A stretch of DNA of 64,000 nucleotides from Bordetella petrii (GTDB lineage Bacteria; Pseudomonadota; Gammaproteobacteria; Burkholderiales; Burkholderiaceae_B): the NCBI GenBank assembly GCA_017745595.1, contig WMBV01000011.1, forward strand, positions 1-64,000, read 5' to 3'. How positions within the stretch are numbered: the first letter of the stretch is position 1; every line of letters starts with the position of its first letter. Both the position numbers and the translations under genes were made by a program. This document shows positions 1 to 64,000 of this stretch, in pieces. Below the pieces are notes generated by a model that saw nothing but the letters and a program-made list of their open reading frames with translations, ran no database searches and was not told the DNA's origin.

Positions 1-1
1 T

Positions 2-88
2 TGGGGCCGTCCGGCCCGTGATTGGAAACAGGCCATGATCCAGTTTGCTATCCTCTATGAAGATCGCTTCGTCCGTCCTTCCGTTTGA
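2..88 (+). pseudogene. 3' end of an IS256-family transposase, cut by the window edge
   Basis: An open frame enters from the left edge and stops with TGA at 86-88. Its last residues include RDWKQAMIQFAILYEDRF, which I recognise as the conserved C-terminus of IS256-type DDE transposases (W-K-x-A-x-x-Q-F-A-I-L-Y). Only 28 codons are visible, so I cannot say whether the complete gene is intact outside the window. The bases just after the stop, to about 125, probably contain the right inverted repeat of the element, but the partner end is not visible. It shows that the metal island is bordered by an insertion sequence. Confidence 0.65.
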
Positions 89-487
89 TTTTTAACCCGC
101 CTTAAACACGGAATTTCTGACAACCCCAGTGTCTCAAGCATTTAACGTCACAACCGTTTTCAACTCAATAAGCAACCGCACGCTGAGATAGCGCACGTGC
201 ATTCTTAATGCAGAGATGCTTGGAAGTGATTTTGACAGGATCACCCTGACGCGAATCAAACGACGGCATTACTCTTTCGTAAGCATTCAGAATAGTTCGC
301 CACTCTGACCCAATGCAACGGACGCGACGCCGCATAAGCATACTCAAATAAAGTGTAGCGACAGTGCGGCGACCAAACTAAGCCGGAACGAAATTTGCTG
401 CACACCAAAAGTCAAAATCAATCTGCGCCGTTCGCATGGGCGCTGTGCTTGGCATGGCAACAACCAGCGCACAACAGGGAGTCGACA
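89..487. other. intergenic region between the IS end and the DUF305 gene
   Basis: About 400 bases without a convincing gene. The first 40 bases probably hold the terminal repeat of the IS256-type element. A 60-codon frame on the minus strand (165-347) has no family resemblance and no ribosome site and was not accepted. I found no copy of the metal-regulon box described elsewhere in the window. Confidence 0.5.
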
Positions 488-1033
488 ATGGACAACACCG
501 AAAGAAAATCAATGAAGATGAGTTACGGACGCTTTGCGCTGATGATCATTGCCGCTACAGTCATCATGTACGGGCTCATGTATTTGAATGTCTACGTCTT
601 ATCGCATATTGAGTTCAGTCAAATGCGAATATGGATGGCGATCCTAATGGGTGCGGTGATGGCCATCGTCATGCTTGGCTTCATGTGGTCCATGTATAGG
701 AGCGCGAAAGCCAACATCGCCATCGTGATCAGCAACGTAGCAGCCTTCGCCATTGCACTGTGGTTGGCACGCAGTCAAACCACAGTTGACGATATCTCTT
801 ACATGAGAGCAATGATTCCTCATCACTCTATCGCAATTTTGACGAGCGAACGTGCTCGCATTCGCGATCCGCGAGTCCGGAAGCTAGCAGACGGGATTAT
901 TCGAGCACAGCTCAAAGAAATAGAGGAAATGCAGCAGTTGATCGCCGACCTGGAAACAAACCCGCCGGCAAACGATACGCCTGTTCTCCGAAGCTATCGA
1001 ACACTTGGCTTACCGCCTCCGAAACCACAGTAG
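488..1033 (+). CDS. DUF305 family membrane protein
   Basis: A 181-residue inner-membrane protein. Three membrane helices are visible (about residues 16-38, 48-68 and 75-94). A C-terminal part of the DUF305 type follows, with the motif MRAMIPHHSIAI (about 106-117) and a long amphipathic helix rich in Glu and Arg. DUF305 proteins are common in copper and silver resistance loci; the paired histidines are thought to bind metal, but the function is not settled. I chose ATG 488 because AGGGAG lies six bases upstream; a longer frame opens at 395 without such a site. It converges on the copper operon that ends at 1044, so it is transcribed separately. Confidence 0.75.
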   Translation: MDNTERKSMKMSYGRFALMIIAATVIMYGLMYLNVYVLSHIEFSQMRIWMAILMGAVMAIVMLGFMWSMYRSAKANIAIVISNVAAFAIALWLARSQTTVDDISYMRAMIPHHSIAILTSERARIRDPRVRKLADGIIRAQLKEIEEMQQLIADLETNPPANDTPVLRSYRTLGLPPPKPQ

Positions 1034-1043
1034 GAAACCCACT

Positions 1044-1520
1044 CTAGCGGTATTGCTGATACACGCTGGCTTCGCCAGCATTCCCGATCAGAAAAACATC
1101 ATATGCGAATCGCTTGCCACCATAGGCCGGTCCGTCCATCCCCGGAGAACCGAGGGGCATACTTGGCACGGCCAGGCCCACGGCGGCCGGACGCTCACGC
1201 AATAACCGCCTGATCTCACGTGCTGGAACATGTCCCTCAAGGGCATATCCCTCAACCCGGGCGGAGTGGCACGACCCATAATCGTCCGGAATTCGGTTCT
1301 GACGGCGAGCTACTGAAGTGTCCGTCACGTCACGGACGCTCACTTGAAAACCATTATCTTGAAGATACTTCACCCAGTCTTTGCAACAACCGCATGTAGA
1401 CGTCTTCCATACGTCAACCGTCACCGCCGTTTTTGCTAAAGACGCGACGGGAATTAACGCAACGGCCGCCAGCATTGCACGGCGGCTTAGATATCCGCCT
1501 TCAGATTCGAGTAGCGTCAT
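1044..1520 (-). CDS. DUF411 family periplasmic metal-binding protein
   Basis: A 158-residue exported protein with a twin-arginine-like start (LSRRAMLAAVALIP, about residues 11-24), followed by the DUF411 core. The core has CGCC at 43-46 in the context KTSTCGCCKDWV and a later Cys-His pair (SCHSARVEGYALEGH). DUF411 proteins resemble a thioredoxin-like or copper-chaperone fold and are found with copA/copB. It is the last gene of the minus-strand copper operon, directly after copB. ATG 1520 is preferred because GGAG lies seven bases upstream; an alternative ATG at 1556 would almost touch the copB stop. Periplasmic copper handling is inferred from context. Confidence 0.8.
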   Translation of the reverse strand: MTLLESEGGYLSRRAMLAAVALIPVASLAKTAVTVDVWKTSTCGCCKDWVKYLQDNGFQVSVRDVTDTSVARRQNRIPDDYGSCHSARVEGYALEGHVPAREIRRLLRERPAAVGLAVPSMPLGSPGMDGPAYGGKRFAYDVFLIGNAGEASVYQQYR

Positions 1521-1556
1521 CCTTACGCTCCATTGATTGAAAAATTTGCTGAGCAT

Positions 1557-2666
1557 CTAGAACCAAATTCGGACACCAGCCAAGATCGTCCGTTCAGATC
1601 GGCTTTCCCCATCCTCGCTCGCGTATCTGGCTGTCTTACCGAACTTGCGGCCGAACGACACGCCAATATACGGTGCTACCTCTCGCGTTATCTCGTAGCG
1701 AAGCCGCAACGACAGCGATGCATCGGATAAGCCCGCGCCTATACCACGCGCTTTGTCATCCTTTCCGTAAAGACTGGCCTCGACCTCGGGCGTCAAGATC
1801 AACCGCTGGGTAAGCAGCAGATCGTACTCGGCTTTCAACGCCAATGCGGTCCGTCCTGCCTCACCAACGTAGGCAGTTAGCTCCGTTTCAAATTTGTACG
1901 GCGCTAGACCTTGGATGCCCATTGCCGCCCAATTGCGTTTAGGTCCGGTACCAAAATCGCGGCGGGCACCTAGTTGGAAGTCCCAATATGGAGAAAAGGT
2001 ATGACTCCAGAAAGCCTCTAGTTTACCATCGGTGCTGCCATTGACACGATCGCCCTCACTCTTGATCCAGAGCTTATTCAAATCACGCCCGATCCAAAAT
2101 TGACCATCCCATTGCAGACCGGTCTCGCCATCTCGATTATAGGCCACCCCTAGTTTGTCAAAAAGCAGATGGGTCGTAATCATGTCATCCATCATGTGAG
2201 GATGAATATCGTAGGCTGAATAGCGGTGATCGGTTGTACCGTCACTTGTCGGCAACGTCCCCACTGCAGGCCCATTCTGAAAAGATCCCATCAACATCCC
2301 ATCCATGGAGCCGTGGTCCATTCCTTGCATAGGCTGATTCTTCGCCCCCTCCGACATACCCGGCATCGAACTATGATCCATGCCTTTCATTGAATTTTGG
2401 CCCATGCCCTTCATCGAGCCATGATCCATCTCTTTCATGGGCGACGCCTTCGCTCCTTCCGACATACCGGGCATCGAACTATGATCCATGCCTTTCATTG
2501 AATCCTGGCCCATGCCCTTCATCGAGCTGTGATCCATTCCCGGCATCGACTTATGGTCCATACTCGTAGCATCGGCCTGAGCCAGAGCCGCGGTAGCTGC
2601 AAATCCCATGAATGCACCGCTCAGAACCGATGCCAGCCGTTTTCGTTCCACGCTTAACGTCCCCAT
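1557..2666 (-). CDS. copB: copper resistance protein B (outer membrane)
   Basis: A 369-residue CopB. A signal peptide (to about residue 30) is followed by a methionine/histidine-rich segment (about 33-135) with repeated MDHSSMPGM and MDHGSMKGM units. The rest is the CopB domain, beginning near HRYSAYDIHPHMMDDM and ending in an aromatic-terminated beta-barrel (RIWF at the C-terminus). CopB sits in the outer membrane and works with CopA to sequester periplasmic copper. It lies six bases downstream of copA. The Met-rich part contains a 36-codon tandem duplication, annotated separately. Family assignment is secure; transport direction is not established by sequence. Confidence 0.92.
   Translation of the reverse strand: MGTLSVERKRLASVLSGAFMGFAATAALAQADATSMDHKSMPGMDHSSMKGMGQDSMKGMDHSSMPGMSEGAKASPMKEMDHGSMKGMGQNSMKGMDHSSMPGMSEGAKNQPMQGMDHGSMDGMLMGSFQNGPAVGTLPTSDGTTDHRYSAYDIHPHMMDDMITTHLLFDKLGVAYNRDGETGLQWDGQFWIGRDLNKLWIKSEGDRVNGSTDGKLEAFWSHTFSPYWDFQLGARRDFGTGPKRNWAAMGIQGLAPYKFETELTAYVGEAGRTALALKAEYDLLLTQRLILTPEVEASLYGKDDKARGIGAGLSDASLSLRLRYEITREVAPYIGVSFGRKFGKTARYASEDGESRSERTILAGVRIWF
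2351..2566. repeat. 108-bp tandem duplication inside copB
   Basis: Two near-identical copies with a period of 108 bp (36 codons) follow one another from 2351 and from 2459 and encode the GMGQxSMKGMDHSSMPGM section with its SEGAK linker. The reading frame is kept. Such in-frame duplications change the number of methionine copper-binding motifs and are expected to be variable between strains. Confidence 0.8.
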
Positions 2667-2672
2667 TTTGAC

Positions 2673-4532
2673 TTACTCCACGACGACGGCGCGGAACATG
2701 CCCGCTTCCATGTGATATAGCAGGTGGCAGTGATACGCCCAGTTCCCTCTAGCATCCGCGCTTACGCGATAACTGACACGTTGCGCGGGATTGAGGCTTA
2801 TCGTGTGCTTACGAACTTGAAAATTACCCTCAGGCGACTCGAGGTCGCTCCACATCCCATGCAAGTGAATCGGGTGCGTCATCATCGTGTCATTGACCAA
2901 GACGAATCGCACGCGCTCGCCAAACTTCAGGACAATAGGCTTCGCTTCAGTGAATTTCAATCCGTTGAAGGACCACATGTACCGTTCCATATTTCCCGTG
3001 AGATGCAATTCGATCTCCCGAGTGGGCGGTCGATTATCTGGGGGCTCGACCATCGAATGCAGATCGGCGTAGGTCAAAACCTTGCGCCCATTGCCTCGTA
3101 GGCCCACACCAGGATCATCTAGCCTGGTTGACACCACATCAGGAGGCATAGTCGTTGCGGGACTATTCTCTGCGGGATAGGGATGCTTGACTTCAACCAT
3201 CCCTCCTTCCCCGTCTCCAGCGCCATGATTCATCCCGCCGTGACTCATTCCCGCCATGCCGCCCATACTGCCGTGGTCCATTCCGCTCATCGCGCCTTGG
3301 TTGCCTGCGCCCGACGAGGATTGATCAGCGTTGCTCATTGAGCCATGATCCATCCCCTTCATTGAGCCGCCCGACTCTCCGCCCATATCCATTCCGGACA
3401 TATCGTGAGCCATTCCCATATCCATCATGGTGAGGACCTGTACCGGATCCGTAGGTGGCACTTCTGCCGCCATACCCTCACGCGGAGCCAGCGTGGCGCG
3501 CGCGAATCCAGAGCGATCCATAGCCTGTGAGAAGATCGTATAGGCCCGATCTTCACTCGGCTCCACAATGACATCGTATGTCTCGGCGACAGCAATTCGG
3601 AATTCTTCTACTTCCACCGGCCGGACTGGTTGGCCATCAGCAGACACCACTGTCATTTTTAATCCCGGGATACGAACGTCAAAATACGTCATCGCTGAAC
3701 CATTAATGAAGCGTAGGCGAACGCGTTCTCCAGGCTTAAACAGGCCTGTCCAATTTCCCGCTGGGGCCTTACCGTTGGTAAGAAATGTATAGGTCGCACC
3801 GGATACGTCAGCCAGGTCGGTCTGATTCATGCGCATTTTCTGCCACATGAGACGCTCGTTTAGGGCATTCTTCCACCCGCTCTTCTTTGCGTCATCCATC
3901 AGGTTTTCTACGGATGGCTGGATATAGTTGTAATAATCGGGCATGACCTTAAGCTTGCGGAACACGCTCATCGGGTCTTCGTCTGTCCAATCGGAGAGCA
4001 GCACGACGTAATCGCGTTCAGCTCGCACAGGATCTGGACGCTTGGGTTCAATAACAATCGCCCCATACAGGCCCGTCTGCTCTTGGAAGCCAGAATGGCT
4101 GTGATACCAGTACGTACCGCTTTGACGCACTTCGAATTGGTAGGTAAACGTTTCGCCAGGACGAATCCCTGGAAAGCTCAACCCAGGGACACCATCCATG
4201 CCTGTCGGCAACAAGATGCCATGCCAATGAATTGACGTATCCTCGCTCAGGCGATTTGTGACGCGCAGCGTTACCGTATCCCCTTCCTTCCAGTGCAGGG
4301 TCGGCGCGGGCAACATGCCGTTGACGGTAGTTGCCATTCGGGGAGACCCCGTGAGGTTGGCCGGGGATTCACCTATTTCCAGATCAAACTCAGTGCCAGA
4401 CAGTACATTGGCCTGCTCGGGAGTTGGGAGCGCCCACGCCGGTTGCCGCCAAAGCCCCAGACCGGTCAACAATCCACCCGCTGCCAGGCCTTGAACAAAC
4501 TGGCGGCGTTGGTTCGAAACAGCTTTTGTCAT
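2673..4532 (-). CDS. copA: CopA family multicopper oxidase
   Basis: A 619-residue periplasmic multicopper oxidase that oxidises Cu(I) and binds copper. A Tat signal is visible (NQRRQFVQGLAAGG). Copper ligands are in the expected order: HWHG near residue 102, HSHSG near 144, HPIHLHG near 553 and HCHLLYHMEAGM near 601. A Met/His-rich insertion (about 375-450, with MDMGM and MDHGSM units) is typical of CopA from resistance operons. I prefer ATG 4532, preceded by GGGGAGAG; an ATG at 4583 overlaps the upstream stop as ATGA but has no ribosome site and puts 17 residues ahead of the Tat motif. Second gene of the cupredoxin-copA-copB-DUF411 operon. Confidence 0.95.
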   Translation of the reverse strand: MTKAVSNQRRQFVQGLAAGGLLTGLGLWRQPAWALPTPEQANVLSGTEFDLEIGESPANLTGSPRMATTVNGMLPAPTLHWKEGDTVTLRVTNRLSEDTSIHWHGILLPTGMDGVPGLSFPGIRPGETFTYQFEVRQSGTYWYHSHSGFQEQTGLYGAIVIEPKRPDPVRAERDYVVLLSDWTDEDPMSVFRKLKVMPDYYNYIQPSVENLMDDAKKSGWKNALNERLMWQKMRMNQTDLADVSGATYTFLTNGKAPAGNWTGLFKPGERVRLRFINGSAMTYFDVRIPGLKMTVVSADGQPVRPVEVEEFRIAVAETYDVIVEPSEDRAYTIFSQAMDRSGFARATLAPREGMAAEVPPTDPVQVLTMMDMGMAHDMSGMDMGGESGGSMKGMDHGSMSNADQSSSGAGNQGAMSGMDHGSMGGMAGMSHGGMNHGAGDGEGGMVEVKHPYPAENSPATTMPPDVVSTRLDDPGVGLRGNGRKVLTYADLHSMVEPPDNRPPTREIELHLTGNMERYMWSFNGLKFTEAKPIVLKFGERVRFVLVNDTMMTHPIHLHGMWSDLESPEGNFQVRKHTISLNPAQRVSYRVSADARGNWAYHCHLLYHMEAGMFRAVVVE

Positions 4533-4579
4533 TTGCTCTCTCCCCGGACTGCCACTGGCCGCCCGGCTCCGAATTACCA

Positions 4580-5083
4580 TCATTTGACCGAAACGGCCCC
4601 CTTCATGCCCGCGGGATAATGCCCCGGCTCAAGACATGCGAACGCCACGTGACCCGCCTTATCGAATTGCCAGACGATTTCGCCGGTCTTGCCAGCCTCC
4701 AGAGAGACGGAATTCGCCTCTTCGTGGCGCATACCTGGATCCTTCAGCATCATTTGATAATGGCCACTCAGGTCAGCCTCAGTACCCAGCACCATTTCGT
4801 GACGGATCTTGCCCGAGTTAGTAACCCTAAAACGCACCGTTTCGCCGGCTTTAACGTCAATACGGTCCGGTGTGAACCGCATGGCGTCTGTCATGACGAC
4901 ATCGATGGTGCGAGACACTTTGGATGCGTTGCCAGCCTTACCAATCGGAGCAGCTGTCTCGTGACCACCGCTATGGTTGCTACCATGCTCACTTCCGTGC
5001 GAACCCGCAGCTAGAGCACCAAACGAAATTACCGCGGCACCAACCGCAGCAATTAGGCGAACGCGATTGATCACTTTGCTCAT
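4580..5083 (-). CDS. cupredoxin-domain periplasmic copper protein (CopI-like)
   Basis: A 167-residue exported protein. A signal peptide ends near residue 26 (SFGALAAGS), a His-rich stretch follows (about 28-42), then a plastocyanin-like cupredoxin domain. Type-1 copper ligands can be assigned as His95, Cys150, His155 and Met160 (motifs RHEMVLG and CLEPGHYPAGM). Similar proteins (CopI) are induced by copper and help protect the periplasm. ATG 5083 is chosen because GAGG lies six bases upstream; an ATG two codons earlier is possible. It is the first gene of the copper operon, behind a box-type promoter with -10 at 5120-5125. Confidence 0.88.
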   Translation of the reverse strand: MSKVINRVRLIAAVGAAVISFGALAAGSHGSEHGSNHSGGHETAAPIGKAGNASKVSRTIDVVMTDAMRFTPDRIDVKAGETVRFRVTNSGKIRHEMVLGTEADLSGHYQMMLKDPGMRHEEANSVSLEAGKTGEIVWQFDKAGHVAFACLEPGHYPAGMKGAVSVK

Positions 5084-5119
5084 CTTCATCCTCGACAATC
5101 GAAGTTGGGAAAGGCTGCC

Positions 5120-5174
5120 ACTGTAACGAGCCACCCCTAACTACAGTCTGTCAGAAAGATTACTTTTTTGTAAT
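5120..5174 (-). promoter_or_regulatory. metal-regulon promoter of the cupredoxin-copA-copB operon
   Basis: On the minus strand a perfect inverted repeat ATTAC-A6-GTAAT (5159-5174, overlapping the copS stop) is followed after 15 nt by TAGTTA, then 12 nt, then a -10-like TACAGT (5120-5125). The start codon is 36 bases further on. The same spacing recurs at eight other promoters in the window. Binding by CopR is inferred. Confidence 0.65.
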
Positions 5175-6542
5175 GTCCTGATCGCGTTGAATTGTAAAAC
5201 CCACTTCTGAACCGTGATTATCCGATTTCGCAAACGCGGCACCGCCATGCATCCGGGCAATTGCGCTAACGATTGCGAGCCCCAAGCCGTGTCCGTCTGC
5301 CCGTCCACTGCGAGCGTCATCCGCGCGAAAGAATCTATCGAAGATTCTGGGTAGCGCATCCCGGTGAATCGGTGTCCCTGGATTCCTGAGGCTGATTTCG
5401 ACGAACTGATCGTCTTGTGCGCAACGAGCAAGTATCGTCTGACCATTTGGCGTAGCTTTTATCGCATTGCTCACGAGATTTGCAATGGCTCGTCTTAACA
5501 AGCGTGAGTTTGCGTGTACTTGCACATTTCCATCAACCACTAAGCGCACCCCGGCCTCTTCCAAAGCCGCCTCGTAGTATTCAACCACCTGATCTATCTC
5601 ATCGCGAACCATCACGGGCCGGAGGTCGCGGGCAGTCTCGCCACCATCGGCACGCGCGAGAAACAGCATGTCGTTAATGAGCGCCTTCAGGCCGTGAAGC
5701 TCCTCCAGGTTGGATGCCATCACATCGCGCAATTCCTCAATGGAACGCTCCGAAGAAAGAGTAACTTCTGTCCCGTTGATCAACGTGGCCAGCGGGGTGC
5801 GCAATTCATGCGCTACGTCAGCGTTGAACCCCTCCATCTGCTGATAAGCAGCCTGGACACGTGCCAACATTTTGTTGAACGTGTGCGTGAATTCTCTCAA
5901 TTCACGATCGATCCCACCCTCTGGCAACCGCACCTTTAAATTATCAGGCCCGATCTGGGCCGCGCGGGCGGACAGCCGACGGATAGGGGCAAGGGATCGT
6001 CGAACCGCCCAAGCTGACAGTATCACCGTCACACCTATCCAAATGATGCATATCAGCACTAAAGCTGTAGCGAAGGCATAAAGGAACTCCGCACTGGGAC
6101 GCACATTGACAGCGACAAGGAGCTGACCTTGCGGAAAGAGCTTTCCGTCAAGGGCAGCCTGCATTCCGCGCATATGCAATCCATCTTGCGTTTGAAGAGA
6201 CACTTCGCCATCGGAAAATACTCGAGTGATCTGCGGTGCCTCGGCACCGTAGAAAACTTCACCATTGGGCCGTATGATCCACACCCGGAGATTGGTGTGC
6301 CCGACGAGAATACCGTCAAGCGTCTGACGCAAGCCATCGTACTGCGACGGCTCCGTCTGCATATCCACCATGTGGTCGATAAGCTCGAGCTTTCCCGAAA
6401 CTTCCGTCATCTCCTGGCGTTGAACCTCACGCTTTAACGCCAGGAACAATGTGCAGCCTGCCACCGTGGACACCACGAGCGCAATCAAACCTAACAAAAG
6501 AGTGAGGCGGACCTGAATAGAATTCGTTGGAAGTAACCTCAT
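5160..6542 (-). CDS. copS: heavy-metal sensor histidine kinase (CopS/CusS type)
   Basis: A 460-residue inner-membrane kinase that senses periplasmic metal and phosphorylates CopR. Membrane segments lie at about 11-36 and 155-180 with a periplasmic sensor between them. A HAMP linker follows, then the H-box [13 protein letters not shown] with His245, and a C-terminal ATPase domain with N-box ([10 protein letters not shown]), F-box ([10 protein letters not shown]) and G-box ([18 protein letters not shown]). The start overlaps the copR stop by four bases, so the pair is translationally coupled. The 3' end overlaps the copper-operon box. Confidence 0.93.
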
Positions 6543-7213
6543 TCACCGCGTTCCTCTAACACATAACCCATACCACGTACCGTATGCAAAAGCCTCCTGT
6601 CAAAAGGGTCGTCGATCTTAGCTCGCAAGCGTCGCACAGCGACTTCAATCGCATTCGTGTCGCTATCGAAGTTCATATCCCAAACTTGTTCAGCCAACAT
6701 CGTTCTGGACAGAACTTGCCCCTGCCGGCGCAATAAAAGCGCAAGCAGCGTGAACTCCTTCGCCGTCAAGTCCAGTCGCATACCCGCGCGATGCGCCTTT
6801 CGCCGAGCAAGGTCCAACTCGAGATCGCCCAGTTTAAGCAGCGTTGATTCCTGGCCGCGGCCTCGCCGAAGCAATGCCTGGATACGCGCCAGTAACTCAG
6901 AAAACGCAAACGGCTTCACCAAATAATCGTCAGCTCCGTTCTCAAGGCCCCGCACCCTATCCTCCACTTTGTCTCGCGCAGTGAGCATGAGAACGGGAGT
7001 GTCCTTGGTTTCACGCAAGTCCTTCAGAATCCAAAATCCGTCGATTCCTGGCAGCATGACATCGAGCACGACGAGATCGTAATTGCCCTCCAGGGCGGCG
7101 TGCCGGCCGTCGACTCCGTTGCTTGCGATGTCCACGACGTAGTTATGTTCCGTCAAACCCTTTTGCAGATAGTGTGCCAGCTTACGCTCGTCTTCGATGA
7201 CCAGAATTCGCAT
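6539..7213 (-). CDS. copR: OmpR-family copper response regulator (CopR/CusR type)
   Basis: A 224-residue two-component regulator: receiver domain with phosphoacceptor Asp51 (VVLDVMLPG) and Lys near 101 ([11 protein letters not shown]), then a winged-helix DNA-binding domain ending in [11 protein letters not shown]...RGMGYVLEE. It is expected to bind inverted-repeat copper boxes and activate the adjacent operon. First gene of copRS. Its start is preceded by AGGAGG. It is closely similar to the regulators at 22117 and 24409, so the three may share target sites. Confidence 0.93.
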
Positions 7214-7229
7214 AACGAACCTCCTATTC

Positions 7230-7284
7230 CTTGCATAAATGTAATCAGCTAGTCCGATTCATGTCAGTACCAGACACGTAAAGT
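7230..7284 (+). promoter_or_regulatory. metal-regulon promoter of the DUF4148 gene at 7338
   Basis: Plus-strand box CTTGC-ATAAAT-GTAAT (7230-7245; right arm perfect, left arm degenerate), 15 nt, ATGTCA, 12 nt, and a -10-like TAAAGT (7279-7284). It lies between copR and the DUF4148 gene and reads toward the latter. Confidence 0.55.
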
Positions 7285-7337
7285 TTGAGATGTCGCCCCA
7301 ACCCCAATTGGGTCATCTGATTCGAACGGAACCATTC

Positions 7338-7691
7338 ATGCTAAATCGAAAATCACTGCTTACCGTTGCCGTCGCTGGCAGCCTGCTCGCCCCCGCAATC
7401 TCGAATGCGTCGCAGACATTCGAAACTACCAACGACGAGATTGGTCTTGTCACGCATTATGCACCGACTTCAGTCACCCGCGAGCAGGTTCTTCAAGACC
7501 TTGCCATGTGGAAAGCTCAACCCATTGCCAGCGACGGATGGCGAGAGACCGACAGCGACCAAGCGTGGCAAGCGCCGACGTCCGTTAATCGCCATACGTC
7601 TCACCAACCCCTTACGACTGCCAGTCAGGAACACGAACGTTGGCGCGTGGTTGATGGAGAAGCCGGCTGGATTGGCCCGTTCGGGGTTTGA
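7338..7691 (+). CDS. small exported protein with a DUF4148-like segment
   Basis: A 117-residue protein with a signal peptide (MLNRKSLLTVAVAGSLLAPA, cleaved near NAS). A short DUF4148-like helix follows, SVTREQVLQDLAMWKAQP, and then a Trp-rich tail. DUF4148 proteins are small periplasmic proteins of Burkholderiales with unknown function. ATG 7338 puts the signal peptide at the N-terminus; the ribosome site is weak (GGA eight bases upstream). It is divergent from copR and has the regulon promoter 54 bases upstream, suggesting metal induction. A weak GGGG/CCCC hairpin with T6 just after the stop may be its terminator. Confidence 0.65.
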   Translation: MLNRKSLLTVAVAGSLLAPAISNASQTFETTNDEIGLVTHYAPTSVTREQVLQDLAMWKAQPIASDGWRETDSDQAWQAPTSVNRHTSHQPLTTASQEHERWRVVDGEAGWIGPFGV

Positions 7692-7877
7692 CGTTCATCC
7701 CCTTTTTTCAGGTCGGTACGTAGAACCTGAACATGGCATCCGCTATAGCCCCTTCTCATAGTTGATGCTCTGATCTCGTCGATGCATATGCGGCCATTTC
7801 CTGCGCTGCAGGGAGCAGATCGTCCCATGCATCTACGCGTCGCACCACACACTTGTAGATCCTTGTAGGAGATTTAT

Positions 7878-8261
7878 ATGAAACGCATTTCGTGCGCCAT
7901 TGTCGCAGCAGCTATTTCTTTCGGTGCGATTGGCATCGTTCATGCTGAGACCAAGACTCGCGCCCAAGTCCGTGCCGAGCTGCAGGAAGCGAAAGCTAAA
8001 GGTCTGGTTACGTATGGAGAGCAGGAATACCCGGCGCCCGCCGTGTACACCAGCGGCAAAACCAGTGAGCAGGTGAAAGATGAACTGCAACAGGCTAGAG
8101 CCGCCGGCTTGATCACTGACGGTGAGCAACAGTACCCGCCGCAAGTTCCCGTCAGCAGCAGCAAGACGCGCTCACAGGTGCTCGCAGAACTGAAGGATGC
8201 TAAGGCTGCGGGCCTGGTTTCCTATGGCGACTTGGATTACCCGCCTACGCTCACCAACTGA
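7878..8261 (+). CDS. DUF4148 protein with three tandem repeats
   Basis: A 127-residue exported protein: signal peptide to about residue 24 (ending GIVHA), then three copies of a unit of about 35 residues. Each begins K-T-R/S-x-Q-V-x-x-E-L, continues with A-K/R-A-x-G-L-V/I, and ends G-x-x-x-Y-P-P. A single unit is the usual size of a DUF4148 domain, so this is a triplicated version. Start ATG with GTAGGAG seven bases upstream. Function unknown; periplasmic location inferred. It sits in the metal island, but I found no regulon box in front of it. Confidence 0.8.
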   Translation: MKRISCAIVAAAISFGAIGIVHAETKTRAQVRAELQEAKAKGLVTYGEQEYPAPAVYTSGKTSEQVKDELQQARAAGLITDGEQQYPPQVPVSSSKTRSQVLAELKDAKAAGLVSYGDLDYPPTLTN

Positions 8262-8379
8262 CCCACAACACCTCGGACTCCTGATTGTCCAATTTGCCTT
8301 AATGGGCTTAGCAAGCCTCAGGCGCTGAATCAGCATTCGCGCCTGGCACTCCCCTCCACGCGTTGCATGAAGAGAATGC

Positions 8380-9492
8380 ATGAAGATCCTATACACCAAC
8401 TTCCATAGGGCTGACGGAGGAGGGCACACAACATACATCATCTCTTTAGTGAGGGCATTGAAAGAAGCACATGAAATCGTAGTTTCCGCTCCATTGACAA
8501 GCCGTCTGCATCAGACGCTACTGTCGCTCTCCGATGTTAGGGTAGTCAATCATGACTTTCGAGGTGGGTTGCTGAAATGCGTACGCGATGCGCGCCGCTT
8601 CAGAGCATTCCTGCGTAGCGAGCGATTCGACATCGTTCATGTCAATGGTTCCGCAGACCATCGACTGTGCATGTTGGCGGTCGCAGGAATGGGTGTCGAT
8701 CGGCCCGCAATTGTCTATACGCAGCACAACGACAGAGACGTCAATCGATTAGGCACACTCATCCGAGCGCGTTTCGGTACCACGCGCGTGATTTGCGTGT
8801 GCGCCCACAGTAGACGAAAACTGGAACAAAGCCCATTCAACCGATGCGGACTTACTACTGTTTACAACGGCGTCGACGTTGACCGATTCTCCCCCCCGCC
8901 CGCCTCTGACGTCAGGCACTATCGCAAACGCTGGATCGAGCCGCGACGGTCTGGCCGTTTGGTGGTTGGAAGCAATGCCGGCACGGCTGATTACAAGCGT
9001 TGGCTCGATATGGTAGAGGGTGCGGCATTATTGCCGAAGCATCTTCGCGATCAGATTATAATTTTGATCGCCGGCGTACCGCCCTCGGAAGACCAAGTAT
9101 CCAAAGTCGAACAACTCGGCATGATGGACCATGTAATCTTCGTCGGCCTGCTCGACGACGTTCGACCATTCATTGCAACACTGGACGTCGGGTTCGTACT
9201 TTCATCGGAGGTCGAGACCATATCGTTCGCCTGTCGCGAGATGATGGCAATGGGCGTTCCCGTTATCGTCAGTGATTCGGGTGGACTTTCGGAAAACGTG
9301 GAACCTTACTGTGATGGCTGGGTGGTTCCTGCGTGCAATCCGCGTTCCGTTTCACTTGCCATAGCGAGCATCTTGACGAACCGCCAAAGCCTGATTCCCA
9401 TGCGGCATGCTGCGAGAAAGAAGGCAGTCTCCGAATTCTCACTTACACGGTTTGTGTCCGACACACAAGATGTATACCTAGCAACAAAGTAG
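8380..9492 (+). CDS. family 4 glycosyltransferase (GT-B fold)
   Basis: A 370-residue glycosyltransferase. The N-terminus MKILYTNFHRADGGGHTTYI is the typical acceptor-side glycine loop of GT4 enzymes. The C-terminal half has the nucleotide-sugar site with E-x7-E (ETISFACRE) followed by GVPVIVSDSGGLSE. No membrane helix or signal peptide, so it is cytosolic or peripheral. The substrate cannot be read from sequence; the neighbouring lipid A modification genes suggest a cell-envelope glycan. ATG 8380 has GAAGAGA upstream. It stands alone between the DUF4148 gene and a long non-coding stretch. Confidence 0.8.
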   Translation: MKILYTNFHRADGGGHTTYIISLVRALKEAHEIVVSAPLTSRLHQTLLSLSDVRVVNHDFRGGLLKCVRDARRFRAFLRSERFDIVHVNGSADHRLCMLAVAGMGVDRPAIVYTQHNDRDVNRLGTLIRARFGTTRVICVCAHSRRKLEQSPFNRCGLTTVYNGVDVDRFSPPPASDVRHYRKRWIEPRRSGRLVVGSNAGTADYKRWLDMVEGAALLPKHLRDQIIILIAGVPPSEDQVSKVEQLGMMDHVIFVGLLDDVRPFIATLDVGFVLSSEVETISFACREMMAMGVPVIVSDSGGLSENVEPYCDGWVVPACNPRSVSLAIASILTNRQSLIPMRHAARKKAVSEFSLTRFVSDTQDVYLATK

Positions 9493-9869
9493 GAAACTCA
9501 TTCCATCCAGCACGGGTTGGAACTTGCTCGCTTATGCGGTGATAGGGAGACCAGCGGCTCAAGATAGCGCTGTTCGACTTTTTTTATAGAAAGTCTTCTG
9601 CTTGCGGCAACGTCGTCAGCAATCGGTCTTGAACTTCTTCAACTAGTGACAAGCCGGTACCGATCCAGACACGCCACACAAACAGTCTCTTGTGATCGTC
9701 AGAAATGCGCACGGCTCCCATGTCCATTCATTGGATCTGTATCGTGTGTTCTTTAGCGCCCTAGCCTAGCTGGATACGGTGGAATCACGCTGGTCGCCAC
9801 ACATCGTCAACGATCACTGCATCACACCAAAAGCCGTAGTGTCAGCACGTTGAATTCCGACGATTTCAA
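9493..9869. other. non-coding stretch after the glycosyltransferase
   Basis: About 380 bases with no gene, tRNA or repeat that I can support. It leads into the orphan regulon promoter at 9870. It is richer in A+T than the later parts of the window. Confidence 0.5.
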
Positions 9870-9924
9870 TACAAAAAAGTAATTCCATCGTACGCATTTT
9901 GACAGAGAATGTCTCATAAAATTC
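9870..9924 (+). promoter_or_regulatory. orphan metal-regulon promoter with no gene behind it
   Basis: Box AATAC-A6-GTAAT (9870-9885), 15 nt, TTGACA (9901-9906), 12 nt, TAAAAT (9919-9924). The layout is identical to the czcR promoter at 21997-22051. No open reading frame of credible size follows before the terminator at 10129. Confidence 0.6.
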
Positions 9925-9930
9925 CGATGT

Positions 9931-10165
9931 CAATATGCACTGCTTATCATGTTCCCCGGCATAAGAAACGTTCTACCGACGCAGCCGATGAGTAGCCGCT
10001 CTGCCAATGGAGTGCGACAGGGCTTGCAAGCATTCTAGTAACCTGCCGACAACGCAGCAGCTAGAGTGTGTCACTGCAGTCATACTGAGCGTGACCTCTA
10101 TCCTCCGCGAAGGGATGAGGTGTTTCGCACCGCGCATACTGCGTACACAGTATGCGCGGTTTTTC
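9931..10165 (+). ncRNA. candidate metal-induced small RNA, about 230 nt
   Basis: Inferred transcript between the orphan promoter (-10 at 9919-9924) and the perfect hairpin terminator (10129-10165). Only very short reading frames start inside it (9 to 22 codons) and none has a ribosome site; one frame starting mid-way runs through the terminator and is not credible. An internal hairpin CCTC-TATCC / GGGAT-GAGG precedes the terminator. I recognise no RNA family. The existence of the transcript is an inference from the two flanking signals. Confidence 0.4.
10129..10165 (+). terminator. strong rho-independent terminator
   Basis: Perfect 13-bp stem: left arm 10129-10141 (ACCGCGCATACTG), 6-nt loop, right arm 10148-10160 (CAGTATGCGCGGT), then a run of five T ending at 10164. 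The T run is only on the plus strand, so it ends a plus-strand transcript. The nearest upstream gene ends more than 600 bases earlier. Confidence 0.85.
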
Positions 10166-10287
10166 TTCGCACATGCATGGTGAATCCTATTGAAAGTACG
10201 CACGAACGTTCTTCTTGACAGTGTCACGGATTATCTCTTCGCGCTTCTCAACGGCTGCGTGAACCAAGCTTCCAGGCCTGCAGATTG

Positions 10288-10342
10288 CAGACTAAAACGT
10301 AATCTCGTTGTTGGCATTTAGCAAGGGTCGATCCAATAGAAT
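10288..10342 (+). promoter_or_regulatory. metal-regulon promoter of the DUF4148 gene at 10425
   Basis: Box CAGAC-TAAAAC-GTAAT (10288-10303), 15 nt, TAGCAA, 12 nt, TAGAAT (10337-10342). Right arm and -10 are good, middle hexamer poor. Confidence 0.5.
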
Positions 10343-10424
10343 TTGTTGTACAGCTATTTGATTTTTGAAAGACATCTTGCCGCGCTTAAATGCTCTGCTT
10401 GAGTCGGAACGTAAGGAGTTTCTC

Positions 10425-10721
10425 GTGAAGAATTTTTTGAAGTATCTACCCCTGGGACTGGCGTTGATTTCTATGCAATCGGCCATCGCAGGTTCAGCAT
10501 CGACGTCGGAGAAATCCGCATTCGCACAAGATGCAGAACTCTCCCGTGCAGAGGTGCAGGCCGATTTGGCTATCTGGAAGCGAGCTGGCATGGACAAGTT
10601 CTGGCGAGGGAATCAGACTCCAAACACATTCAGCCGGGAATACCGAATGGCTCAGGCCGAATATCAACGGATGCGAAATGGCACGGAGTATCAGCAGGAA
10701 CTACAACGTCGGACACAATGA
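10425..10721 (+). CDS. DUF4148 family small exported protein
   Basis: A 98-residue protein: signal peptide (about 1-23, ending SAIAG), then the motif LSRAEVQADLAIWKRAGMDK and a conserved tail SREYRMAQAEYQRMRNG. It is a clear paralogue of the protein at 27056. The start is taken as GTG 10425 because AAGGAG lies seven bases upstream and gives a proper signal peptide; an in-frame ATG at 10365 would add 20 residues without a ribosome site. A UUCG-capped terminator follows at 10779. Function unknown; metal induction is inferred from the promoter. Confidence 0.8.
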   Translation: MKNFLKYLPLGLALISMQSAIAGSASTSEKSAFAQDAELSRAEVQADLAIWKRAGMDKFWRGNQTPNTFSREYRMAQAEYQRMRNGTEYQQELQRRTQ

Positions 10722-10778
10722 GGCTCCTACCGCGCTTGATACGAACTGCCTTTCGCAGACTGAGTATCTCGCAATTGC

Positions 10779-10804
10779 ATGCCACTTCGGTGGCATATTT
10801 TTTT
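10779..10804 (+). terminator. rho-independent terminator with a TTCG loop
   Basis: Stem ATGCCAC (10779-10785), loop TTCG, stem GTGGCAT (10790-10796), then A and seven T. It closes the DUF4148 transcript. Confidence 0.85.
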
Positions 10805-10878
10805 GCTAGCTGTTGTCGCCAGCACAGGGAGCATTACAATCTTTCTTCCTTTCCGTTAACTTTCTCAACTTCATTCGA

Positions 10879-11490
10879 ATGAGCGCCTCGACTGAACAGC
10901 CATCAACCGACGAGCGTCGAACGTTATGGATCGTGCTGATTCTCAACGCAGCTATTGCGGCGGCGTTTTTCATAAGCGGGGTAACCGCGGATTCAAGTGC
11001 GTTGATTGCGAACGGTGTCGACAACCTTTCTGACACAGCCGTCTACGCTCTCGGGCTGATAGCGTTGAGCCGCGGGAGCTTGTGGAAGCAGCGCGCGGCG
11101 ATGGCATCGGGCGTGATGTTACTTGTTTTTGCTGTAGGGATATTGCTGGATGTGGGACGCCGCTATTTTCAGGGTAGCGAGCCAATCGGGCCGACAATGA
11201 TGATCATGTCGCTTGTTGGCGGAGGAGTCAATTTCTATTGCTTGCGTCTTCTGCATCGGCTGGAGAATCCTGATGTCAATTTGCGAGCGGCAACGACATT
11301 CAGCCTTAACGATTTTATATCTAATGGTGGAATTTTGTTGTCTGGCGTACTGGTCTTTTGGCTGAACAGCAACTGGCCTGATCTTCTAGTTGGGCTGGCG
11401 ACAACGTTAATCGCCATCAAGGGTGGCGTTGACATATTGCGCGATGTCAAAACAGATATCCGAAGGAATAATGGCTATGGCACGAAATAA
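10879..11490 (+). CDS. cation diffusion facilitator-like transporter
   Basis: A 203-residue membrane protein with five to six helices, matching the membrane part of CDF (cation efflux) proteins. Helix 2 carries D-N-L-S-D in ANGVDNLSDTAVYALG, the DxxxD version of the CDF metal site. The equivalent site in helix 5 reads SLNDFISNGG, so the second acidic position is Asn. The usual cytoplasmic C-terminal domain is missing: family members are about 300 residues. The start is uncertain; ATG 10879 gives a normal N-terminus but has no clear ribosome site, and a TTG at 10813 is possible. Likely exports a divalent metal, or is a reduced variant. Confidence 0.75.
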   Translation: MSASTEQPSTDERRTLWIVLILNAAIAAAFFISGVTADSSALIANGVDNLSDTAVYALGLIALSRGSLWKQRAAMASGVMLLVFAVGILLDVGRRYFQGSEPIGPTMMIMSLVGGGVNFYCLRLLHRLENPDVNLRAATTFSLNDFISNGGILLSGVLVFWLNSNWPDLLVGLATTLIAIKGGVDILRDVKTDIRRNNGYGTK

Positions 11491-11669
11491 TATCAAGATA
11501 TTCGGTGACAGATATCACCGACGATTTAGATACCGTGCGCCACTGTACTCCGCCATGACGAATCTAACGATCTCGAGAGAGTAGATAACAAGAACCCCGT
11601 AGGCAGAAGAATGGGGTCCATAGACTCAGCTCCATTAACGAATCGGCCGCTTTGCTATTCTCACCCCGC

Positions 11670-12431
11670 TCAAACGCATCCAGTCGCCCAGTTCCGGACG
11701 TGCCAATACCTCATACTCGGCCAGGCGTTGGGCTGCCGACATATCGTCCGCAATCGGTAACCAGGATGGCAAATCAAAAGATCGCCATCTCGCGCATTGT
11801 TCAACCAATGATGCAATAGCCTAGCATAACGACGTTCGCCTCCTTGAAATCTGTAGATTCCAAGCATACGCCGATTGATAGGCCAACCTTCGCATCGAGC
11901 GGCCCGCGCCACCTCGTCCGCGCCCAGAGCTCCAATTAAGTGGGCTTTGGCGGAATCGAGAATAGGGATTCCCGTCAACAGTCCGGGAGCGGTATATCGC
12001 AGCCAGGGCTTCCGGCGCCCACGGTAGCGTTCGCGCAATATGCAAAGCAATCGTGGTAGGACGCCGGGCAACTGATGAACATGTTGATGGCCATCGATAT
12101 AGTCTGGAGGCCGTCCCAGTGTCTTCTCAAAAGTATCAAATTGACGCAGGAGCTGGTTGTCGACCCATGCTCTCTCAAGACGACCAGAATAGACACGGCC
12201 TATAAGTGTGCGTAGTGCCAATACGTTCGGTTGACTCGTTCCTCCAAATGCTGCGGTGAGATTCAGATGAAGGCCAACATCAAGATCAGCATCATTCAGC
12301 CGTCGCCCATTGACGACAAACGTGGGCCCGTGTACCAAGCAGCTAATTGCGCTGAGACGATCTAGTTTTATTAGTTGAAGTATGCCTGCATCAATACCAG
12401 AACTCATGCCGAAGTCGTCGCCGCAAAACAC
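11670..12431 (-). CDS. lgmC: ChbG/HpnK (YdjC) family sugar deacetylase, LgmC-like
   Basis: A 253-residue carbohydrate deacetylase of the YdjC/ChbG/HpnK fold. Metal-site motifs are visible: FCGDDFGMS at the very N-terminus, DGHQHVHQLPG in the middle and ICHPGY near the end. In the Bordetella Lgm pathway a YdjC protein is thought to deacetylate undecaprenyl-phosphate N-acetylglucosamine before transfer to lipid A. I chose GTG 12431 (GGAAG six to seven bases upstream), which starts right at the catalytic motif; the longer frame to 12671 would run through gtrA on the other strand. Divergent from gtrA by 51 bases. The lgm symbol is by analogy. Confidence 0.78.
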   Translation of the reverse strand: MFCGDDFGMSSGIDAGILQLIKLDRLSAISCLVHGPTFVVNGRRLNDADLDVGLHLNLTAAFGGTSQPNVLALRTLIGRVYSGRLERAWVDNQLLRQFDTFEKTLGRPPDYIDGHQHVHQLPGVLPRLLCILRERYRGRRKPWLRYTAPGLLTGIPILDSAKAHLIGALGADEVARAARCEGWPINRRMLGIYRFQGGERRYARLLHHWLNNARDGDLLICHPGYRLRTICRQPNAWPSMRYWHVRNWATGCV

Positions 12432-12482
12432 AACACGCTTCCAACATCGTTCTTCACCTTGCTCAGCACTAACGAGGCGGCC

Positions 12483-12878
12483 ATGAAGCTCTTGATGATG
12501 GAAGCACGCTGGTTCGTTTTGGTGGGCGTCGGAGCTACCACGACACATTGGTTGGCCGTGGTGATGTGCGTTGAGTGGTTGTGCATACGCCCGTTGGTTG
12601 CGAACATCGCCGGATGGTTCATCGCATTCATAGTGTCTTTTATGGGACATTATTTGCTCACTTTTCGCCATTTAAGCGCGCGTTGGACGATAGCGCTACG
12701 ACGCTTCTTTCTCGTATCGACATGCGGATTTTTGTTCAACGAGGTTGTGTACGCCTGGCTGCTGAGCAATACGAGGCAAAGCTACGAGCTTATGCTCGGT
12801 TTGGTTCTCTTAGGCTTGGCTTTCGCCACATTCCTCGCTAGCCGGTTGTGGGCATTTAGATGTCGCTCTGGCGGTTGA
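12483..12878 (+). CDS. lgmD: GtrA family membrane protein, LgmD-like
   Basis: A 131-residue protein with four membrane helices and the GtrA pattern: FVLVGVGATTTHWLAVV at the start, an N-x-x-G-W central helix (NIAGWFIAFIVSFMGHYLLTF) and the closing R-LWAFR. GtrA proteins flip undecaprenyl-linked sugars to the periplasm or support such flippases. ATG 12483 has GAGG upstream. It is the only plus-strand gene in the lipid A group, placed between the deacetylase and the ArnT-type transferase. Assignment to the Lgm pathway is by context. Confidence 0.75.
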   Translation: MKLLMMEARWFVLVGVGATTTHWLAVVMCVEWLCIRPLVANIAGWFIAFIVSFMGHYLLTFRHLSARWTIALRRFFLVSTCGFLFNEVVYAWLLSNTRQSYELMLGLVLLGLAFATFLASRLWAFRCRSGG

Positions 12879-12933
12879 CCCTCACTCCTACTGTATCCCT
12901 CGTCTCTGTGCACCGACACCCGAGCAAACGACT

Positions 12934-14391
12934 TTATCGACTGGCTGTTTTACGCAGCTCATAGAGGACAAAGCGCCGACTGGAATATCGAGATTTTGCA
13001 ACAACTCCAGGTGAGGCCAGTAGCGGCCAGGATTTATCACGGGAAACTGCCACCCACAACCGACCGGATGGGCTAAATGGCGGCAAAGTGGATGCTTGCC
13101 AGGGAAGCAATTTCGCTTTGCCTTGCGAGTAATATCGCGCAGAGAAAGGTCTCGAGCCTACAAAATAGAGCGTGTCGCCGGGCTGCTGCAGCTTCTCAAC
13201 CATTGCGACGAGGCCCTTCTCTGTCTTGAAGCGTGGTTCGTCGAGAATACCTAGTGTGCCGATCACAACAGCAGCGATGGGGACAAGCAGCGACGCTGCG
13301 AATACGAAAGAGTTCGCAAGTCTCTGGTTCCGGGTCAGTTCTACACTTGAGAGCCAACAGCCAAGGCCTAGAGCCAGCGGCGGCAGGCTTGGCAAGACAT
13401 ATGTCCATAAGATGTTGCCGGAAAAAGTAAAAAGGACCGGGGCTACTAATGCCCACGACACTAGTAGCTTGACTATGGGTTCACGTAGAGCGGCTTGAGC
13501 AGCCTGGCGTAGACTGGATTTCAGTGGCAGCACCAGTAGGCCGGTCACGAGCAACAGACTCCACGGTGCTGAAGCCGCAATCCAATCTAACCAAATTGCT
13601 CCCCATGCGCGAGCGTGGGCGGTGCCGTATCGATCACCTGCCCAACCCGCGTCGACGAAGCGAAGGAAATGCTCGCCCACGAGGAAGTACTTCAGAAATC
13701 CAGGCGTCTTGAGTTCTGCGATGACATACCATGGCAGTGAAATAGCGAGCATCAATGCAAGCCCTACCGACCACGGTAGAGCCTTTAATGCCTTTCGGCC
13801 TTCACGCGCCCATAACGCCCAAGCCAAACTCGCGCCTCCAATCAATACCAGAGCAAGCGGGCCTTTGGCCAACAGACCGATCGAAAGACCAATGAAGAAT
13901 CCATAGCGCCAGAATGCAGTGGGGCAAAAGGGAGCCACCATTAGTGCAAGCATCGATAGTGTCACGCCCAAAGTGAGAAACGGGTCCGTGAGAACGGCGC
14001 CGGCGCTCACAAATGGCAGAAGCATCGCAGCCAGCATTAGCACAGCCCATCGCGCCTGCTGCAAGCCGAAGACTCTTCGTGCAGCCACATAGACGAGGCG
14101 CGCAACCAGTAGCATGACTAGCAAGGACGGTAGGCGTACCGCGAACTCGCTCAATCCGAGTAATTTGATGCTCAGGGCCTGAGCCCAAAAGGCTAGAGGA
14201 GGTTTTCCCCAAAAGGGCTCCCCCGGTTCAAACCAGGGGGTGACCCAGTCTCCCGAGACGGCCATTATCCTCGCAATCTCTGCATAGCGCGGCTCTGACG
14301 TGTCAATCAGTGGAAGCGTTGCCATGGCAAACAAACGGACCCCCAATACAACCACGACGGCAATTAAGAGAGACTTACTACTTATTCTCAC
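12934..14391 (-). CDS. lgmB: ArnT-type lipid A glycosyltransferase, LgmB-like
   Basis: A 485-residue membrane glycosyltransferase of the ArnT/PMT (GT83/GT39) type with about a dozen helices. The N-terminal periplasmic loop carries DTSEPRYAEIARIM and WVTPWFEPGEPFWGKPPL, hallmarks of ArnT. It is expected to transfer an amino sugar from undecaprenyl phosphate to lipid A phosphates; the Bordetella homologue LgmB adds glucosamine. GTG 14391 is preferred over ATG 14457: GGAG lies seven bases upstream and the overlap with lgmA is then 14 bases, giving coupled translation. The C-terminal domain is shorter than in enterobacterial ArnT. Confidence 0.85.
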   Translation of the reverse strand: MRISSKSLLIAVVVVLGVRLFAMATLPLIDTSEPRYAEIARIMAVSGDWVTPWFEPGEPFWGKPPLAFWAQALSIKLLGLSEFAVRLPSLLVMLLVARLVYVAARRVFGLQQARWAVLMLAAMLLPFVSAGAVLTDPFLTLGVTLSMLALMVAPFCPTAFWRYGFFIGLSIGLLAKGPLALVLIGGASLAWALWAREGRKALKALPWSVGLALMLAISLPWYVIAELKTPGFLKYFLVGEHFLRFVDAGWAGDRYGTAHARAWGAIWLDWIAASAPWSLLLVTGLLVLPLKSSLRQAAQAALREPIVKLLVSWALVAPVLFTFSGNILWTYVLPSLPPLALGLGCWLSSVELTRNQRLANSFVFAASLLVPIAAVVIGTLGILDEPRFKTEKGLVAMVEKLQQPGDTLYFVGSRPFSARYYSQGKAKLLPWQASTLPPFSPSGRLWVAVSRDKSWPLLASPGVVAKSRYSSRRFVLYELRKTASR

Positions 14392-15415
14392 CGACTTGCT
14401 CCGCCGACGAATCTCCAGGTACAGGCGCTTCGGTTGATTCGATGATCTCCCGTACAAGATAGACGGGACGTTGTTTTGATTCCATGTATGTTTTTCCCAG
14501 ATATTCGCCCAACAGGCCGATAGTCAGCAACTGAATGCCGCTAAGTAATGTGATCATCGCCATTAGGGACGGATAACCGGGCACTGAGTCGCCAAAAATC
14601 AGTGTCTTGAGCACTATCGCAAGACCAAATCCCCCCCCGAGCAATGCAATTACGGCGCCGATTGCAGTGGCCCAACGCAGCGGTGTCGTCGAAAACGAGG
14701 TGATACCCTCCATCGCCAAGCCAAACAGGGCAAAGTAATTCCATTTGGTGGTACCGGCCGCTCGAGGTGCTCGATCGTAGTCGATGACGGTCGTTGGCAT
14801 GCCCACCCATGCATATAGACCTTTCATATATCGGCATCGCTCTGGAAGCCTAAGCATGGCATTGACAGTACGCCGACTCATCAATCGGAAATCACCAGTA
14901 TCGGCCGGAATTTTTGAATGGCTAAGACGGCTAAGTAGGCGATAGAAGGCGTATGCCGAGAGCTTTTTGGCCCATCCTTCTCCTTGTCGAGATCGACGAC
15001 GCATGCATACTACGTCGGCGCCAGCTCGCCAAGCAGCAACCATGGCCGGAATCAGTTCAGGGGGATCTTGTAGGTCGGCGTCCAACACGATCACTGCGGC
15101 ACCACGAGCATGCACCAAACCAGCCGACATCGCGGCTTCTTTGCCGAAGTTGCGGCTCAGGCACACAATGCGCACTGCGGAATTTTGCCGGGCCACTGCG
15201 CGGAGAAACGCGACGCTATCGTCAGTGCTACCGTCATCGACGAAGATGATTTCGTATGGGTACCCCTGGCTTTGCAGCAAAGGTTGCAATCGATTCAGAC
15301 ACAGGGGAAGAACTTCTTGCTCATTAAAGAAAGGAATAATGATGGAAAGGCAGTCACTTTGAGCTGCCGAGGCGACTGGTTTCACGGGTGGTTGGTAGGC
15401 AGCTAGAGCGTGCAT
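14378..15415 (-). CDS. lgmA: family 2 glycosyltransferase (GtrB/ArnC/LgmA-like)
   Basis: A 345-residue polyisoprenyl-phosphate glycosyltransferase. The GT2 domain (about 20-240) has IIIPFFNEQEVLP, the DDGSTDDS turn and VLDADLQDPPELIP (DxD-type site). Two C-terminal helices (about 245-310) hold it to the inner membrane. In the Lgm pathway this enzyme makes undecaprenyl-phosphate-N-acetylglucosamine. It heads the minus-strand lgmA-lgmB operon behind a regulon-type promoter (-10 at 15443-15448), which suggests metal control of lipid A modification. The family is certain, the exact sugar is inferred. Confidence 0.85.
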   Translation of the reverse strand: MHALAAYQPPVKPVASAAQSDCLSIIIPFFNEQEVLPLCLNRLQPLLQSQGYPYEIIFVDDGSTDDSVAFLRAVARQNSAVRIVCLSRNFGKEAAMSAGLVHARGAAVIVLDADLQDPPELIPAMVAAWRAGADVVCMRRRSRQGEGWAKKLSAYAFYRLLSRLSHSKIPADTGDFRLMSRRTVNAMLRLPERCRYMKGLYAWVGMPTTVIDYDRAPRAAGTTKWNYFALFGLAMEGITSFSTTPLRWATAIGAVIALLGGGFGLAIVLKTLIFGDSVPGYPSLMAMITLLSGIQLLTIGLLGEYLGKTYMESKQRPVYLVREIIESTEAPVPGDSSAEQVGENK

Positions 15416-15442
15416 GAAATCGACCTAGTAATACGATGCATC

Positions 15443-15497
15443 ACTCTAGCCGCTGACCCACGACAACACGCAGACGACTACATTACATTTTGGTCAG
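15443..15497 (-). promoter_or_regulatory. metal-regulon promoter of lgmA-lgmB
   Basis: Minus strand: box CTGAC-CAAAAT-GTAAT (15482-15497), 15 nt, TTGTCG (15461-15466), 12 nt, TAGAGT (15443-15448). The ATG is 27 bases downstream of the -10. Same geometry as the copper and czc promoters. Confidence 0.55.
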
Positions 15498-15596
15498 TTT
15501 CAAGAAACGAGAAACCTATGTTCAAGAAGCAGACACCGATCACATACACCCAACTCAAAAACACTTATGAGCCGTGTGTCGGGAAACCATGTGACC

Positions 15597-15932
15597 TTAT
15601 GGAAGCCGTTGTCGCGATTTTCCCCCAACCACCTCAACAGCCTCAAGCGTCATAAGACCAATATCGGTCACTTGTTCGAGCGATATCGCAAAGGCCCGAA
15701 GTTTGATGTCACTATCCACTATTTCAATGACGACTGCGCGATCGTTTTCTAGAACATGTTTACGATGGAGCTGTGCCGCATGGCCAAATCCCAATAGCGC
15801 TTCCAAGACTGTCACCCCTGCCAGGCCGCTGTCGCGGGCGGCAGTTGCTACATACTCGAATACGCGACGGTCACCGACGTATGCAGACTCATCGGTATAG
15901 ATGCGTAGAAGTTTCATTGTTTGTTCGGTCAC
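15597..15932 (-). CDS. DUF190 family PII-like protein
   Basis: A 111-residue soluble protein of the DUF190 family. Visible features are MKLLRIYTDESAYVGDR at the start, a glycine/alanine-rich loop (GLAGVTVLEALLGFG) and a C-terminal VVIEIVDSD strand. DUF190 proteins have a ferredoxin-like, PII/CutA1-like fold and are thought to sense small ligands or ions. The start GTG 15932 overlaps the czcA stop (GTGA) with AAGGAG eight bases upstream, so it is translationally coupled as the last czc operon gene. That suggests a role in metal efflux control, which is inference. Confidence 0.8.
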   Translation of the reverse strand: MTEQTMKLLRIYTDESAYVGDRRVFEYVATAARDSGLAGVTVLEALLGFGHAAQLHRKHVLENDRAVVIEIVDSDIKLRAFAISLEQVTDIGLMTLEAVEVVGGKSRQRLP

Positions 15933-18900
15933 TGTATGTCTCCTTCAATGGGAGTTTCACTCTTGAGCGCTCCTTCAGGGATATCGCTCTTCCGTTTCTC
16001 CTTCGGCTCCAGCACTACCTTAGCAATCGCAGGCAGGACTAGCAGCGTTAATATCGTTGCCGCGATCAATCCTCCAATGACCGTCGTCGCGAGTGGCTTT
16101 TGCACTTCTGCGCCTGTACCCAGCGCTAGTGCCATTGGCACAAAACCAATGGCGGGCACAAAGCCGGTCATCACAACTGCCCTCATCTTTTCCTTCATCC
16201 CTTCCCGGATGGCTTCGGACAGTGGCAAGCCTGCTTCGGTATGTGCACGGATTGCGGTCATGACCACCAAACCATTCAACACCGCTACCCCCGCCAGGCA
16301 GATGAAACCGACTGCGGCCGAAACCGAGAAATTTATCCCTGTCATAGCCAACGTGAAGACCCCTCCTGCGAGGCCTAACGGAACGGCGAGGAACACAGAA
16401 AGTGCGCGTCCGAATCCACCTAATGCCATAAACAGAATCACGAATATCGCAAGAAAGCATATCGGCACGACAATCGAAAGCCGTTGTGATGCTGCCTGCA
16501 GGCTTTCAAACTGACCACCCCATTCCAGATAGTAGCCAGCCGGAAGTTGCACTTGAGCAATCTTTGCTTGCGCCTCTTCTACGAAGGAGCCGGCATCGCG
16601 ACCATCCAGGTTGACTTGCACCACTACACGCCGTTTACCATTCTCGCGCCTAATTTCGTTTAGTCCCTCCGTTAATCGAATTTGCGCGACTCGGGCAAGC
16701 GGAACTTGACGCCGCAACTGTCCTTCCATCTCGGGTAGTAGTATGGGCAGTGCTCGAATGGCATCAAGGTTCATGCGGGTTGCTTCGGGCACACGGACAG
16801 TGATGTCGAATCGCCGATCTCCCTCGTATAGAAGCCCCGATGGACGTCCTCCCAGTGCCGCGGCAATAGTGTCTGCAACGTCTTGGACGGTAAGCCCATA
16901 GCGTGCAATCTCTGCGCGGTTTAGTTTTACATCGAGTGTTGGCGCCCCACCCACTTGGTCGGCCTTGACACTGCCCGCCCCGGGGATGTCCTGGAGTACG
17001 CGGACCATTTCGTTCGCAGTTTGCTGCATTTTCTCGAGATCATCGCCATAAAGCTTGATGGCGACATCGCCGCGTACACCTGCAATCAATTCATTGAAGC
17101 GCAGCTCGATGGGTTGACTTACCTCGTACAGATTGCCGAGTTGAGTACCTGCAGCTTTCTCAACGCGCTCAATAACCTGCGCTTTGGTAGTCACGCCGTC
17201 CGGCCATTCTTCTTGCGGCTTGAGAATGACGAATCCATCGGACACGTTCGGCGGCATAGGGTCTGTGGCGACCTCTGCAGTCCCGGTCTTGGAAAACATC
17301 AACTCGACCTCCGGCAGTTTTTTAATCGCATCCTCGACCTTGAGTTGCATCGCGAGCGACTGTTCTAAGCTGACAGAAGGAACCCGAGTTGAAGCCACCG
17401 CCAGATTTTTCTCGTCCAGCTTCGGTATGAACTCTGATCCGAGCAGCCCGAACGCTGGAATTGCGGCGAGAAAGAAGACCAGTCCCGCAAAGATGAATGG
17501 CCATGGCCGTGCGATCGCCTTGTCGAGAAAAGGTAAGTATCGCTCTTTCGACTTTGCAATAAGCCAGACTTCCTTTTCTGCAACCCGACCACGAATCAGA
17601 ATTGCAACAAGCGCCGGAACAAGCGTGATCGCCAGAATGAATGCCGCGACCAGGGCCAGCATGATGGTGATCGCCATGGGCGAGAATGTCTTGCCTTCGA
17701 CCCCTGTGAACATAAGGAGCGGGGCAAAAGTAAGGAGAATGATCACCTGACCAAATACAGTCGGCTTAATCATTTCCTGTGCGGCACGCATTGTCTCTTC
17801 CAGGCGCTCTCGAAGGAACAGCAACCTGCCTTCATGCTGTTGTCGATGGGCGAGTCGGGCTAAGCAATTTTCAATGATTATGACTGAGCCGTCGACAATA
17901 AGGCCAAAGTCGAGCGCACCGAGACTCATGAGGTTGCCCGGAACTTTAAAAGCGTTCATCCCCATTGCCATCATCAGAAACGAGAACGGAATTACGAGTA
18001 CCGCGATCAGCGCTGCGCGCCAATTGCCGAGCAACAGAAATAAGGAGGCTGCGACGAGTATCGCTCCTTCAGTCAAGTTACGCTCGACAGTGGAGACAGT
18101 CGCATTTACCAATTTTGCTCTGTCCAACACCGTTTTTACCTGAATGCCTGGCGGCAAACTGGTCGCAATTTGGTCGAGTTTGGCGGATACATCCTCTGCT
18201 ACGACTCGACTGTTCTCACCGATGAGCATAAGGACTGTACCAATGACGGCTTCTTCGCCATTCATACTTCCCGCGCCAGTACGCAGATCTCCACCGATCT
18301 TTACGTCGGCGATTTGACCGACAGTGATAGGCACTCCCCCACGCGTAGCAGCAACGGCATTGCGAATTTCATCGACCGAGCCGACACGCGCATCGACCCG
18401 CACAAGATACGCCTCACCACCACGGTTATAGTAGTTGGCACCTACTGCGATATTCGCCCGTTCCAGCGCTTCACCCAATTCGCTGTAGGAAATGCCATAG
18501 CTCGCGAGCTTTGTAGGGTTGGGTTCGACAACAAATGTCTTCGCATAACCCCCAATGGAGTCAACACCAGCAACGCCCGGAAGCGCCTTGAGTTGCGGGG
18601 CAACGATCCAGTCTTGTACGGTACGAAGATACCCAGCTTTGGCGACCTCATCGACCATCCGATCGCCTTCAGGAGTCAGATAACTACCATCTGGCTGCCA
18701 GCCGGGCTCACCCGCGACCTTCTGCGCTCCTTCTCCGTCTGGATAGGTATATCCAACCGTATACAACAGCACCTCGCCAAGTCCGGTGGTGACAGGTCCA
18801 ATCTGTGGCTGTACTCCATCTGGCAAACTTTCCTGTGCTTTGATCAGCCGCTCGCCCACCTGCTGGCGAGCAAAATATAGGTCGGTTTTGTCAGTAAAGA

Positions 18901-19186
18901 TCGCAGTGACTTGGCTAAAGCCGTTGCGTGATATGGAGCGAGTGGATTCCAAGCCAGGAATGCCGGCAAGCGAAATTTCGACCGGATAAGTAACGAGCTT
19001 TTCAATCTCCACTGGCGACAATCTAGGATCGACTGTGTTTATCTGTACCTGATTGTTGGTAATGTCTGGCACGGCATCAATAGGCAGTTTGGTGAGCTGC
19101 CAGACTCCAAGGGCTCCAATTGCGAGGAAGAGGAAAAGCACCGCCCAGCGCGCACGGACGGACAAAGCCATGAGACGTGCAATCAT
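15929..19186 (-). CDS. czcA: CzcA-type heavy-metal RND efflux pump
   Basis: A 1085-residue inner-membrane RND pump that exports divalent cations through CzcB and CzcC using the proton gradient. The fourth helix holds the signature DFGLIVDGSVIIIEN (426-440) with Asp426, Asp432 and Glu439, the pattern of the Co/Zn/Cd (CzcA) and Ni (CnrA) pumps, not the Cu/Ag pump CusA. Twelve helices and two large periplasmic loops are in the usual order. It follows czcB after two bases with GAGGAGGAATAAGC as its ribosome site. Length is normal for the family. Confidence 0.95.
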   Translation of the reverse strand: MIARLMALSVRARWAVLFLFLAIGALGVWQLTKLPIDAVPDITNNQVQINTVDPRLSPVEIEKLVTYPVEISLAGIPGLESTRSISRNGFSQVTAIFTDKTDLYFARQQVGERLIKAQESLPDGVQPQIGPVTTGLGEVLLYTVGYTYPDGEGAQKVAGEPGWQPDGSYLTPEGDRMVDEVAKAGYLRTVQDWIVAPQLKALPGVAGVDSIGGYAKTFVVEPNPTKLASYGISYSELGEALERANIAVGANYYNRGGEAYLVRVDARVGSVDEIRNAVAATRGGVPITVGQIADVKIGGDLRTGAGSMNGEEAVIGTVLMLIGENSRVVAEDVSAKLDQIATSLPPGIQVKTVLDRAKLVNATVSTVERNLTEGAILVAASLFLLLGNWRAALIAVLVIPFSFLMMAMGMNAFKVPGNLMSLGALDFGLIVDGSVIIIENCLARLAHRQQHEGRLLFLRERLEETMRAAQEMIKPTVFGQVIILLTFAPLLMFTGVEGKTFSPMAITIMLALVAAFILAITLVPALVAILIRGRVAEKEVWLIAKSKERYLPFLDKAIARPWPFIFAGLVFFLAAIPAFGLLGSEFIPKLDEKNLAVASTRVPSVSLEQSLAMQLKVEDAIKKLPEVELMFSKTGTAEVATDPMPPNVSDGFVILKPQEEWPDGVTTKAQVIERVEKAAGTQLGNLYEVSQPIELRFNELIAGVRGDVAIKLYGDDLEKMQQTANEMVRVLQDIPGAGSVKADQVGGAPTLDVKLNRAEIARYGLTVQDVADTIAAALGGRPSGLLYEGDRRFDITVRVPEATRMNLDAIRALPILLPEMEGQLRRQVPLARVAQIRLTEGLNEIRRENGKRRVVVQVNLDGRDAGSFVEEAQAKIAQVQLPAGYYLEWGGQFESLQAASQRLSIVVPICFLAIFVILFMALGGFGRALSVFLAVPLGLAGGVFTLAMTGINFSVSAAVGFICLAGVAVLNGLVVMTAIRAHTEAGLPLSEAIREGMKEKMRAVVMTGFVPAIGFVPMALALGTGAEVQKPLATTVIGGLIAATILTLLVLPAIAKVVLEPKEKRKSDIPEGALKSETPIEGDIQ

Positions 19187-19188
19187 GC

Positions 19189-20352
19189 TTATTCCTCCTC
19201 GCCTGCGCCCTTGCCAAGCTCAGCTTTGAGCAGGAATGCCTGGCCGGTAACAATCGTCTCGCCTGGGGAGAGGCCTTTTACGACTTCGACACGCCCAGCG
19301 CTGCGCTGGCCAATGGTGATAAAGCGTGCCTTGAAGCCGTCTGCAGTTCGTACAAAAACCGTGTCTTTGCCGTCTAACGTTTGGATCGCCTCCTCAGGAA
19401 CGACGATCACGCCAGAAGCTTCAGTTTTCTGCGGGAATATCCGTACTCGGACAGCGAGTCCTGGCTGGAGCGAGCCCGCCTCGACGTCGATGACAGCAGT
19501 TGCCTGCCGCGTTGCAGTATTGAGGGATGGAGTAACTGATCCAACTTTCGCTTCTAGAGTGCCGCCTCCTGGTAATTCCACAATGGCACGGTCCCCAGGC
19601 GCAATGCGGAAGATGTCGCTAGGAAGTATGGCTGCTTCCACTTGGATCTGCTTAGGATCGGCGATTCTGAAGAGCTCAGTTTCAGGTTGAACGAAAGCAC
19701 CTAAGCTCAAGCTCTGCGTAGTGATTCGGCCACTAATCGGGCTGGAAACGGCTACACCTTGACCGTCTTTGGTAACATTGGCGACCTCGGCCTCAACTTT
19801 GGCTCGACGGGCATCGGCCGCAGCGGCTTGAGCTTCTGCCTGTGCCCGCTCCAGGTCGACTCGTGCGGAGACTTGCTGCTTGTATAGATATTGTTCACGT
19901 GCCAACTCCTTCCTTGCGAGTTCAGCTCGTGCGTATGCGGCCGTTCTTGCAGCAGCTAACTGTGCCGCATCGCGGCTGGCAACTACCGCTAGCACTTCAC
20001 CAGCTTGGACCGGATCTCCTAGCCGCTTGAAGACTTGCGTGACCGCCCCACTTGCTCTGGCCGTGACGATCGCTTCCCCTCCTGGCTGCGGTGAGACGAC
20101 GGCTTGCGCCCCGATTTCGGCATCCAGTCCACCGGGCTGCAAGACTTCAGTCGTGATCCCTGCCTCGCGAATTGCATCGATGCTCATCGTGAGGCTATCA
20201 GGCTGTGCGGGCTCGACGAGGCTGGCTTCCTGAGAGCTGCTTACGATACCTGCCGAAGGAGCTGTGTAGCGCGCAATACCAAAGCCGCTGATACCGGCGA
20301 GCAGGACAGCGCCAACAACGCTTCCGATCAGGCGCTTGTCATATGGATTCAT
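19189..20352 (-). CDS. czcB: CzcB-type periplasmic adaptor
   Basis: A 387-residue membrane fusion protein linking CzcA and CzcC. An N-terminal membrane anchor (about 8-28) is followed by a lipoyl/barrel-sandwich domain split by a helical hairpin (about 130-200, Ala/Glu/Arg-rich) and a beta-barrel (about 210-300). The end is a membrane-proximal domain with GLSPGETIVTGQAFLLKAEL. No His-rich N-terminal metal-binding stretch as in Cupriavidus CzcB is present. Second gene of the operon. Confidence 0.92.
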   Translation of the reverse strand: MNPYDKRLIGSVVGAVLLAGISGFGIARYTAPSAGIVSSSQEASLVEPAQPDSLTMSIDAIREAGITTEVLQPGGLDAEIGAQAVVSPQPGGEAIVTARASGAVTQVFKRLGDPVQAGEVLAVVASRDAAQLAAARTAAYARAELARKELAREQYLYKQQVSARVDLERAQAEAQAAAADARRAKVEAEVANVTKDGQGVAVSSPISGRITTQSLSLGAFVQPETELFRIADPKQIQVEAAILPSDIFRIAPGDRAIVELPGGGTLEAKVGSVTPSLNTATRQATAVIDVEAGSLQPGLAVRVRIFPQKTEASGVIVVPEEAIQTLDGKDTVFVRTADGFKARFITIGQRSAGRVEVVKGLSPGETIVTGQAFLLKAELGKGAGEEE

Positions 20353-20586
20353 TTCCGGTCTCCGATGCAGTTATGCAACCTTGAGTTGTGTGTTCATACA
20401 AAATCGGCGCTGGAGTTAAAAAGCGCCTTCTGTTCATTGCTTTATTCATCAGCATGCACGTCGACCTTATTCCTTGCTCGTTATCGAGAAGAACAGGCAA
20501 CTGCGGCGACCTCGTGGCGAATGACATCGCCACGGCATATTTTGGAAACGAAAAATCAGGGTGGCGATACATATGAGGCGCTGCAC
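20353..20586. other. 234-bp gap between czcC and czcB
   Basis: Unusually long for the inside of an RND operon. A 77-codon minus-strand frame fills it and overlaps the czcB start, but has no signal peptide, no family resemblance and no ribosome site. I see no convincing terminator. It could hold an internal promoter for czcBA. Confidence 0.4.
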
Positions 20587-21834
20587 TTAGTAGCCAATGA
20601 GGCGATCTATTTCCGCCCGGGCGAGGAACGCTTCACTGAGGGCGGTTAGGTAGGATATGTTTCCCTGGGTAAGTGCGCGCTGTGCATCGAGAACTTCCAG
20701 ATAGCTCATTTTCCCGGCTGCAAACCCTTTTCGTGCAGCTTCATATGCCCTTTGCGCCCCTGGTAGTACTGCATTTCGATATTGCTGCGCAGAGGAAGCA
20801 GCTAGATCGTATTTTGATGCGGCTTGAATCAACGATGAATTTAGACGTGCCTCGAGATCACGATATACATCTTGAGCTTTATATGAGCGCATGGATGCCG
20901 CATAAACGTTGCCCTGATTGCGATCGAAGAGCGGCAAAGGAATGGAAATGCCAAGCTGCCCGCGATTACGCCCCATTTCATTGTCGCGAGCAACCCCTAC
21001 GCTGACAGTGATGTCAGGATAGCGCTTGCTTTTTTCTACTTCGAGTTCGGCTCGACTGAGTTCCAGAGCGGTGCGTCCCGACGCTAAAAGGGGAGATTTA
21101 TCGAGCGATGCCTTTAACTCGTCTAATGAAGGCCGGGGTGGCAGGGATTCCAGACTGGCTGCAACACCCTCGAAATCGGGTTGACTCTCACCCCAAGTGA
21201 GCGCAAGAGCGCGCCGAGCATTTGCCAATGTATTCAATGCGGCTTGTTCCGCTAAACCGCTATTACTTAGCTCGACTTCAGCCCGCGTCTTTTCCAGGGG
21301 AACCGCTTTTCCGGACTCAACCCGAGCAGTAGCGACACGTAGCGCACCTTGCGCAATGTCTCTGGTCTCGCGCGCTACGCGTACATTTTCCTGGGCAATT
21401 GCCACTTCGAAGAATGCTGCCGACACCGATGCACGCAAGCTAGAGCGTGTGGCCTCTAAATCCAATTGAGATATATCTCCTGCCAATCGAGCAGCCTGTT
21501 GTCGAGCTCCGCGTTTTCCTCCCAGTTCGATCGGTACGTTGAGCATCGTTGTGGTCGTTCGTGTAGCTCGTCGTTGGTCCTCTACGTTCACGTCCAAACT
21601 CGGATTGGGCATTACTCCCGCTTGGGTAATGAGGCCGTCGGCTGCCCGAGCTTCATTCCGTGCGGCAGATAACATCGGATTCCGCGTCAATGCCTTGTCG
21701 ATCGCTTCTTGCAACGTGATGACGTCATTGGAATTAGTCGCTGCGCCTGGATCAGCACTAGATGCCAAGACCGAGGCCGACAGGGCATAGAGACATACGC
21801 CTGCTATGAGGAACGGTAGACGTGGCAAACGCAT
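20587..21834 (-). CDS. czcC: CzcC-type outer-membrane efflux protein
   Basis: A 415-residue TolC-like outer-membrane channel. A signal peptide (to about residue 25) is followed by two long coiled-coil repeats of the OEP family: ITLQEAIDKALTRNPMLSAA early on, and GISIPLPLFDRNQGNVYAA marking the start of the second half. ATG 21834 is preferred (AAGG seven bases upstream, and it begins the signal peptide); an upstream frame to 21876 adds 14 residues. First gene of czcCBA-DUF190, divergent from the czcRS pair; the perfect box at 21997-22012 lies between them and may act in both directions. Confidence 0.92.
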   Translation of the reverse strand: MRLPRLPFLIAGVCLYALSASVLASSADPGAATNSNDVITLQEAIDKALTRNPMLSAARNEARAADGLITQAGVMPNPSLDVNVEDQRRATRTTTTMLNVPIELGGKRGARQQAARLAGDISQLDLEATRSSLRASVSAAFFEVAIAQENVRVARETRDIAQGALRVATARVESGKAVPLEKTRAEVELSNSGLAEQAALNTLANARRALALTWGESQPDFEGVAASLESLPPRPSLDELKASLDKSPLLASGRTALELSRAELEVEKSKRYPDITVSVGVARDNEMGRNRGQLGISIPLPLFDRNQGNVYAASMRSYKAQDVYRDLEARLNSSLIQAASKYDLAASSAQQYRNAVLPGAQRAYEAARKGFAAGKMSYLEVLDAQRALTQGNISYLTALSEAFLARAEIDRLIGY

Positions 21835-21996
21835 TTTTGAACCTTGAAGAACGCCTTGGCGACGCAATATTGGCACGTAGTAGCGACGCCGCTACCGACG
21901 AAAATATAGATGGCTGGTACTGTATCGAAGTGGTCCCGACAAAATAGCGACGCCAAGATGACAAATTTGCAAACTATTCAGGCCGAAGACCATCTA

Positions 21997-22051
21997 ATTA
22001 CTGATTAGTAATTTGGTTGTTCGTCATTTGACGTCAATATGTTCGTAAAAT
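21997..22051 (+). promoter_or_regulatory. metal-regulon promoter of czcRS, palindromic box
   Basis: Perfect inverted repeat ATTAC-TGATTA-GTAAT (21997-22012), 15 nt, TTGACG (22028-22033), 12 nt, TAAAAT (22046-22051). Being fully symmetrical it could also serve the divergent czcC, but the matching elements on that side are weak (CTGAAT and TGTCAT). Confidence 0.65.
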
Positions 22052-22116
22052 GCCAGCTATTGCAGGCAAATCCTTATTTTTTGTAATTAGCACCTCCGGA
22101 ATCAAGGGTGGGAAAA

Positions 22117-22806
22117 TTGAAAATATTGGTCATTGAGGACGAGCGAAAGCTCGCGGAATATCTCAAGCGCGCGCTTTCCGAACATAACTACGTCGTCGAT
22201 ATTGCAATGGATGGTATTAGCGGACTTCATCTAGCCCAGGAGACGCAGTACGACTTGATTCTTCTAGACGTAATGTTGCCTGGACGAGATGGCTTTTCGG
22301 TATTGGCGGAATTGCGAAAAGGCGATCGGGTCCCTATCCTGATGCTTACCGCACGCGACAAGCTGGAGGATCGTGTTCGAGGGCTGCAAGATGGTGCTGA
22401 CGACTACCTGGTAAAACCTTTCGCGCTTTCAGAATTATTGGCACGCGTGCTTGCGCTGAGTCGACGCCAGAGTAACTCAGTTATCGAGCCGAACCGCCAA
22501 AATGTGCTAAAGGTCGGCGATCTGGAGCTCGATCTGTTACGCCGCAGGGCGTCGCGTGGAGGCGTGCGCCTTGATCTCACGGCCAAGGAGTTCACCTTGC
22601 TGGCACTGTTAATGAAGAAACAGGGCCAAGTCTTGTCACGCTTAGACCTGGCGGAGCAAGTGTGGGACATTAACTTCAACAGTAATACGAATGTAGTCGA
22701 AGTGGCAGTACGCCGACTGCGCGGCAAGGTTGATGACCCTTTTCCAACAAAACTCCTCCATACAGTACGCGGTATGGGATACGTACTTGAACCACGGGAA
22801 ATTTGA
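22117..22806 (+). CDS. czcR: OmpR-family metal response regulator (CzcR/CopR type)
   Basis: A 229-residue regulator with receiver Asp (LILLDVMLPGRDG) and Lys (LVKPFALSELL) followed by a winged-helix domain (RRLRGKVDDPF...RGMGYVLEP). I place the start at TTG 22117: this gives the family N-terminus [16 protein letters not shown], matching CopR at 7213 exactly, and AAGGGTGGG lies just upstream. A GTG at 22108 would add three residues. It is followed by its kinase with overlapping TGATG and is divergent from czcC. Confidence 0.92.
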   Translation: MKILVIEDERKLAEYLKRALSEHNYVVDIAMDGISGLHLAQETQYDLILLDVMLPGRDGFSVLAELRKGDRVPILMLTARDKLEDRVRGLQDGADDYLVKPFALSELLARVLALSRRQSNSVIEPNRQNVLKVGDLELDLLRRRASRGGVRLDLTAKEFTLLALLMKKQGQVLSRLDLAEQVWDINFNSNTNVVEVAVRRLRGKVDDPFPTKLLHTVRGMGYVLEPREI

Positions 22807-24152
22807 TGGCGATTCGTCCTAGAAGATCGTTAAGACGATGGCTATCGTGGTGGCTGGTGCTTCAAACATTTGCCGCCTTAGGTCTGGTATGCATAGTTGT
22901 ATATGGTTCCGTGTACCTAAACCTTTTGGCTCGGCAGGAGACCTTGCTTGAGCAAAAGAAGGGGGTAATCGTTCACCTAGTAGACGAGTTTGCTTCTTTT
23001 GGTGATTTCTCCCATTTGGAGCACAAATTAACGGATTTTTTCTATGGCAAATCTGAATTTAGTCTTCGGCTGAAAATCAATGGCAAGCTCATGACCTATG
23101 GTGAGCATGAGCCGGCATTGAGTCCCAGAGATATTAAGCAGACGACCTTCACGCTTACCATGCCTCAGCAGCCTGGAGTGCAAATGGAGGCAGAGCTCCT
23201 GTTAGACATATCACCCGACATACAACTCCTAACCATACTGGCGTGGACCCTATTCGCCTGCGCGCTTGGCGGCGCGTTGCTTGTCTCGATGATTGGAGAT
23301 GTACTGGTTCGCCGAGCCTTGTTTCCGCTTCATGATGTTGGGCGGCAAGCTGAGATGCTATCGCCACACAGAATTGGTGAGCGTCTTGATGAAAGCGGTC
23401 TTGCCGAAGAACTGCAGCCGCTAGTGCGGCAGTTCAACCAAGTACTACAGCGTGTTGAGCGAGCGTATGTCCAAATGGAAGGCTTCAATGCGGATGTGGC
23501 TCACGAGCTACGTACCCCGTTGGCAACACTGATTGGCGAAACGGAGTTGGCGTTATCAACGCGGATGTCACGGACCGGGCTTCAAGAGACTTTGGGCTCA
23601 AACTTGGAAGAGTTACAGCGCATGTCGGGTATCGTTAACGATATGCTCTTTCTATCACAGGCGGATCGTGGCGCAGCCGCGCGCACAACTCGGGTGTGCA
23701 ACCTGCGCGAGCTCGTATACGAAGTACTCGCTTATCATGAAGCAGAAGCTTTTGAGGCAAAAGTATCTTTCATGGTTGTCGGAGACAAGTCTGCGGCTGT
23801 CGACAGAACGCTATTCCAGCGGGCGGTTTCGAATCTTGTCTCCAACGCGGTGCGCTTTGCCCTCCCAGATACCCAAATTCAGGTTCGCATCGAGGAGAGG
23901 GACGAAGGACAAATGGGGGTCACTGTAAGAAATATCGGTGATCCAATCAGTACAGAGCATTTGCCTCGCCTCTTTCACCGCTTCTATCGGCTGGACTCGT
24001 CCCGGGCCAGCAACGCTATGCATCATGGACTCGGCTTGGCCATTGTAGCTGCGATAGCTCGAATGCATGGAGGGCAGACCTATGCGAGTTCCGACCATAT
24101 CTCGACAACTATTGGTTTCAGCATAGACGGAAGCAGATCGATGGATGCCTAG
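22806..24152 (+). CDS. czcS: heavy-metal sensor histidine kinase (CzcS type)
   Basis: A 448-residue membrane kinase: helices at about 14-37 and 140-163 around a periplasmic sensor, then HAMP. The H-box is [17 protein letters not shown] with His233; the ATPase domain has NLVSNAVRFA, LFHRFYRLD and [17 protein letters not shown]. Start ATG 22806 overlaps the czcR stop. It is similar to CopS in the catalytic half but has a different periplasmic part, consistent with a different metal. Confidence 0.92.
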   Translation: MAIRPRRSLRRWLSWWLVLQTFAALGLVCIVVYGSVYLNLLARQETLLEQKKGVIVHLVDEFASFGDFSHLEHKLTDFFYGKSEFSLRLKINGKLMTYGEHEPALSPRDIKQTTFTLTMPQQPGVQMEAELLLDISPDIQLLTILAWTLFACALGGALLVSMIGDVLVRRALFPLHDVGRQAEMLSPHRIGERLDESGLAEELQPLVRQFNQVLQRVERAYVQMEGFNADVAHELRTPLATLIGETELALSTRMSRTGLQETLGSNLEELQRMSGIVNDMLFLSQADRGAAARTTRVCNLRELVYEVLAYHEAEAFEAKVSFMVVGDKSAAVDRTLFQRAVSNLVSNAVRFALPDTQIQVRIEERDEGQMGVTVRNIGDPISTEHLPRLFHRFYRLDSSRASNAMHHGLGLAIVAAIARMHGGQTYASSDHISTTIGFSIDGSRSMDA

Positions 24153-24205
24153 CGACCCTTTTCACCTACAACATTGCAGGGACATTACATTTTTCGCTGC
24201 ACTAC

Positions 24206-24260
24206 TTTTCATATTCGTAATACGTTTGTCCGCTTATTGACGTAGCTAGGCAGCTAAAGT
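24206..24260 (+). promoter_or_regulatory. metal-regulon promoter of the orphan response regulator
   Basis: Box TTTTC-ATATTC-GTAAT (24206-24221, left arm degenerate), 15 nt, TTGACG (24237-24242), 12 nt, TAAAGT (24255-24260). The gene starts about 150 bases further on, leaving a long leader. Confidence 0.5.
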
Positions 24261-24408
24261 CTTCTCTGTTGATCAATAGTGCAAGTACGAACCCCAGTGC
24301 GTTGTGATCGCTTGCTCCATGGTCTTTGAATTTTCGACCTCCAGATAACGCCCATGTGTGGCGAAAATCCCTCAAAAAGGTGCATGGTGGGGCTATTCAG
24401 ATCTACTG

Positions 24409-25095
24409 ATGAAGATACTTATTATCGATGACGAGAGGAAGCTGGCAGAGACTGTCAGGCGTAGCCTGACAGGGAACGGCTACCTCGCTGATATAGCATT
24501 GGACGGCGCAAGCGGATTACAGCTTGCATATGAAATGCAGTACGACTTGATTATTTTGGACATTAATCTCCCCGACATGGAAGGATTTGAGGTCCTGCAA
24601 CGAATCCGGCAAAGTGATGCTGTCCCAGTCATGATGCTAACCGCACGAACGAGCTTGGAAGATCGAGTCAGGGGCTTAGAACAAGGTGCAGACGATTACC
24701 TCGCGAAACCATTTGCTCTTTCTGAATTGCAGGCAAGGGTTCAGGCTCTTCGCCGCCGTGGAAGCGGCAACGAGAGCAGACGGGGACCGAACGTGCTTCG
24801 CGTCGCAGATTTGGAACTTGATTTACTGAGGCGCCGCGTCGTGCGTGGCAACGCACGCATCGACTTGACCGCCAAGGAATTCAATTTGCTGACGATTCTT
24901 ATGCGCCGTCAAGGCGAAGTTGTCTCACGCTTGGTATTGGCCGAGCACGTATGGGATATGAACTTCAATAGCAATACAAACGTCGTGGAAGTAGCGGTCC
25001 GTCGACTGCGCTCTAAGATTGATGACCCATTCGATGCGAAGTTGCTGCACACGATTCGTGGAATGGGCTATTTGATCGAGTACCGGCCCGATTGA
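24409..25095 (+). CDS. orphan OmpR-family response regulator (third CopR/CzcR paralogue)
   Basis: A 228-residue regulator with the receiver motif LIILDINLPDMEG, Lys in LAKPFALSELQ and the same winged-helix end as its two paralogues (RRLRSKIDDPF). ATG 24409 gives MKILIIDDERKLAETV; a longer frame from GTG 24358 adds 17 unrelated residues. No kinase gene accompanies it: the next gene is a convergent porin. It probably takes phosphate from CopS or CzcS, or arose by duplication of czcR. A short AATGCC/GGCATT hairpin with T4 lies right at its stop. Confidence 0.88.
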   Translation: MKILIIDDERKLAETVRRSLTGNGYLADIALDGASGLQLAYEMQYDLIILDINLPDMEGFEVLQRIRQSDAVPVMMLTARTSLEDRVRGLEQGADDYLAKPFALSELQARVQALRRRGSGNESRRGPNVLRVADLELDLLRRRVVRGNARIDLTAKEFNLLTILMRRQGEVVSRLVLAEHVWDMNFNSNTNVVEVAVRRLRSKIDDPFDAKLLHTIRGMGYLIEYRPD

Positions 25096-25323
25096 ATGCC
25101 CAGAAGGCATTTTCTGAACGGTTCCCCGTGCGCCCAGCCACGCACCGATCTTGCCAATTTCGACGGAAGCGCTTGCCTGGCTCGAAAGCCCAATCTGGCC
25201 TCCGAAGCTCATGATCGCGGCTAAGAACCATGGCGAGAAAATTGGCCGGAGGAAGCTCATAATTGCTTCGCCCCGGCCATTGAAGGGAGCGGCGTGCTGT
25301 ACTCCTCACCGCTCCACTTGACC
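25096..25323. other. gap between convergent regulator and porin genes
   Basis: No gene. A short hairpin with T4 touches the regulator stop (25095-25114). A 7-bp stem GGAGCGG/CCGCTCC (25286-25315, 16-nt loop) lies behind the porin stop. Both may be weak terminators. Confidence 0.45.
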
Positions 25324-26481
25324 TTAGAATACGTGTCGCAAACCGATAATCGCTTCAGTTGCTTTAGCGTCGCTTTGGAACGCGAAATTCTTCGTATACG
25401 ACCCGGCTGCGTATATGTTAGTCCGCTTTGACAACTTGTAGGAATAGCCCAATGCAAACGTATTGCTCGTCGAATCCCCGCCGGTCAGATCACTATTGTT
25501 CGGATCAACACGCTGCCACGAGCCGAACATGCTGCTGGCCCCGCCCAGCGGAACCGCAACACCGAGCAGGTACGAGTTCGTACTGAATCCATCAACGAAG
25601 GCATTCGATGGTGTTCCTTGGAAGCCATTGATGTTTGCGCCGGACGGGAGCCCCTTTCCGGCGAACCAACCGTCTGTTGCGCGCTCATAGGCAGCAATTA
25701 ACTTCAAGACTTCGAAATCATATGCTGCGCCGACAGTAAATGAACGTGGCGTGGCACTTGTTTGTGCATTGCTGAGTTTGTTGGAGGCATTCAGCTGTTC
25801 GTATGCAATAAATGCAAGAAGGGGGCCATTGTTGTAGCTCAAGCCACTGGTGATGGCTCGAGTATTGTCTGCCGTAGCAAAGCCAGATTGAGCCGCCGAA
25901 AGATCGTTGGCATTGAAGGAGTACCCTGCCGATAGGCGAAAACCGCCAAACGACGGGCTTTCATACAACGCCAGATTGTCATAGCGAACAAAACTCGATC
26001 CGCTGAAGCCAAGGCCGGCTCCCATATTCAACTGAGTAAATCCGCCAAATTGAGTGCCGAATAGGCTGATCATCATGCGGCTCGCGACGTTGTATTGGCG
26101 GCCGAGGCGCACTTCTCCCCAATCGGCGCTTCCCAGACCTACAGTGGCTTCACGACCGAACAGGCGACCGCCTTGGCTAGATTCGCCGTTGGTCGAATCG
26201 AAGCCAGACTCGAGTCGAAACGTAGCATAGAGCCCATCCCCCAGGTCCTCTTTGCCACGCAAGCCCCAACGTGAACCCGCAGTCTGGCCAGTTGTAGCAC
26301 CGATCCTGCTTGCGTTCACATCAGCCTTGGCGCCCGTATTGGGATTCGTATAGGAACCGTCGACCTTGGCATATCCGATACCAGTGTCGATGAGGCCATA
26401 AAGGGTTACCGATGTCTCGGCGTGCACGGCGGCAGCCGAGAAGGTAGCTGCGGAAGCAGCCAAGAGAATAGTTTTTTTCAC
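25324..26481 (-). CDS. Burkholderiales-type general porin (OmpC/Omp32 family)
   Basis: A 385-residue outer-membrane trimeric porin. The signal peptide (MKKTILLAASAATFSAAAVHA) is followed by SVTLYGLIDTGIGY, the eyelet-type loop region (RLGRQYNVASRM) and a C-terminal LRHVF with the terminal phenylalanine needed for outer-membrane insertion. It is the same family as Bordetella and Acidovorax porins. It has a regulon-type promoter on the minus strand (26598-26652), so its expression may change under metal stress. A chromosomal origin or capture by the island are both possible. Confidence 0.93.
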   Translation of the reverse strand: MKKTILLAASAATFSAAAVHAETSVTLYGLIDTGIGYAKVDGSYTNPNTGAKADVNASRIGATTGQTAGSRWGLRGKEDLGDGLYATFRLESGFDSTNGESSQGGRLFGREATVGLGSADWGEVRLGRQYNVASRMMISLFGTQFGGFTQLNMGAGLGFSGSSFVRYDNLALYESPSFGGFRLSAGYSFNANDLSAAQSGFATADNTRAITSGLSYNNGPLLAFIAYEQLNASNKLSNAQTSATPRSFTVGAAYDFEVLKLIAAYERATDGWFAGKGLPSGANINGFQGTPSNAFVDGFSTNSYLLGVAVPLGGASSMFGSWQRVDPNNSDLTGGDSTSNTFALGYSYKLSKRTNIYAAGSYTKNFAFQSDAKATEAIIGLRHVF

Positions 26482-26597
26482 AATTGCTCCTTATGTGGAA
26501 TCGAACTGCATGCCAGGCCGACAGAAGAAGCGATCAATAAGGGGCTTGTGCGTAGTTCACGACGAGGTTGCCCGATCTGCCGACGTTAGCTATCGCC

Positions 26598-26652
26598 AGT
26601 TTGGATAGCGGCAATCGACAAATAGCGAACTAAAAAATTACATTTTTGTTCT
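26598..26652 (-). promoter_or_regulatory. possible metal-regulon promoter of the porin
   Basis: Minus strand: AGAAC-AAAAAT-GTAAT (26637-26652), 15 nt, TTGTCG (26616-26621, identical to the lgmA hexamer), 12 nt, CAAACT (26598-26603). The -10 is the weakest of the set; the porin start is 116 bases downstream of it. Confidence 0.4.
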
Positions 26653-26861
26653 TATGTGGTTATGTCCGTGGAGTCGGCATTTGAAGCAACTACGTAAGTC
26701 TTTGTTTTGCATGAGCAACATCACACCATGTCAATTGACGTGTCGCCGAAACATCGGCCTCCACGCATTCTGGTTGAGATGTTCCTTTGTCGCAATTCCA
26801 CCACGATGTGGTTATTCGGTTTTGGTCGGTGCACTGGAATAGCTAGTATCCGTCTAGATAT

Positions 26862-26875
26862 GACTAGCGCTAGTC
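26862..26875. promoter_or_regulatory. 14-bp perfect palindrome
   Basis: GACTAGCGCTAGTC, fully self-complementary, in the porin-DUF4148 intergenic region about 50 bases before the regulon box at 26923. It could be a second regulator site. Confidence 0.4.
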
Positions 26876-26922
26876 GTTCATTGCATGAAGCTCTGGTTAG
26901 CCATGAAGCATGCCCGACGTAT

Positions 26923-26977
26923 ATGACAAAAAAGTAATCCTATCGTTGGGCTTTTGGCGGTGGGCGATAGGTAGACT
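26923..26977 (+). promoter_or_regulatory. metal-regulon promoter of the DUF4148 gene at 27056
   Basis: Box ATGAC-A6-GTAAT (26923-26938), 15 nt, TTGGCG (26954-26959), 12 nt, TAGACT (26972-26977). Confidence 0.55.
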
Positions 26978-27055
26978 TTCCATCATGCACTGTCATTCGC
27001 ATGCATTGGATGGCGGTGATGAGTAATGGAATGAACCTACCTAGAGGAATGCCGT

Positions 27056-27361
27056 ATGAAAAACTCTTTGAATATTCTTTTTGTGATGTTGACGATTGCC
27101 GTTGGCCCACAGGCGATTGCGCAGGTGAATCCGTCGACCAACGCTCGAACACCAGTCAATGTATCCTCCGAGCATGATCTGACGCGCGCAGAAGTCAAAG
27201 CTGACTTGGCCGTCTGGAAGCGCGCCGGAATGGATCGCTTCTGGAACAAATCGGTCACTCCTGACATTTACAGTCGTGAGTACAAAATGGCACAAGCAGA
27301 GTACTTGCGAATGCGCAATGGCCCAGAGTATCAAGAAGAGCTGCAACGACTGCAACAGTAA
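27056..27361 (+). CDS. DUF4148 family small exported protein
   Basis: A 101-residue protein with a signal peptide (ending QAIAQ) and the motif LTRAEVKADLAVWKRAGMDR, then SREYKMAQAEYLRMRNGPEY. It shares most residues of this C-terminal half with the protein at 10425, so the two are paralogues about 17 kb apart. AGAGGAATGCCGT before the ATG gives an acceptable ribosome site. It is the last gene of the metal island before the conjugation block. Confidence 0.8.
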   Translation: MKNSLNILFVMLTIAVGPQAIAQVNPSTNARTPVNVSSEHDLTRAEVKADLAVWKRAGMDRFWNKSVTPDIYSREYKMAQAEYLRMRNGPEYQEELQRLQQ

Positions 27362-27731
27362 GGCTGCCGGCACGCCAGCGATAGTTATAGTTAGTTCGCT
27401 CAATGTCAATGGAAGCATGCCGATTCCACGGCGTGCTCCCTTACTTTGGCCTCCTGGCATGGCTCTAAGTCCGAATCGTGGTGCTAACTCGCATGTAAGG
27501 ATATTGCCAAGCTGAATAACGCGAATGCACAGTGTCCTCGCTCCAATAAGACGACGACCGTTTTTAGCTGCATTCGGCTACTAGGGTTGCCATAGTCGCG
27601 GCGAAGCCGGCAATGTGCATTAATGCATGCAACATCCGACATCGGGGCTCGACACCTTCTATCATGGAGGCGCGGCACCATCGTCGTGCTCGGTGGAATA
27701 GATGCGGGCCCTGCTGAGGAGATTTCAGACA
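27362..27731. other. boundary between metal island and conjugation block
   Basis: No supported gene in 370 bases. A 12-bp palindrome TGCATTAATGCA lies at 27616-27627. GC content rises toward the right. This is where the cargo appears to meet the element backbone. Confidence 0.45.
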
Positions 27732-28661
27732 ATGAGAACGAAATACCTCAAATGCTTTCTGGTGCTGGCCGAGGAACAACACTATCACCGGGCGGCCGAA
27801 CGATTGAACGTGGCCCAGCCGTTGCTGTCGCTGGCGATCAAACGCCTGGAGGCCGAACTGGGTTTGCAACTATTTATCCGCACGCAACGCAGCACGCAGA
27901 TTACTGAAGCCGGACGCCGACTGGTGCCTGATGCGCGCCGGGTGTTGGATACGTACGCCGAGTTGCAACGCAACGCTTCCAGCGTCACGCAGGCCGTGCA
28001 GCGTCGTATCCGCTTGGGGCTGTCCGGCATGACGCTCGGCCTGGCGCATCCCCGGCTCGATGCCTTGCTGGCTCACATGCGCATGAGGCTTGCCGATATT
28101 GATCTCTACGTGACTGAGCATCAATATGGCCCGCTGATTCGGGGTTTGCGCGACGGCACGCTTGATGCGGGCATAGTAATGGGCAGCGTGCGTGTTGAGG
28201 ATCTGGTAATCCAACACCTATGGTACGACCCGATGTGGGCGGTGGTACCGGCCACGCATCCCCTGGCTCAGACCGAGATCGTTACGCGCAAGGCGCTGAA
28301 GTCATGCAGCCTGATTGTCTGTCATCCCGAGAATGATGATGGGGCGAGTGACCAATTGCGCGCGGTCATTGCCCAAGCCATCGCGGAGCCGCATATCGCG
28401 CAATACGCATCGAGTATTCCGGGCATGCTGTCGATGGTGGCAGCGGGCTTTGGCATCAGCTTTATCGCACAATCTCAGATCGCACGTAATCCGCGCAAGG
28501 ACGTGCGTTACCTGCCGATCGAACAGTGTGAGGCGACGTTTTGTACCTCGGCGCTGTATCACGCCGGTGGCTTGCGTCCAGAAGACCGGCGTCTCTTTGA
28601 AGCGGTGCGTGACTTTCTTGGTACAACTGCTGACGGCGACGCATTGGCCGATACGCACTGA
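27732..28661 (+). CDS. LysR-family regulator of the conjugation block (TraR-like)
   Basis: A 309-residue LysR-type regulator: N-terminal helix-turn-helix (YLKCFLVLAEEQHYHRAAER, then QPLLSLAIKRLEAELGLQLF) and a periplasmic-binding-like effector domain. ATG 27732 is preferred because GAGGAG lies about ten bases upstream; an earlier ATG at 27702 has no site. In Tn4371-family elements a LysR gene stands directly before traG in this orientation, so it probably controls transfer genes. The inducer is unknown. Confidence 0.85.
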   Translation: MRTKYLKCFLVLAEEQHYHRAAERLNVAQPLLSLAIKRLEAELGLQLFIRTQRSTQITEAGRRLVPDARRVLDTYAELQRNASSVTQAVQRRIRLGLSGMTLGLAHPRLDALLAHMRMRLADIDLYVTEHQYGPLIRGLRDGTLDAGIVMGSVRVEDLVIQHLWYDPMWAVVPATHPLAQTEIVTRKALKSCSLIVCHPENDDGASDQLRAVIAQAIAEPHIAQYASSIPGMLSMVAAGFGISFIAQSQIARNPRKDVRYLPIEQCEATFCTSALYHAGGLRPEDRRLFEAVRDFLGTTADGDALADTH

Positions 28662-28992
28662 AAACGCTTGGCCGTATGGTGGGTTATCAGTCATAGGCCC
28701 GATTGTTATTTGATCTATCACGAAACCGTCATCATGATGGTTCTCAACGTGCAGCGCTTTGCCTGACCTTTCTGTATTTTGCGGCGATGCGCGATACCGC
28801 GCGCGGCAGCAAGTACATCAAGCATATGCCTTTGTGAGCCGTGCTGTGGCGCGCTCGCCCTTTATCCCATTGCCTGCGCTGGACTACGCCCACACGGGTG
28901 TGTGTTCCAGCGCCTCTATACCAAACTAGTCCCGTGTTGGTACGGCACGCGTTCGCGTGCCATGCGCGGCACCGGATCAGGGGAGGATTGGC
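28662..28992. other. intergenic region before traG with an inverted repeat
   Basis: No gene. An 18-bp near-palindrome GGCACGCG-TT-CGCGTGCC lies at 28944-28961, about 30 bases before the traG start codon; it could be an operator or RNA hairpin controlling traG. I cannot identify an oriT nick site. Confidence 0.45.
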
Positions 28993-31002
28993 ATGGCGGA
29001 CAAAGCAGCGACAGCGCATACGGGCGTGTTATTCGGGCAGATCGTGGTGGTATGCACGGTAGCCGGTGCATGCGTCTGGGCCGGCACGCAATACACGGCC
29101 GCCGCGCTCGGCTATTCGCCGCGCCTGGGCCCGCCGGCTGGGTACATAGGCAGCCTGCCGGTCTACTACCCCTGGCAGCTCTTTATGTGGTGGTATGCCT
29201 ACGAGGCTTATGCGCCGGACGTGTTCATACGCGGCGGCGTGATCGCGTCAATGGGCGGCGTACTGGGTGCTGGCACCGCTGTGATGATGTCGGTGCACCG
29301 CGCGCGTCAGGCCAAGCGCGTGACCACGTATGGTTCGGCGCGCTGGGCCGAGCGCGACGATATAGAGAAGGCCGGGCTGCTTAAACCTGCTGGCGTGTTT
29401 CTGGGCAGGCTCGGCGGCGATGCGCCGACCTATCTGCGCCACGATGGCCCGGAGCACATCATGGCGATCGCACCGACCCGTTCCGGTAAAGGGGTGGGCC
29501 TGGTCGTGCCCACCTTGCTGACGTGGCGCGGATCGTGCGTGGTGCACGACATCAAGGGCGAGAACTGGACGCTCACTGCGGGTTGGCGTGCACACTTCTC
29601 GCATTGTTTGTACTTCAACCCCACCAGTCCGAAATCGGCCGCGTACAACCCGTTGCTCGAAGTGCGCCAGGGCATCCATGAAGTGCGCGATGTGCAGAAC
29701 ATCGCCGATATTCTGGTTGATCCCGAGGGCATGCTGGAGCGCCGTAGCCATTGGGAAAAAACGTCTCATTCACTACTGGTCGGCACCATTCTGCACGTGC
29801 TGTACGCCGAGCGCGACAAGACGCTGCGCGGTGTGGCGGCATTCTTGTCGGACCCGGCGCGTCCCTTCGAGATAACCTTACGCGCCATGCTGAGCACGCG
29901 GCATCTGGACGATGGCCCGCATCCGGTGGTGGCATCGGCAGCACGCGAAGTGCTCAACAAATCGGAGAACGAACGGTCGGGCGTGTTGAGTACCGCTATG
30001 TCGTTCCTCGGACTGTATCGCGACCCCACGGTGGCGACCGTGACCGAGCGATGCGACTGGCGCATCGCCGATCTCATCAGCGCTCAACATCCGGTATCGC
30101 TTTATTTGGTCGTGCCGCCGTCGGACATTTCGCGCACCAAACCGCTGGTCAGGCTCTTGCTCAATCAGATTGGCCGCCGTCTGACCGAGTCGCTGGATGG
30201 CTCCGATGGCATTGCGCGCCTGCGCGACCTGCTGCTGATGCTGGACGAGTTCGCCGCGCTGGGCCGGTTGGACTTTTTCGAGTCGGCGCTGGCCTATATG
30301 GCGGGCTATCGGCTGCGCGCGTACCTGATTGCGCAAAGCCTGAACCAGATCGAAAAAGCGTATGGCCCCAACAACTCGATTCTGGATAACTGCCACGTGC
30401 GCGTCGTGTTTTCATCGAACGATGAGCGCACCGCCAAGCGCGTGTCCGATTCGTTGGGCACGGCGACTGAGCTGCGCGCTCAGCGCAACTATGCGGGCCA
30501 CCGGCTCGCGCCGTGGCTGGGACATTTGATGGTGTCGCGGCAGGAAACGGCCCGACCGCTGCGCACACCCGGCGAGATCATGCAGTTGCCGGACACGGAC
30601 CAGATTGTGATGCTGTCCGGCCAGCCGCCCATCCAGGCCAAGAAGCTGCGCTACTACGAAGACGGCAATTTCACACGACGGGTATTGCGTTCCCCCGTGT
30701 TACGCGAGAACGGTTATGCCGACAAGCCCGCCGCCCGTCCCGACGATTGGAGTGGGCGCGCACTGCCGCCCGTGCTACCCGTATCGTCTGACACCGATAC
30801 CTCGGGCCTGAACGAGGACGGTGGTTTGCAGATCCGCCCGGAACTGGACATGCTGCCGACTGCCGCGCCGCTGGAGCTCGAACCTGATCTGGCGTCGATG
30901 GAAGAAGATGACGGTCCGCCGTTGCCCGTAGAACCCGATCGGCGGCTGCAACGCTCGGCACGACTGGCGGCGCTGGACCCAGACGACGGGATACCGCTAT
31001 GA
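28993..31002 (+). CDS. traG: type IV coupling protein TraG/VirD4
   Basis: A 669-residue coupling ATPase that brings the relaxosome to the mating pore. Two N-terminal membrane segments (about 14-36 and 75-97) precede the ATPase with Walker A IAPTRSGKGVGL and Walker B LLMLDEFAALGRL. A later segment has SQSLNQIEKAYGPNNSILDNC, typical of TraG. ATG 28993 follows GGGGAGGA. An acidic C-terminal tail (last 70 residues) is variable in this family. It overlaps the next gene by ATGA. Confidence 0.95.
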   Translation: MADKAATAHTGVLFGQIVVVCTVAGACVWAGTQYTAAALGYSPRLGPPAGYIGSLPVYYPWQLFMWWYAYEAYAPDVFIRGGVIASMGGVLGAGTAVMMSVHRARQAKRVTTYGSARWAERDDIEKAGLLKPAGVFLGRLGGDAPTYLRHDGPEHIMAIAPTRSGKGVGLVVPTLLTWRGSCVVHDIKGENWTLTAGWRAHFSHCLYFNPTSPKSAAYNPLLEVRQGIHEVRDVQNIADILVDPEGMLERRSHWEKTSHSLLVGTILHVLYAERDKTLRGVAAFLSDPARPFEITLRAMLSTRHLDDGPHPVVASAAREVLNKSENERSGVLSTAMSFLGLYRDPTVATVTERCDWRIADLISAQHPVSLYLVVPPSDISRTKPLVRLLLNQIGRRLTESLDGSDGIARLRDLLLMLDEFAALGRLDFFESALAYMAGYRLRAYLIAQSLNQIEKAYGPNNSILDNCHVRVVFSSNDERTAKRVSDSLGTATELRAQRNYAGHRLAPWLGHLMVSRQETARPLRTPGEIMQLPDTDQIVMLSGQPPIQAKKLRYYEDGNFTRRVLRSPVLRENGYADKPAARPDDWSGRALPPVLPVSSDTDTSGLNEDGGLQIRPELDMLPTAAPLELEPDLASMEEDDGPPLPVEPDRRLQRSARLAALDPDDGIPL

Positions 31003-31502
31003 CCACGCGCACGCGACTGAACCTCTTCATCGAACCCAGCCACGCCCGGCGGCTGGACGATCTGGCCGCGCATCGCGGCGTCTCCAAGTCCTCGCTGGTA
31101 GCAGCCGCCTTGGCCTCGTTCCTGTCGCCGGATGGCGCTGATCAGCGCGAAGCGGCGCTGGCGCGGCGTTTGGACAAACTCTCGCGCCAGTTCGACAAGC
31201 TCGACCGCGACCAGAACATCCTGATCGAGACCGTGGCGATCTATGTGCGTGTCTTTCTGACCATCTCGACGCCCGTGCCAGCCACCCATCAGGACGCCGC
31301 CCGCGCCCAGGGCAAGCTGCGCTACGGACAGTTCATCGACCAGCTTGCCCGCCACTTGCAACGCGGCCGCAGTCTGGTGCACGAGGTTCATGAAGAAATC
31401 TATCCCGATCTGGATGGCCTGGCACCGGGCCCGGACGACAGCCTGGCCGCACAGGCCGATTCGCCGGTCGGTCCGCTTGCCGAGGGAGCTGATGATGCGT
31501 GA
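30999..31502 (+). CDS. ribbon-helix-helix (CopG-like) protein between traG and trbB
   Basis: A 167-residue protein whose N-terminus (RTRLNLFIEPSHARRLDDLA, then GVSKSSLVAAAL) fits a ribbon-helix-helix DNA-binding fold. The remainder is helical, with a possible coiled coil (about 50-80, ARRLDKLSRQFDKLDRDQ). It overlaps traG by ATGA and trbB by eight bases. Equivalent CopG-family genes occur at this place in Tn4371-like elements. A repressor of the trb operon or a relaxosome accessory role are both possible. Confidence 0.75.
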   Translation: MTTRTRLNLFIEPSHARRLDDLAAHRGVSKSSLVAAALASFLSPDGADQREAALARRLDKLSRQFDKLDRDQNILIETVAIYVRVFLTISTPVPATHQDAARAQGKLRYGQFIDQLARHLQRGRSLVHEVHEEIYPDLDGLAPGPDDSLAAQADSPVGPLAEGADDA

Positions 31503-32475
31503 CACCGACGCCAGCAAAGCCGCCGCGCGCGAGCGTAGTGTGCAGATGCTGCGCACGGCGTTCGGCCCGGCCATCATCGAAGCCCTGGATGATCCAGACA
31601 TCGGCGAAGTCATGCTCAATCCGGATGGCCGTATTTGGGTGGATAGGCTGCGTAGCGGCCGCGAGCCGACGGGTGTGTCGCTCTCGCCGGCCGATGCCGA
31701 ACGCATCATCCGATTAGTTGCCGCATGCGTACAGGCCGAGGTCCACCGTGAACGGCCGCTCCTGTCGGCGCGCTTGCCGCTACACGGCGAACGGTTCGAG
31801 GGGGTGTTGCCGCCGGTGGTCTACGCGCCGTCCTTCAGCATCCGCAAGCATGCGGTGGGGGTGTTCACGTTGGACGACTACGTGCGTGACGATATTTTGC
31901 AGACCGGACACGCGGTCTTCTTGCGCGGGGCCGTGCGCGATCGCTTGAACATCGTCATCGCCGGTGGCACCAGCTCGGGCAAGACTACATTTGCCAACGC
32001 GTTGCTCGACGAAATCGCCGATGGCGGCGACCGCATCCTGATTCTCGAAGATACCGTGGAATTGCAATGCCGCAACGAGGACCGCGTGCAGCTTTGTACG
32101 TTGCCGGGCGCGGCATCAATGGCCGATCTGGTGCGCTCGACGCTACGCCAGCGGCCCGATCGCATCATCGTGGGCGAAGTGCGCGGTGCTGAAGCGCTGG
32201 ATCTGCTCAAAGCCTGGGGCACCGGCCATCCGGGCGGCATCGCCACGCTGCACGCCAATTCCGCCTACGGCGCGCTGCTGCGCCTGGAACAGCTCACGCT
32301 CGAAGCCTCCAGCCAGCCGCCGCGCGCGCTGATTGCCGAGGCCGTCAACGTCATCGTTTTCCTGGATGGCCGGGGCGCCGCCCGGCGCGTGCGCGAGATC
32401 GCGCGCGTAACGGGTCTGGAGGGCGAGCGCTACGTACTCGATCCCATCCCGCTTACTTTCGGAGAATCCCCATGA
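31495..32475 (+). CDS. trbB: conjugal transfer ATPase TrbB (VirB11)
   Basis: A 326-residue hexameric secretion ATPase on the cytoplasmic side of the mating pore. Walker A is IAGGTSSGKTTFANAL; Asp-box and Walker B follow (ILEDTVEL, RIIVGEVRGAEALDLL), then the His-box GHPGGIATLHANS. ATG 31495 has GGGAG six bases upstream; ATG 31492 is the alternative. Overlaps trbC by ATGA. Confidence 0.95.
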   Translation: MRDTDASKAAARERSVQMLRTAFGPAIIEALDDPDIGEVMLNPDGRIWVDRLRSGREPTGVSLSPADAERIIRLVAACVQAEVHRERPLLSARLPLHGERFEGVLPPVVYAPSFSIRKHAVGVFTLDDYVRDDILQTGHAVFLRGAVRDRLNIVIAGGTSSGKTTFANALLDEIADGGDRILILEDTVELQCRNEDRVQLCTLPGAASMADLVRSTLRQRPDRIIVGEVRGAEALDLLKAWGTGHPGGIATLHANSAYGALLRLEQLTLEASSQPPRALIAEAVNVIVFLDGRGAARRVREIARVTGLEGERYVLDPIPLTFGESP

Positions 32476-32825
32476 AGTCGGTCTCGTCACCAACTTATGT
32501 ACCCGCATTCCGCGACCAGGCTTTGGCTTTTGCGCATCGCTTTGGCGGGCTGTTGTTGCTCTTTGCCGTGGGCGCGCTGCACGCGGCCGGTTCCAGCATG
32601 CCGTGGGAAGCCCCGCTGCAATCCATTCTGGAATCGGTGCAGGGGCCGGTGGCGCGCATCGTCGCGGTCATCATCATTATCGTGACCGGGCTCACGCTGG
32701 CGTTTGGCGATACGAACGGCGGATTTCGTCGGCTGATTCAGATCGTGTTCGGCCTGTCCATTGCCTTTGCGGCCTCGTCGTTCTTTCTGTCGTTCTTCTC
32801 CTTCTCGGGCGGCGCGCTGATATGA
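32472..32825 (+). CDS. trbC: pilin precursor TrbC (VirB2)
   Basis: A 117-residue protein with a long N-terminal signal region (cut near HAAGSSMPW) and two hydrophobic helices (IVAVIIIIVTGLTLAF and IVFGLSIAFAASSFFLSFF), the layout of conjugative pilins. Forms the mating pilus. Overlaps trbB and trbD by ATGA. Confidence 0.9.
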   Translation: MKSVSSPTYVPAFRDQALAFAHRFGGLLLLFAVGALHAAGSSMPWEAPLQSILESVQGPVARIVAVIIIIVTGLTLAFGDTNGGFRRLIQIVFGLSIAFAASSFFLSFFSFSGGALI

Positions 32826-33094
32826 CTGCAATGGCCAATCTACCCGAAGGCTTCGAAGCGCCGTTGCACCGGGCGTTGACCGAGCCGATTTTGCTGGGCG
32901 GTGCGCCGCGTACGGTGGCGATCGCCAACGGTACGCTGGCCGCCGCTATCGGTCTGGGCCTGCAACTGTGGTTGCCCGGCCTGGCCTGCTGGTTCGTCGG
33001 CCATATGCTGGCGGTGTGGGGCGCGCGCGCGGACGTGCAATTCATGCAGGTCTTCACACGCCATGTGAAGCATCCGACGCTCTTGGACGTATAG
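32822..33094 (+). CDS. trbD: TrbD (VirB3) inner-membrane component
   Basis: A 90-residue protein with the TrbD start (LPEGFEAPLHRALTEPILLGG) and two hydrophobic helices around residues 32-62. VirB3-type proteins support the VirB4 ATPase. It begins with the ATGA overlap at the trbC stop; a longer open frame starts upstream inside trbC but is not the gene. The trbE start follows after nine bases. Confidence 0.9.
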   Translation: MTAMANLPEGFEAPLHRALTEPILLGGAPRTVAIANGTLAAAIGLGLQLWLPGLACWFVGHMLAVWGARADVQFMQVFTRHVKHPTLLDV

Positions 33095-33103
33095 GAGACG
33101 GCG

Positions 33104-35566
33104 ATGCTCAATCTGACCGAGTACCGCAAGCGTCCCGCGCAACTGGCGGACTGGCTGCCGTGGGCCGCGCTGATCGCCGATGGGGTGGTGCTCAATAAAG
33201 ATGGCGCGTTTCAGCGCACCATGAGGTTTCGCGGACCGGACTTGGATAGCGCCACCGAATCCGAGCTGGTCGCGGTGACGGCACGCCTGAACAACGCGCT
33301 CAAGCGCTTCGGCTCGGGCTGGGCCTTGTTCGTCGAGGCCGACCGGCGCGAAGCGGGCAACTATCCCATTGCCACCTTTCCCGACAAACTGTCGTGGCTG
33401 ATCGATGAGGAGCGGCGCGCCGCGTTCGAGGAAGCGGGTTCGCACTTCGAGAGCGCTTATCACGCTACCGTGTTGTGGCAGCCCCCCGAGGACGCACGTG
33501 CGCGGGCCGGACGGATGCTGTACGAGAATCCGGCGCGCCAGGGCGTTGACTGGCGCGAGCGCCTGACCGGTTTTATGGCCGAAACCCAGCGTTTTGCTGG
33601 GTTGCTCGATGGCGTCATGCCCGAGGTACGCTGGCTCGACAGCGCGCAAACGCTGTCGTATTTGCACGGCACCGTTTCCACTCGGCCGCATCCGGTGGGC
33701 GTGCCCGAAGTGCCCTGCTATCTGGATGCGTTGCTGGCCGATAGCGCCCTGGTGGGCGGTGTGGCGCCCATGCTGGGTGACGAACACGTGCGAGTATTGT
33801 CCGTGCGCGGGTTTCCGACACGCACCTGGCCTGGCTTGCTGGATGATCTGAACCGTCTCGGATTCGCCTATCGCTGGGTCACGCGTTTTATTTGTCTGGA
33901 CAAGCACGAAGCCGAGGCCGAGCTGACACGACTGCGCCGGCACTGGTTCGCCAAACGCAAGAGCGTGCTGGTGCTGCTGCGCGAGACGCTTTCTCAACAG
34001 GAAAGCCCGTTGGTCGATAGCGATGCCGACAACAAATCGGCCGATGCCGATGCCGCCTTGCAAGAGCTGGGGTCGGACGATGTGGCATACGGATACGTGA
34101 CCGCCACCGTGGTCGTGCGTGACAAGAATGCGGCCGTGGCCGACGAGAAGCTACGCCTGGCCGCGCGCGCCATCGAATCGCGGGGCTTTGTCGTCGTGCC
34201 CGAGACGCTGAACGCGGTCGAGGCGTGGCTGTCGTCGCTGCCGGGTCACGTCTACGCCAACGTGCGCCAGTGGCTGGTATCGACACTGAATCTGGCTCAC
34301 CTCATGCCGGCATCGGCGGTCTGGGCAGGCCAGGAACGCAATGCTCACCTGGATGGTCCGCCACTTGTCGTCACACGCACCGATGGCGCCACGCCGTTTC
34401 GGCTCGTGACGCATATCGGCGACGTGGGCCACACGGTGGTGGTCGGCCCGACTGGCGCTGGCAAATCGGTGCTCTTGGCCATGCTGGTCGCGCAGTTTCG
34501 TCGCTATGCCGGTTCGCGTGTTTTTGTGTTCGAGATGGGACGCTCGTTACGCGCAACGCTTCTGGGGCTGGGCGGCGAGTATCACGATCTGGGTCTGGAA
34601 GGCGAAGCCGCTTTCCAACCGCTGGCACGTGTAGACGACCCTGCGTACCGCAGCCAGGCGGCCGAATGGGTGGAGGGCCGCCTGGCGATGGAAGGTGTCG
34701 TGGTCGGCCCCGAAGAAAAAGCCGCCGTGTGGTCGGCGCTGGGCAGTCTGGCCAGCGCACCCGTCGCGCAGCGCACCATGACCGGGCTCTCGGCACTCCT
34801 GCAGTCGAACCGGTTGCGCCAAGCGCTCGCCCCCTATGTGCTGGGTGGCGCGCACGGACGACTGCTCGATGCGGATCACGACCGGCTGGGGACGGCCGAT
34901 GTGCAAGGTTTTGAGATGGAAGACCTGATGCCGGCCAAGGCCGCCGCCAATGCCGTCATCCGTCATCTTTTTGCTCGGCTGGAGGAACGCTTCGACGGCG
35001 CGCCCACGTTGCTCGTGCTGGATGAGGCCTGGTTGTTTCTGGACGACCCGGTGTTTGCTGCGCGATTGCGCGAATGGCTTAAGACCTTGCGCAAGAAAAA
35101 CGTGTCGGTGATCTTCGCCACACAATCGCTGGCCGACATCCGCGATTCGAGCATTGCGCCGGCCATCATCGAAAGCTGTGCCAGCCGAATTTTTCTCGCG
35201 AATCCGCAAGCGGTCGAACCGCAGATTCGCACGATCTACGAAGGTTTCGGCCTGAACGCCCGCCAGATTCAGCTCGTCGCTCACGCACAGCCCAAGCAGG
35301 ACTACTACTACCAGTCCCGTTTGGGCCACCGTATGTTCGACCTGGGCTTGGGGCCGGTATCGCTGGCCTTTGCTGGGGCGGCCTCGCCTGAAGATCAGCG
35401 AGACATCGACGCCGTGCTGGCCGGGAACGGGCGCGACGGCTTTGCTGCGGCATGGCTGCGCCATCGTAGCCTGGACTGGGCGGCCGAACTGATCGATCCC
35501 ATGTCCGCACCGGCCGCTGCCGCCCCCATTTCTCCCGTTGTCGACTTATCGGAGGTTTCATCATGA
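33104..35566 (+). CDS. trbE: conjugal transfer ATPase TrbE (VirB4)
   Basis: An 820-residue VirB4 ATPase that powers pilus assembly. Walker A is VVGPTGAGKSVLLAML (about residue 445) and Walker B TLLVLDEAWLFLDDP (about 645), followed by SVIFATQSLADI. ATG 33104 is preceded by TAGGAGACGGCG. Normal family length. Overlaps trbJ by ATGA. Confidence 0.95.
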   Translation: MLNLTEYRKRPAQLADWLPWAALIADGVVLNKDGAFQRTMRFRGPDLDSATESELVAVTARLNNALKRFGSGWALFVEADRREAGNYPIATFPDKLSWLIDEERRAAFEEAGSHFESAYHATVLWQPPEDARARAGRMLYENPARQGVDWRERLTGFMAETQRFAGLLDGVMPEVRWLDSAQTLSYLHGTVSTRPHPVGVPEVPCYLDALLADSALVGGVAPMLGDEHVRVLSVRGFPTRTWPGLLDDLNRLGFAYRWVTRFICLDKHEAEAELTRLRRHWFAKRKSVLVLLRETLSQQESPLVDSDADNKSADADAALQELGSDDVAYGYVTATVVVRDKNAAVADEKLRLAARAIESRGFVVVPETLNAVEAWLSSLPGHVYANVRQWLVSTLNLAHLMPASAVWAGQERNAHLDGPPLVVTRTDGATPFRLVTHIGDVGHTVVVGPTGAGKSVLLAMLVAQFRRYAGSRVFVFEMGRSLRATLLGLGGEYHDLGLEGEAAFQPLARVDDPAYRSQAAEWVEGRLAMEGVVVGPEEKAAVWSALGSLASAPVAQRTMTGLSALLQSNRLRQALAPYVLGGAHGRLLDADHDRLGTADVQGFEMEDLMPAKAAANAVIRHLFARLEERFDGAPTLLVLDEAWLFLDDPVFAARLREWLKTLRKKNVSVIFATQSLADIRDSSIAPAIIESCASRIFLANPQAVEPQIRTIYEGFGLNARQIQLVAHAQPKQDYYYQSRLGHRMFDLGLGPVSLAFAGAASPEDQRDIDAVLAGNGRDGFAAAWLRHRSLDWAAELIDPMSAPAAAAPISPVVDLSEVSS

Positions 35567-36291
35567 AAACGTCCATCCTTGTCGTACTCGCCACCGCGCT
35601 GGCAGCGGCCACGCCTGCCGCATATGCCTGGCGCACCGTCTTCGATCCGTCCAACTACACACAGAATGTCATGACGGCCGCTCGCGCGCTTGAGCAAATC
35701 AACAACCAGATCCAGCAGTTGCAGAATGAAGGACAGATGCTGGTCAACCAGGGACGCAATCTCGCCACGCTCAACTTCGACAGCATCAATCGGCTACGCT
35801 CGACGCTGGCTGCGACGACTCGCCTGGTCGATGAGGCGCGGGGCCTGACCTTCGATGTGTCGCGCATGGATGCGGATTTTTCTCGGCTCTATCCCGAGCA
35901 GTACGGCACCGCCGTCACCCGAGATCAGATGGTGCAGGACGCACGCGAACGCTGGACGCAATCGCTCGAATCGCTGCGCACCACCATGCGCGTGCAAGCG
36001 CAGGCCGTACAGAGCCTGCGCGACGACGAAGGCGTGCTCACCGACATCGTCGCGCAGAGCCAATCGGCCGTGGGCGCGTTGCAGGCGCAGCAGGCGACCA
36101 ATCAATTGCTGGCCTTGCAGGCCAAGCAGGCCATCCAGCAGCAGCAATTGCAAATTGCCCAGGATCGCGCCATCGCACTTGATGAAGCGCAAACCGCCGC
36201 CGACGAGGCCCAGGCGCGCGAGATCCGGCGTCGCTTCAGGGGCAATGGCCAAGGCCAGTACACCCCGCAATCCGTGACGTTCTACCCCTGA
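35563..36291 (+). CDS. trbJ: TrbJ (VirB5-like) periplasmic protein
   Basis: A 242-residue exported protein: signal peptide to about residue 22 (AAYAW), then long helices and coiled coils rich in Gln (about 35-60 and 160-215). TrbJ is a VirB5-like minor pilus component. The last 20 residues (RRRFRGNGQGQYTPQSVTF) strongly resemble the C-terminus of the small lipoprotein encoded next, an unexpected similarity described in the findings. Confidence 0.9.
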   Translation: MKTSILVVLATALAAATPAAYAWRTVFDPSNYTQNVMTAARALEQINNQIQQLQNEGQMLVNQGRNLATLNFDSINRLRSTLAATTRLVDEARGLTFDVSRMDADFSRLYPEQYGTAVTRDQMVQDARERWTQSLESLRTTMRVQAQAVQSLRDDEGVLTDIVAQSQSAVGALQAQQATNQLLALQAKQAIQQQQLQIAQDRAIALDEAQTAADEAQAREIRRRFRGNGQGQYTPQSVTFYP

Positions 36292-36304
36292 CAGGAGCTT
36301 TGCC

Positions 36305-36514
36305 ATGATCAAGACGACGATGGCCGTAGTGGCCGTGACCGCACTTGCTGCCGCGTGCGGCGACAAGCAGGATGCGCCGACGCACCCAGACGCGCCAGCC
36401 GTCGCGCCCAGCGCCGACGATGCCCGGGTCCAGCGCGCAGCCGAAGAAACCCGCAAGCGCTTTATGGGCGACGGCAAGAGCCAGTACACGCCGCAGCGCG
36501 TCGACGGGTTTTAG
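36305..36514 (+). CDS. small lipoprotein, possible entry-exclusion (TrbK-like)
   Basis: A 69-residue protein with a lipoprotein signal (VVAVTALAAACGDKQ; lipidated Cys at about 19). A short acidic and proline-rich stretch follows, and the end is RKRFMGDGKSQYTPQRVDGF. The place between trbJ and trbL is that of trbK, the entry-exclusion lipoprotein of IncP plasmids, and size and lipobox agree, but sequence alone does not prove exclusion activity. Confidence 0.75.
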   Translation: MIKTTMAVVAVTALAAACGDKQDAPTHPDAPAVAPSADDARVQRAAEETRKRFMGDGKSQYTPQRVDGF

Positions 36515-36531
36515 GGGCGGGAGCCATCCTC

Positions 36532-37794
36532 ATGAACGATCTGGCCATTATCGACCGCTTCACCAACATTTTCTCCCGCTACATTGATTCGGGCTTTGGC
36601 CTGGTCAATGGCGAGGTGGCGTTCCTGTCGGCCACGCTGGTGGTCATCGACATGACGCTGGCGGGCTTGTGGTGGGCGATGGATCATGGTCAGAACGACG
36701 TGCTGGCACGACTCATCAAAAAAGTGCTGTACGTCGGCGTGTTCGCCTTCATTCTGGGTAACTTCAACTGGTTGTCGGGCATTGTGTTCCGTTCGCTGTC
36801 CGGTTTAGGACTCATGGCCTCCGGTTCATCACTGACGATCGCCGAGTTCTTGCAACCGGGCCGGCTTGCGCAGGTGGGCGTCGATACCGCCGCGCCGCTC
36901 CTGGAGCGCGTGGGTGACCTGTCGGGCTTTACCTCGGTCTTTGCCAATTTAGACACCATCGTGGTGCTGTTGCTGGCCTGGCTTGTCGTGATCCTGAGTT
37001 TTTTTGTGCTGGCGATTCAGCTTTTCGTGACGTTGATCGAATTCAAGTTGACCACTTTGGCCGGCTTCGTACTGGTGCCGTTTGCGTTGTGGGGCAAGAC
37101 CGCCTTTTTGGCCGAGAAGGTGTTGGGCAATGTCATTTCCGCGGGCATCAAGGTATTGGTGCTCGCGGTCATTGTCGGCATCAGTACGCTCGTCTTTAAC
37201 GATTTTCGTACCGCGATGGGCCCTGAGCCGACATTGGATGATGCCGCTGCCGTGATGCTGGCCTCGCTGGCCATGCTGGGTCTGGGGATTTTCGGGCCAA
37301 GCATCGCGACGGGTCTGGTTTCCGGTGCGCCGCAACTGGGCGCGGGTGCGGTGGCCGGCACCGCGCTGGGCACAGCCGGTGTGGCGACAGCCGGTGCCGT
37401 TGCGGGTGCCACGGTGGCGGGCGGTGCGGCTCGGATGGCTGGCGGCGGTGTACGGGCGGCCACGTCGATGGCCAGCGGCGCGCGCAAGGCCTATGTGGAA
37501 GGGGCGAGCTTTTCGGGCAAGACCGGCTGGCGAGCCACTGCGGCGGGACTGAAAGATGTCGCCCGCGCCGGCGCCTCGGCGGCGGGCCGTGGCGTGAAGT
37601 CCCGTGTCATGGGGGCCGGACGCGCCAGTCCTGCGGGTGGATCCACCGTCGCACCATCCGCACCGCCCGCCTGGGCCAAACGCGCGCAGGCCCGCCAGCG
37701 CGCTACCCAAGGCGCGACGATGGCCGCGCACGCCGTGCGCTCGGGCGATGCCGGCGGCAATGGCCTGATTCCCAGCCTACGTGACGATTCCTGA
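36532..37794 (+). CDS. trbL: TrbL (VirB6) inner-membrane channel protein
   Basis: A 420-residue polytopic protein: IIDRFTNIFSRYIDSGFG at the start, at least five membrane helices (about 25-290), then a Gly/Ala-rich low-complexity tail with many Arg. ATG 36532 has GGGAG eight bases upstream; a frame reaching back into the lipoprotein gene is not used. VirB6-like core of the channel. Confidence 0.93.
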   Translation: MNDLAIIDRFTNIFSRYIDSGFGLVNGEVAFLSATLVVIDMTLAGLWWAMDHGQNDVLARLIKKVLYVGVFAFILGNFNWLSGIVFRSLSGLGLMASGSSLTIAEFLQPGRLAQVGVDTAAPLLERVGDLSGFTSVFANLDTIVVLLLAWLVVILSFFVLAIQLFVTLIEFKLTTLAGFVLVPFALWGKTAFLAEKVLGNVISAGIKVLVLAVIVGISTLVFNDFRTAMGPEPTLDDAAAVMLASLAMLGLGIFGPSIATGLVSGAPQLGAGAVAGTALGTAGVATAGAVAGATVAGGAARMAGGGVRAATSMASGARKAYVEGASFSGKTGWRATAAGLKDVARAGASAAGRGVKSRVMGAGRASPAGGSTVAPSAPPAWAKRAQARQRATQGATMAAHAVRSGDAGGNGLIPSLRDDS

Positions 37795-37805
37795 AGGAGA
37801 TGACG

Positions 37806-38516
37806 ATGCGTTTTCGACGCCCCTCGGTCAAGTATGCGGCCACGCCCGAGCCCGCGACGCCTTTTCAGAAGGCAGGCCAAGCCTGGGACGACCGCGTGGG
37901 CGGTGCCCGTGTGCAGGCCAGGAACTGGCGCTTGATGGCGTTCGGCTGCCTACTGCTGGCGGCCGTGTCCACGGGCGACCGCATCATGCGCCACGCCGAA
38001 GGCAATGCCGCCGTTCCATACCTTGTCGAACTCTCCTGTGGCGAGGTCCAATCCGTGAGCCAGGCCATGCCGCTCGGCGATCCCGGAGACCAGGACATCG
38101 CCAATCAACTGGCGCGCTTTATCGAGAGCGTACGTTCGCTGTCCACTGATCCCGTGGTGGTTCGTAAGAATTGGCTCAGCATCTACGACTACACCACCGA
38201 CCGGGGTGCGGCGTTCCTGAACGAGTACGCGCGTGAACATGAACCCCTGAAAGACGTTGGTAAGCGCTCGGTCATGGTCGATATCGTCAGCGTGGTTCGC
38301 GCCAGCGAACATTCGTTCCAAATCCAGTGGGATGAGAAAACCTACGTCAATGGTGCCGCCGGTGGCACCGAGCGGTGGACCGCCATTCTGACTATCGTGC
38401 AGCAACGCTCGCGTATCGCAGAAAAGTTGCGCGCCAATCCCTGGGGCATCTACGTCGATGGCATCAGTTGGAGCCGCCAGTTCTCCGCAAACCCTACGCC
38501 TGGAGGCACATCGTGA
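37806..38516 (+). CDS. trbF: TrbF (VirB8)
   Basis: A 236-residue bitopic inner-membrane protein: cytoplasmic start (MRFRRPSVKYAATPEPATPF), one membrane helix (about 45-62) and a periplasmic VirB8 domain with FLNEYAREHEPL and VNGAAGGTERWTAILTI. ATG 37806 is favoured: AAGGAG is at the right distance, whereas it touches the ATG at 37800. Nucleates the pore. Confidence 0.93.
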   Translation: MRFRRPSVKYAATPEPATPFQKAGQAWDDRVGGARVQARNWRLMAFGCLLLAAVSTGDRIMRHAEGNAAVPYLVELSCGEVQSVSQAMPLGDPGDQDIANQLARFIESVRSLSTDPVVVRKNWLSIYDYTTDRGAAFLNEYAREHEPLKDVGKRSVMVDIVSVVRASEHSFQIQWDEKTYVNGAAGGTERWTAILTIVQQRSRIAEKLRANPWGIYVDGISWSRQFSANPTPGGTS

Positions 38517-39694
38517 TGACGCATACTTTGTCTGGCTGCAGAGATTCATCCATAAGAAGGACGTTGGCCCCAGCGGCTGGCCAAAGCGCTCGCATGCCGT
38601 GGCGACGCCGTATGGTGCAGGACGGCCGATGGCGACACGGCCGGTCCGCGCGTAGGCCGATGCCGGGCGGTCGCCACGCCGCCTGGGTCGGCGCATATCG
38701 GCCATGTCCGTGCGGTCTGGCCTTGACAGTGCTCGTCGCGGCGCTGGCCGGTTGCGCCACACGCGGCACGCCGCCGCCCGAGATCGCGCTGGACGATCCT
38801 GTCGTGGCGGTCAGTTCGCCGGTCCAAGTGCCTGAACCTCCTACGCCAGTGGAAATCGTGCCGATGCCACAGCCTTTGCCGCTGCCGGGGCAGTTGAAGG
38901 CACTCAAAGACAAACCCGCACCCGAGCAGACCAGCCCGACGGCACAGGTCAATCGCGCCAACAGCGAGGCACGCATGGCGCCTACGCGCGATGGGTTCAT
39001 TAACGCGATACAGGTCTGGCCCTACAGCGAAGGCGCGCTGTACCAGGTCTACGCCAGTCCCGGGCGCGTAACGCTGGTGCAACTGCAAGTAGGTGAACGG
39101 CTGATCGACGTGTCCGCAGGCGATACGGTGCGCTGGATTGTCGGAGACTCATCAAGCGGCACGGGCGCTACGGCTCGGCCCAATCTGCAGATCAAGCCGA
39201 TACGCGCCGGTTTGAAAACGAATCTGGTGGTCACGACCGATCGACGCATTTACTTGTTGGAACTGGCTTCCACCCAGTCGGCCTGGATGGCTTCGGTGTC
39301 GTGGGACTATCCGCAGGACAGGCTGGCCGCATTAAAGCGGCGCAACGAAGCGGCAGCGCAAGCCATGCCGCTGGGCGCAGGCGTATCGGTAGACCAGTTG
39401 CGATTCCGTTATGCCATCACGGGCGACACACCGCCGTGGCGGCCGCTACGCGCCTTTGATGACGGCCAGAAGGTCTACATCCAGTTACCGCCCGGCATCA
39501 TACAAGGGGAACTGCCGCCTTTGTTCCTCGTTGGATCGGACGGCGATCTGCAATTGTTGAACTACCAGTACCGTGCGCCGTACTACGTGGTGGATCGGCT
39601 CTTTGGTGCGGTGGAGTTGCGCTTGGGCGCAGACGACGCCCAGATCGTGCGCATCGAGCGCAACGACGGCAAAACGGTGCGAGGTGGCACATGA
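38516..39694 (+). CDS. trbG: TrbG (VirB9)
   Basis: A 392-residue outer-pore component. The expected lipoprotein-like signal (LALTVLVAALAGCATRG) lies about 75 residues into the frame, so translation may truly begin at an internal start; ATG 38516 has GGAGG nine bases upstream and overlaps the trbF stop. The VirB9 core follows (VWPYSEGALYQVYASPGRVT, then FRYAITGDTPPWRPLRAFDD). The long N-terminal extension is odd and worth checking. Confidence 0.88.
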   Translation: MTHTLSGCRDSSIRRTLAPAAGQSARMPWRRRMVQDGRWRHGRSARRPMPGGRHAAWVGAYRPCPCGLALTVLVAALAGCATRGTPPPEIALDDPVVAVSSPVQVPEPPTPVEIVPMPQPLPLPGQLKALKDKPAPEQTSPTAQVNRANSEARMAPTRDGFINAIQVWPYSEGALYQVYASPGRVTLVQLQVGERLIDVSAGDTVRWIVGDSSSGTGATARPNLQIKPIRAGLKTNLVVTTDRRIYLLELASTQSAWMASVSWDYPQDRLAALKRRNEAAAQAMPLGAGVSVDQLRFRYAITGDTPPWRPLRAFDDGQKVYIQLPPGIIQGELPPLFLVGSDGDLQLLNYQYRAPYYVVDRLFGAVELRLGADDAQIVRIERNDGKTVRGGT

Positions 39695-40944
39695 ACGAAG
39701 CCGCTGATACGGACGATTCTGCGGTGCCGCCCAAGCTGCCGCCGGAAACCGTTGAACTGCGCGCCGCACCTCAACGCGTAACGCGCTTGAACCGGCGCAC
39801 GCTGACTGTCGGCATCGGCGCGGTATCGCTGGCCGTCCTGGGAGTCACGCTCTGGTCATTGCAGCCACGCTCGCGTGGCAATCAAGAAAATCAGGAGCTG
39901 TACAACGTCGATCGCATCACCCGCGCCGAAGGCTTGGAGTCGCTGCCCAAGGATTACAGCCAGGTGCCGCAGCCCGCACCGCCGCCGGTGCTGGGCGATC
40001 CGTTGCCGGGGGATCTGGGCCGGCCGGTGCTACGTGCCGAACGCGAAGCCGGCTTGCAACCTCACGGCGGACCCGACGCGGCAGAAGCTGAACGGTTGGC
40101 GCGGCTCAAAGAAGCCGAGGAAGCAGCCCGGTCTGCGCTTTTCTACAAATCCAGCAGCCGAAGCGGTACATCGGATGCGAATGCAGCGCCCGCGCCCGGC
40201 GGCATGCCAGCGGAGACGCTCGCCGATGCGCCTACCGACGCGGGCGGCACGGTAGACCCGATGCAAACGCAAAACATGCAGGACAACAAGACGGCATTCG
40301 CCAGCCAGGGGCGCACGGCCACGCAAAGCGCGCATCGTCTGCAGGCGCCGCGTGGTCCCGACACGGTGATGGCCGGCACCGTCATCGCCGCCGCACTCGT
40401 CACTGGCATCAAGTCGGATATGCCAGGCGACATCATCGCCACCGTGACCGAGCCCGTCTACGACAGCGCTACGCATCGCAACGTGCTCATTCCGCAGGGC
40501 GCGCGCCTGATGGGTCGCTACAACAGCCAGGTCGCCTACGGACAAAGCCGTTTACAGGCCGTATGGGAGCGCATCATTATGCCAGACACGTCTTCTATCG
40601 TGCTCGATAACCTAGCGGCTGCCGACCCGGCTGGCTACGCGGGTCTGGAAGACGCGGTGGACTGGCATTGGGATCGGATACTGAAGGGTGCTGTGCTGAC
40701 CACGCTATTGGGTGTAGGCGCGGAATTAGCCGCACCACAGAACCAAGGCGGCCGCGATGGCCCGGTGGTGATCGCGACGCGCGACGGTGTGCAGGACACC
40801 GTGAACCAAGTCGGACAGGAAATCACCCGGCGCAATCTCAACATTCAACCCACGCTCACGATCCGGCCAGGCATGCCGGTGCGGATCGTGGTGAATCGAG
40901 ACATCACGCTTCGGCCATACCGGCCGCTTTTTATCAACAGGTAA
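39691..40944 (+). CDS. trbI: TrbI (VirB10)
   Basis: A 417-residue energy-sensing scaffold: one membrane helix (about 37-54), a proline-rich periplasmic linker (about 85-115) and the conserved VirB10 barrel (PDTVMAGTVIAAALVTGI to the end, with LIPQGARLMGRYNSQVAYGQ). Overlaps trbG by ATGA. Completes the T4SS set BCDEJLFGI. Confidence 0.95.
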   Translation: MNEAADTDDSAVPPKLPPETVELRAAPQRVTRLNRRTLTVGIGAVSLAVLGVTLWSLQPRSRGNQENQELYNVDRITRAEGLESLPKDYSQVPQPAPPPVLGDPLPGDLGRPVLRAEREAGLQPHGGPDAAEAERLARLKEAEEAARSALFYKSSSRSGTSDANAAPAPGGMPAETLADAPTDAGGTVDPMQTQNMQDNKTAFASQGRTATQSAHRLQAPRGPDTVMAGTVIAAALVTGIKSDMPGDIIATVTEPVYDSATHRNVLIPQGARLMGRYNSQVAYGQSRLQAVWERIIMPDTSSIVLDNLAAADPAGYAGLEDAVDWHWDRILKGAVLTTLLGVGAELAAPQNQGGRDGPVVIATRDGVQDTVNQVGQEITRRNLNIQPTLTIRPGMPVRIVVNRDITLRPYRPLFINR

Positions 40945-40948
40945 TGCA

Positions 40949-41161
40949 ATGGCAACGAAACTACGCTTAGGCCCGCTTCCAAAACAAGAGTCCGTCAAGC
41001 TGACGGTCAGCCTGCCAACGACGCTAAAAGCCGACTTGGATCGGTACGCCGCCATGCACAGTCAAGCCTATGGCGAACAGGTGGATGCGGCTACGCTCGT
41101 GCCGCATATGCTGGCGTGGTTTCTCAAGAATGACCGAGGGTTTCGTCATCTTAATAATTAA
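40949..41161 (+). CDS. DUF2274 family small protein
   Basis: A 70-residue protein of the DUF2274 family: KLRLGPLPKQESVKLTVSLP at the start and LVPHMLAWFLKNDRGF at the end; the KLTVSLPTTLKADLDRYA part resembles a ribbon-helix-helix. It follows trbI directly, as in Tn4371-type elements. Role unknown; a DNA-binding regulator of the block is possible. Confidence 0.82.
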   Translation: MATKLRLGPLPKQESVKLTVSLPTTLKADLDRYAAMHSQAYGEQVDAATLVPHMLAWFLKNDRGFRHLNN

Positions 41162-41198
41162 GAAGAATCATTGACGACGTTCGACAGCAACACGTCTA

Positions 41199-41945
41199 CT
41201 ACAATGGACAGACCTGAAGGTCGCGCGCAAAGAGCCAATTATCAGCGGTGGCCACAGATAATCTGTTGCACGCCTGGACATCGTCGAGCGTCAGCGTACC
41301 ATCTTGATATCCGCCGAGAAACGCAGCGGTCGGCGAAATGGGCATATACAAATGTCCCCCATGATTGTCAGCACAAAGAAGCTCTCCAGCGCGGCAATGT
41401 ACTAACCCCCAACGAGTGCCACGTAATCTCTCCATCTCACGATCGTGGAATAGATAAAAGCGTGCTCCATATATGAATCTAGTGCTCATCGTCGCATCCT
41501 CATTCATGTAGATGATACCCCTCGACTCTAGCAATTCACGAGAATTTATATCGAGCTCACGCTCTGGAACAACTCCATTTATCGTCAACGGCGTCCGATC
41601 AGCGGTCGCCGCAAGAAATCGGAAATGCCATAACAGGTAATATGCGCTGATCGCCTCGTGATTTCGGGATTCAAAAGTACTTGGATTGGTCAGAACGTTG
41701 AAATAGGCCCTTTCAAAGCCAGCCATGCGTGATTTTTCTGTCACATCGTCCCACGCCCGCTTCGTGCAAAATACCTTTGCTTCCGGTTTGGCTCTTGTTA
41801 CTTTGTCAGTAGCCATTTCACGTACATCGACCAGCCCGTCTTTTCCACAAAACTGCTTGATGCAGTGCTTGGAATGGATGTGTTGATTAATGGTTATGTG
41901 ATGCGGATTACCCTTCTGAGTTCGCTCGAATATGGGTTGATTCAT
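41199..41945 (-). CDS. uncharacterised protein, DUF4238-like
   Basis: A 248-residue soluble protein. The start HHITINQHIHSKHCIKQFC and the end YMPISPTAAFLGGY...NRLSVATADNWLFARD resemble DUF4238 proteins (HHxxPxxYL... and PLSP...N...A pattern), which are often found in mobile elements and have unknown function. Confidence in the family is moderate. It is the second of two minus-strand genes divergent from the large ATPase, 12 bases after the previous one, and lower in GC than the conjugation genes, so it is probably acquired cargo. Confidence 0.6.
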   Translation of the reverse strand: MNQPIFERTQKGNPHHITINQHIHSKHCIKQFCGKDGLVDVREMATDKVTRAKPEAKVFCTKRAWDDVTEKSRMAGFERAYFNVLTNPSTFESRNHEAISAYYLLWHFRFLAATADRTPLTINGVVPERELDINSRELLESRGIIYMNEDATMSTRFIYGARFYLFHDREMERLRGTRWGLVHCRAGELLCADNHGGHLYMPISPTAAFLGGYQDGTLTLDDVQACNRLSVATADNWLFARDLQVCPL

Positions 41946-41957
41946 GTCAAGACATTC

Positions 41958-42596
41958 TTAGTCGGCAACAGGTGAAAAGGTGATGGTTCCTGCTTCATAG
42001 GCCGCTTTTTCTGCGGTGACCTTTGCAACTTGCTCTCGCAGCGTTTTCTCCCTATCCCAATTCCCTAACACAGGCTGGTCGACTGGCAGATTCGCATGCT
42101 GTCGCAATCGACGTGCGAGCTTAGATATCTCTAGTCCAAGTTCAGCATACCCAAGCTGTCGTGCCCAGAACGTTCTATCGAAGTCAGGAGGGTCGTCGTA
42201 TTCCGCTATGCTTGAAATGTAGCCTGCCAGTTGCTCTGCTCTATATGGCAGATTCAATATCTCGTACATCAAATCGGCTGGAAGTACTTTCCAATCTACC
42301 GTCAAGACGAGAGGATCAAACGACGGCACTGTGACGGTAGCTGCACAAACACCATCCTCGCCCGCTGGGCGGCCCTCGCTCATCCCGTTATCAAACGAGA
42401 CTTGCACACATCCATCTATAAATCTGTCCAAATGAGCGACGACAAGGATCACGAGATAGTTGGATTCTCTCTTTATGCGATCAGCCTCCCGTCTTGCTTC
42501 ACGTTTGAATGTGAGCTGTCCGCCTAACCACACGCCACACAGTCCAGACACAGCAGACACAAGGCTGGGCATTACTACATTCCAATCTAACGGCAT
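41958..42596 (-). CDS. uncharacterised single-helix membrane protein
   Basis: A 212-residue protein with one hydrophobic N-terminal segment (about 8-28, MPSLVSAVSGLCGVWLGGQL). A charged helix follows directly (FKREARREADRIKRES), then a soluble C-terminal part. This layout, helix plus short basic coiled coil, is frequent in small proteins of defence islands, but I do not recognise the family. ATG 42596 has GGAG upstream; GTG 42635 is possible. Pairs with the DUF4238-like gene. Confidence 0.6.
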   Translation of the reverse strand: MPLDWNVVMPSLVSAVSGLCGVWLGGQLTFKREARREADRIKRESNYLVILVVAHLDRFIDGCVQVSFDNGMSEGRPAGEDGVCAATVTVPSFDPLVLTVDWKVLPADLMYEILNLPYRAEQLAGYISSIAEYDDPPDFDRTFWARQLGYAELGLEISKLARRLRQHANLPVDQPVLGNWDREKTLREQVAKVTAEKAAYEAGTITFSPVAD

Positions 42597-42796
42597 CGTG
42601 TCTCCGTTTTCGTGAAGGAGGATCTTGGTACCCACGTTGGCAGACTCTCCGTCGACGCGGGCTAAGGCCTATAGCGATTTTAAGTCGATTTTCTCAAAAA
42701 AGAACATTATGTAACTATAATTCGCATGCTGAAGGCGGGCCATTGCCAAACGCCTACCCGACGCTGAACTTGATATTTCCTTTGGAGGATAAGGGT

Positions 42797-45406
42797 ATGG
42801 CGACTGAAGCTGAAGCGCTGGCAAGTATTCTCGCGTGGTCTGCTGACAGCCCTAATTGGCAACGAGATGCACTACGTCGCCTTATCGTACAAATGCCTCC
42901 ATTGGAGTCAGACGAAATCGACGAGTTGATTGCTATCTGCAAAGGAGAAAAACCGCCAGCGCCTCTGGAGGCAGTGCATCTTCTCGATCCCAACCACACC
43001 CATGGCGAAGTTTTCCTACGTCAAGTCCATAGCGTGCAATACGTCAATGCATTAGCGTCTGACCAACGGCTGACATTTCACCGCATTGGTTTAACCATCA
43101 TCTATGGAGACAACGGATCGGGTAAATCCGGCTACGCGCGTATTCTGAAGAAAGCTTGTCGGGCACGCCTTCCCAACCGTGGCGACGAAATCATGCCTGA
43201 CATATACGACGCGGAGCCAGGTATACCAAGCGCCACGATCGAATATGTAATCGGAGGACAGAACAGGACATGTACATGGCAGCATGGACAGGCAAGCGAT
43301 AGTGCACTGTCTACTGTAAGTGTTTTCGATTCCCGCACGGCCAACATCCACGTCAATGAGACGAACGACGTGGCGTATACACCTTTCCCACTCAAACTGC
43401 TTGGCACTCTGGCTCAGTTATGTCAGTCAGTCAAAGGAAAATTGAATGATGAAATCAGTCAGATAGAGGCCCAGACGCCACAAGTAATCCATACACCGGC
43501 TTGGAGCCAGAACACCGCTGTTGGAAAATTGATGAATCAGCTTGGCGCTAAAAGCGACCCGGCTGCAGTCGAAACGCTTGCCACACTTACGCGAGCAGAT
43601 CAAGATCGACTAACTCAGATCACAGCAGACCTCGCTGACGATCCTACTCGCGCGGCTCGGCAGTTATCTACCTTAAAAACGAAGGTTGAGGGATATGTCA
43701 CTAGTCTCAATCTGTTATTTTCCGCTGTCAGCGACGATAACGTAGCCAATTTGCGTTCCCTCGCAGCTGGCGCCGAAGCTGCACGTCGAGCCGCAGAAAC
43801 CGCCTCCAGCGCACTTTTCCGCAATGAACCCCTTCCTCAAATCGGATCGGAGGTATGGCAGGCGCTATGGGAAAGCGCACGCGCCTTTTCCGATGAAGAG
43901 GCCTACGTTGGCCAGCAGTTTCCGGTCACGGCTGCAAGCAGTGTCTGTGTTCTTTGTCAGCAGGAGCTAACACCTATTGCCGCTGACCGCCTCAACCGAT
44001 TTGAGAACTTTGTCCGAGACGATAGCCAGCAGCGTGCCGACGCAACGCGTCAAGCTTACGATGCAGCACTGGCAACGTTCAAAAATCAGACACTGTCGTT
44101 GGGTCACTTGAAGAACATCGTAGAAACCGTCCGTGATGAGCTCCGGCAAGATGCACTGGCTGCGCAGATCAGAGATGCGACTCTCCGGACCCTGTGGCGC
44201 CACCGTCAAATCAAGCGGCTGCACGCGAATCTTGAAGCCACAATTAGCTCACCCGTCGGCATCTATCCCGGACAGGCTCTGGTCGAACAGATTGCAAGTA
44301 TCGAAGCGCGGGCAACAGCTCTTGCTGCTGAAGCAGGTTCCCCCGCCAGAGCCGCACTCCTGGCCGAAAAAGCGGAGCTCGCTGATCGTCAACGGTTGAC
44401 TGGAATTAAGGCCGATGTGGTGGCCGAGATTGAACGGCGAAAGCGTATCGCTCAACTTGAAGTGGCTCAACGAGACACATCTACCAAACGCATCACCACG
44501 AAGAGTACAGAAATAGCTCAAGCATTGGTCACTGACGCACTCCGAACACAGTTCGCGCAAGAGATCGCCAATTTTGACATTGCAGGCCTCGCAGTGGAGT
44601 TGAAACAGCAAACTAGTGCGCAAGGGGTCCCCCGTTTCAAGGTTGCACTCACTAGGAAACCCGACGCTCCGGTGGGACAAGTTCTGAGCGAAGGAGAGCA
44701 TCGTTGTGTTGCCTTGGCGGCATTCATGGCGGAACTTGCAACGCTTGGGAACAAATCTGGCATCGTTTTCGATGATCCAATGTCATCCCTTGACCACATG
44801 CATCGAGAAGCCGTAGCCCAGCGCCTTGTTGCAGAGGCAGCGCACCGCCAGGTCATCGTTTTCACTCATGATCTTGCCTTTTTATTCGAACTGGAACGGG
44901 CTGCGGCCGAACTTCAACCCAAGCCCCACGTAGCGATTAGCTCGATCAACCGAGGTGCGGATAAAGCCGGCTTTTGCCGTAACGAGGCGCCCTTCAAAGC
45001 CCGCCGTGTCAATGACATCGCGGCAAGTCTTACCAGACAGTTGGAGAATGAACGCTTTCATTTCGAGCAGGGTGATCCTGACGAATGGCGTAAAACAGTC
45101 AAATCTATTGGTAGTTCCTTACGCGACACCTGGGAAATTGCGGTGGAGGAAGCGGTGGCGCATGTGATCCGTCGTCTTTCCAACAAGGTGGAAACGCCGG
45201 GCCTAGTGAAGCTAACTGCCATTACCGTTGCCGATTGCGAAGCAATGAGAGATAGCTACGGTCGCTGTTCGGAGCTGCTACACAGCGCAGCGCGAGACTT
45301 GAATCGCCCATTGCCACGACCGGAGACGCTATCAACTGAAATTGCTGCATTGGCTGCGTGGGCCCAAGATCTTCGTGACCGACAAAATGCAGCGAAACTG
45401 CAATAA
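42797..45406 (+). CDS. Rad50/PrrC-like ATPase with zinc hook, candidate RloC-type anticodon nuclease
   Basis: An 869-residue ABC/SMC-type ATPase. Walker A is GDNGSGKS at 104-111, the signature motif LSEGEHR at 630-636, Walker B IVFDD at 656-660 and the H-loop His691. Between the halves are coiled-coil helices with CVLC at 384-387, like a Rad50 zinc hook. The C-terminal 130 residues carry R776-xxx-E780 and His829, resembling the Arg-Glu-His triad of PrrC/RloC anticodon nucleases, although the Glu-His distance is longer than in E. coli PrrC. ATG 42797 follows GGAGGATAAGGGT. Probable role: ATP-controlled tRNA cleavage in phage defence. A non-nucleolytic ATPase is the alternative. Confidence 0.65.
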   Translation: MATEAEALASILAWSADSPNWQRDALRRLIVQMPPLESDEIDELIAICKGEKPPAPLEAVHLLDPNHTHGEVFLRQVHSVQYVNALASDQRLTFHRIGLTIIYGDNGSGKSGYARILKKACRARLPNRGDEIMPDIYDAEPGIPSATIEYVIGGQNRTCTWQHGQASDSALSTVSVFDSRTANIHVNETNDVAYTPFPLKLLGTLAQLCQSVKGKLNDEISQIEAQTPQVIHTPAWSQNTAVGKLMNQLGAKSDPAAVETLATLTRADQDRLTQITADLADDPTRAARQLSTLKTKVEGYVTSLNLLFSAVSDDNVANLRSLAAGAEAARRAAETASSALFRNEPLPQIGSEVWQALWESARAFSDEEAYVGQQFPVTAASSVCVLCQQELTPIAADRLNRFENFVRDDSQQRADATRQAYDAALATFKNQTLSLGHLKNIVETVRDELRQDALAAQIRDATLRTLWRHRQIKRLHANLEATISSPVGIYPGQALVEQIASIEARATALAAEAGSPARAALLAEKAELADRQRLTGIKADVVAEIERRKRIAQLEVAQRDTSTKRITTKSTEIAQALVTDALRTQFAQEIANFDIAGLAVELKQQTSAQGVPRFKVALTRKPDAPVGQVLSEGEHRCVALAAFMAELATLGNKSGIVFDDPMSSLDHMHREAVAQRLVAEAAHRQVIVFTHDLAFLFELERAAAELQPKPHVAISSINRGADKAGFCRNEAPFKARRVNDIAASLTRQLENERFHFEQGDPDEWRKTVKSIGSSLRDTWEIAVEEAVAHVIRRLSNKVETPGLVKLTAITVADCEAMRDSYGRCSELLHSAARDLNRPLPRPETLSTEIAALAAWAQDLRDRQNAAKLQ

Positions 45407-45460
45407 TTAACGACGGCTGTTAGTCGACCTTTTGTGGCATTTAAACAACGACATAGTCGA

Positions 45461-45481
45461 GGGTCCCCTAAAGGGTCCCCT
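45461..45481. repeat. 9-bp direct repeat, period 12
   Basis: GGGTCCCCT occurs twice, 12 bases apart, in the region where the mobile element seems to end. Could be part of a recombinase-binding region; not proven. Confidence 0.5.
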
Positions 45482-45587
45482 GGAGCTTAATGAATCGCTG
45501 AGAGCCAGAAAAGACGCGGCTTTCCGATGATTGTTTGATTCAGCCCCAGCCACCAGAATTTGTTCCAAGGAACGCCATAGTAGTCCT

Positions 45588-45622
45588 AAGCCCTAAGTGG
45601 AACAGCCACTTAGGGCTTTTTT
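45588..45622 (+). terminator. strong rho-independent terminator
   Basis: Stem AAGCCCTAAGTGG (45588-45600), 5-nt loop, CCACTTAGGGCTT (45606-45618), then four more T. Perfect 13-bp stem. It lies 180 bases beyond the ATPase stop; the AA before the left arm also gives a short T run on the minus strand. Confidence 0.85.
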
Positions 45623-45815
45623 GCGTCCAGTGACTGCCAACGGGATCTAGGTAGTTCAGGACCTTGGGGGTAAAAATGGCGCGCGTTAGACCAGGCGCTA
45701 GCAGGCTTACGACCCGCTCTCAGCACAGTGTTTCGCCCAAACCCGCTTGACTATCCGTGCGCAGGATGTCATTGGGTCGAAGTGCTACCGACTTGGATCA
45801 CCTCATGCAAAAGAT

Positions 45816-46715
45816 TCAGGCAGGCGATTGAAACAAGGGATTGCCCGGAACAGCTACCCTGACACGATACAGGGATGTGGAGGCGGTGACATACAGGGTC
45901 TTGAAATCGTCATCTCCCCAGGCGAAGTTTGCAGTTTTTTCCGGTATGACGATCGCACCGAGACAATGCGCCTCCCGATCAAATACTTGGATGCCCTCAC
46001 CGCCCGTGCAAAACAGTGTCCCAGCGGAATCAATTTTCATCCCGTCAGGCACGCTGGGTCCGTCACCTTTGAACTCAGCCCAGATTTCGCCACCACTTGT
46101 TCCACCTGCATCGTCCAGGGCCCAGCGCCGAATATGGCGACGCAGTGTATCGTTGACATATAGATATCGCTCTTGCTCATCAAGGCAAAGGCCGTTGGGT
46201 TGCTCGAAGTCATCTGCTATCACAGTCAGATCACCATCCGACGCTATCCGATACACTCCCTGCCATGGAATTTCCTGCTCGCGTTTGATACCCACGAGTT
46301 CGTGCGTTCTTCCATAGTTCGGATCACTAAAATAGATTCGGCCTGTGCTATCGACCACAACATCATTGGGACTGTTCAGCTCGCGCTCTCCATAATGAGA
46401 GGCGAGTACAGTCATAGTTCCATCGGCCTCCGCCCTGACTAGTCTGCTGCTTGCATGTTCGCACGAGATTAGCCTGCCTCGGCGGTCGAAAGTATTGCCA
46501 TTGGCCATATTTGAGGGTTCGCGCAGCACACTAATGCCTGATCGCCGATTCCATTGCAGAAGTCGGTTCGCCGGAATATCACTGAAAACGAGAGAGTTAG
46601 TAGAGACGTTCCAGGCAGGACCTTCGACAAAGGCGAACCCACCCGCAAGCCGTTGCACCTGTAGCCCTGAACCCACTAGGCTCTTGAAGCGGGCGTCATA
46701 AAGGATCTCGCTCAA
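45816..46715 (-). CDS. SMP-30/gluconolactonase-family lactonase
   Basis: A 299-residue six-bladed beta-propeller of the SMP-30 family: FVEGPAWN early (metal-ligand Glu), NSPNDVVVDSTGRIYFSDP (Asn and Asp ligands) and VPDGMKIDSAGTLFCTGG later. Such enzymes hydrolyse sugar-acid or similar lactones with a divalent metal. TTG 46715 is preferred: GGAGG lies seven bases upstream and it leaves 22 bases after the hydrolase stop; longer frames run into that gene. Last gene of the minus-strand catabolic operon. Confidence 0.85.
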   Translation of the reverse strand: MSEILYDARFKSLVGSGLQVQRLAGGFAFVEGPAWNVSTNSLVFSDIPANRLLQWNRRSGISVLREPSNMANGNTFDRRGRLISCEHASSRLVRAEADGTMTVLASHYGERELNSPNDVVVDSTGRIYFSDPNYGRTHELVGIKREQEIPWQGVYRIASDGDLTVIADDFEQPNGLCLDEQERYLYVNDTLRRHIRRWALDDAGGTSGGEIWAEFKGDGPSVPDGMKIDSAGTLFCTGGEGIQVFDREAHCLGAIVIPEKTANFAWGDDDFKTLYVTASTSLYRVRVAVPGNPLFQSPA

Positions 46716-46737
46716 AGCATCACCTCCATGTAGCTGG

Positions 46738-47580
46738 TTATTCAAAACACGAAAACCCTTCATGGATCGCAGCAAAAGCCAACGCCATCTGCGCACAAGC
46801 CGCTGGCTCAAGCGACATAATTGTGTGCGTCGAATAGTGCATACGGACCAATTTGAATTGGGGCACCTTGTCGATGAGCAACTGCATCTGCTCGTCATCT
46901 GCCACTTTCGCATTAGCCGGATAGATGCCTAGCATTGGAGCCTGAATGCCGGGCAATGCATCTCTCAAATCCACTATTTCTGCAAGCTCTGACAAGGCGA
47001 TCATCGCCTCAACGGAAGATTTTCCAATCTCCTCAGCATAGAACTCCAGCAGTCCCTTGTCTGTCCCCGGTGGAAAACGCAGATCGCTGTTGGCAGCGGC
47101 CGCCCAGGCCCTCGGTCCCATCTTTCGAAGCGCTTCCTGCCACGACGCATGGCCGAACGAGAACGTATCCGTAACGTACTTATTGTGCCAAACGCCGGAG
47201 GCGACGCACGTCAACGTGCGCACCCGCTCGGGATGGTGGGAAGCCAAACCCATTCCAATCATTCCACCCAGTGATTCGCCACAATAGTGCGCACTGTCAA
47301 TACCCAGGTGATCCAGCAGATCAACCAGATCGCCAAGAAAATTTTCAACTGAATAACCAGTTTTGGGATCGAAATCCAATGGCGACTGACCCAGCCCTCG
47401 GAGATCCGGGCGAACGACCTTGAAATGACGCGCCAGATACGGCACCCAGTTGTACCAGAACCTCCCTGAACGCGAATAGCCGTGTTGCAGTATCAGATAG
47501 GGGCGATTCTTCCAGGGGTCAGTGTAGTCATCTACGCAATAGTACAAGGTTGGTTTATTAGGTCTTTGCAGAAAAGGCAT
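46738..47580 (-). CDS. alpha/beta hydrolase
   Basis: A 280-residue serine hydrolase: oxyanion region LILQHGYSRSGRFW, nucleophile elbow CGESLGGMIG with Ser near residue 103, catalytic His in MHYSTHTIMS near the end. Resembles 3-oxoadipate enol-lactonases and ring-cleavage product hydrolases. Located between the Bug receptor and the lactonase, 17 bases after the former, so it probably acts on an intermediate of the same pathway. Confidence 0.85.
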   Translation of the reverse strand: MPFLQRPNKPTLYYCVDDYTDPWKNRPYLILQHGYSRSGRFWYNWVPYLARHFKVVRPDLRGLGQSPLDFDPKTGYSVENFLGDLVDLLDHLGIDSAHYCGESLGGMIGMGLASHHPERVRTLTCVASGVWHNKYVTDTFSFGHASWQEALRKMGPRAWAAAANSDLRFPPGTDKGLLEFYAEEIGKSSVEAMIALSELAEIVDLRDALPGIQAPMLGIYPANAKVADDEQMQLLIDKVPQFKLVRMHYSTHTIMSLEPAACAQMALAFAAIHEGFSCFE

Positions 47581-47597
47581 GTTTTTATTCCTTTCAC

Positions 47598-48560
47598 TTA
47601 TTCAGGCTTGACGCCGGCACGTTCTGCCAAGCCAGCCCATTTGTCGATCTCACTAGAGATGAACCCTTCAAACTCGTCTCCGATCATCAAGCGAGGCTGC
47701 ACGCCCAGACGCATAATCGCGTCGCGAAAATCTTGTTTCTCGCCCACATGAGTCATGGCTTTTGCCAAGTCATTCAGAATGTTGGCTGGCGTGTTGGCCG
47801 GCGCAAGAATCCCGTACCAAGCGAGAGCCTCAAAACCCGGGATCGTGTCTCCGATCAATGGCACTCCTGGAAGCAGATCTTCAGCGCCTTTTCCGGTCAA
47901 GCCAGCGGCTATCAATTCCCCCGACTGAATGAACGGAATCGAAGAGGTCACATTGTTGACGATGAAATCAACCTGACCCGCCAGCAGCGCCTGCGTCGCG
48001 GGCGCGGCGCCCTTGTAGCTGACTTGTTGAAAGCGAATCCCGAAATGATCAGCGAGCATCTGGACTGCCAGATGGTTGGCCGTTCCGGTACCTGGCGTGC
48101 CGTAGAACATCGGTTTTCCGCGTTGCTTGGCGAGTTGCGCCAAGTCTTTCACGGTCTTGATTCCCAGATCAGGACGAGCCACTAGAACATACGGAGCGGT
48201 TCCAATCATGGCGACCGCTTCGAAGTCCTTTAACGGATCAAACGGAAGGTTAGCGATGGTGCTGGGTAGAATCGCATGGCTATTGGCCACGAGAAGCAGC
48301 GTATACCCATCAGGGGCCGACTTTGCGACATATGCAGAACCGATAATGTTTGCCGCGCCCGCCTTATTCTCCACAACAAACGGCTGCCCCATCTCGCTTT
48401 GAAGATATTTGGCCAACGTCCTAGCCAGTAAATCTGTCGGCCCTCCAGGTGAAAACGGAACTACGATTTTTACAGCGTGATCGGGGTAACTTGCAGCATA
48501 CCCGCGCATTGGAGCAACCAGAAAACACAACATGCTCAAGATGCTTAGTAGTACCTTCAT
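47598..48560 (-). CDS. Bug/TctC family periplasmic solute receptor
   Basis: A 320-residue binding protein: signal peptide (MKVLLSILSMLCFLVAPMRG), then VKIVVPFSPGGPTDLLARTL, the ligand loop of Bug proteins, and VENKAGAANIIGSAYVAKS. Bug receptors serve tripartite tricarboxylate transporters and typically bind carboxylates such as organic or amino acids. No TctA or TctB permease is in the window. Confidence 0.92.
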   Translation of the reverse strand: MKVLLSILSMLCFLVAPMRGYAASYPDHAVKIVVPFSPGGPTDLLARTLAKYLQSEMGQPFVVENKAGAANIIGSAYVAKSAPDGYTLLLVANSHAILPSTIANLPFDPLKDFEAVAMIGTAPYVLVARPDLGIKTVKDLAQLAKQRGKPMFYGTPGTGTANHLAVQMLADHFGIRFQQVSYKGAAPATQALLAGQVDFIVNNVTSSIPFIQSGELIAAGLTGKGAEDLLPGVPLIGDTIPGFEALAWYGILAPANTPANILNDLAKAMTHVGEKQDFRDAIMRLGVQPRLMIGDEFEGFISSEIDKWAGLAERAGVKPE

Positions 48561-48664
48561 GTCGCCTCCTTCATAGGAGTCTTATTGCATGACTCCGAGA
48601 TTGCAGCATCAATCAAGGTCCGAGTCGGACAGGCGTCCCAGGTTTCTGGGCCAGCACCTTCTAT

Positions 48665-49663
48665 CTAGCAGACATCTTTTATGGACGGTGCCGGCACATT
48701 GGAAATGCGCTCAAGCTTTTGTAATGACCGCACCGACTTTGGTCGGTCTATGTCAGGGAATATTGACGGCCATGCCGTATAGCTGACTTCGCCCACATAA
48801 ATATCCCCACGTGAGTCCACCGCAACACCATGCGGCGCTATAAATGCACCTGGGCGGGTACCAGCCCCACCACGGGCTCCAAGCCGGGCCAATACCTTGC
48901 CTTCGCTGTCAAGGATGCTAAGACGAGGGCCGATGTTAGGGTGCCGTAGATTTACGGACATGAAAGGCCCTAACTCGCCCACGATAAACAACGGACGGGT
49001 GCCCTTGCAGCAGCAAAACAGGCCGCAGGGACGATGTGTGTCATGCCATTGCGTCTCAAAACGCCCGTTACCGTCGAACACCTGAATGCGATGGTTTTCA
49101 CGGTCTGCTACGTACACCCAGCCCTCGCTGTCGGTCACTATGTTATGTACGATATTGAATTGCCCCGGGCCAGTTCCTGGCTCGCCCCATGACAGCAGAA
49201 GCTTTCCATCAGGCGAGTATTTATGCACTCGCGCATTGCCGTATCCGTCCGATACGTAAATGTCTCCATTCGGTGCCATCGCTGTATGGGTGCACCGATG
49301 AAATGGCTGGCCGCTCATATAGGCAGCAGGCGTTCCTGGTGTGCCAATTTCCAGTAGTACCCGGCCATCCTTATTGCACTTGCGCACAAAGTGGCCGCCA
49401 TCGTCAGTGAGATACAGGTGATCGTTGCTGTCGATATGAATGCCGTGCGCACGAGGATAATCGCCTTCCCCCCAAGATCTGACGAAGTTCCCGTCGCGGT
49501 CGAACACGATCATGGGATGTTCGCCCCGGTTAAAGACATAAACATGATCCTGGCTGTCGACGGCAACACCCCCGACCTCCTTTAGATCCCAGCCAGGTGG
49601 AAGCTGCCCCCAGCCCTCGATCACACGGTAGCGATAATCGCCCTCGCCCAAGACTGCTGTCAT
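48665..49663 (-). CDS. NHL-repeat beta-propeller protein (PAL-like)
   Basis: A 332-residue protein built of NHL repeats, e.g. VDSQDHVYVFNRGEHPMIVF, HIDSNDHLYLTDDGGHFVRK and GWVYVADRENHRIQVF. It resembles the lyase domain of peptidyl-alpha-hydroxyglycine alpha-amidating lyase and related bacterial propellers. No signal peptide is visible, so it is probably cytoplasmic. First gene of the minus-strand operon; it shares the operator region 49720-49735 with the divergent dehydrogenase. Enzymatic role unknown. Confidence 0.82.
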   Translation of the reverse strand: MTAVLGEGDYRYRVIEGWGQLPPGWDLKEVGGVAVDSQDHVYVFNRGEHPMIVFDRDGNFVRSWGEGDYPRAHGIHIDSNDHLYLTDDGGHFVRKCNKDGRVLLEIGTPGTPAAYMSGQPFHRCTHTAMAPNGDIYVSDGYGNARVHKYSPDGKLLLSWGEPGTGPGQFNIVHNIVTDSEGWVYVADRENHRIQVFDGNGRFETQWHDTHRPCGLFCCCKGTRPLFIVGELGPFMSVNLRHPNIGPRLSILDSEGKVLARLGARGGAGTRPGAFIAPHGVAVDSRGDIYVGEVSYTAWPSIFPDIDRPKSVRSLQKLERISNVPAPSIKDVC

Positions 49664-49712
49664 GCCGGCTCTCTTTATTTCAATTGCGTTGACAAGAAAT
49701 CTGCAGCCCGCT

Positions 49713-49742
49713 TTGTTTTCGCAACCTTAGTTGCGATATAAT
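49713..49742 (+). promoter_or_regulatory. promoter with palindromic operator, probably IclR-controlled
   Basis: TTGTTT (49713-49718), 18 nt, TATAAT (49737-49742), with the palindrome CGCAAC-CTTA-GTTGCG (49720-49735) exactly filling the spacer. This placement suits a repressor. The core GCAAC-N4-GTTGC recurs before the second Bug gene. Confidence 0.65.
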
Positions 49743-49822
49743 TTTAGCCAGACGATACGCGTTGTCAACCCCGAGCAGTCACCGCAGATGTGGCTGCAAG
49801 AAATCACCGAAAGGAGACAAAC

Positions 49823-50794
49823 GTGCATGTATTCATGGCGGGACGCCTACCCCAGGCGGCATTCGACAGGCTTGAGCGTGAAAACATGACAATGACCGTC
49901 ATAGACGCGCCCAATGCACAAACAATGGCGGAAGGACTGATCGGCGCCGACATACTTCTGCTGCGTGCCACACCTGTTCTCACGGCCGAACACATCCGTG
50001 CGGCGTCTCGCCTCAAGGTCGTGTCCCGCTACGGTGTCGGATACGATAACGTTGACCTTCCTGCACTGACCTCGGCGGGAATACCGCTTATGGTCGTGGG
50101 CAACACCAATAGCACGTCAGTTGCAGAAGGCGCATTTTCGCTGCTACTCGCGGCTGCACGACATACCTTGGCATACGATCAGGCGGTTCGCTTAGGCAAC
50201 TGGAAAATACGCGATAGCTTCGCAGCCACCGAGGTCTCGGGAAAGCGTCTGTTGATCATAGGCTTTGGAAGAATCGGCCGGAAAATGGCTCAATTGGCCC
50301 AAGGTTTCGATATGCAGGTCGCTATCTATGATCCCCATGTTTCGGCTCAAGACGTGCTGACAGCAGGATTCGAGTCTGAAGCCGATCTAGACCATGCTTT
50401 AGCCCGAGCCGATTTCATCAGCCTGCATTTGGGACTCTCTTCATCGACGTCCGGGATGCTCAACGCTGCGCGTCTGAGTCATCTCAAATCGAACGCGATC
50501 ATTGTGAATACGTCTCGCGGCGGCTTGATTGATGAACATGCCCTGGCTATGGCCTTAAATTCGGGCGCCATCAGAGCGGCAGGCATCGACGTATTTGCGA
50601 TGGAACCGGTAAACGACAAACATGTGCTGTTCAACACGCCAAATGTTGTACTGAGTCCCCACGCAGCTGGCCTGACTCGAGAAGCTGCCGACCGTATGGC
50701 AGTAGCAACTGTTGAAAATGCGTTGGCGGCCGTTATGGGCACCGCTAACAGATCACTGGTGGTGAATCCCGAAGTCCTGAATGTGAAATTCTGA
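49823..50794 (+). CDS. D-2-hydroxyacid dehydrogenase
   Basis: A 323-residue NAD(P)-dependent dehydrogenase of the D-isomer 2-hydroxyacid family. Rossmann motif GFGRIGRKMAQLA, catalytic Arg in NTSRGGLIDEHAL, Glu in VFAMEPV and His in LSPHAAG are all present. GTG 49823 is chosen because AAGGAG lies six bases upstream. Related to phosphoglycerate and hydroxypyruvate dehydrogenases. Single plus-strand gene in the catabolic region, divergent from the NHL gene. Confidence 0.9.
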   Translation: MHVFMAGRLPQAAFDRLERENMTMTVIDAPNAQTMAEGLIGADILLLRATPVLTAEHIRAASRLKVVSRYGVGYDNVDLPALTSAGIPLMVVGNTNSTSVAEGAFSLLLAAARHTLAYDQAVRLGNWKIRDSFAATEVSGKRLLIIGFGRIGRKMAQLAQGFDMQVAIYDPHVSAQDVLTAGFESEADLDHALARADFISLHLGLSSSTSGMLNAARLSHLKSNAIIVNTSRGGLIDEHALAMALNSGAIRAAGIDVFAMEPVNDKHVLFNTPNVVLSPHAAGLTREAADRMAVATVENALAAVMGTANRSLVVNPEVLNVKF

Positions 50795-50839
50795 TCACAG
50801 GCCTATCTTGGCGCAGGGAATATCGGCGTAATCGCCGGG

Positions 50840-52255
50840 TTAGGTAAGCCAGCTCGCAACTGAGCTTCCCAGCGGAGCGGGAGGAAGGGCCCAGTGCGGA
50901 GGAGTAGTGGACATCCATGCCACCGGATCCATCTGCTCAAGTATGCCAAAAGCCGACGATCGGCTACGGAGCACCGGTTTCAGATCTTCCACCGCTACAG
51001 GCTTATCAGGGGGCGCTCTCAGCCCCAGATCTTGCACCCACATCGACGTGCGAGTCAGCGACACTTTAATATGGTAGCTTCCGCCCTCCGTTGCTCTTCG
51101 GCTCAAGCCCACCAAGGCGCCAAGTGCCCCAAGATAAGCGGCCAGATAATCATTCAGTAAATGGGTGGGCGCGAGACGTGGCTTTCCTTGCACCGCCTCG
51201 CTCAGTGCAATTCCACTTACCGCCTGCGCCAGCGGATCAAATCCTTTGCGTGTGCCCCATGGCCCCTCGAAGCCAAAGGCACTAACAGAGACATACACGA
51301 TTCCGGGACGAAGACCCGCTGCACTCTCTGCGTCAAGGCCGTGACGCTTCATACTACCGGGCCGCCACGACTGCACCAGCACATCCGCCCGTCGCACCAA
51401 CGATTTAAAAGTCGCAAGGTCGCGCGGATCAACCAAGTCAATATATGCATTGCGCTTGCCCAGCCCCGTATCCATTATCTGGAGTACGGAATCAGGATGC
51501 GCGGGGTGCGATATACGCAGTACTTCCGCACCATGCTCCCCAAGACTGCGAGCAATGATGGGGCCTGCTATGACATGCGAAGCATCCAATACGCGCAAGT
51601 CATCCAAAGGTCTGGATATAGGACAAGGGCTTTCGGGCGGGCCATCACCAATTTTCTCCACTTCAATTAAGGGCGTGCTCAAGAGCACCTTTCCTTGTGG
51701 ATGCTTTTCCCATTCATCACGGGTGCGGGCAATCACTCCTGTCGCGCCATGCTGCGCGAATGTCTCTTCAAGCTCCGCTGCTTTTCTCAAGGATATTGCA
51801 GAAGTGATAGCCTCCACCGTATTTGGGCAATTGAGCAGGGCAAGAGTCTTATCGCGCAAATGGGAGTACGCACCGGCGATGAAGAACCATTTTTTGTCCG
51901 AAGTCTGATAAAAGCCAGCCCTCAGTTCGCGAGCCACGTCCAATCGAAGAGGAACGGCGTGGCCGCTTTGCCGCTGAAATGTCAATGGACATAAGCCGCA
52001 TAGGCTTTGAAGTGCATCGATGCAAATCACTTGACGCTCTTTTCCCGCATCGAGCCATCGCTGACTCACACCCAGTGCGATAGCAGAAATCACGGATGCG
52101 GATGCCGCAGCAAGACGATGAACTGTAGCTACGGGCGGCTCCTCACCAGTCAGCCTAAGGTCGGCGCTGTCTTGCCAGTGTTCTTGCTTCAAGCTGGTGA
52201 GCAAGCCATTAAGCGCAGCACGTGTATCCACTTGAAACGCAGTGGGTTGGTTCAT
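50840..52255 (-). CDS. CaiB/BaiF family (type III) CoA-transferase
   Basis: A 471-residue protein. The C-terminal part (about 215-440) is a typical family III CoA-transferase: LDDLRVLDASHVIAGPIIAR, GKRNAYIDL, and THLLNDYLAAYLGALGALVG with the likely catalytic Asp. The N-terminal 200 residues are a more diverged CaiB-like half, so it may be an internal pseudo-duplication. ATG 52255 has AAGGAG eight bases upstream. It follows the second Bug gene and probably activates the imported acid as a CoA ester. Confidence 0.85.
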   Translation of the reverse strand: MNQPTAFQVDTRAALNGLLTSLKQEHWQDSADLRLTGEEPPVATVHRLAAASASVISAIALGVSQRWLDAGKERQVICIDALQSLCGLCPLTFQRQSGHAVPLRLDVARELRAGFYQTSDKKWFFIAGAYSHLRDKTLALLNCPNTVEAITSAISLRKAAELEETFAQHGATGVIARTRDEWEKHPQGKVLLSTPLIEVEKIGDGPPESPCPISRPLDDLRVLDASHVIAGPIIARSLGEHGAEVLRISHPAHPDSVLQIMDTGLGKRNAYIDLVDPRDLATFKSLVRRADVLVQSWRPGSMKRHGLDAESAAGLRPGIVYVSVSAFGFEGPWGTRKGFDPLAQAVSGIALSEAVQGKPRLAPTHLLNDYLAAYLGALGALVGLSRRATEGGSYHIKVSLTRTSMWVQDLGLRAPPDKPVAVEDLKPVLRSRSSAFGILEQMDPVAWMSTTPPHWALPPAPLGSSVASWLT

Positions 52256-52341
52256 TATTTGAACTCCTTGCATTCGTAATTCGTGATCACTTCCTACACC
52301 GCGCACAGATAGCCCCATAGGCAGCCGTGTCAGCCTGCTAT

Positions 52342-53307
52342 TTACCTTTCCAAATGAATGTTTGCTACTACCTTTCCCCATTTCGTCATGTCCGACTGAA
52401 TACGTTGACGAAACTCTTCAGGGGTGTTGCCTATTGGTTGCGCGCCCAGTAGTTCTATATCACCTCGTATTTTTGGGTCCTTTAGTACCTTGACAACGTG
52501 CTGCGCGAGCAGATCGATAATGTGCTTGGGTGTACCTGCCGGGGCACTTAGGCCAAACCAAGTATCCACTTCAAAGCCTGGCACTCCGGACTCTGCGATC
52601 GTGAGCACGTCTCCCGGTGGCTCTCTTTCCCGACCTGTCGTCGCCAACGCGTGCAATTTTCCTGCTTTTATATAAGGCGTGGCTATGACAGGATTAACAA
52701 ACATGAAGGAGTTATGTCCTCCAAGCAGATCGGTCAGAGCGGGGCCTTGCCCCTTATAGGGGATATGACGTATATCGATACCCGCCATTTGAGCCAGCAA
52801 CTCGCCCGCTAGATGCGACGACACGCCGAAACCGGCAGATCCATAAGTCAATGACCCCGGCTTACTCCTGGCGAGCTGCAGCAACTGATCGAAGTTACTT
52901 GCCGGCAAATCGGCATTTCCGATCAGCATGAAATATGTCGACATTATGAGAGAGATCGGCGAGAAGTCCTTGATGTAGTCATAAGGCAATGAGTCGTTCA
53001 AGAACTGGTTCCACGTATCAGCGATATTGGTCAGCAACAGCGTGTAGCCATCGGGGGCAGATCTCGCCACAGCTGCCGCACCTACGGTACCTGAGGCACC
53101 AGGACGATTCTCTACAACAAAGGGCTCTCCCAGCTCCTGCTGCAGGGCATTGGCGACGATGCGTGCCGTGGCGTCCGCGGGTCCACCCGGGGAGAACGGG
53201 ACAATGATGTGAACAGGTTTGGCAGGATAGTCTTGAGCCTGCACAGCAGTGACAGGCACCAACACAACGATCAGGCACACGCATGCAAAAAACGTTCGTG
53301 ACATCAT
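52342..53307 (-). CDS. Bug/TctC family periplasmic solute receptor
   Basis: A 321-residue receptor with a signal peptide (cleaved after VQAQD), the loop VHIIVPFSPGGPADATARIV and VENRPGASGTVGAAAVARS. Only moderately similar to the receptor at 47598, so the two may bind different acids. First gene of the bug-caiB operon behind a palindromic operator. ATG 53307 has GGAG eight bases upstream. Confidence 0.92.
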   Translation of the reverse strand: MMSRTFFACVCLIVVLVPVTAVQAQDYPAKPVHIIVPFSPGGPADATARIVANALQQELGEPFVVENRPGASGTVGAAAVARSAPDGYTLLLTNIADTWNQFLNDSLPYDYIKDFSPISLIMSTYFMLIGNADLPASNFDQLLQLARSKPGSLTYGSAGFGVSSHLAGELLAQMAGIDIRHIPYKGQGPALTDLLGGHNSFMFVNPVIATPYIKAGKLHALATTGREREPPGDVLTIAESGVPGFEVDTWFGLSAPAGTPKHIIDLLAQHVVKVLKDPKIRGDIELLGAQPIGNTPEEFRQRIQSDMTKWGKVVANIHLER

Positions 53308-53323
53308 GATGAGTCTCCAAGTT

Positions 53324-53378
53324 TTTAATGCAACCGTCGTTGCATTAAAGATTATGCGGAAAACTCTTCTCGTGTCAC
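53324..53378 (-). promoter_or_regulatory. promoter and operator of the bug-caiB operon
   Basis: Minus strand: GTGACA (53373-53378), 16 nt, CATAAT (53351-53356), then a perfect palindrome with 11-bp arms TTTAATGCAAC / GTTGCATTAAA and a 4-nt centre (53324-53349) over the expected transcription start. It shares GCAAC-N4-GTTGC with 49721-49734. Likely target of the IclR protein encoded at 53547. Confidence 0.7.
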
Positions 53379-53546
53379 CCCTTTAAGCCTAAGTGGAAAC
53401 CCGTATCAGCGACTTCGTTGAGCCATCAGACTGAGAACGCGTGACAATACGATGCGGCGCGCATGGCCGGCAAATGCTTCAACGCAGCATGAATATGCGG
53501 AACATGGCGCAGGCCATCGATCAATGGCCTCGGCCACCGATACACC

Positions 53547-54290
53547 TCAAAGGCGGGCAATAATAGATTTCGCCTCGCGCTTAAGCAATTTCACTGTCGC
53601 TCCGAGAGACGAGGGAAAGCGAGACATAGGCCCAGTGATAACCAACGCCCCGATCAGGGACTCTGCAGCGATCGGAACCGCCACGCCCCATATATCAGGG
53701 CCGGTTTCTTCAACACTTACTGCATATCCATCTTTGCGGGCGGTCTCTATCTCTGTTTCGAGAGTCGCACGGCTGAGCCGCTGCTCGCGGCGCGTTGCAC
53801 CAGGTTCAAGCGAAGTCAAATAGTCTTGCAGCAGAGTGGAAGATAGATGCGCCAGCATCACCTTCCCCACCGCCCCAGTGTGCAATGGACGGCGCTCGCC
53901 TACATTCAAAATTCGTCGTATAGGCTGTGTGCTTTCCATGGTTGCGAAACACAGCCGATACGGGAACTGCAACACGAAAGCTCCCGCCGATTCGCCCGTC
54001 GAATCCCGCAGATTCAACAGGCTCATGTCGCAAAGTCCCGAAATGACGAAATGTCGTTTGAATGCTTCGCCCAGCACGAGCGCGTCAGATCCCAACAGAT
54101 ACCCTGTGCCCGACCCCGTCCGAGTAACCAAGTTCGCCCGTTCCAGCCCTTCTAGCAATCGAAATGCAGAGCTTTTGTTGACCTTGAGCTCGTTCGTCAC
54201 CATTTCCAACGAAACAGGCCCATGCCATTTGGCAAGAAGCATCAAAATGGCAATGCCGCGCTCAAGCGGCGATCTGGTGGGAGAACTCAT
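53547..54290 (-). CDS. IclR-family transcriptional regulator
   Basis: A 247-residue regulator: N-terminal winged helix (SPLERGIAILMLLAKWHGPV, then LKVNKSSAFRLLEGLERANL) and the IclR effector domain (TGAVGKVMLAHL, then EEGPDIWGVAVPI-like segment). It normally represses a nearby catabolic operon until an aromatic or organic acid binds. ATG 54290 starts just before the winged helix; a TTG at 54329 is possible. It is placed upstream of bug-caiB on the same strand. A degenerate GCAAC half-site at 54304 may allow autoregulation. Confidence 0.88.
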   Translation of the reverse strand: MSSPTRSPLERGIAILMLLAKWHGPVSLEMVTNELKVNKSSAFRLLEGLERANLVTRTGSGTGYLLGSDALVLGEAFKRHFVISGLCDMSLLNLRDSTGESAGAFVLQFPYRLCFATMESTQPIRRILNVGERRPLHTGAVGKVMLAHLSSTLLQDYLTSLEPGATRREQRLSRATLETEIETARKDGYAVSVEETGPDIWGVAVPIAAESLIGALVITGPMSRFPSSLGATVKLLKREAKSIIARL

Positions 54291-54445
54291 AGGAAGAATT
54301 TGTGCAACTGTCGCGATTGTGACCGACAATCAGGAACGGCCACGACTTGGCCGACCGTCACTGTACGATACGATGTCCATGTTGGCAAACAGCATTCCTA
54401 GAATGAGATTGACGGTGTGCTGCGGACTTCAAGGAGCCCGATTGA

Positions 54446-56023
54446 CTATTTGCGAACCCAGCGCCCCATTCCGTTGTCGTCGTAATACTTGATATCAAAC
54501 CCGCTGACCTGGTCCTTGTCTACGTTAAAGGTCAGGGACGCCAGCGAATCGACCAGTGCAGCCTCGCCGGCCGGCGCGAAAGCGAACGTATTGCCATCCC
54601 AGTGGCGCAGCGGAAAGCGCATGTTCTTGGGGCCGAGGACCAGCGTCAACGCGCCATCGGCTTCTTGGATTTCGGCGGCGCCGAAATAGGCATTGTCGAA
54701 GCGGCCGGTATACAGGCGCAACGCTTTCGCCGGCGCCGGATCAGCCGGCCTGGCCTGTGACGACAAATCGGCCTGTGGCGCGAATATTCCCTTCATGGCG
54801 CTGTTATAGATAGCGTACCAGTCCCGCGTGGGCTTGCCATAAAGCGCGGTATCGATGAAAGTCGCGACGACAGACTCGGCGGCACCCACCGGAGCGCCAT
54901 TGGTCAGCACGACAATGCCGATACCCGCGGACGGCACGATCTTGAACGAGGTTCCTGTACCCACCAAAAAGGCGCCGGAATGCCCCATCGAAGGGCGGCC
55001 GCCCGTTTCGGTGTTGACGTTGAAGCCGTAGCCGTAGAAGCCCGAGCGTGATGCGAGGTCGTGTGACCGCGCGCTGAACGACTGGGGCGACAGTGCGGGA
55101 AGCAGCGCACCCGCGGCGATCATCGGCTTGCCACGGTGCTCGCCGTCGGCCAGCAGCAGCTTGAGCCATTCGGCCATGTCAACGACATTGGAGGACGCGC
55201 CGCCCGCGGGCGCCTGCTGATCCGCGTCGAGCTGCCCCAGCGGCACGAATACGCCCTTCTGATACCCGTGCAAGACGGCCCGGTTGTCGCGCGCCATGTA
55301 ATCGGCGTAGCGATAGCTCGTTGCCGTCATCCCCAAGGGTTTTAACAGCACCTCGTCGGCCAGCGACTCCCAGGGCAGGCCCGCGGCCGCCGCGACGGCC
55401 TCCGCGCCGATGGTCGTGCCAAAGTTGGCATAGTGATAAGAGGTGCGGAACGCGTCCAGCGGTAGTTGCCCCAGGCGGGCGATGATGTCGTTGCGCTGGA
55501 ACCCCAGGTCTTCAAGGTTGTCGCCGGCCGTGCCGGGCAGACCAGAGCGATGGGAAAAGAAATCGCCGATCGTGGCGTTCTGCGACACATAGGCGTTGCC
55601 GAGCTTGAAATCCGGCAAGTAGCGGATGACCGGATCGTCCCAGGCGATCGTACCCTTGGTCACCTCGATTGCCGCCACAGTCGACGTGAGCGACTTCGAG
55701 AGCGAGGCGATCTCGAACACCGTCTGCGCATCCACCGGCTGGTCCCGCCCAAGCTCGCGCACGCCATAGCCGCTGGCCAGAACCGTCTTGCCGTCGATGA
55801 CCACGGCGACCGCCATGCCCGGAACCTGGCTGCGCTTCAAGATTTCTGCGACGACGTCGGGCAGCGCCTTGACCGCCAGCTCTTTGCTGTCTTTGGGGAT
55901 GGCGATGGCATCGGCCGACGGGTTGGAGCGGCTGTCGATGGAGACCGTCTGGGACCAGGCGGTCATGCAGCAAGCCAGGGCAAACAGAGCAACCCCGGAG
56001 ATAAGTGATTTTTTGCGTGTCAT
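54446..56023 (-). CDS. serine hydrolase of the beta-lactamase/PBP fold
   Basis: A 525-residue exported protein: signal peptide to about residue 25, then a class C-type domain with SLSK (S-x-x-K), YHYANFG (Y-x-N) and HSGAF in place of KTG. A separate C-terminal domain of about 100 residues (DUF3471-like, ALRLYTGRFDNAYFG) follows. Such proteins are D-aminopeptidases, esterases or penicillin-binding hydrolases rather than resistance beta-lactamases. It is last of three minus-strand genes, eight bases after the barrel gene. Confidence 0.88.
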   Translation of the reverse strand: MTRKKSLISGVALFALACCMTAWSQTVSIDSRSNPSADAIAIPKDSKELAVKALPDVVAEILKRSQVPGMAVAVVIDGKTVLASGYGVRELGRDQPVDAQTVFEIASLSKSLTSTVAAIEVTKGTIAWDDPVIRYLPDFKLGNAYVSQNATIGDFFSHRSGLPGTAGDNLEDLGFQRNDIIARLGQLPLDAFRTSYHYANFGTTIGAEAVAAAAGLPWESLADEVLLKPLGMTATSYRYADYMARDNRAVLHGYQKGVFVPLGQLDADQQAPAGGASSNVVDMAEWLKLLLADGEHRGKPMIAAGALLPALSPQSFSARSHDLASRSGFYGYGFNVNTETGGRPSMGHSGAFLVGTGTSFKIVPSAGIGIVVLTNGAPVGAAESVVATFIDTALYGKPTRDWYAIYNSAMKGIFAPQADLSSQARPADPAPAKALRLYTGRFDNAYFGAAEIQEADGALTLVLGPKNMRFPLRHWDGNTFAFAPAGEAALVDSLASLTFNVDKDQVSGFDIKYYDDNGMGRWVRK

Positions 56024-56030
56024 GATGATC

Positions 56031-57233
56031 TCAGAACCCCATTTGATAAGCGACGCGAAAAACGCCCTGGTTGATGAGCAGCGCCTGATCGCGCTGATGT
56101 GTCAGCCCGGCCTGCACGATGAAGCCAACTGGCGTGACGTAGGTGATCGCAGCGGAAACCGCCCAGTCCAGTTCGCCTTGCAGCCCGAACCGCGCGAGCT
56201 TCTCGTCGCTACCCGACAGCTTGCGCACGGCGGCAGTGCCCGTCAATTGCCAGCGGTCGCGGGCCAGAGACAGCGACGTCACGGCATTGCCGTTAGAAAC
56301 CGGCGCCCCCATGAACGCGCTGGAGAAGGTCGCCTCGTTGTACCAACTTGCGCTCCAGCCCTGGCCCACCGGCGCGTCGTACCGCAAGCGGACCGACACG
56401 GTATTGGCGCTTTTCCCGTGGCCGGGCTCCCTATGCAGTTGCCCTGCGTCCAAGCCGCCGGACCAGCCCTCTAGCCCGGGCAGCTCGCGAAAGTCATAAG
56501 ACAGAATGAAAGACTTCATCTGATCGCTGAAGGCTGGCGGCTGATCGGGGCTGATGAAGCCCTGATCAACGCTGAGCCGGCGGTTCAGGCTGCTATCGTC
56601 ACGTTTGAACAACACGGCAGCCACGGAATGCGTCCCGGCGCCCGTGGTACCCAAGGTGTAGCGGCCGCCCACGCCTATCGAGCCGCGGAACTCCTGGTTC
56701 TCGTTGTAGCCGCTGTACAGGCCGTCGATGACATGCCAGGCGTCGCCGAAGCCGAGGTCCATCTTGCCGCCGTACAGGGCGTAATTGTCCGCGGTATAGG
56801 CGGCGAACAGGTTGTCCAGGCCAACGCCCAGGTCCGAGAAAGCGTTGTCCTTGGTTTCGTTGGTCGACGAGTCGAAAGTTGCCTTGGCGCGGACCGAAAA
56901 CCGCTGTGTCAGCTGCAGGACCAAGGCGGCTTCCGCCGTCGGCTGCACGCTGCTCCAGTGCGAACGCGGAATCTGTCCGTTGTCGTCCCGGATGCCAAAA
57001 TAGCCGGTGTAGCCGGTCATCAGCAGGAATCTGCCGTTCAGCCGCGGATAGTCGCCCAGCCCGTCGCCCAGCGCGCTATAAGGCGTGAGGAAGATTTCGG
57101 TCTTGAAGATATCCCTGCCCTCTTGCGCGGACGCCTGCGGCATGACGCAGGCAAGCCAGGCCAGGACCAGGGCCTTGCCGAACCGTGGACGGGCGCGCTT
57201 GCGCACAGCCGCCCCCGTCCCGACTCCGTTCAC
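56031..57233 (-). CDS. outer-membrane beta-barrel protein of unknown function
   Basis: A 400-residue protein: signal peptide (ALVLAWLACVMPQASAQ), then alternating amphipathic strands and a terminal phenylalanine (FRVAYQMGF), typical of an outer-membrane barrel. I do not recognise the family. It overlaps the AmpH-like gene by ATGA and is followed closely by a second serine hydrolase, so the three are co-expressed; a role in uptake of peptidoglycan or D-amino-acid peptides is only a guess. Confidence 0.7.
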   Translation of the reverse strand: MNGVGTGAAVRKRARPRFGKALVLAWLACVMPQASAQEGRDIFKTEIFLTPYSALGDGLGDYPRLNGRFLLMTGYTGYFGIRDDNGQIPRSHWSSVQPTAEAALVLQLTQRFSVRAKATFDSSTNETKDNAFSDLGVGLDNLFAAYTADNYALYGGKMDLGFGDAWHVIDGLYSGYNENQEFRGSIGVGGRYTLGTTGAGTHSVAAVLFKRDDSSLNRRLSVDQGFISPDQPPAFSDQMKSFILSYDFRELPGLEGWSGGLDAGQLHREPGHGKSANTVSVRLRYDAPVGQGWSASWYNEATFSSAFMGAPVSNGNAVTSLSLARDRWQLTGTAAVRKLSGSDEKLARFGLQGELDWAVSAAITYVTPVGFIVQAGLTHQRDQALLINQGVFRVAYQMGF

Positions 57234-58375
57234 CGGGCCAGCTCAGCCGCTAGTTCGCGCACTTGGGAATGGATGTTCCCGAACATGGCAAAGTTCACGC
57301 GGCTGGCAACGACGAATATGCCCAGCCCACGGTTGGGCGATAGCACCGCGTAACTCATGAATCCGCCGAGGCCGCCGCTTTTTCCCAGCAACAGCGGCGA
57401 GCCATTGCGAGGCAAGCTTACGACCCAGCCCAGGCCCATGCCGTCGGCGTCGGTGACCTCCGTGCCCACCACGGATTTCAGGCCGTCGTAAGGCAGCCAC
57501 AGCGTGTGGGCCAGAACCGAGGCCTCATTCGACTGCCGCGCGCCCTCCAGGTGCCAACGCATCCAGCGCGCCATGTCACCCGCCGTGGAATAGACGCCCG
57601 CGCTGGCGTGCATCACGTCGGGCACGATGGCGTTCGGATCGGGTTTATCAAAGGGATCCAGCCCCGTCATCAGGCGCGGCTTCTGCGCGTCATTCAGCAC
57701 ATTGGTCGTGTCGACCAGGCCCGCGGGCTGCGCGACCTCGCTGGCCAGCAAGGCCGAATAATCCGCCCCGCCCGCTTTGGCCAGCGCATCGCCGAGCAAG
57801 CCGTAGCCCAAGTTCGAGTAAAGGGTGGTGGTTCCCGGCGCGTAGGCCGGCTTGTTGGCGCCGACCCATTTCCAGTAATACGCCCGGTCGAACACCGCGA
57901 ACGGATTCTCGGACGGCTTGGCATCCGGATCCGGCAGTTCGCGCGGCAGGCCCGCGGAATGTGTCGCCAGATCCAGCAGCGTCATGGGGCGGCCATTGGC
58001 CTCGACGCTGGCGTTCTCAGGCGCGAATTTCGCCAGAGGGTCGGTCAGCCTGACCTTGCCCTTGGCTGCCAGTGACGCCAATACGTCGCCGGCAAAGACC
58101 TTCGATACCGATGCGATCCGGAAAATGGAGTTTTCGTCCGGCTCGACGCTGCTGCCCGGCGCGGTCTCGCCGTATCCTTGAATGACGGTGTCATCGCCGC
58201 GCACGACAGCGATGATCAGGCCCGGCGCCCCCGCATTCAGGTAAAGCTGCATCCCTGCCATCGAAACAGCGTCTTCCAGGGCCAGGTCGGCCGCATTGGA
58301 GGTATTGGCGCTCAACGCACAAGAGGCGCTCAACGCAAGAAAGGCAAAACGGGATAGAAAGCGTGAGGCCGGCAT
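57230..58375 (-). CDS. AmpH/AmpC-like D-alanyl-D-alanine carboxypeptidase or beta-lactamase-related hydrolase
   Basis: A 381-residue periplasmic serine hydrolase with signal peptide (to about 28), SVSK nucleophile motif, YSNLGYG (Y-x-N) and GKSGGLGG near the end. The pattern matches AmpH-type carboxypeptidase/endopeptidases rather than true AmpC (which has KTG). First gene of the hydrolase-barrel-hydrolase operon; the GAF-LytTR regulator gene lies 150 bases upstream on the same strand. Confidence 0.85.
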   Translation of the reverse strand: MPASRFLSRFAFLALSASCALSANTSNAADLALEDAVSMAGMQLYLNAGAPGLIIAVVRGDDTVIQGYGETAPGSSVEPDENSIFRIASVSKVFAGDVLASLAAKGKVRLTDPLAKFAPENASVEANGRPMTLLDLATHSAGLPRELPDPDAKPSENPFAVFDRAYYWKWVGANKPAYAPGTTTLYSNLGYGLLGDALAKAGGADYSALLASEVAQPAGLVDTTNVLNDAQKPRLMTGLDPFDKPDPNAIVPDVMHASAGVYSTAGDMARWMRWHLEGARQSNEASVLAHTLWLPYDGLKSVVGTEVTDADGMGLGWVVSLPRNGSPLLLGKSGGLGGFMSYAVLSPNRGLGIFVVASRVNFAMFGNIHSQVRELAAELAR

Positions 58376-58524
58376 GCCGATACTCCAAGTAGCTCAGGGA
58401 CCAGGAAACTCGCAGCAGACGAGATAATCCCAAAGACTTCGGCAACCGCCAACTTGCAGGGACGAAACAACATTCCGGCGTGACGAACTGCATATCCGCC
58501 ATACGGCCCGGGCGCGTTGCCGGG

Positions 58525-59442
58525 TCAGATCCCGATGCGTTCGCGCAGGGTCCGCCGATAAGAACGCGAGACCGGCCAGGCTTCGGCCACCGACCGCATC
58601 CTGATCAGCCAGCGGTCAACGCTTCTGCGGTCGACGTCCATGACATGCAGCGCGTTGACAATGGCGGTGCGATGCACGCGGAAGAAGATTTTCTCGGACA
58701 GCAGGGACGACCACATCCCCAGGGGACGCAAATCAAGCACCATCGACCCATCGGCCAGCCAGACCTCGCTGTAGTTTCCCGCTGACCGCAAACCCACGAT
58801 GTATTCGGGCTGCACGCCCCGCACCACCCCGCGCATGCTCAGGTAGACCACGGAAGTCGAGTTGTCGTACATCGCCGCCCGGTTCCGGTCGTGGCCGCCC
58901 GCGTACTTGGCCTGCCCGATCAGATTGGCGCATTGGAATAGCGCATTCACCTCGGCGTCGGTCCAGTGGCCGCGCTGTGCCGTGGTATCGAACCCGATGA
59001 TGCCGTAGAGCTTATTGTCATGGAAAACCGGCACGCTCAGCACGCTCTTGTTGCCCTGGCGCAGGAATTCGGCCTGGATCGTTCGCGCGGTCCGCGGCAG
59101 CCCCCGCACATCATAAATGGCCACGGCCTGCCCTTTTACCAAGTACCGATGCAGCCATGCAATCAACGTGGTCGGAACATCCTGAAGCTCGGCGACGAAC
59201 GGCGTCGTCTGGCCGCGGCACCATTCGTGGGTATTACGCAGGCGGAGCAGGTCGGGACGATATTCGATCATCCAGGCGCGATCCACGTCGGACGTTTCGC
59301 CCATGAAGGCCAGGAGTTCCGATATCGCATCGTCGACGGGGTGCATGAGCAGACTCATCGCGCAGCGATAGACCCAGGCCGATGAAGGCCCAGGCTCGAG
59401 CTCCGTTATGGTGTGAGTCTTATATTGGCCTGCATCCTTCAC
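58525..59442 (-). CDS. GAF-LytTR transcriptional regulator
   Basis: A 305-residue cytoplasmic regulator. The first half looks like a GAF sensor (FLRQGNKSVLSVPVFHDNKL, then YGIIGFDTT). The second half is a LytTR DNA-binding domain (EYIVGLRSAGNYSEVWLADG, FFRVHRTAIVNALHV). There is no receiver domain, so it senses a ligand directly. GTG 59442 is preferred with GGAGG six to seven bases upstream. Probably controls the AmpH-barrel operon downstream. Confidence 0.85.
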   Translation of the reverse strand: MKDAGQYKTHTITELEPGPSSAWVYRCAMSLLMHPVDDAISELLAFMGETSDVDRAWMIEYRPDLLRLRNTHEWCRGQTTPFVAELQDVPTTLIAWLHRYLVKGQAVAIYDVRGLPRTARTIQAEFLRQGNKSVLSVPVFHDNKLYGIIGFDTTAQRGHWTDAEVNALFQCANLIGQAKYAGGHDRNRAAMYDNSTSVVYLSMRGVVRGVQPEYIVGLRSAGNYSEVWLADGSMVLDLRPLGMWSSLLSEKIFFRVHRTAIVNALHVMDVDRRSVDRWLIRMRSVAEAWPVSRSYRRTLRERIGI

Positions 59443-59669
59443 TTGCGATCCTCCCCGGGCCGCCAAATTCTGTGTTATTCAGGCACTTTTTGGAATATCT
59501 TGATTCTAAGAGAGATGCGGCAACGGGACAATTACTGATTCCGGTGGGGCCGGCAGGGACGCTGGCGGGCGCAAGCCCTTGCGCCCGCTGGCTTAGAATA
59601 GGCGCTTCGCCGAAAGAACCGTCATGGCCATGGCCATGAAGGGCTTTCATTCAACCCAATGTGGTGAAA

Positions 59670-60581
59670 ATGAACAAGCCTTTCATTTCGCTGTGTCCAG
59701 AGATCACGCGGGCACACGCACTGACACTGATGGACTGGTTGGAAGACGAGCGCGTCACCTGCTATTTAAGCGATTCGCGCCATGTTTCCCGGTTTATCGA
59801 GCAAACCATCAATCGCACTCAGTTGCCGATCTTGACCCCGCTGTTCAACCGGGGCGGCCGATTCTTCATGGCTTACGACCGGCACGACATTCCGGTGGGC
59901 TTTGTCCGGCTCGCAAAAACGGGGACGGATTGCGAGATCGTCCTGGTGATCGGCAACCGCGACAACTGGGGCCGCAAGCTCGGCGCCAGCACGATCCGCG
60001 AAGGCATGAAACTCGCCTTCTTCGAGATGCGGGCCGAAAAGCTCATCGCCAAGATCCGCCCCGAGAACGCGCGCTCGCTGAACGCCTTCCTGCGCTGCGG
60101 CTTTTTGCTTGAACGCGAAACGCCGACGCTGAAATCATTTTCCATCACCTCAGAGCGGTATCTTCGCCTGTTGCGCGAAAGCGCCGCGGATGATTCCCCC
60201 GATATCTATATCACCGAAATCGACAAGGCCCGGCTCAAGAGCCTGATCGAGCTCGAACAGGGCCCGGCCGTGGTCGAACTCGAGCACGAGATCGAACGCG
60301 CCATCGTCGTCGAGCCGCGGCACGTGGCTCGTGATGTGGTCACGATGAACTCCAGGGCCTTGCTGCATCTGGATGACGAAGCAACGGAAGTGGCGCTGGT
60401 CTACCCGGAAGACGCGGACGACAGCGCGGGAAAACTGTCAGTGTGTTCCGACTTCGGCGCCGCCATCCTGGGCTACCAAGAAGGAGACGCGATCGACTGG
60501 CGAATTGCCGACCAGACCCGCCGCATCCGGATCGAAAAAGTGCTGTACCAGCCGGAAGCGGCGGGGCATTACCACCTGTAG
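59670..60581 (+). CDS. GNAT acetyltransferase fused to a GreA/Rnk-type C-terminal domain
   Basis: A 303-residue two-domain protein. Residues about 5-155 are a GNAT N-acetyltransferase (IPVGFVRLAKTG, NRDNWGRKLGASTIREG as the acetyl-CoA loop, NARSLNAFLRCGFLLE). Residues about 173-303 match Rnk/GreA-C proteins (DIYITEIDKARLKSLIE start, then LVYPEDADDSAGKLSV, AILGYQEGDAIDW). Rnk-type domains contact RNA polymerase or act as nucleoside diphosphate kinase regulators. ATG 59670 is the likely start; GTG codons precede it. Confidence 0.82.
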   Translation: MNKPFISLCPEITRAHALTLMDWLEDERVTCYLSDSRHVSRFIEQTINRTQLPILTPLFNRGGRFFMAYDRHDIPVGFVRLAKTGTDCEIVLVIGNRDNWGRKLGASTIREGMKLAFFEMRAEKLIAKIRPENARSLNAFLRCGFLLERETPTLKSFSITSERYLRLLRESAADDSPDIYITEIDKARLKSLIELEQGPAVVELEHEIERAIVVEPRHVARDVVTMNSRALLHLDDEATEVALVYPEDADDSAGKLSVCSDFGAAILGYQEGDAIDWRIADQTRRIRIEKVLYQPEAAGHYHL

Positions 60582-60606
60582 AAGCGGGGCCGCGCGTTCC
60601 AGGGTT

Positions 60607-62055
60607 TTACCGCGCCGGCGGCAGGCGGGTGACCGCGTAGCGCGACGCTTCAGTCTGAGGCATGGCCGCCAGCTCGCCCAGGGTGACCGGCTTGGTGGGG
60701 AAACGCAGCCGGTAGTAGCCTGTCTGCTCCGGCGTCGCGCCCCGCTGGCGAGCGATGATCTCGGTCACGGTCAGTCCGCACAGCCGGCCCTGGCACGGGC
60801 CCATTCCGCAGCGCAGAAAGATCTTCATCTGGTTGGGGCCGGTGGCGCCCTGCATGGCCATCTCGCTCACCTGCTGCGCGGTGATTTCTTCGCACCGGCA
60901 GACGATTGTGCTCGCCGCGGGAATGCAGTTCTCGTCAGTAGGCCGGTACAGGGCATCCAGGAATGCACGGCCCCGCGTCCAGCGGCGCAAGGCATCCCGC
61001 AAGGGCGCGGCGGCGGCATCGCGCTGCGTCACGGGCATGCCGCCCAGGCGGCAGATGGCCGCCAGTGCCGCGATTTCGCCCTCTAGCTCTGCCGCACGCG
61101 CACCGCGAATGGCCGCACCGTCGCCGGCGATGGCCACGCCCGGCACGGAGGTCGTGCCCCAGGCATCGCGTTTGACGGTGAAGCATCGTTGCAGCGGATC
61201 CCACACATGCTCGCAGCCCAGCGCCCGGGTCATGTTGACATTGGGCACGACCCCATGGTGAAGCAGTACGGTGTCGGCTTCGATGTGCCGCTCACGTCCG
61301 CCGCGGCGATAGCTCACACCGGTTGCCGCATCGGTACCCGTAATCCGCAGCCCCGTCACGCCACGCTCAAAACGCGCGGCCTTGCGTGCCGCGCGCACGA
61401 TGGACAACCCCTTGCCCAGATAGGGAGACCGCAGAAAATCCCAGGCGGCGGCCGGGCTTGCCTGCCACGGCCTGGCGGCCGATACGTCGAGGACCCGTTC
61501 GATCCGGGCGCCCGCCGCGGCAAGTTGCGATACCAGCAGGTACAGCAGCGGGCCCGCGCCCGCCACGACCGTTTTGCCCGACGGTACGAGTCCGGACGTT
61601 TTCAGCAGAATCTGTGCGGCGCCCGCCGTCATGACGCCCGGCAAGGTCCAGCCCGGAATGGGAAAGGGCCGCTCTTGTGCCCCGGTGGCCAGGATGACAT
61701 GCCGCGCTTGCAGCAATTCGGTTTTACCGGCGTGGCTGACGCTTAGCTCCCAACGGACGCCAGGACCCGCCCCCTCGCGGGCCAGAAGCGACCATACCGT
61801 GGAGCGCGGGCAGTAGGCCAGCGACGGCTGGCTCAGGCGCTCAGCCAAGGATTCCCCATGCCAGTAATCCGCCCCCAACACGCGACGGTCGGCAATGCCC
61901 GGGGCCGTGATGCCCCGGTATATTTGTCCGCCGGGGGCCTGCTGCTCGTCCAGCAACAGCGTGGCCAGCCCCGCCTGCGCACAGCGCGCCGCGGCCGCCA
62001 TGCCGGCGGGGCCCGCGCCAATGACCGCGACGTCGCACTGCTTGAGCAAGCTCAT
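60607..62055 (-). CDS. FAD-dependent oxidoreductase with BFD-like iron-sulfur domain (HcnB/OoxA type)
   Basis: A 482-residue flavoprotein: N-terminal FAD site CDVAVIGAGPAGMAAAARCA, a second NAD/FAD motif (TVVAGAGPLLYLLVSQLAAAGA) and a C-terminal Cys cluster IVCRCEEITAQQVSEM...CGMGPCQGRLCG of the BFD type. This is the alpha-subunit layout of opine oxidases, hydrogen cyanide synthase HcnB and amine dehydrogenases. ATG 62055 has AAGGAGG upstream and overlaps the previous stop by ATGA. Confidence 0.9.
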   Translation of the reverse strand: MSLLKQCDVAVIGAGPAGMAAAARCAQAGLATLLLDEQQAPGGQIYRGITAPGIADRRVLGADYWHGESLAERLSQPSLAYCPRSTVWSLLAREGAGPGVRWELSVSHAGKTELLQARHVILATGAQERPFPIPGWTLPGVMTAGAAQILLKTSGLVPSGKTVVAGAGPLLYLLVSQLAAAGARIERVLDVSAARPWQASPAAAWDFLRSPYLGKGLSIVRAARKAARFERGVTGLRITGTDAATGVSYRRGGRERHIEADTVLLHHGVVPNVNMTRALGCEHVWDPLQRCFTVKRDAWGTTSVPGVAIAGDGAAIRGARAAELEGEIAALAAICRLGGMPVTQRDAAAAPLRDALRRWTRGRAFLDALYRPTDENCIPAASTIVCRCEEITAQQVSEMAMQGATGPNQMKIFLRCGMGPCQGRLCGLTVTEIIARQRGATPEQTGYYRLRFPTKPVTLGELAAMPQTEASRYAVTRLPPAR

Positions 62056-62372
62056 TGCGCCTCCTTCGATGCCGAAGCCAACGGCATGGCGCGTGCTTGC
62101 GTACACACCGACATCCCCGGCGCCACGGCGACCAGGCAGGCCTGTTGATTGGCCGCGCCATCGATAGCGACCAGGCAATCGAAGCACACGCCCATCATGC
62201 AATAGGGCGCCCTCGGCTGGCCTTGCGCCGGCGTATGGCGCACGGCTTTTATACCGTTGGCGATCAACGCCGCGGCCACGCTGTCGCCCTCCCGGGCAAC
62301 CATCGCCGTGCCGTCGAAAAAGAACGCCACCGGCGCACGATGGCCGGCCTCGTCAAGCGCGCGTTTGAACAT
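62052..62372 (-). CDS. small 2Fe-2S protein (HcnA/gamma-subunit type)
   Basis: A 106-residue protein with the plant-type 2Fe-2S pattern PYCMMGVCFDCLVAID and a later Cys (QQACLVAV, VCTQ). It corresponds to HcnA or the small subunit of opine and sarcosine-like oxidases and would carry electrons between the two flavoproteins. ATG 62372 lies inside the end of the upstream gene (20-bp overlap), suggesting translational coupling. Confidence 0.88.
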   Translation of the reverse strand: MFKRALDEAGHRAPVAFFFDGTAMVAREGDSVAAALIANGIKAVRHTPAQGQPRAPYCMMGVCFDCLVAIDGAANQQACLVAVAPGMSVCTQARAMPLASASKEAQ

Positions 62373-63480
62373 CGAATCGATCCATGAAAAAAGGCGCCAG
62401 CGACTCTGGCAGAGAGCCCGCATGAATGTGCGGCGCCAGGTGCAGCGCATGGGCGGCGGCCAGGGTAACGCCGGAGTGGCATGTGGCGGCAAACGCACCC
62501 GGCATGCTGCGCGACTGCGCATAAATCGGGAAACCGTCCGGACTCATGACGCGCAGCGCCCCCCACGTGCGCACCACGCGGGCATTTGCCAGCGCCGGAA
62601 AAATCCGCACCGCGCGGTCCGCCAGCGTCGCCAGGATCTCCGAGCCCACGCGGTCGTCGCGCCCCACTTCCTCGAGCGAATCGCCGATCAGCACCGTGCC
62701 CTCATCCGTCTGGCGCAAGGTCACGATGGGATGCGACATGAACCGCGGCATACGTTCCATGACGATGATCTGCCCTCGCTGAGGACGGACCGGGACCTGC
62801 ATGTCCATGAGCGGCGCCAGCCGGGCGTTGTCGATACCCGCCGCAAGCACCGTTTTGCCGGCGCGAAAAACGCCCGCCGGCGTGTGCAGCGCGAATTGTC
62901 CGCCGCCCTGCTCGATGCGCGACACCGGCGTATTGGGTACGTAGCGGGCGCCGTAATGCTGCGCCGCGACCAGCAAGGCGCGGAACAGCCGCAAGGCATT
63001 GACATGCCCGTCCAGGCCGGACCAGGATCCGCCAACCACGTCAGGCCCCAGGCCCGGGAAAGTCTGGCGCAACTCGTCCGCCCCGCAGATCCGGTAATCG
63101 TAGCGGTCTATTCCCGGCTGTGCCATCAATGTCGCCATCTGGTCGACCTTTGCCTGCATCTCCGCGTCCGACAGGCAAACCTGAAAGCCGCCCGGCTGTT
63201 CGAGCGATACATCGATGCCGGCCGTCTCGCGCAGCATGGCCGCGAGCTGCGGCCAGTCGCGCGCGGAGCGCTGCGTCCAGTTACTGTACGCGCTCTTGCC
63301 GACCCCTTTGCCTTGCACCCACACCAAGCCAAAGTTGCCGCGCGATGCGCGGTACGCCACGTCGCCCTCATCCAAGATGACGACGCGGTTACCGAGACGG
63401 CCCAGTCCGTAGGCCAGCGCCAGGCCTACCAGGCCGCCGCCGATGACGGCCACGTCGAACGTTTCTCTGCTCATGCTCAT
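62353..63480 (-). CDS. FAD-dependent amine/D-amino-acid oxidase subunit (HcnC/OoxB type)
   Basis: A 375-residue DAO-family flavoprotein: FAD motif FDVAVIGGGLVGLALAYGLG, then GNFGLVWVQGKGVGKSAYSN, a substrate-side segment, and PDGFPIYAQSRSMPGAFAAT with HSGVTLA near the C-terminus. Likely oxidises an opine or secondary amine. Start ATG 63480 overlaps the FmdB-type gene stop by ATGA. Confidence 0.9.
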   Translation of the reverse strand: MSMSRETFDVAVIGGGLVGLALAYGLGRLGNRVVILDEGDVAYRASRGNFGLVWVQGKGVGKSAYSNWTQRSARDWPQLAAMLRETAGIDVSLEQPGGFQVCLSDAEMQAKVDQMATLMAQPGIDRYDYRICGADELRQTFPGLGPDVVGGSWSGLDGHVNALRLFRALLVAAQHYGARYVPNTPVSRIEQGGGQFALHTPAGVFRAGKTVLAAGIDNARLAPLMDMQVPVRPQRGQIIVMERMPRFMSHPIVTLRQTDEGTVLIGDSLEEVGRDDRVGSEILATLADRAVRIFPALANARVVRTWGALRVMSPDGFPIYAQSRSMPGAFAATCHSGVTLAAAHALHLAPHIHAGSLPESLAPFFMDRFDVQTRA

Positions 63481-63773
63481 TCCGCAATGCGGCTGGCGGC
63501 GGCATCCGCCATCGCCTGACTGAAGACCCCTTGCGCACAACAACTGCACGACAACCCGTGAGCGCCGGACCCGGCAGAACCGGAGCGCGCCGGGGGCGCC
63601 GACGCATCGTATTGCCGTTGCCGGGCGCTGCTGCCTGTCCAGGCCGCATGGGTCACCACCCGTGGCGAATCCGCCCCGCAGGCCGGACACGCGACATCTT
63701 GCTGATAATCGGCAAGCTTGCGCAAGGCCGAGAACCGCCCGCAAGCGGCGCACTGGTACTCATAGATCGGCAT
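63477..63773 (-). CDS. FmdB-type zinc-ribbon protein
   Basis: A 98-residue protein with an N-terminal zinc ribbon MPIYEYQCAACGRFSALRKL and CPACG, characteristic of FmdB-family regulators, then a flexible tail with a Cys-rich SCSCC. FmdB proteins are linked to amide/amine use. It lies between an ABC transporter gene and the oxidase genes in one tightly overlapping operon. Role in regulation or cofactor insertion is open. Confidence 0.85.
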   Translation of the reverse strand: MPIYEYQCAACGRFSALRKLADYQQDVACPACGADSPRVVTHAAWTGSSARQRQYDASAPPARSGSAGSGAHGLSCSCCAQGVFSQAMADAAASRIAE

Positions 63774-63779
63774 GGCGTC

Positions 63780-64000
63780 TCACGATTCCAGCGGCACGGG
63801 CCACCAGGGATGCCCGCCCATATCGACGGCCACACGCTCGCCATGGGCCAGCGCCAGGTCGCCATGATTGGTATGAGACGCCGTGAGCGTCCCGCCACCG
63901 TCGAGCGCGATTGAAACCTTCCAGGCCTCGCCCAGATAGGTAGTCTCGGCAACGTTCCCCCTCAGCATGCCGTCGACGGCACCGGCAGCCGCGACCACGC
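63780..64000 (-). CDS. C-terminal end (TOBE domain) of an ABC transporter ATPase, cut by the window edge
   Basis: About 73 residues of a frame that enters from the right edge. It resembles the TOBE_2 domain of PotA/FbpC-type ATPases: MLRGNVAETTYLGEAWKVSI, then ASHTNHGDLALAHGERVAVD. The nucleotide-binding part lies outside. It stands six bases before the FmdB-type gene, so the oxidase genes belong to an operon with an ABC importer for their substrate. Confidence 0.75.
   Translation of the reverse strand, partial: VVAAAGAVDGMLRGNVAETTYLGEAWKVSIALDGGGTLTASHTNHGDLALAHGERVAVDMGGHPWWPVPLES

Follow-up and report, generated by a model that had tools for sequence, protein, structure and literature searches.

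A predicted heavy-metal regulon of Bordetella petrii with rigidly spaced promoters and a candidate small RNA

Genes and promoter sites at the locus

The window, the whole 64,000-nucleotide stretch of Bordetella petrii DNA that was analysed, encodes regulators that Pfam assigns to the OmpR/PhoB family. Response regulator 1 matches CusR at 57% and the CopR of pMOL30 at 61%, and the recognition-helix region of all three response regulators resembles those of CusR, HprR, and CopR. Copper- and zinc-handling targets were identified by Pfam as copA, copB, copC, and RND efflux genes. Eleven sites with the 16-bp imperfect palindrome ATTAC-N6-GTAAT lie upstream of the targets, two more than the nine of an earlier sequence-only reading. 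The sites, the genes that they would drive, and the regulatory genes are as follows.

229–283, minus strand: site 1, box 268–283, -10 CAAAAT at 229–234; would drive copC, beyond the contig end; missed by the earlier reading
5120–5174, minus strand: site 2, box 5159–5174, -10 TACAGT; would drive the cupredoxin–copA–copB–DUF411 operon
5160–6542, minus strand: histidine kinase 1; weak CusS sensor-domain match, below cut-off
6539–7213, minus strand: response regulator 1, OmpR/PhoB family, CopR-like
7230–7284, plus strand: site 3; would drive genes 7290–7691 and 7878–8261
9868–9922, plus strand: site 4, with no conserved open reading frame downstream; would drive a candidate small RNA
9929–10165, plus strand: predicted non-coding transcript, site 4 to terminator, both ends predicted
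10092–10165, plus strand: conserved RNA element, a hairpin with a CUCCGCGAAGGGA core and an intrinsic terminator (stem 10129–10160)
10288–10342, plus strand: site 5; would drive the DUF4148 gene 10365–10721
15443–15497, minus strand: site 6; would drive gtrB-like (14378–15415) and PMT/gtrM-like (12934–14457) glycosyltransferase genes
21919–21973, minus strand: site 7, half-box GTCAT, ahead of czcCBA; missed by the earlier reading
21997–22051, plus strand: site 8; would drive response regulator 2 and kinase 2
22108–22806, plus strand: response regulator 2
22803–24152, plus strand: histidine kinase 2
24206–24260, plus strand: site 9; would drive response regulator 3
24358–25095, plus strand: response regulator 3, kinase gene not directly adjoining
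26598–26652, minus strand: site 10, -10 CAAACT; would drive a porin gene
26923–26977, plus strand: site 11; would drive the DUF4148 gene 27056–27361

The gene downstream of site 1 was read in an island copy from the same genus (L135), where Pfam identifies it as CopC. The box of site 2 overlaps the 3' end of the histidine kinase 1 gene. Behind site 3, the product of 7290–7691 has a weak DUF4148 match below the Pfam cut-off, and that of 7878–8261 a clear one. The glycosyltransferases behind site 6 had been taken for lipid A genes, which was not established; they are GtrB/GtrM/GtrA-like, as are those adjoining cop/sil on pMOL30.

Promoter geometry

The distance between box and -10 element is sharply defined. 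GTAAT-N33-TANANT has eight matches in the window, while the remaining 45 spacings (k = 15–60) total six. With a relaxed (T/C)ANANT element, ten matches were found at k = 33 and at most two at any other spacing. The Poisson tail for the excess at k = 33, calculated on the empirical background and multiplied by 46 spacings, is about 1e-10. Columns C5, A8, G12, T13, A15, T16, G23, G34, A51, A53, and T55 are identical in all 11 window sites. An in-phase, promoter-proximal GT repeat is formed by G23 (11/11) and T24 (10/11). G12, G23, and G34 follow one another at 11-bp phase. Half-sites spaced by 11 bp near the -35 position are a feature of PhoB-like class II activation.

All nine sites of the sequence-only reading exist, eight of them exactly where it had placed them; the ninth (9870–9885, -10 at 9919–9924) fits the pattern but lies two bases away, at 9868–9883 and 9917–9922. 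GTAAT, described there as invariant, is replaced by GTCAT at site 7. Taken as a whole, the TTGAC-like hexamer shows weak conservation, although its third base, G34, is present in 11/11 sites. The hexamer had rightly been considered too close to the -10 for a -35; its position is that of a third in-phase half-site, and the middle one (columns 23–24) had been overlooked. Judged by the 49 non-redundant sites of relatives described below, the hexamer ends a series of three half-sites that repeat in 11-bp phase.

With a wider matrix, whose training set takes in czcC sites of relatives, the 11 window sites scored 33.8–50.8 bits, and nothing in five block-shuffled windows rose above 6.4 bits. Two extra window matches scored above 8 bits, namely 17.9 and 10.9; both overlap site 8, whose palindrome is there read backwards. 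Site 7 reached 44 bits with this matrix, compared with just 9.3 bits (E 0.13) for a window-only model; orthologous sites were found before CzcC in the relatives' loci. Position-matrix scans for chance matches, already suggested with the earlier reading, did not find the pattern equally in shuffled windows or in reversed DNA.

Sites in the host genome and in relatives

Of the 800 candidates in the 6.10-Mb host genome, 150 were scored; among these, the window-only model gave 13 matches, ten of them in the window. Two others are on contig 47, one before a copy of the RNA element and one before a DUF4148 gene. A single match lies on contig 33, ahead of a DUF4148 gene that neighbours CusF and RND genes.

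For the relatives, we used the best 80 of 224 related loci found, which were fetched around a response regulator and are therefore enriched for such promoters. A matrix built from ten GTAAT sites yielded 156 matches of at least 16 bits in these 1.446 Mb and none when the DNA was reversed. GTMAT-N33-TANANT occurred 116 times (49 non-redundant), compared with 18 (12 non-redundant) at a spacing of 32 and at most two at 30, 31, 34, 35, and 36. The columns not used for selection were conserved in the 49 non-redundant sites: C5 in 49/49, G23 in 47/49, T24 in 36/49, and G34 in 48/49. The 142 distinct sites in these loci precede genes for DUF4148 proteins (53), regulators (15), CzcC (14), GtrB (8), cupredoxin (7), GT4 (6), porin (3), and a kinase (1); 35 gave no match. 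In other genera, the box geometry recurs in front of orthologues of the czc, cop, gtr, porin, and DUF4148 genes. Among 121 relatives, counting the host's own genome, the window-trained model matched at E ≤ 0.01 under strict filters in just 11; therefore, the exact promoter flavour of the window is not general in the family.

Candidate small RNA at site 4

The new observation at site 4 is that it precedes a conserved hairpin-terminator element and not a conserved open reading frame. This terminator-bearing element lies downstream of a promoter of the predicted regulon; in relatives, it sits at the 3' ends of porin or DUF4148 genes behind a box. A 58-aa frame at 10007–10183 was rejected as a gene. 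It is conserved only within the identical element, that being the only part shared by the contig-47 copy, and the transcript was therefore treated as non-coding. Site 4 may thus be a promoter making a conserved RNA rather than a protein, a candidate metal-induced small RNA.

CpxQ is reportedly a 3'UTR-derived small RNA from the 3' end of a stress-regulon gene, with a hairpin and a terminator. NfeR1 is described as an anti-Shine-Dalgarno small RNA (PMC10746234). The element is like both in its stress-regulon 3' end, hairpin, terminator, and C/U-rich core, the sequence relation having been compared via Rfam only. Rfam gave no match at the gathering threshold in six element loci, and the three matches in window positions 9850–10300 were all far below the gathering score. 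The whole site-4 transcript folds at a z of -2.1. The 16-nt core was also found in six viral contigs. Our literature search of open-licence papers returned no report of the RNA element.

Apart from the two elements of the host genome, a search of 399 genomes of the order listed 27 matches at E ≤ 0.001. These were treated as chance because none of those listed had a box site in the upstream stretch read, and BLAST of the upstream frames (present in 22/27; two short loci off register) matched no window protein.

It is distinctly possible that the transcript is not regulatory. The element would then serve box-driven mRNAs as an efficient terminator or stability element, and the transcript would be what is left of a DUF4148 or porin gene since lost. 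Such a role would suit an element that follows a gene in 15 of 19 box-linked cases and in the best eight of another element search, and that is absent from the window's porin and other DUF4148 genes. No perfect 11-nt complement of the CCTCCGCGAAG core occurs in the genome outside the two elements, and the core drifts in the Bordetella ansorpii copies. Among 10 pairs, changes on both sides were confined to three in the terminator stem; the three core-hairpin pairs had none. On the other hand, the core CUCCGCGAAGGGA is near-invariant among 16 aligned elements, more than a terminator needs. The two diverged copies (window and contig 47) share 86 of 87 element positions, as against 82/163 in the leader and 58/126 in the downstream flank, and both stand-alone copies have retained their own promoter.

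For the regulatory reading, we consider it close to an even prospect that the Alcaligenaceae metal regulon holds a portable RNA module. This CUCCGCGAAGGGA hairpin-terminator would be kept under the box while moving between carriers, namely a porin 3' end, a DUF4148 3' end, and a stand-alone transcript as in the window. It would act as a metal-induced small RNA, perhaps covering the ribosome-binding sites of envelope-gene mRNAs under rising copper or zinc.

Comparison with known systems

The Escherichia coli cusC promoter has the same 33-nt distance from box to -10 (TAAAGT) and the GT at columns 23–24. hprR/hiuH shares the palindrome class and the GT at 23–24, with a weaker -10 candidate, TATCCT. 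Both promoters lack the G34 of the window sites, so not every promoter of this type has the third half-site. cusC went unreported by the window-trained model at E ≤ 10, and the hprR/hiuH match of that model covered columns 2–30 only. At E. coli phoA, two TGTCA half-sites, which serve as PhoB contacts, are 11 bp apart, and the last ends about 10 nt before the -10; PhoB box promoters belong to a different family branch and lack the upstream palindrome of the window sites.

These comparisons bear on an unlikely alternative, in which the regulator reads the 16-bp box only and the downstream half-site (TTGNC, columns 32–37) is a displaced sigma-70 -35. Classical promoters carry a -35, and several sites do resemble TTGACA or TTGTCG. 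However, the 12-nt spacer is far from the normal 16–18, G34 is conserved rather than the hexamer and is in 11-bp phase with G12 and G23, and cusC keeps the distance without it. That the promoters are recent duplications of one promoter, and not independently maintained regulator sites, is very improbable: several DUF4148 genes and two site-bearing segments (window 9868–10342 and contig 47) are paralogous, but the spacers between conserved columns differ widely among the window sites, and sites of other genera keep the same columns with unrelated spacers.

AgrR of Cupriavidus metallidurans NA4 is a close parallel. As far as the available sections of PMC7380067 describe it, AgrR binds the 16-bp box ATKACANNNNTGTMAT at agrR, prsQ2, an OmpC-like porin gene, czcI2, czcL-czcR2, and copA2-copR2, and works unphosphorylated. 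Its promoters have a good -10 with no or a poor -35, and an in-phase promoter-proximal GT repeat contributes to activation. The box, the GT repeat, the strength of the -10 and -35, and the target classes (copper oxidase, czc, porin, small periplasmic protein) are as in the window. In contrast, the box centre of AgrR's own promoter is at -43.5 (czcI2: -122.5) instead of about -53.5, the small proteins are CopQ-like instead of DUF4148, and those sections describe no third half-site. The CopQ candidate of pMOL30 was rejected as a DUF4148 relative, having no DUF4148 match.

The pMOL30 cop genes carry a 37-bp motif about 50 bp upstream of their starts, according to the part of PMC7563307 available; its position is alike, and its length equals box + 15 + 6 of the window sites. 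Our geometry predicted the copA start at 191,245, assuming that the record versions share coordinates, 2 nt from the RACE-validated start published there (191,243). A 45-kb stretch of pMOL30 gave five matrix matches of at least 14 bits, only three of them with a downstream gene, and showed no spacing peak (33: 1, 32: 2, 39: 1). The prediction is thus very specific in the DNA tested (156 matches versus 0 reversed), yet not sensitive on pMOL30.

Pseudomonas CopR/CzcR/CusR sites, CTGACA-n5-GTAAT and GAAAC-n6-GTAAT, keep the GTAAT half, and the targets of the copper and zinc regulators overlap (PMC11195947, available text); that text does not discuss the rigid 33-nt geometry or a third half-site. 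In Achromobacter sp. As-55, of the same bacterial family, a DUF4148 operon is induced by As(III) and Sb(III) (PMC11719878), a metalloid response for which the portion available names no box or regulator. Our search of open-licence papers found no report of DUF4148 under this box.

Proposed mechanism and implications

The regulon as such is of a known kind, with boxes of heavy-metal response regulators (CopR/CzcR/CusR/AgrR). The window very probably holds a two-component regulon of this kind made of activator-dependent promoters. The best reading is that of the earlier note: at least one of the three paralogous regulators would read the shared box, which would join metal and envelope genes. The common recognition region of these regulators and the box before orthologous genes in other genera argue for it.

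In the mechanism that we propose, a metal-sensing kinase would control one or more of the three CopR/CzcR/CusR-type regulators. A regulator dimer would recognise the 16-bp box (A/C)T(T/G)AC-N6-GT(A/C)AT, whose centre lies some 53.5 bp before the start. The two direct half-sites at 11-bp phase (GT at columns 23–24, G at column 34) would take further protomers, or the regulator and sigma region 4. The position of the third half-site is the one at which PhoB-type regulators stand in for a -35 element, and RNA polymerase would then be placed on the TANANT -10. The members would be the copper oxidase genes, copC, czcCBA efflux, two regulator loci, Gtr-type glycosyltransferases, the porin, DUF4148 proteins, and the short terminator-ended RNA from site 4. 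Box binding and an activating role of the first downstream repeat would apply by analogy with relatives, where they are known. Binding and metal induction in Bordetella petrii are predicted from the sequence, and the choice of regulator, the metal, the phosphorylation state, any role for the third half-site, and transcription as such are all presumptive.

The independent sites show a rigid comb: a palindrome is followed by two more half-sites, each 11 bp further on, and by a -10 at a fixed distance. This geometry names the precise bases to mutate. Through their promoters, DUF4148 proteins of unknown function, a porin, and Gtr glycosyltransferases would be tied to the metal response. With site 4, a candidate metal-induced small RNA inside such a regulon becomes open to testing.

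Promoter Sites and Their Architecture

The sequence-only reading had placed nine promoters in the window, each with a 16-bp palindromic box (ATTAC-N6-GTAAT type), a TTGAC-like hexamer and a −10 at fixed distances. All nine were present, one of them two bases away from the position reported (9868–9922, not 9870–9924). Scanning the window for GTAAT-N(k)-TANANT (k = 15–60) yielded eight matches at k = 33 versus six over the 45 other spacings. Two further sites belong to the set:

229–283, minus strand: site leading to copC; since the window begins at a contig end, the gene was identified from a copy of the island within the same genus
21919–21973, minus strand: site upstream of czcCBA, with GTCAT in place of GTAAT

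The czcCBA site scored 44 bits with a wider matrix, trained on sites including those of czcC in relatives, versus only 9.3 bits with the window-only model built from ten GTAAT sites. GTAAT is therefore not invariant, contrary to what had been proposed.

Counted from the box start, with the −10 at columns 50–55, all 11 window sites share C5, A8, G12, T13, A15, T16, G23, G34, A51, A53 and T55. To guard against circularity, an independent set was selected by GTMAT-N33-TANANT only, from the loci of the 80 best among 224 relatives of the response regulator RR2 (1.446 Mb in all). A redundancy filter that discarded sites exceeding 70% similarity, whether among themselves or with the window set, reduced 116 matches to 49. 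These retained C5 (49/49), G23 (47/49), G34 (48/49) and C36 (37/49). T46, four bases 5' of the −10, was kept in 39/49. Spacing 32 gave 12 non-redundant matches in the same loci (C5 in 10, G23 in 6, G34 in 7), and spacings 30, 31, 34, 35 and 36 gave at most two. Half-sites at 11-bp steps, marked by G12, G23 and G34, thus follow the box. The TTGAC-like hexamer is the last of these half-sites. If transcription begins 7 nt past the −10, the box would be centred at −53.5; the CusR box at cusC is reportedly centred there as well.

When the host genome (6.10 Mb, 150 of 800 candidates scored) was searched with a sequence-only model built on ten sites, 13 matches emerged, 10 of them inside the window. 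Of the other three, two fell on contig 47, within the diverged counterpart of a window segment, and the third on contig 33, upstream of a DUF4148 gene adjoining CusF and RND genes. At 16 bits or more, the ten-site matrix matched 156 times in the 80 loci and never in the same DNA reversed. The possibility that the pattern arises equally often by chance, raised by the sequence-only reading itself, is therefore not borne out.

Comparison with Known Promoters and Regulators

At E. coli cusC, the box-to-−10 distance equals that of the window sites and the −10 is TAAAGT, while hprR/hiuH carries TATCCT at the −10 position. Both have GT at columns 23–24, as in the window, but lack G34. The window-only model did not match cusC at E ≤ 10 and matched hprR/hiuH only over columns 2–30. 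In the phoA promoter, TGTCA repeats, which are PhoB half-sites, lie almost at the G23/G34 position.

The recognition-helix region is common to the window response regulators RR1, RR2 and RR3, CusR, HprR and pMOL30 CopR. RR3 (24358–25095), the third of this type, has its own box and no directly adjoining kinase gene. Elsewhere in the genome, one RR2 relative exceeds 50% identity (contig 55, 57%), and 13 more show at most 45%. As described in PMC7380067, AgrR of C. metallidurans binds this box, the promoter-proximal GT repeat contributes to activation, its promoters combine a good −10 with no or a poor −35, and its target classes match those of the window. The same paper describes AgrR as active unphosphorylated, with its own box 10 bp nearer the start than the window boxes. 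The geometry predicted the pMOL30 copA start at 191,245, versus 191,243 published (PMC7563307). In 45 kb of pMOL30, the low number of matches at 14 bits or more (only five, three with a downstream gene) and the absence of a spacing peak count against the pattern.

Regulon Content and Island Origin

The 80 loci, a sample drawn around the response regulator, held 161 sites of at least 14 bits, or 142 once identical contexts were removed. Downstream genes, classed by BLAST against window proteins (E ≤ 1e-3), were DUF4148 (53, part of these labels being based on ~30% identity), regulator (15), CzcC (14), GtrB (8), cupredoxin (7), GT4 (6), porin (3) and kinase (1), with 35 unmatched. Porin, glycosyltransferase and DUF4148 genes thus recur behind this box across genera. 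For the proposed lipid A genes, support stops at glycosyltransferase families; their closest named neighbours are the pMOL30 gtr genes (GtrB 53%, GtrM 31% identity). The window-trained model matched 11 of 121 relatives, own genome included, at E ≤ 0.01. In an Achromobacter, As(III) and Sb(III) induce a DUF4148 operon (PMC11719878).

G+C is 51–56% in the island (1–28000) versus 61–65% in the next 12 kb (28001–40000). A 3085-base stretch is 99.97–100% identical in two other genomes of the same genus, with matching box sites, which suggests recent transfer. A second low-G+C stretch (52–55%) spans 42001–54000.

A Conserved, Putative RNA Element

No conserved reading frame follows site 9868, and an intrinsic terminator lies downstream at 10129–10160. 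A predicted terminator-ended transcript with no conserved ORF, under its own metal box, occurs both in the window (9929–10165) and in the contig-47 locus (1135–1370). The RNA-DUF4148-CDF-YdjC segment (9841–11915) has its diverged second copy there, with 76–82% DNA identity in aligned parts, both metal boxes kept, and a GT4-type glycosyltransferase upstream in each copy. Identity between the copies is 40/55 in the promoter site, 82/163 in the leader, 86/87 in segment 10085–10170 and 58/126 beyond.

A covariance model of five elements matched 27 places in 23 of 250 family genomes (E ≤ 0.01). A same-strand box site (at least 22 bits) lay within 1.5 kb upstream in 19/27, versus 0/66 stretches used for comparison (33 unlinked loci read on both strands, a non-random sample; rough Fisher p ~8e-14). 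In seven of the 19, the sequence includes an exact copy of a training row, leaving 12 new. Of the 19, nine follow a porin gene, six a DUF4148 gene, and four stand alone (the same island in three genomes, and the copy on contig 47). Among the eight places without a qualifying box, one follows a porin gene, with no box in the stretch read, and seven have neither box nor regulon gene upstream.

A second model gave 21 matches (E ≤ 1) in 80 named loci plus pMOL30. All of the best eight (E ≤ 7e-4) are located 392–410 nt past the −10 of a DUF4148 gene under a box. Three equal training rows (Pollutimonas subterranea, Pusillimonas minor, P. caeni); the five new ones are one from Achromobacter piechaudii and two from each of two Bordetella ansorpii strains, and the core varies in the latter species. 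Three of the next four matches lack a box; for the fourth, one lies at a distance of 1.2 kb.

We regard the element as a candidate metal-induced sRNA; the main rival is that it is a mere terminator or stability element. The core is near-invariant among 16 aligned elements, base pairs change on both sides in the terminator stem only, and the host genome holds no perfect 11-nt target of the core. Rfam gave no match at the gathering threshold, and no report of this RNA was found in the searched portions of open-licence papers.

Overall, the promoter set is genuine and represents a known type of regulon, its architecture now sharpened. The surprising part is the RNA embedded in it, as a candidate only.
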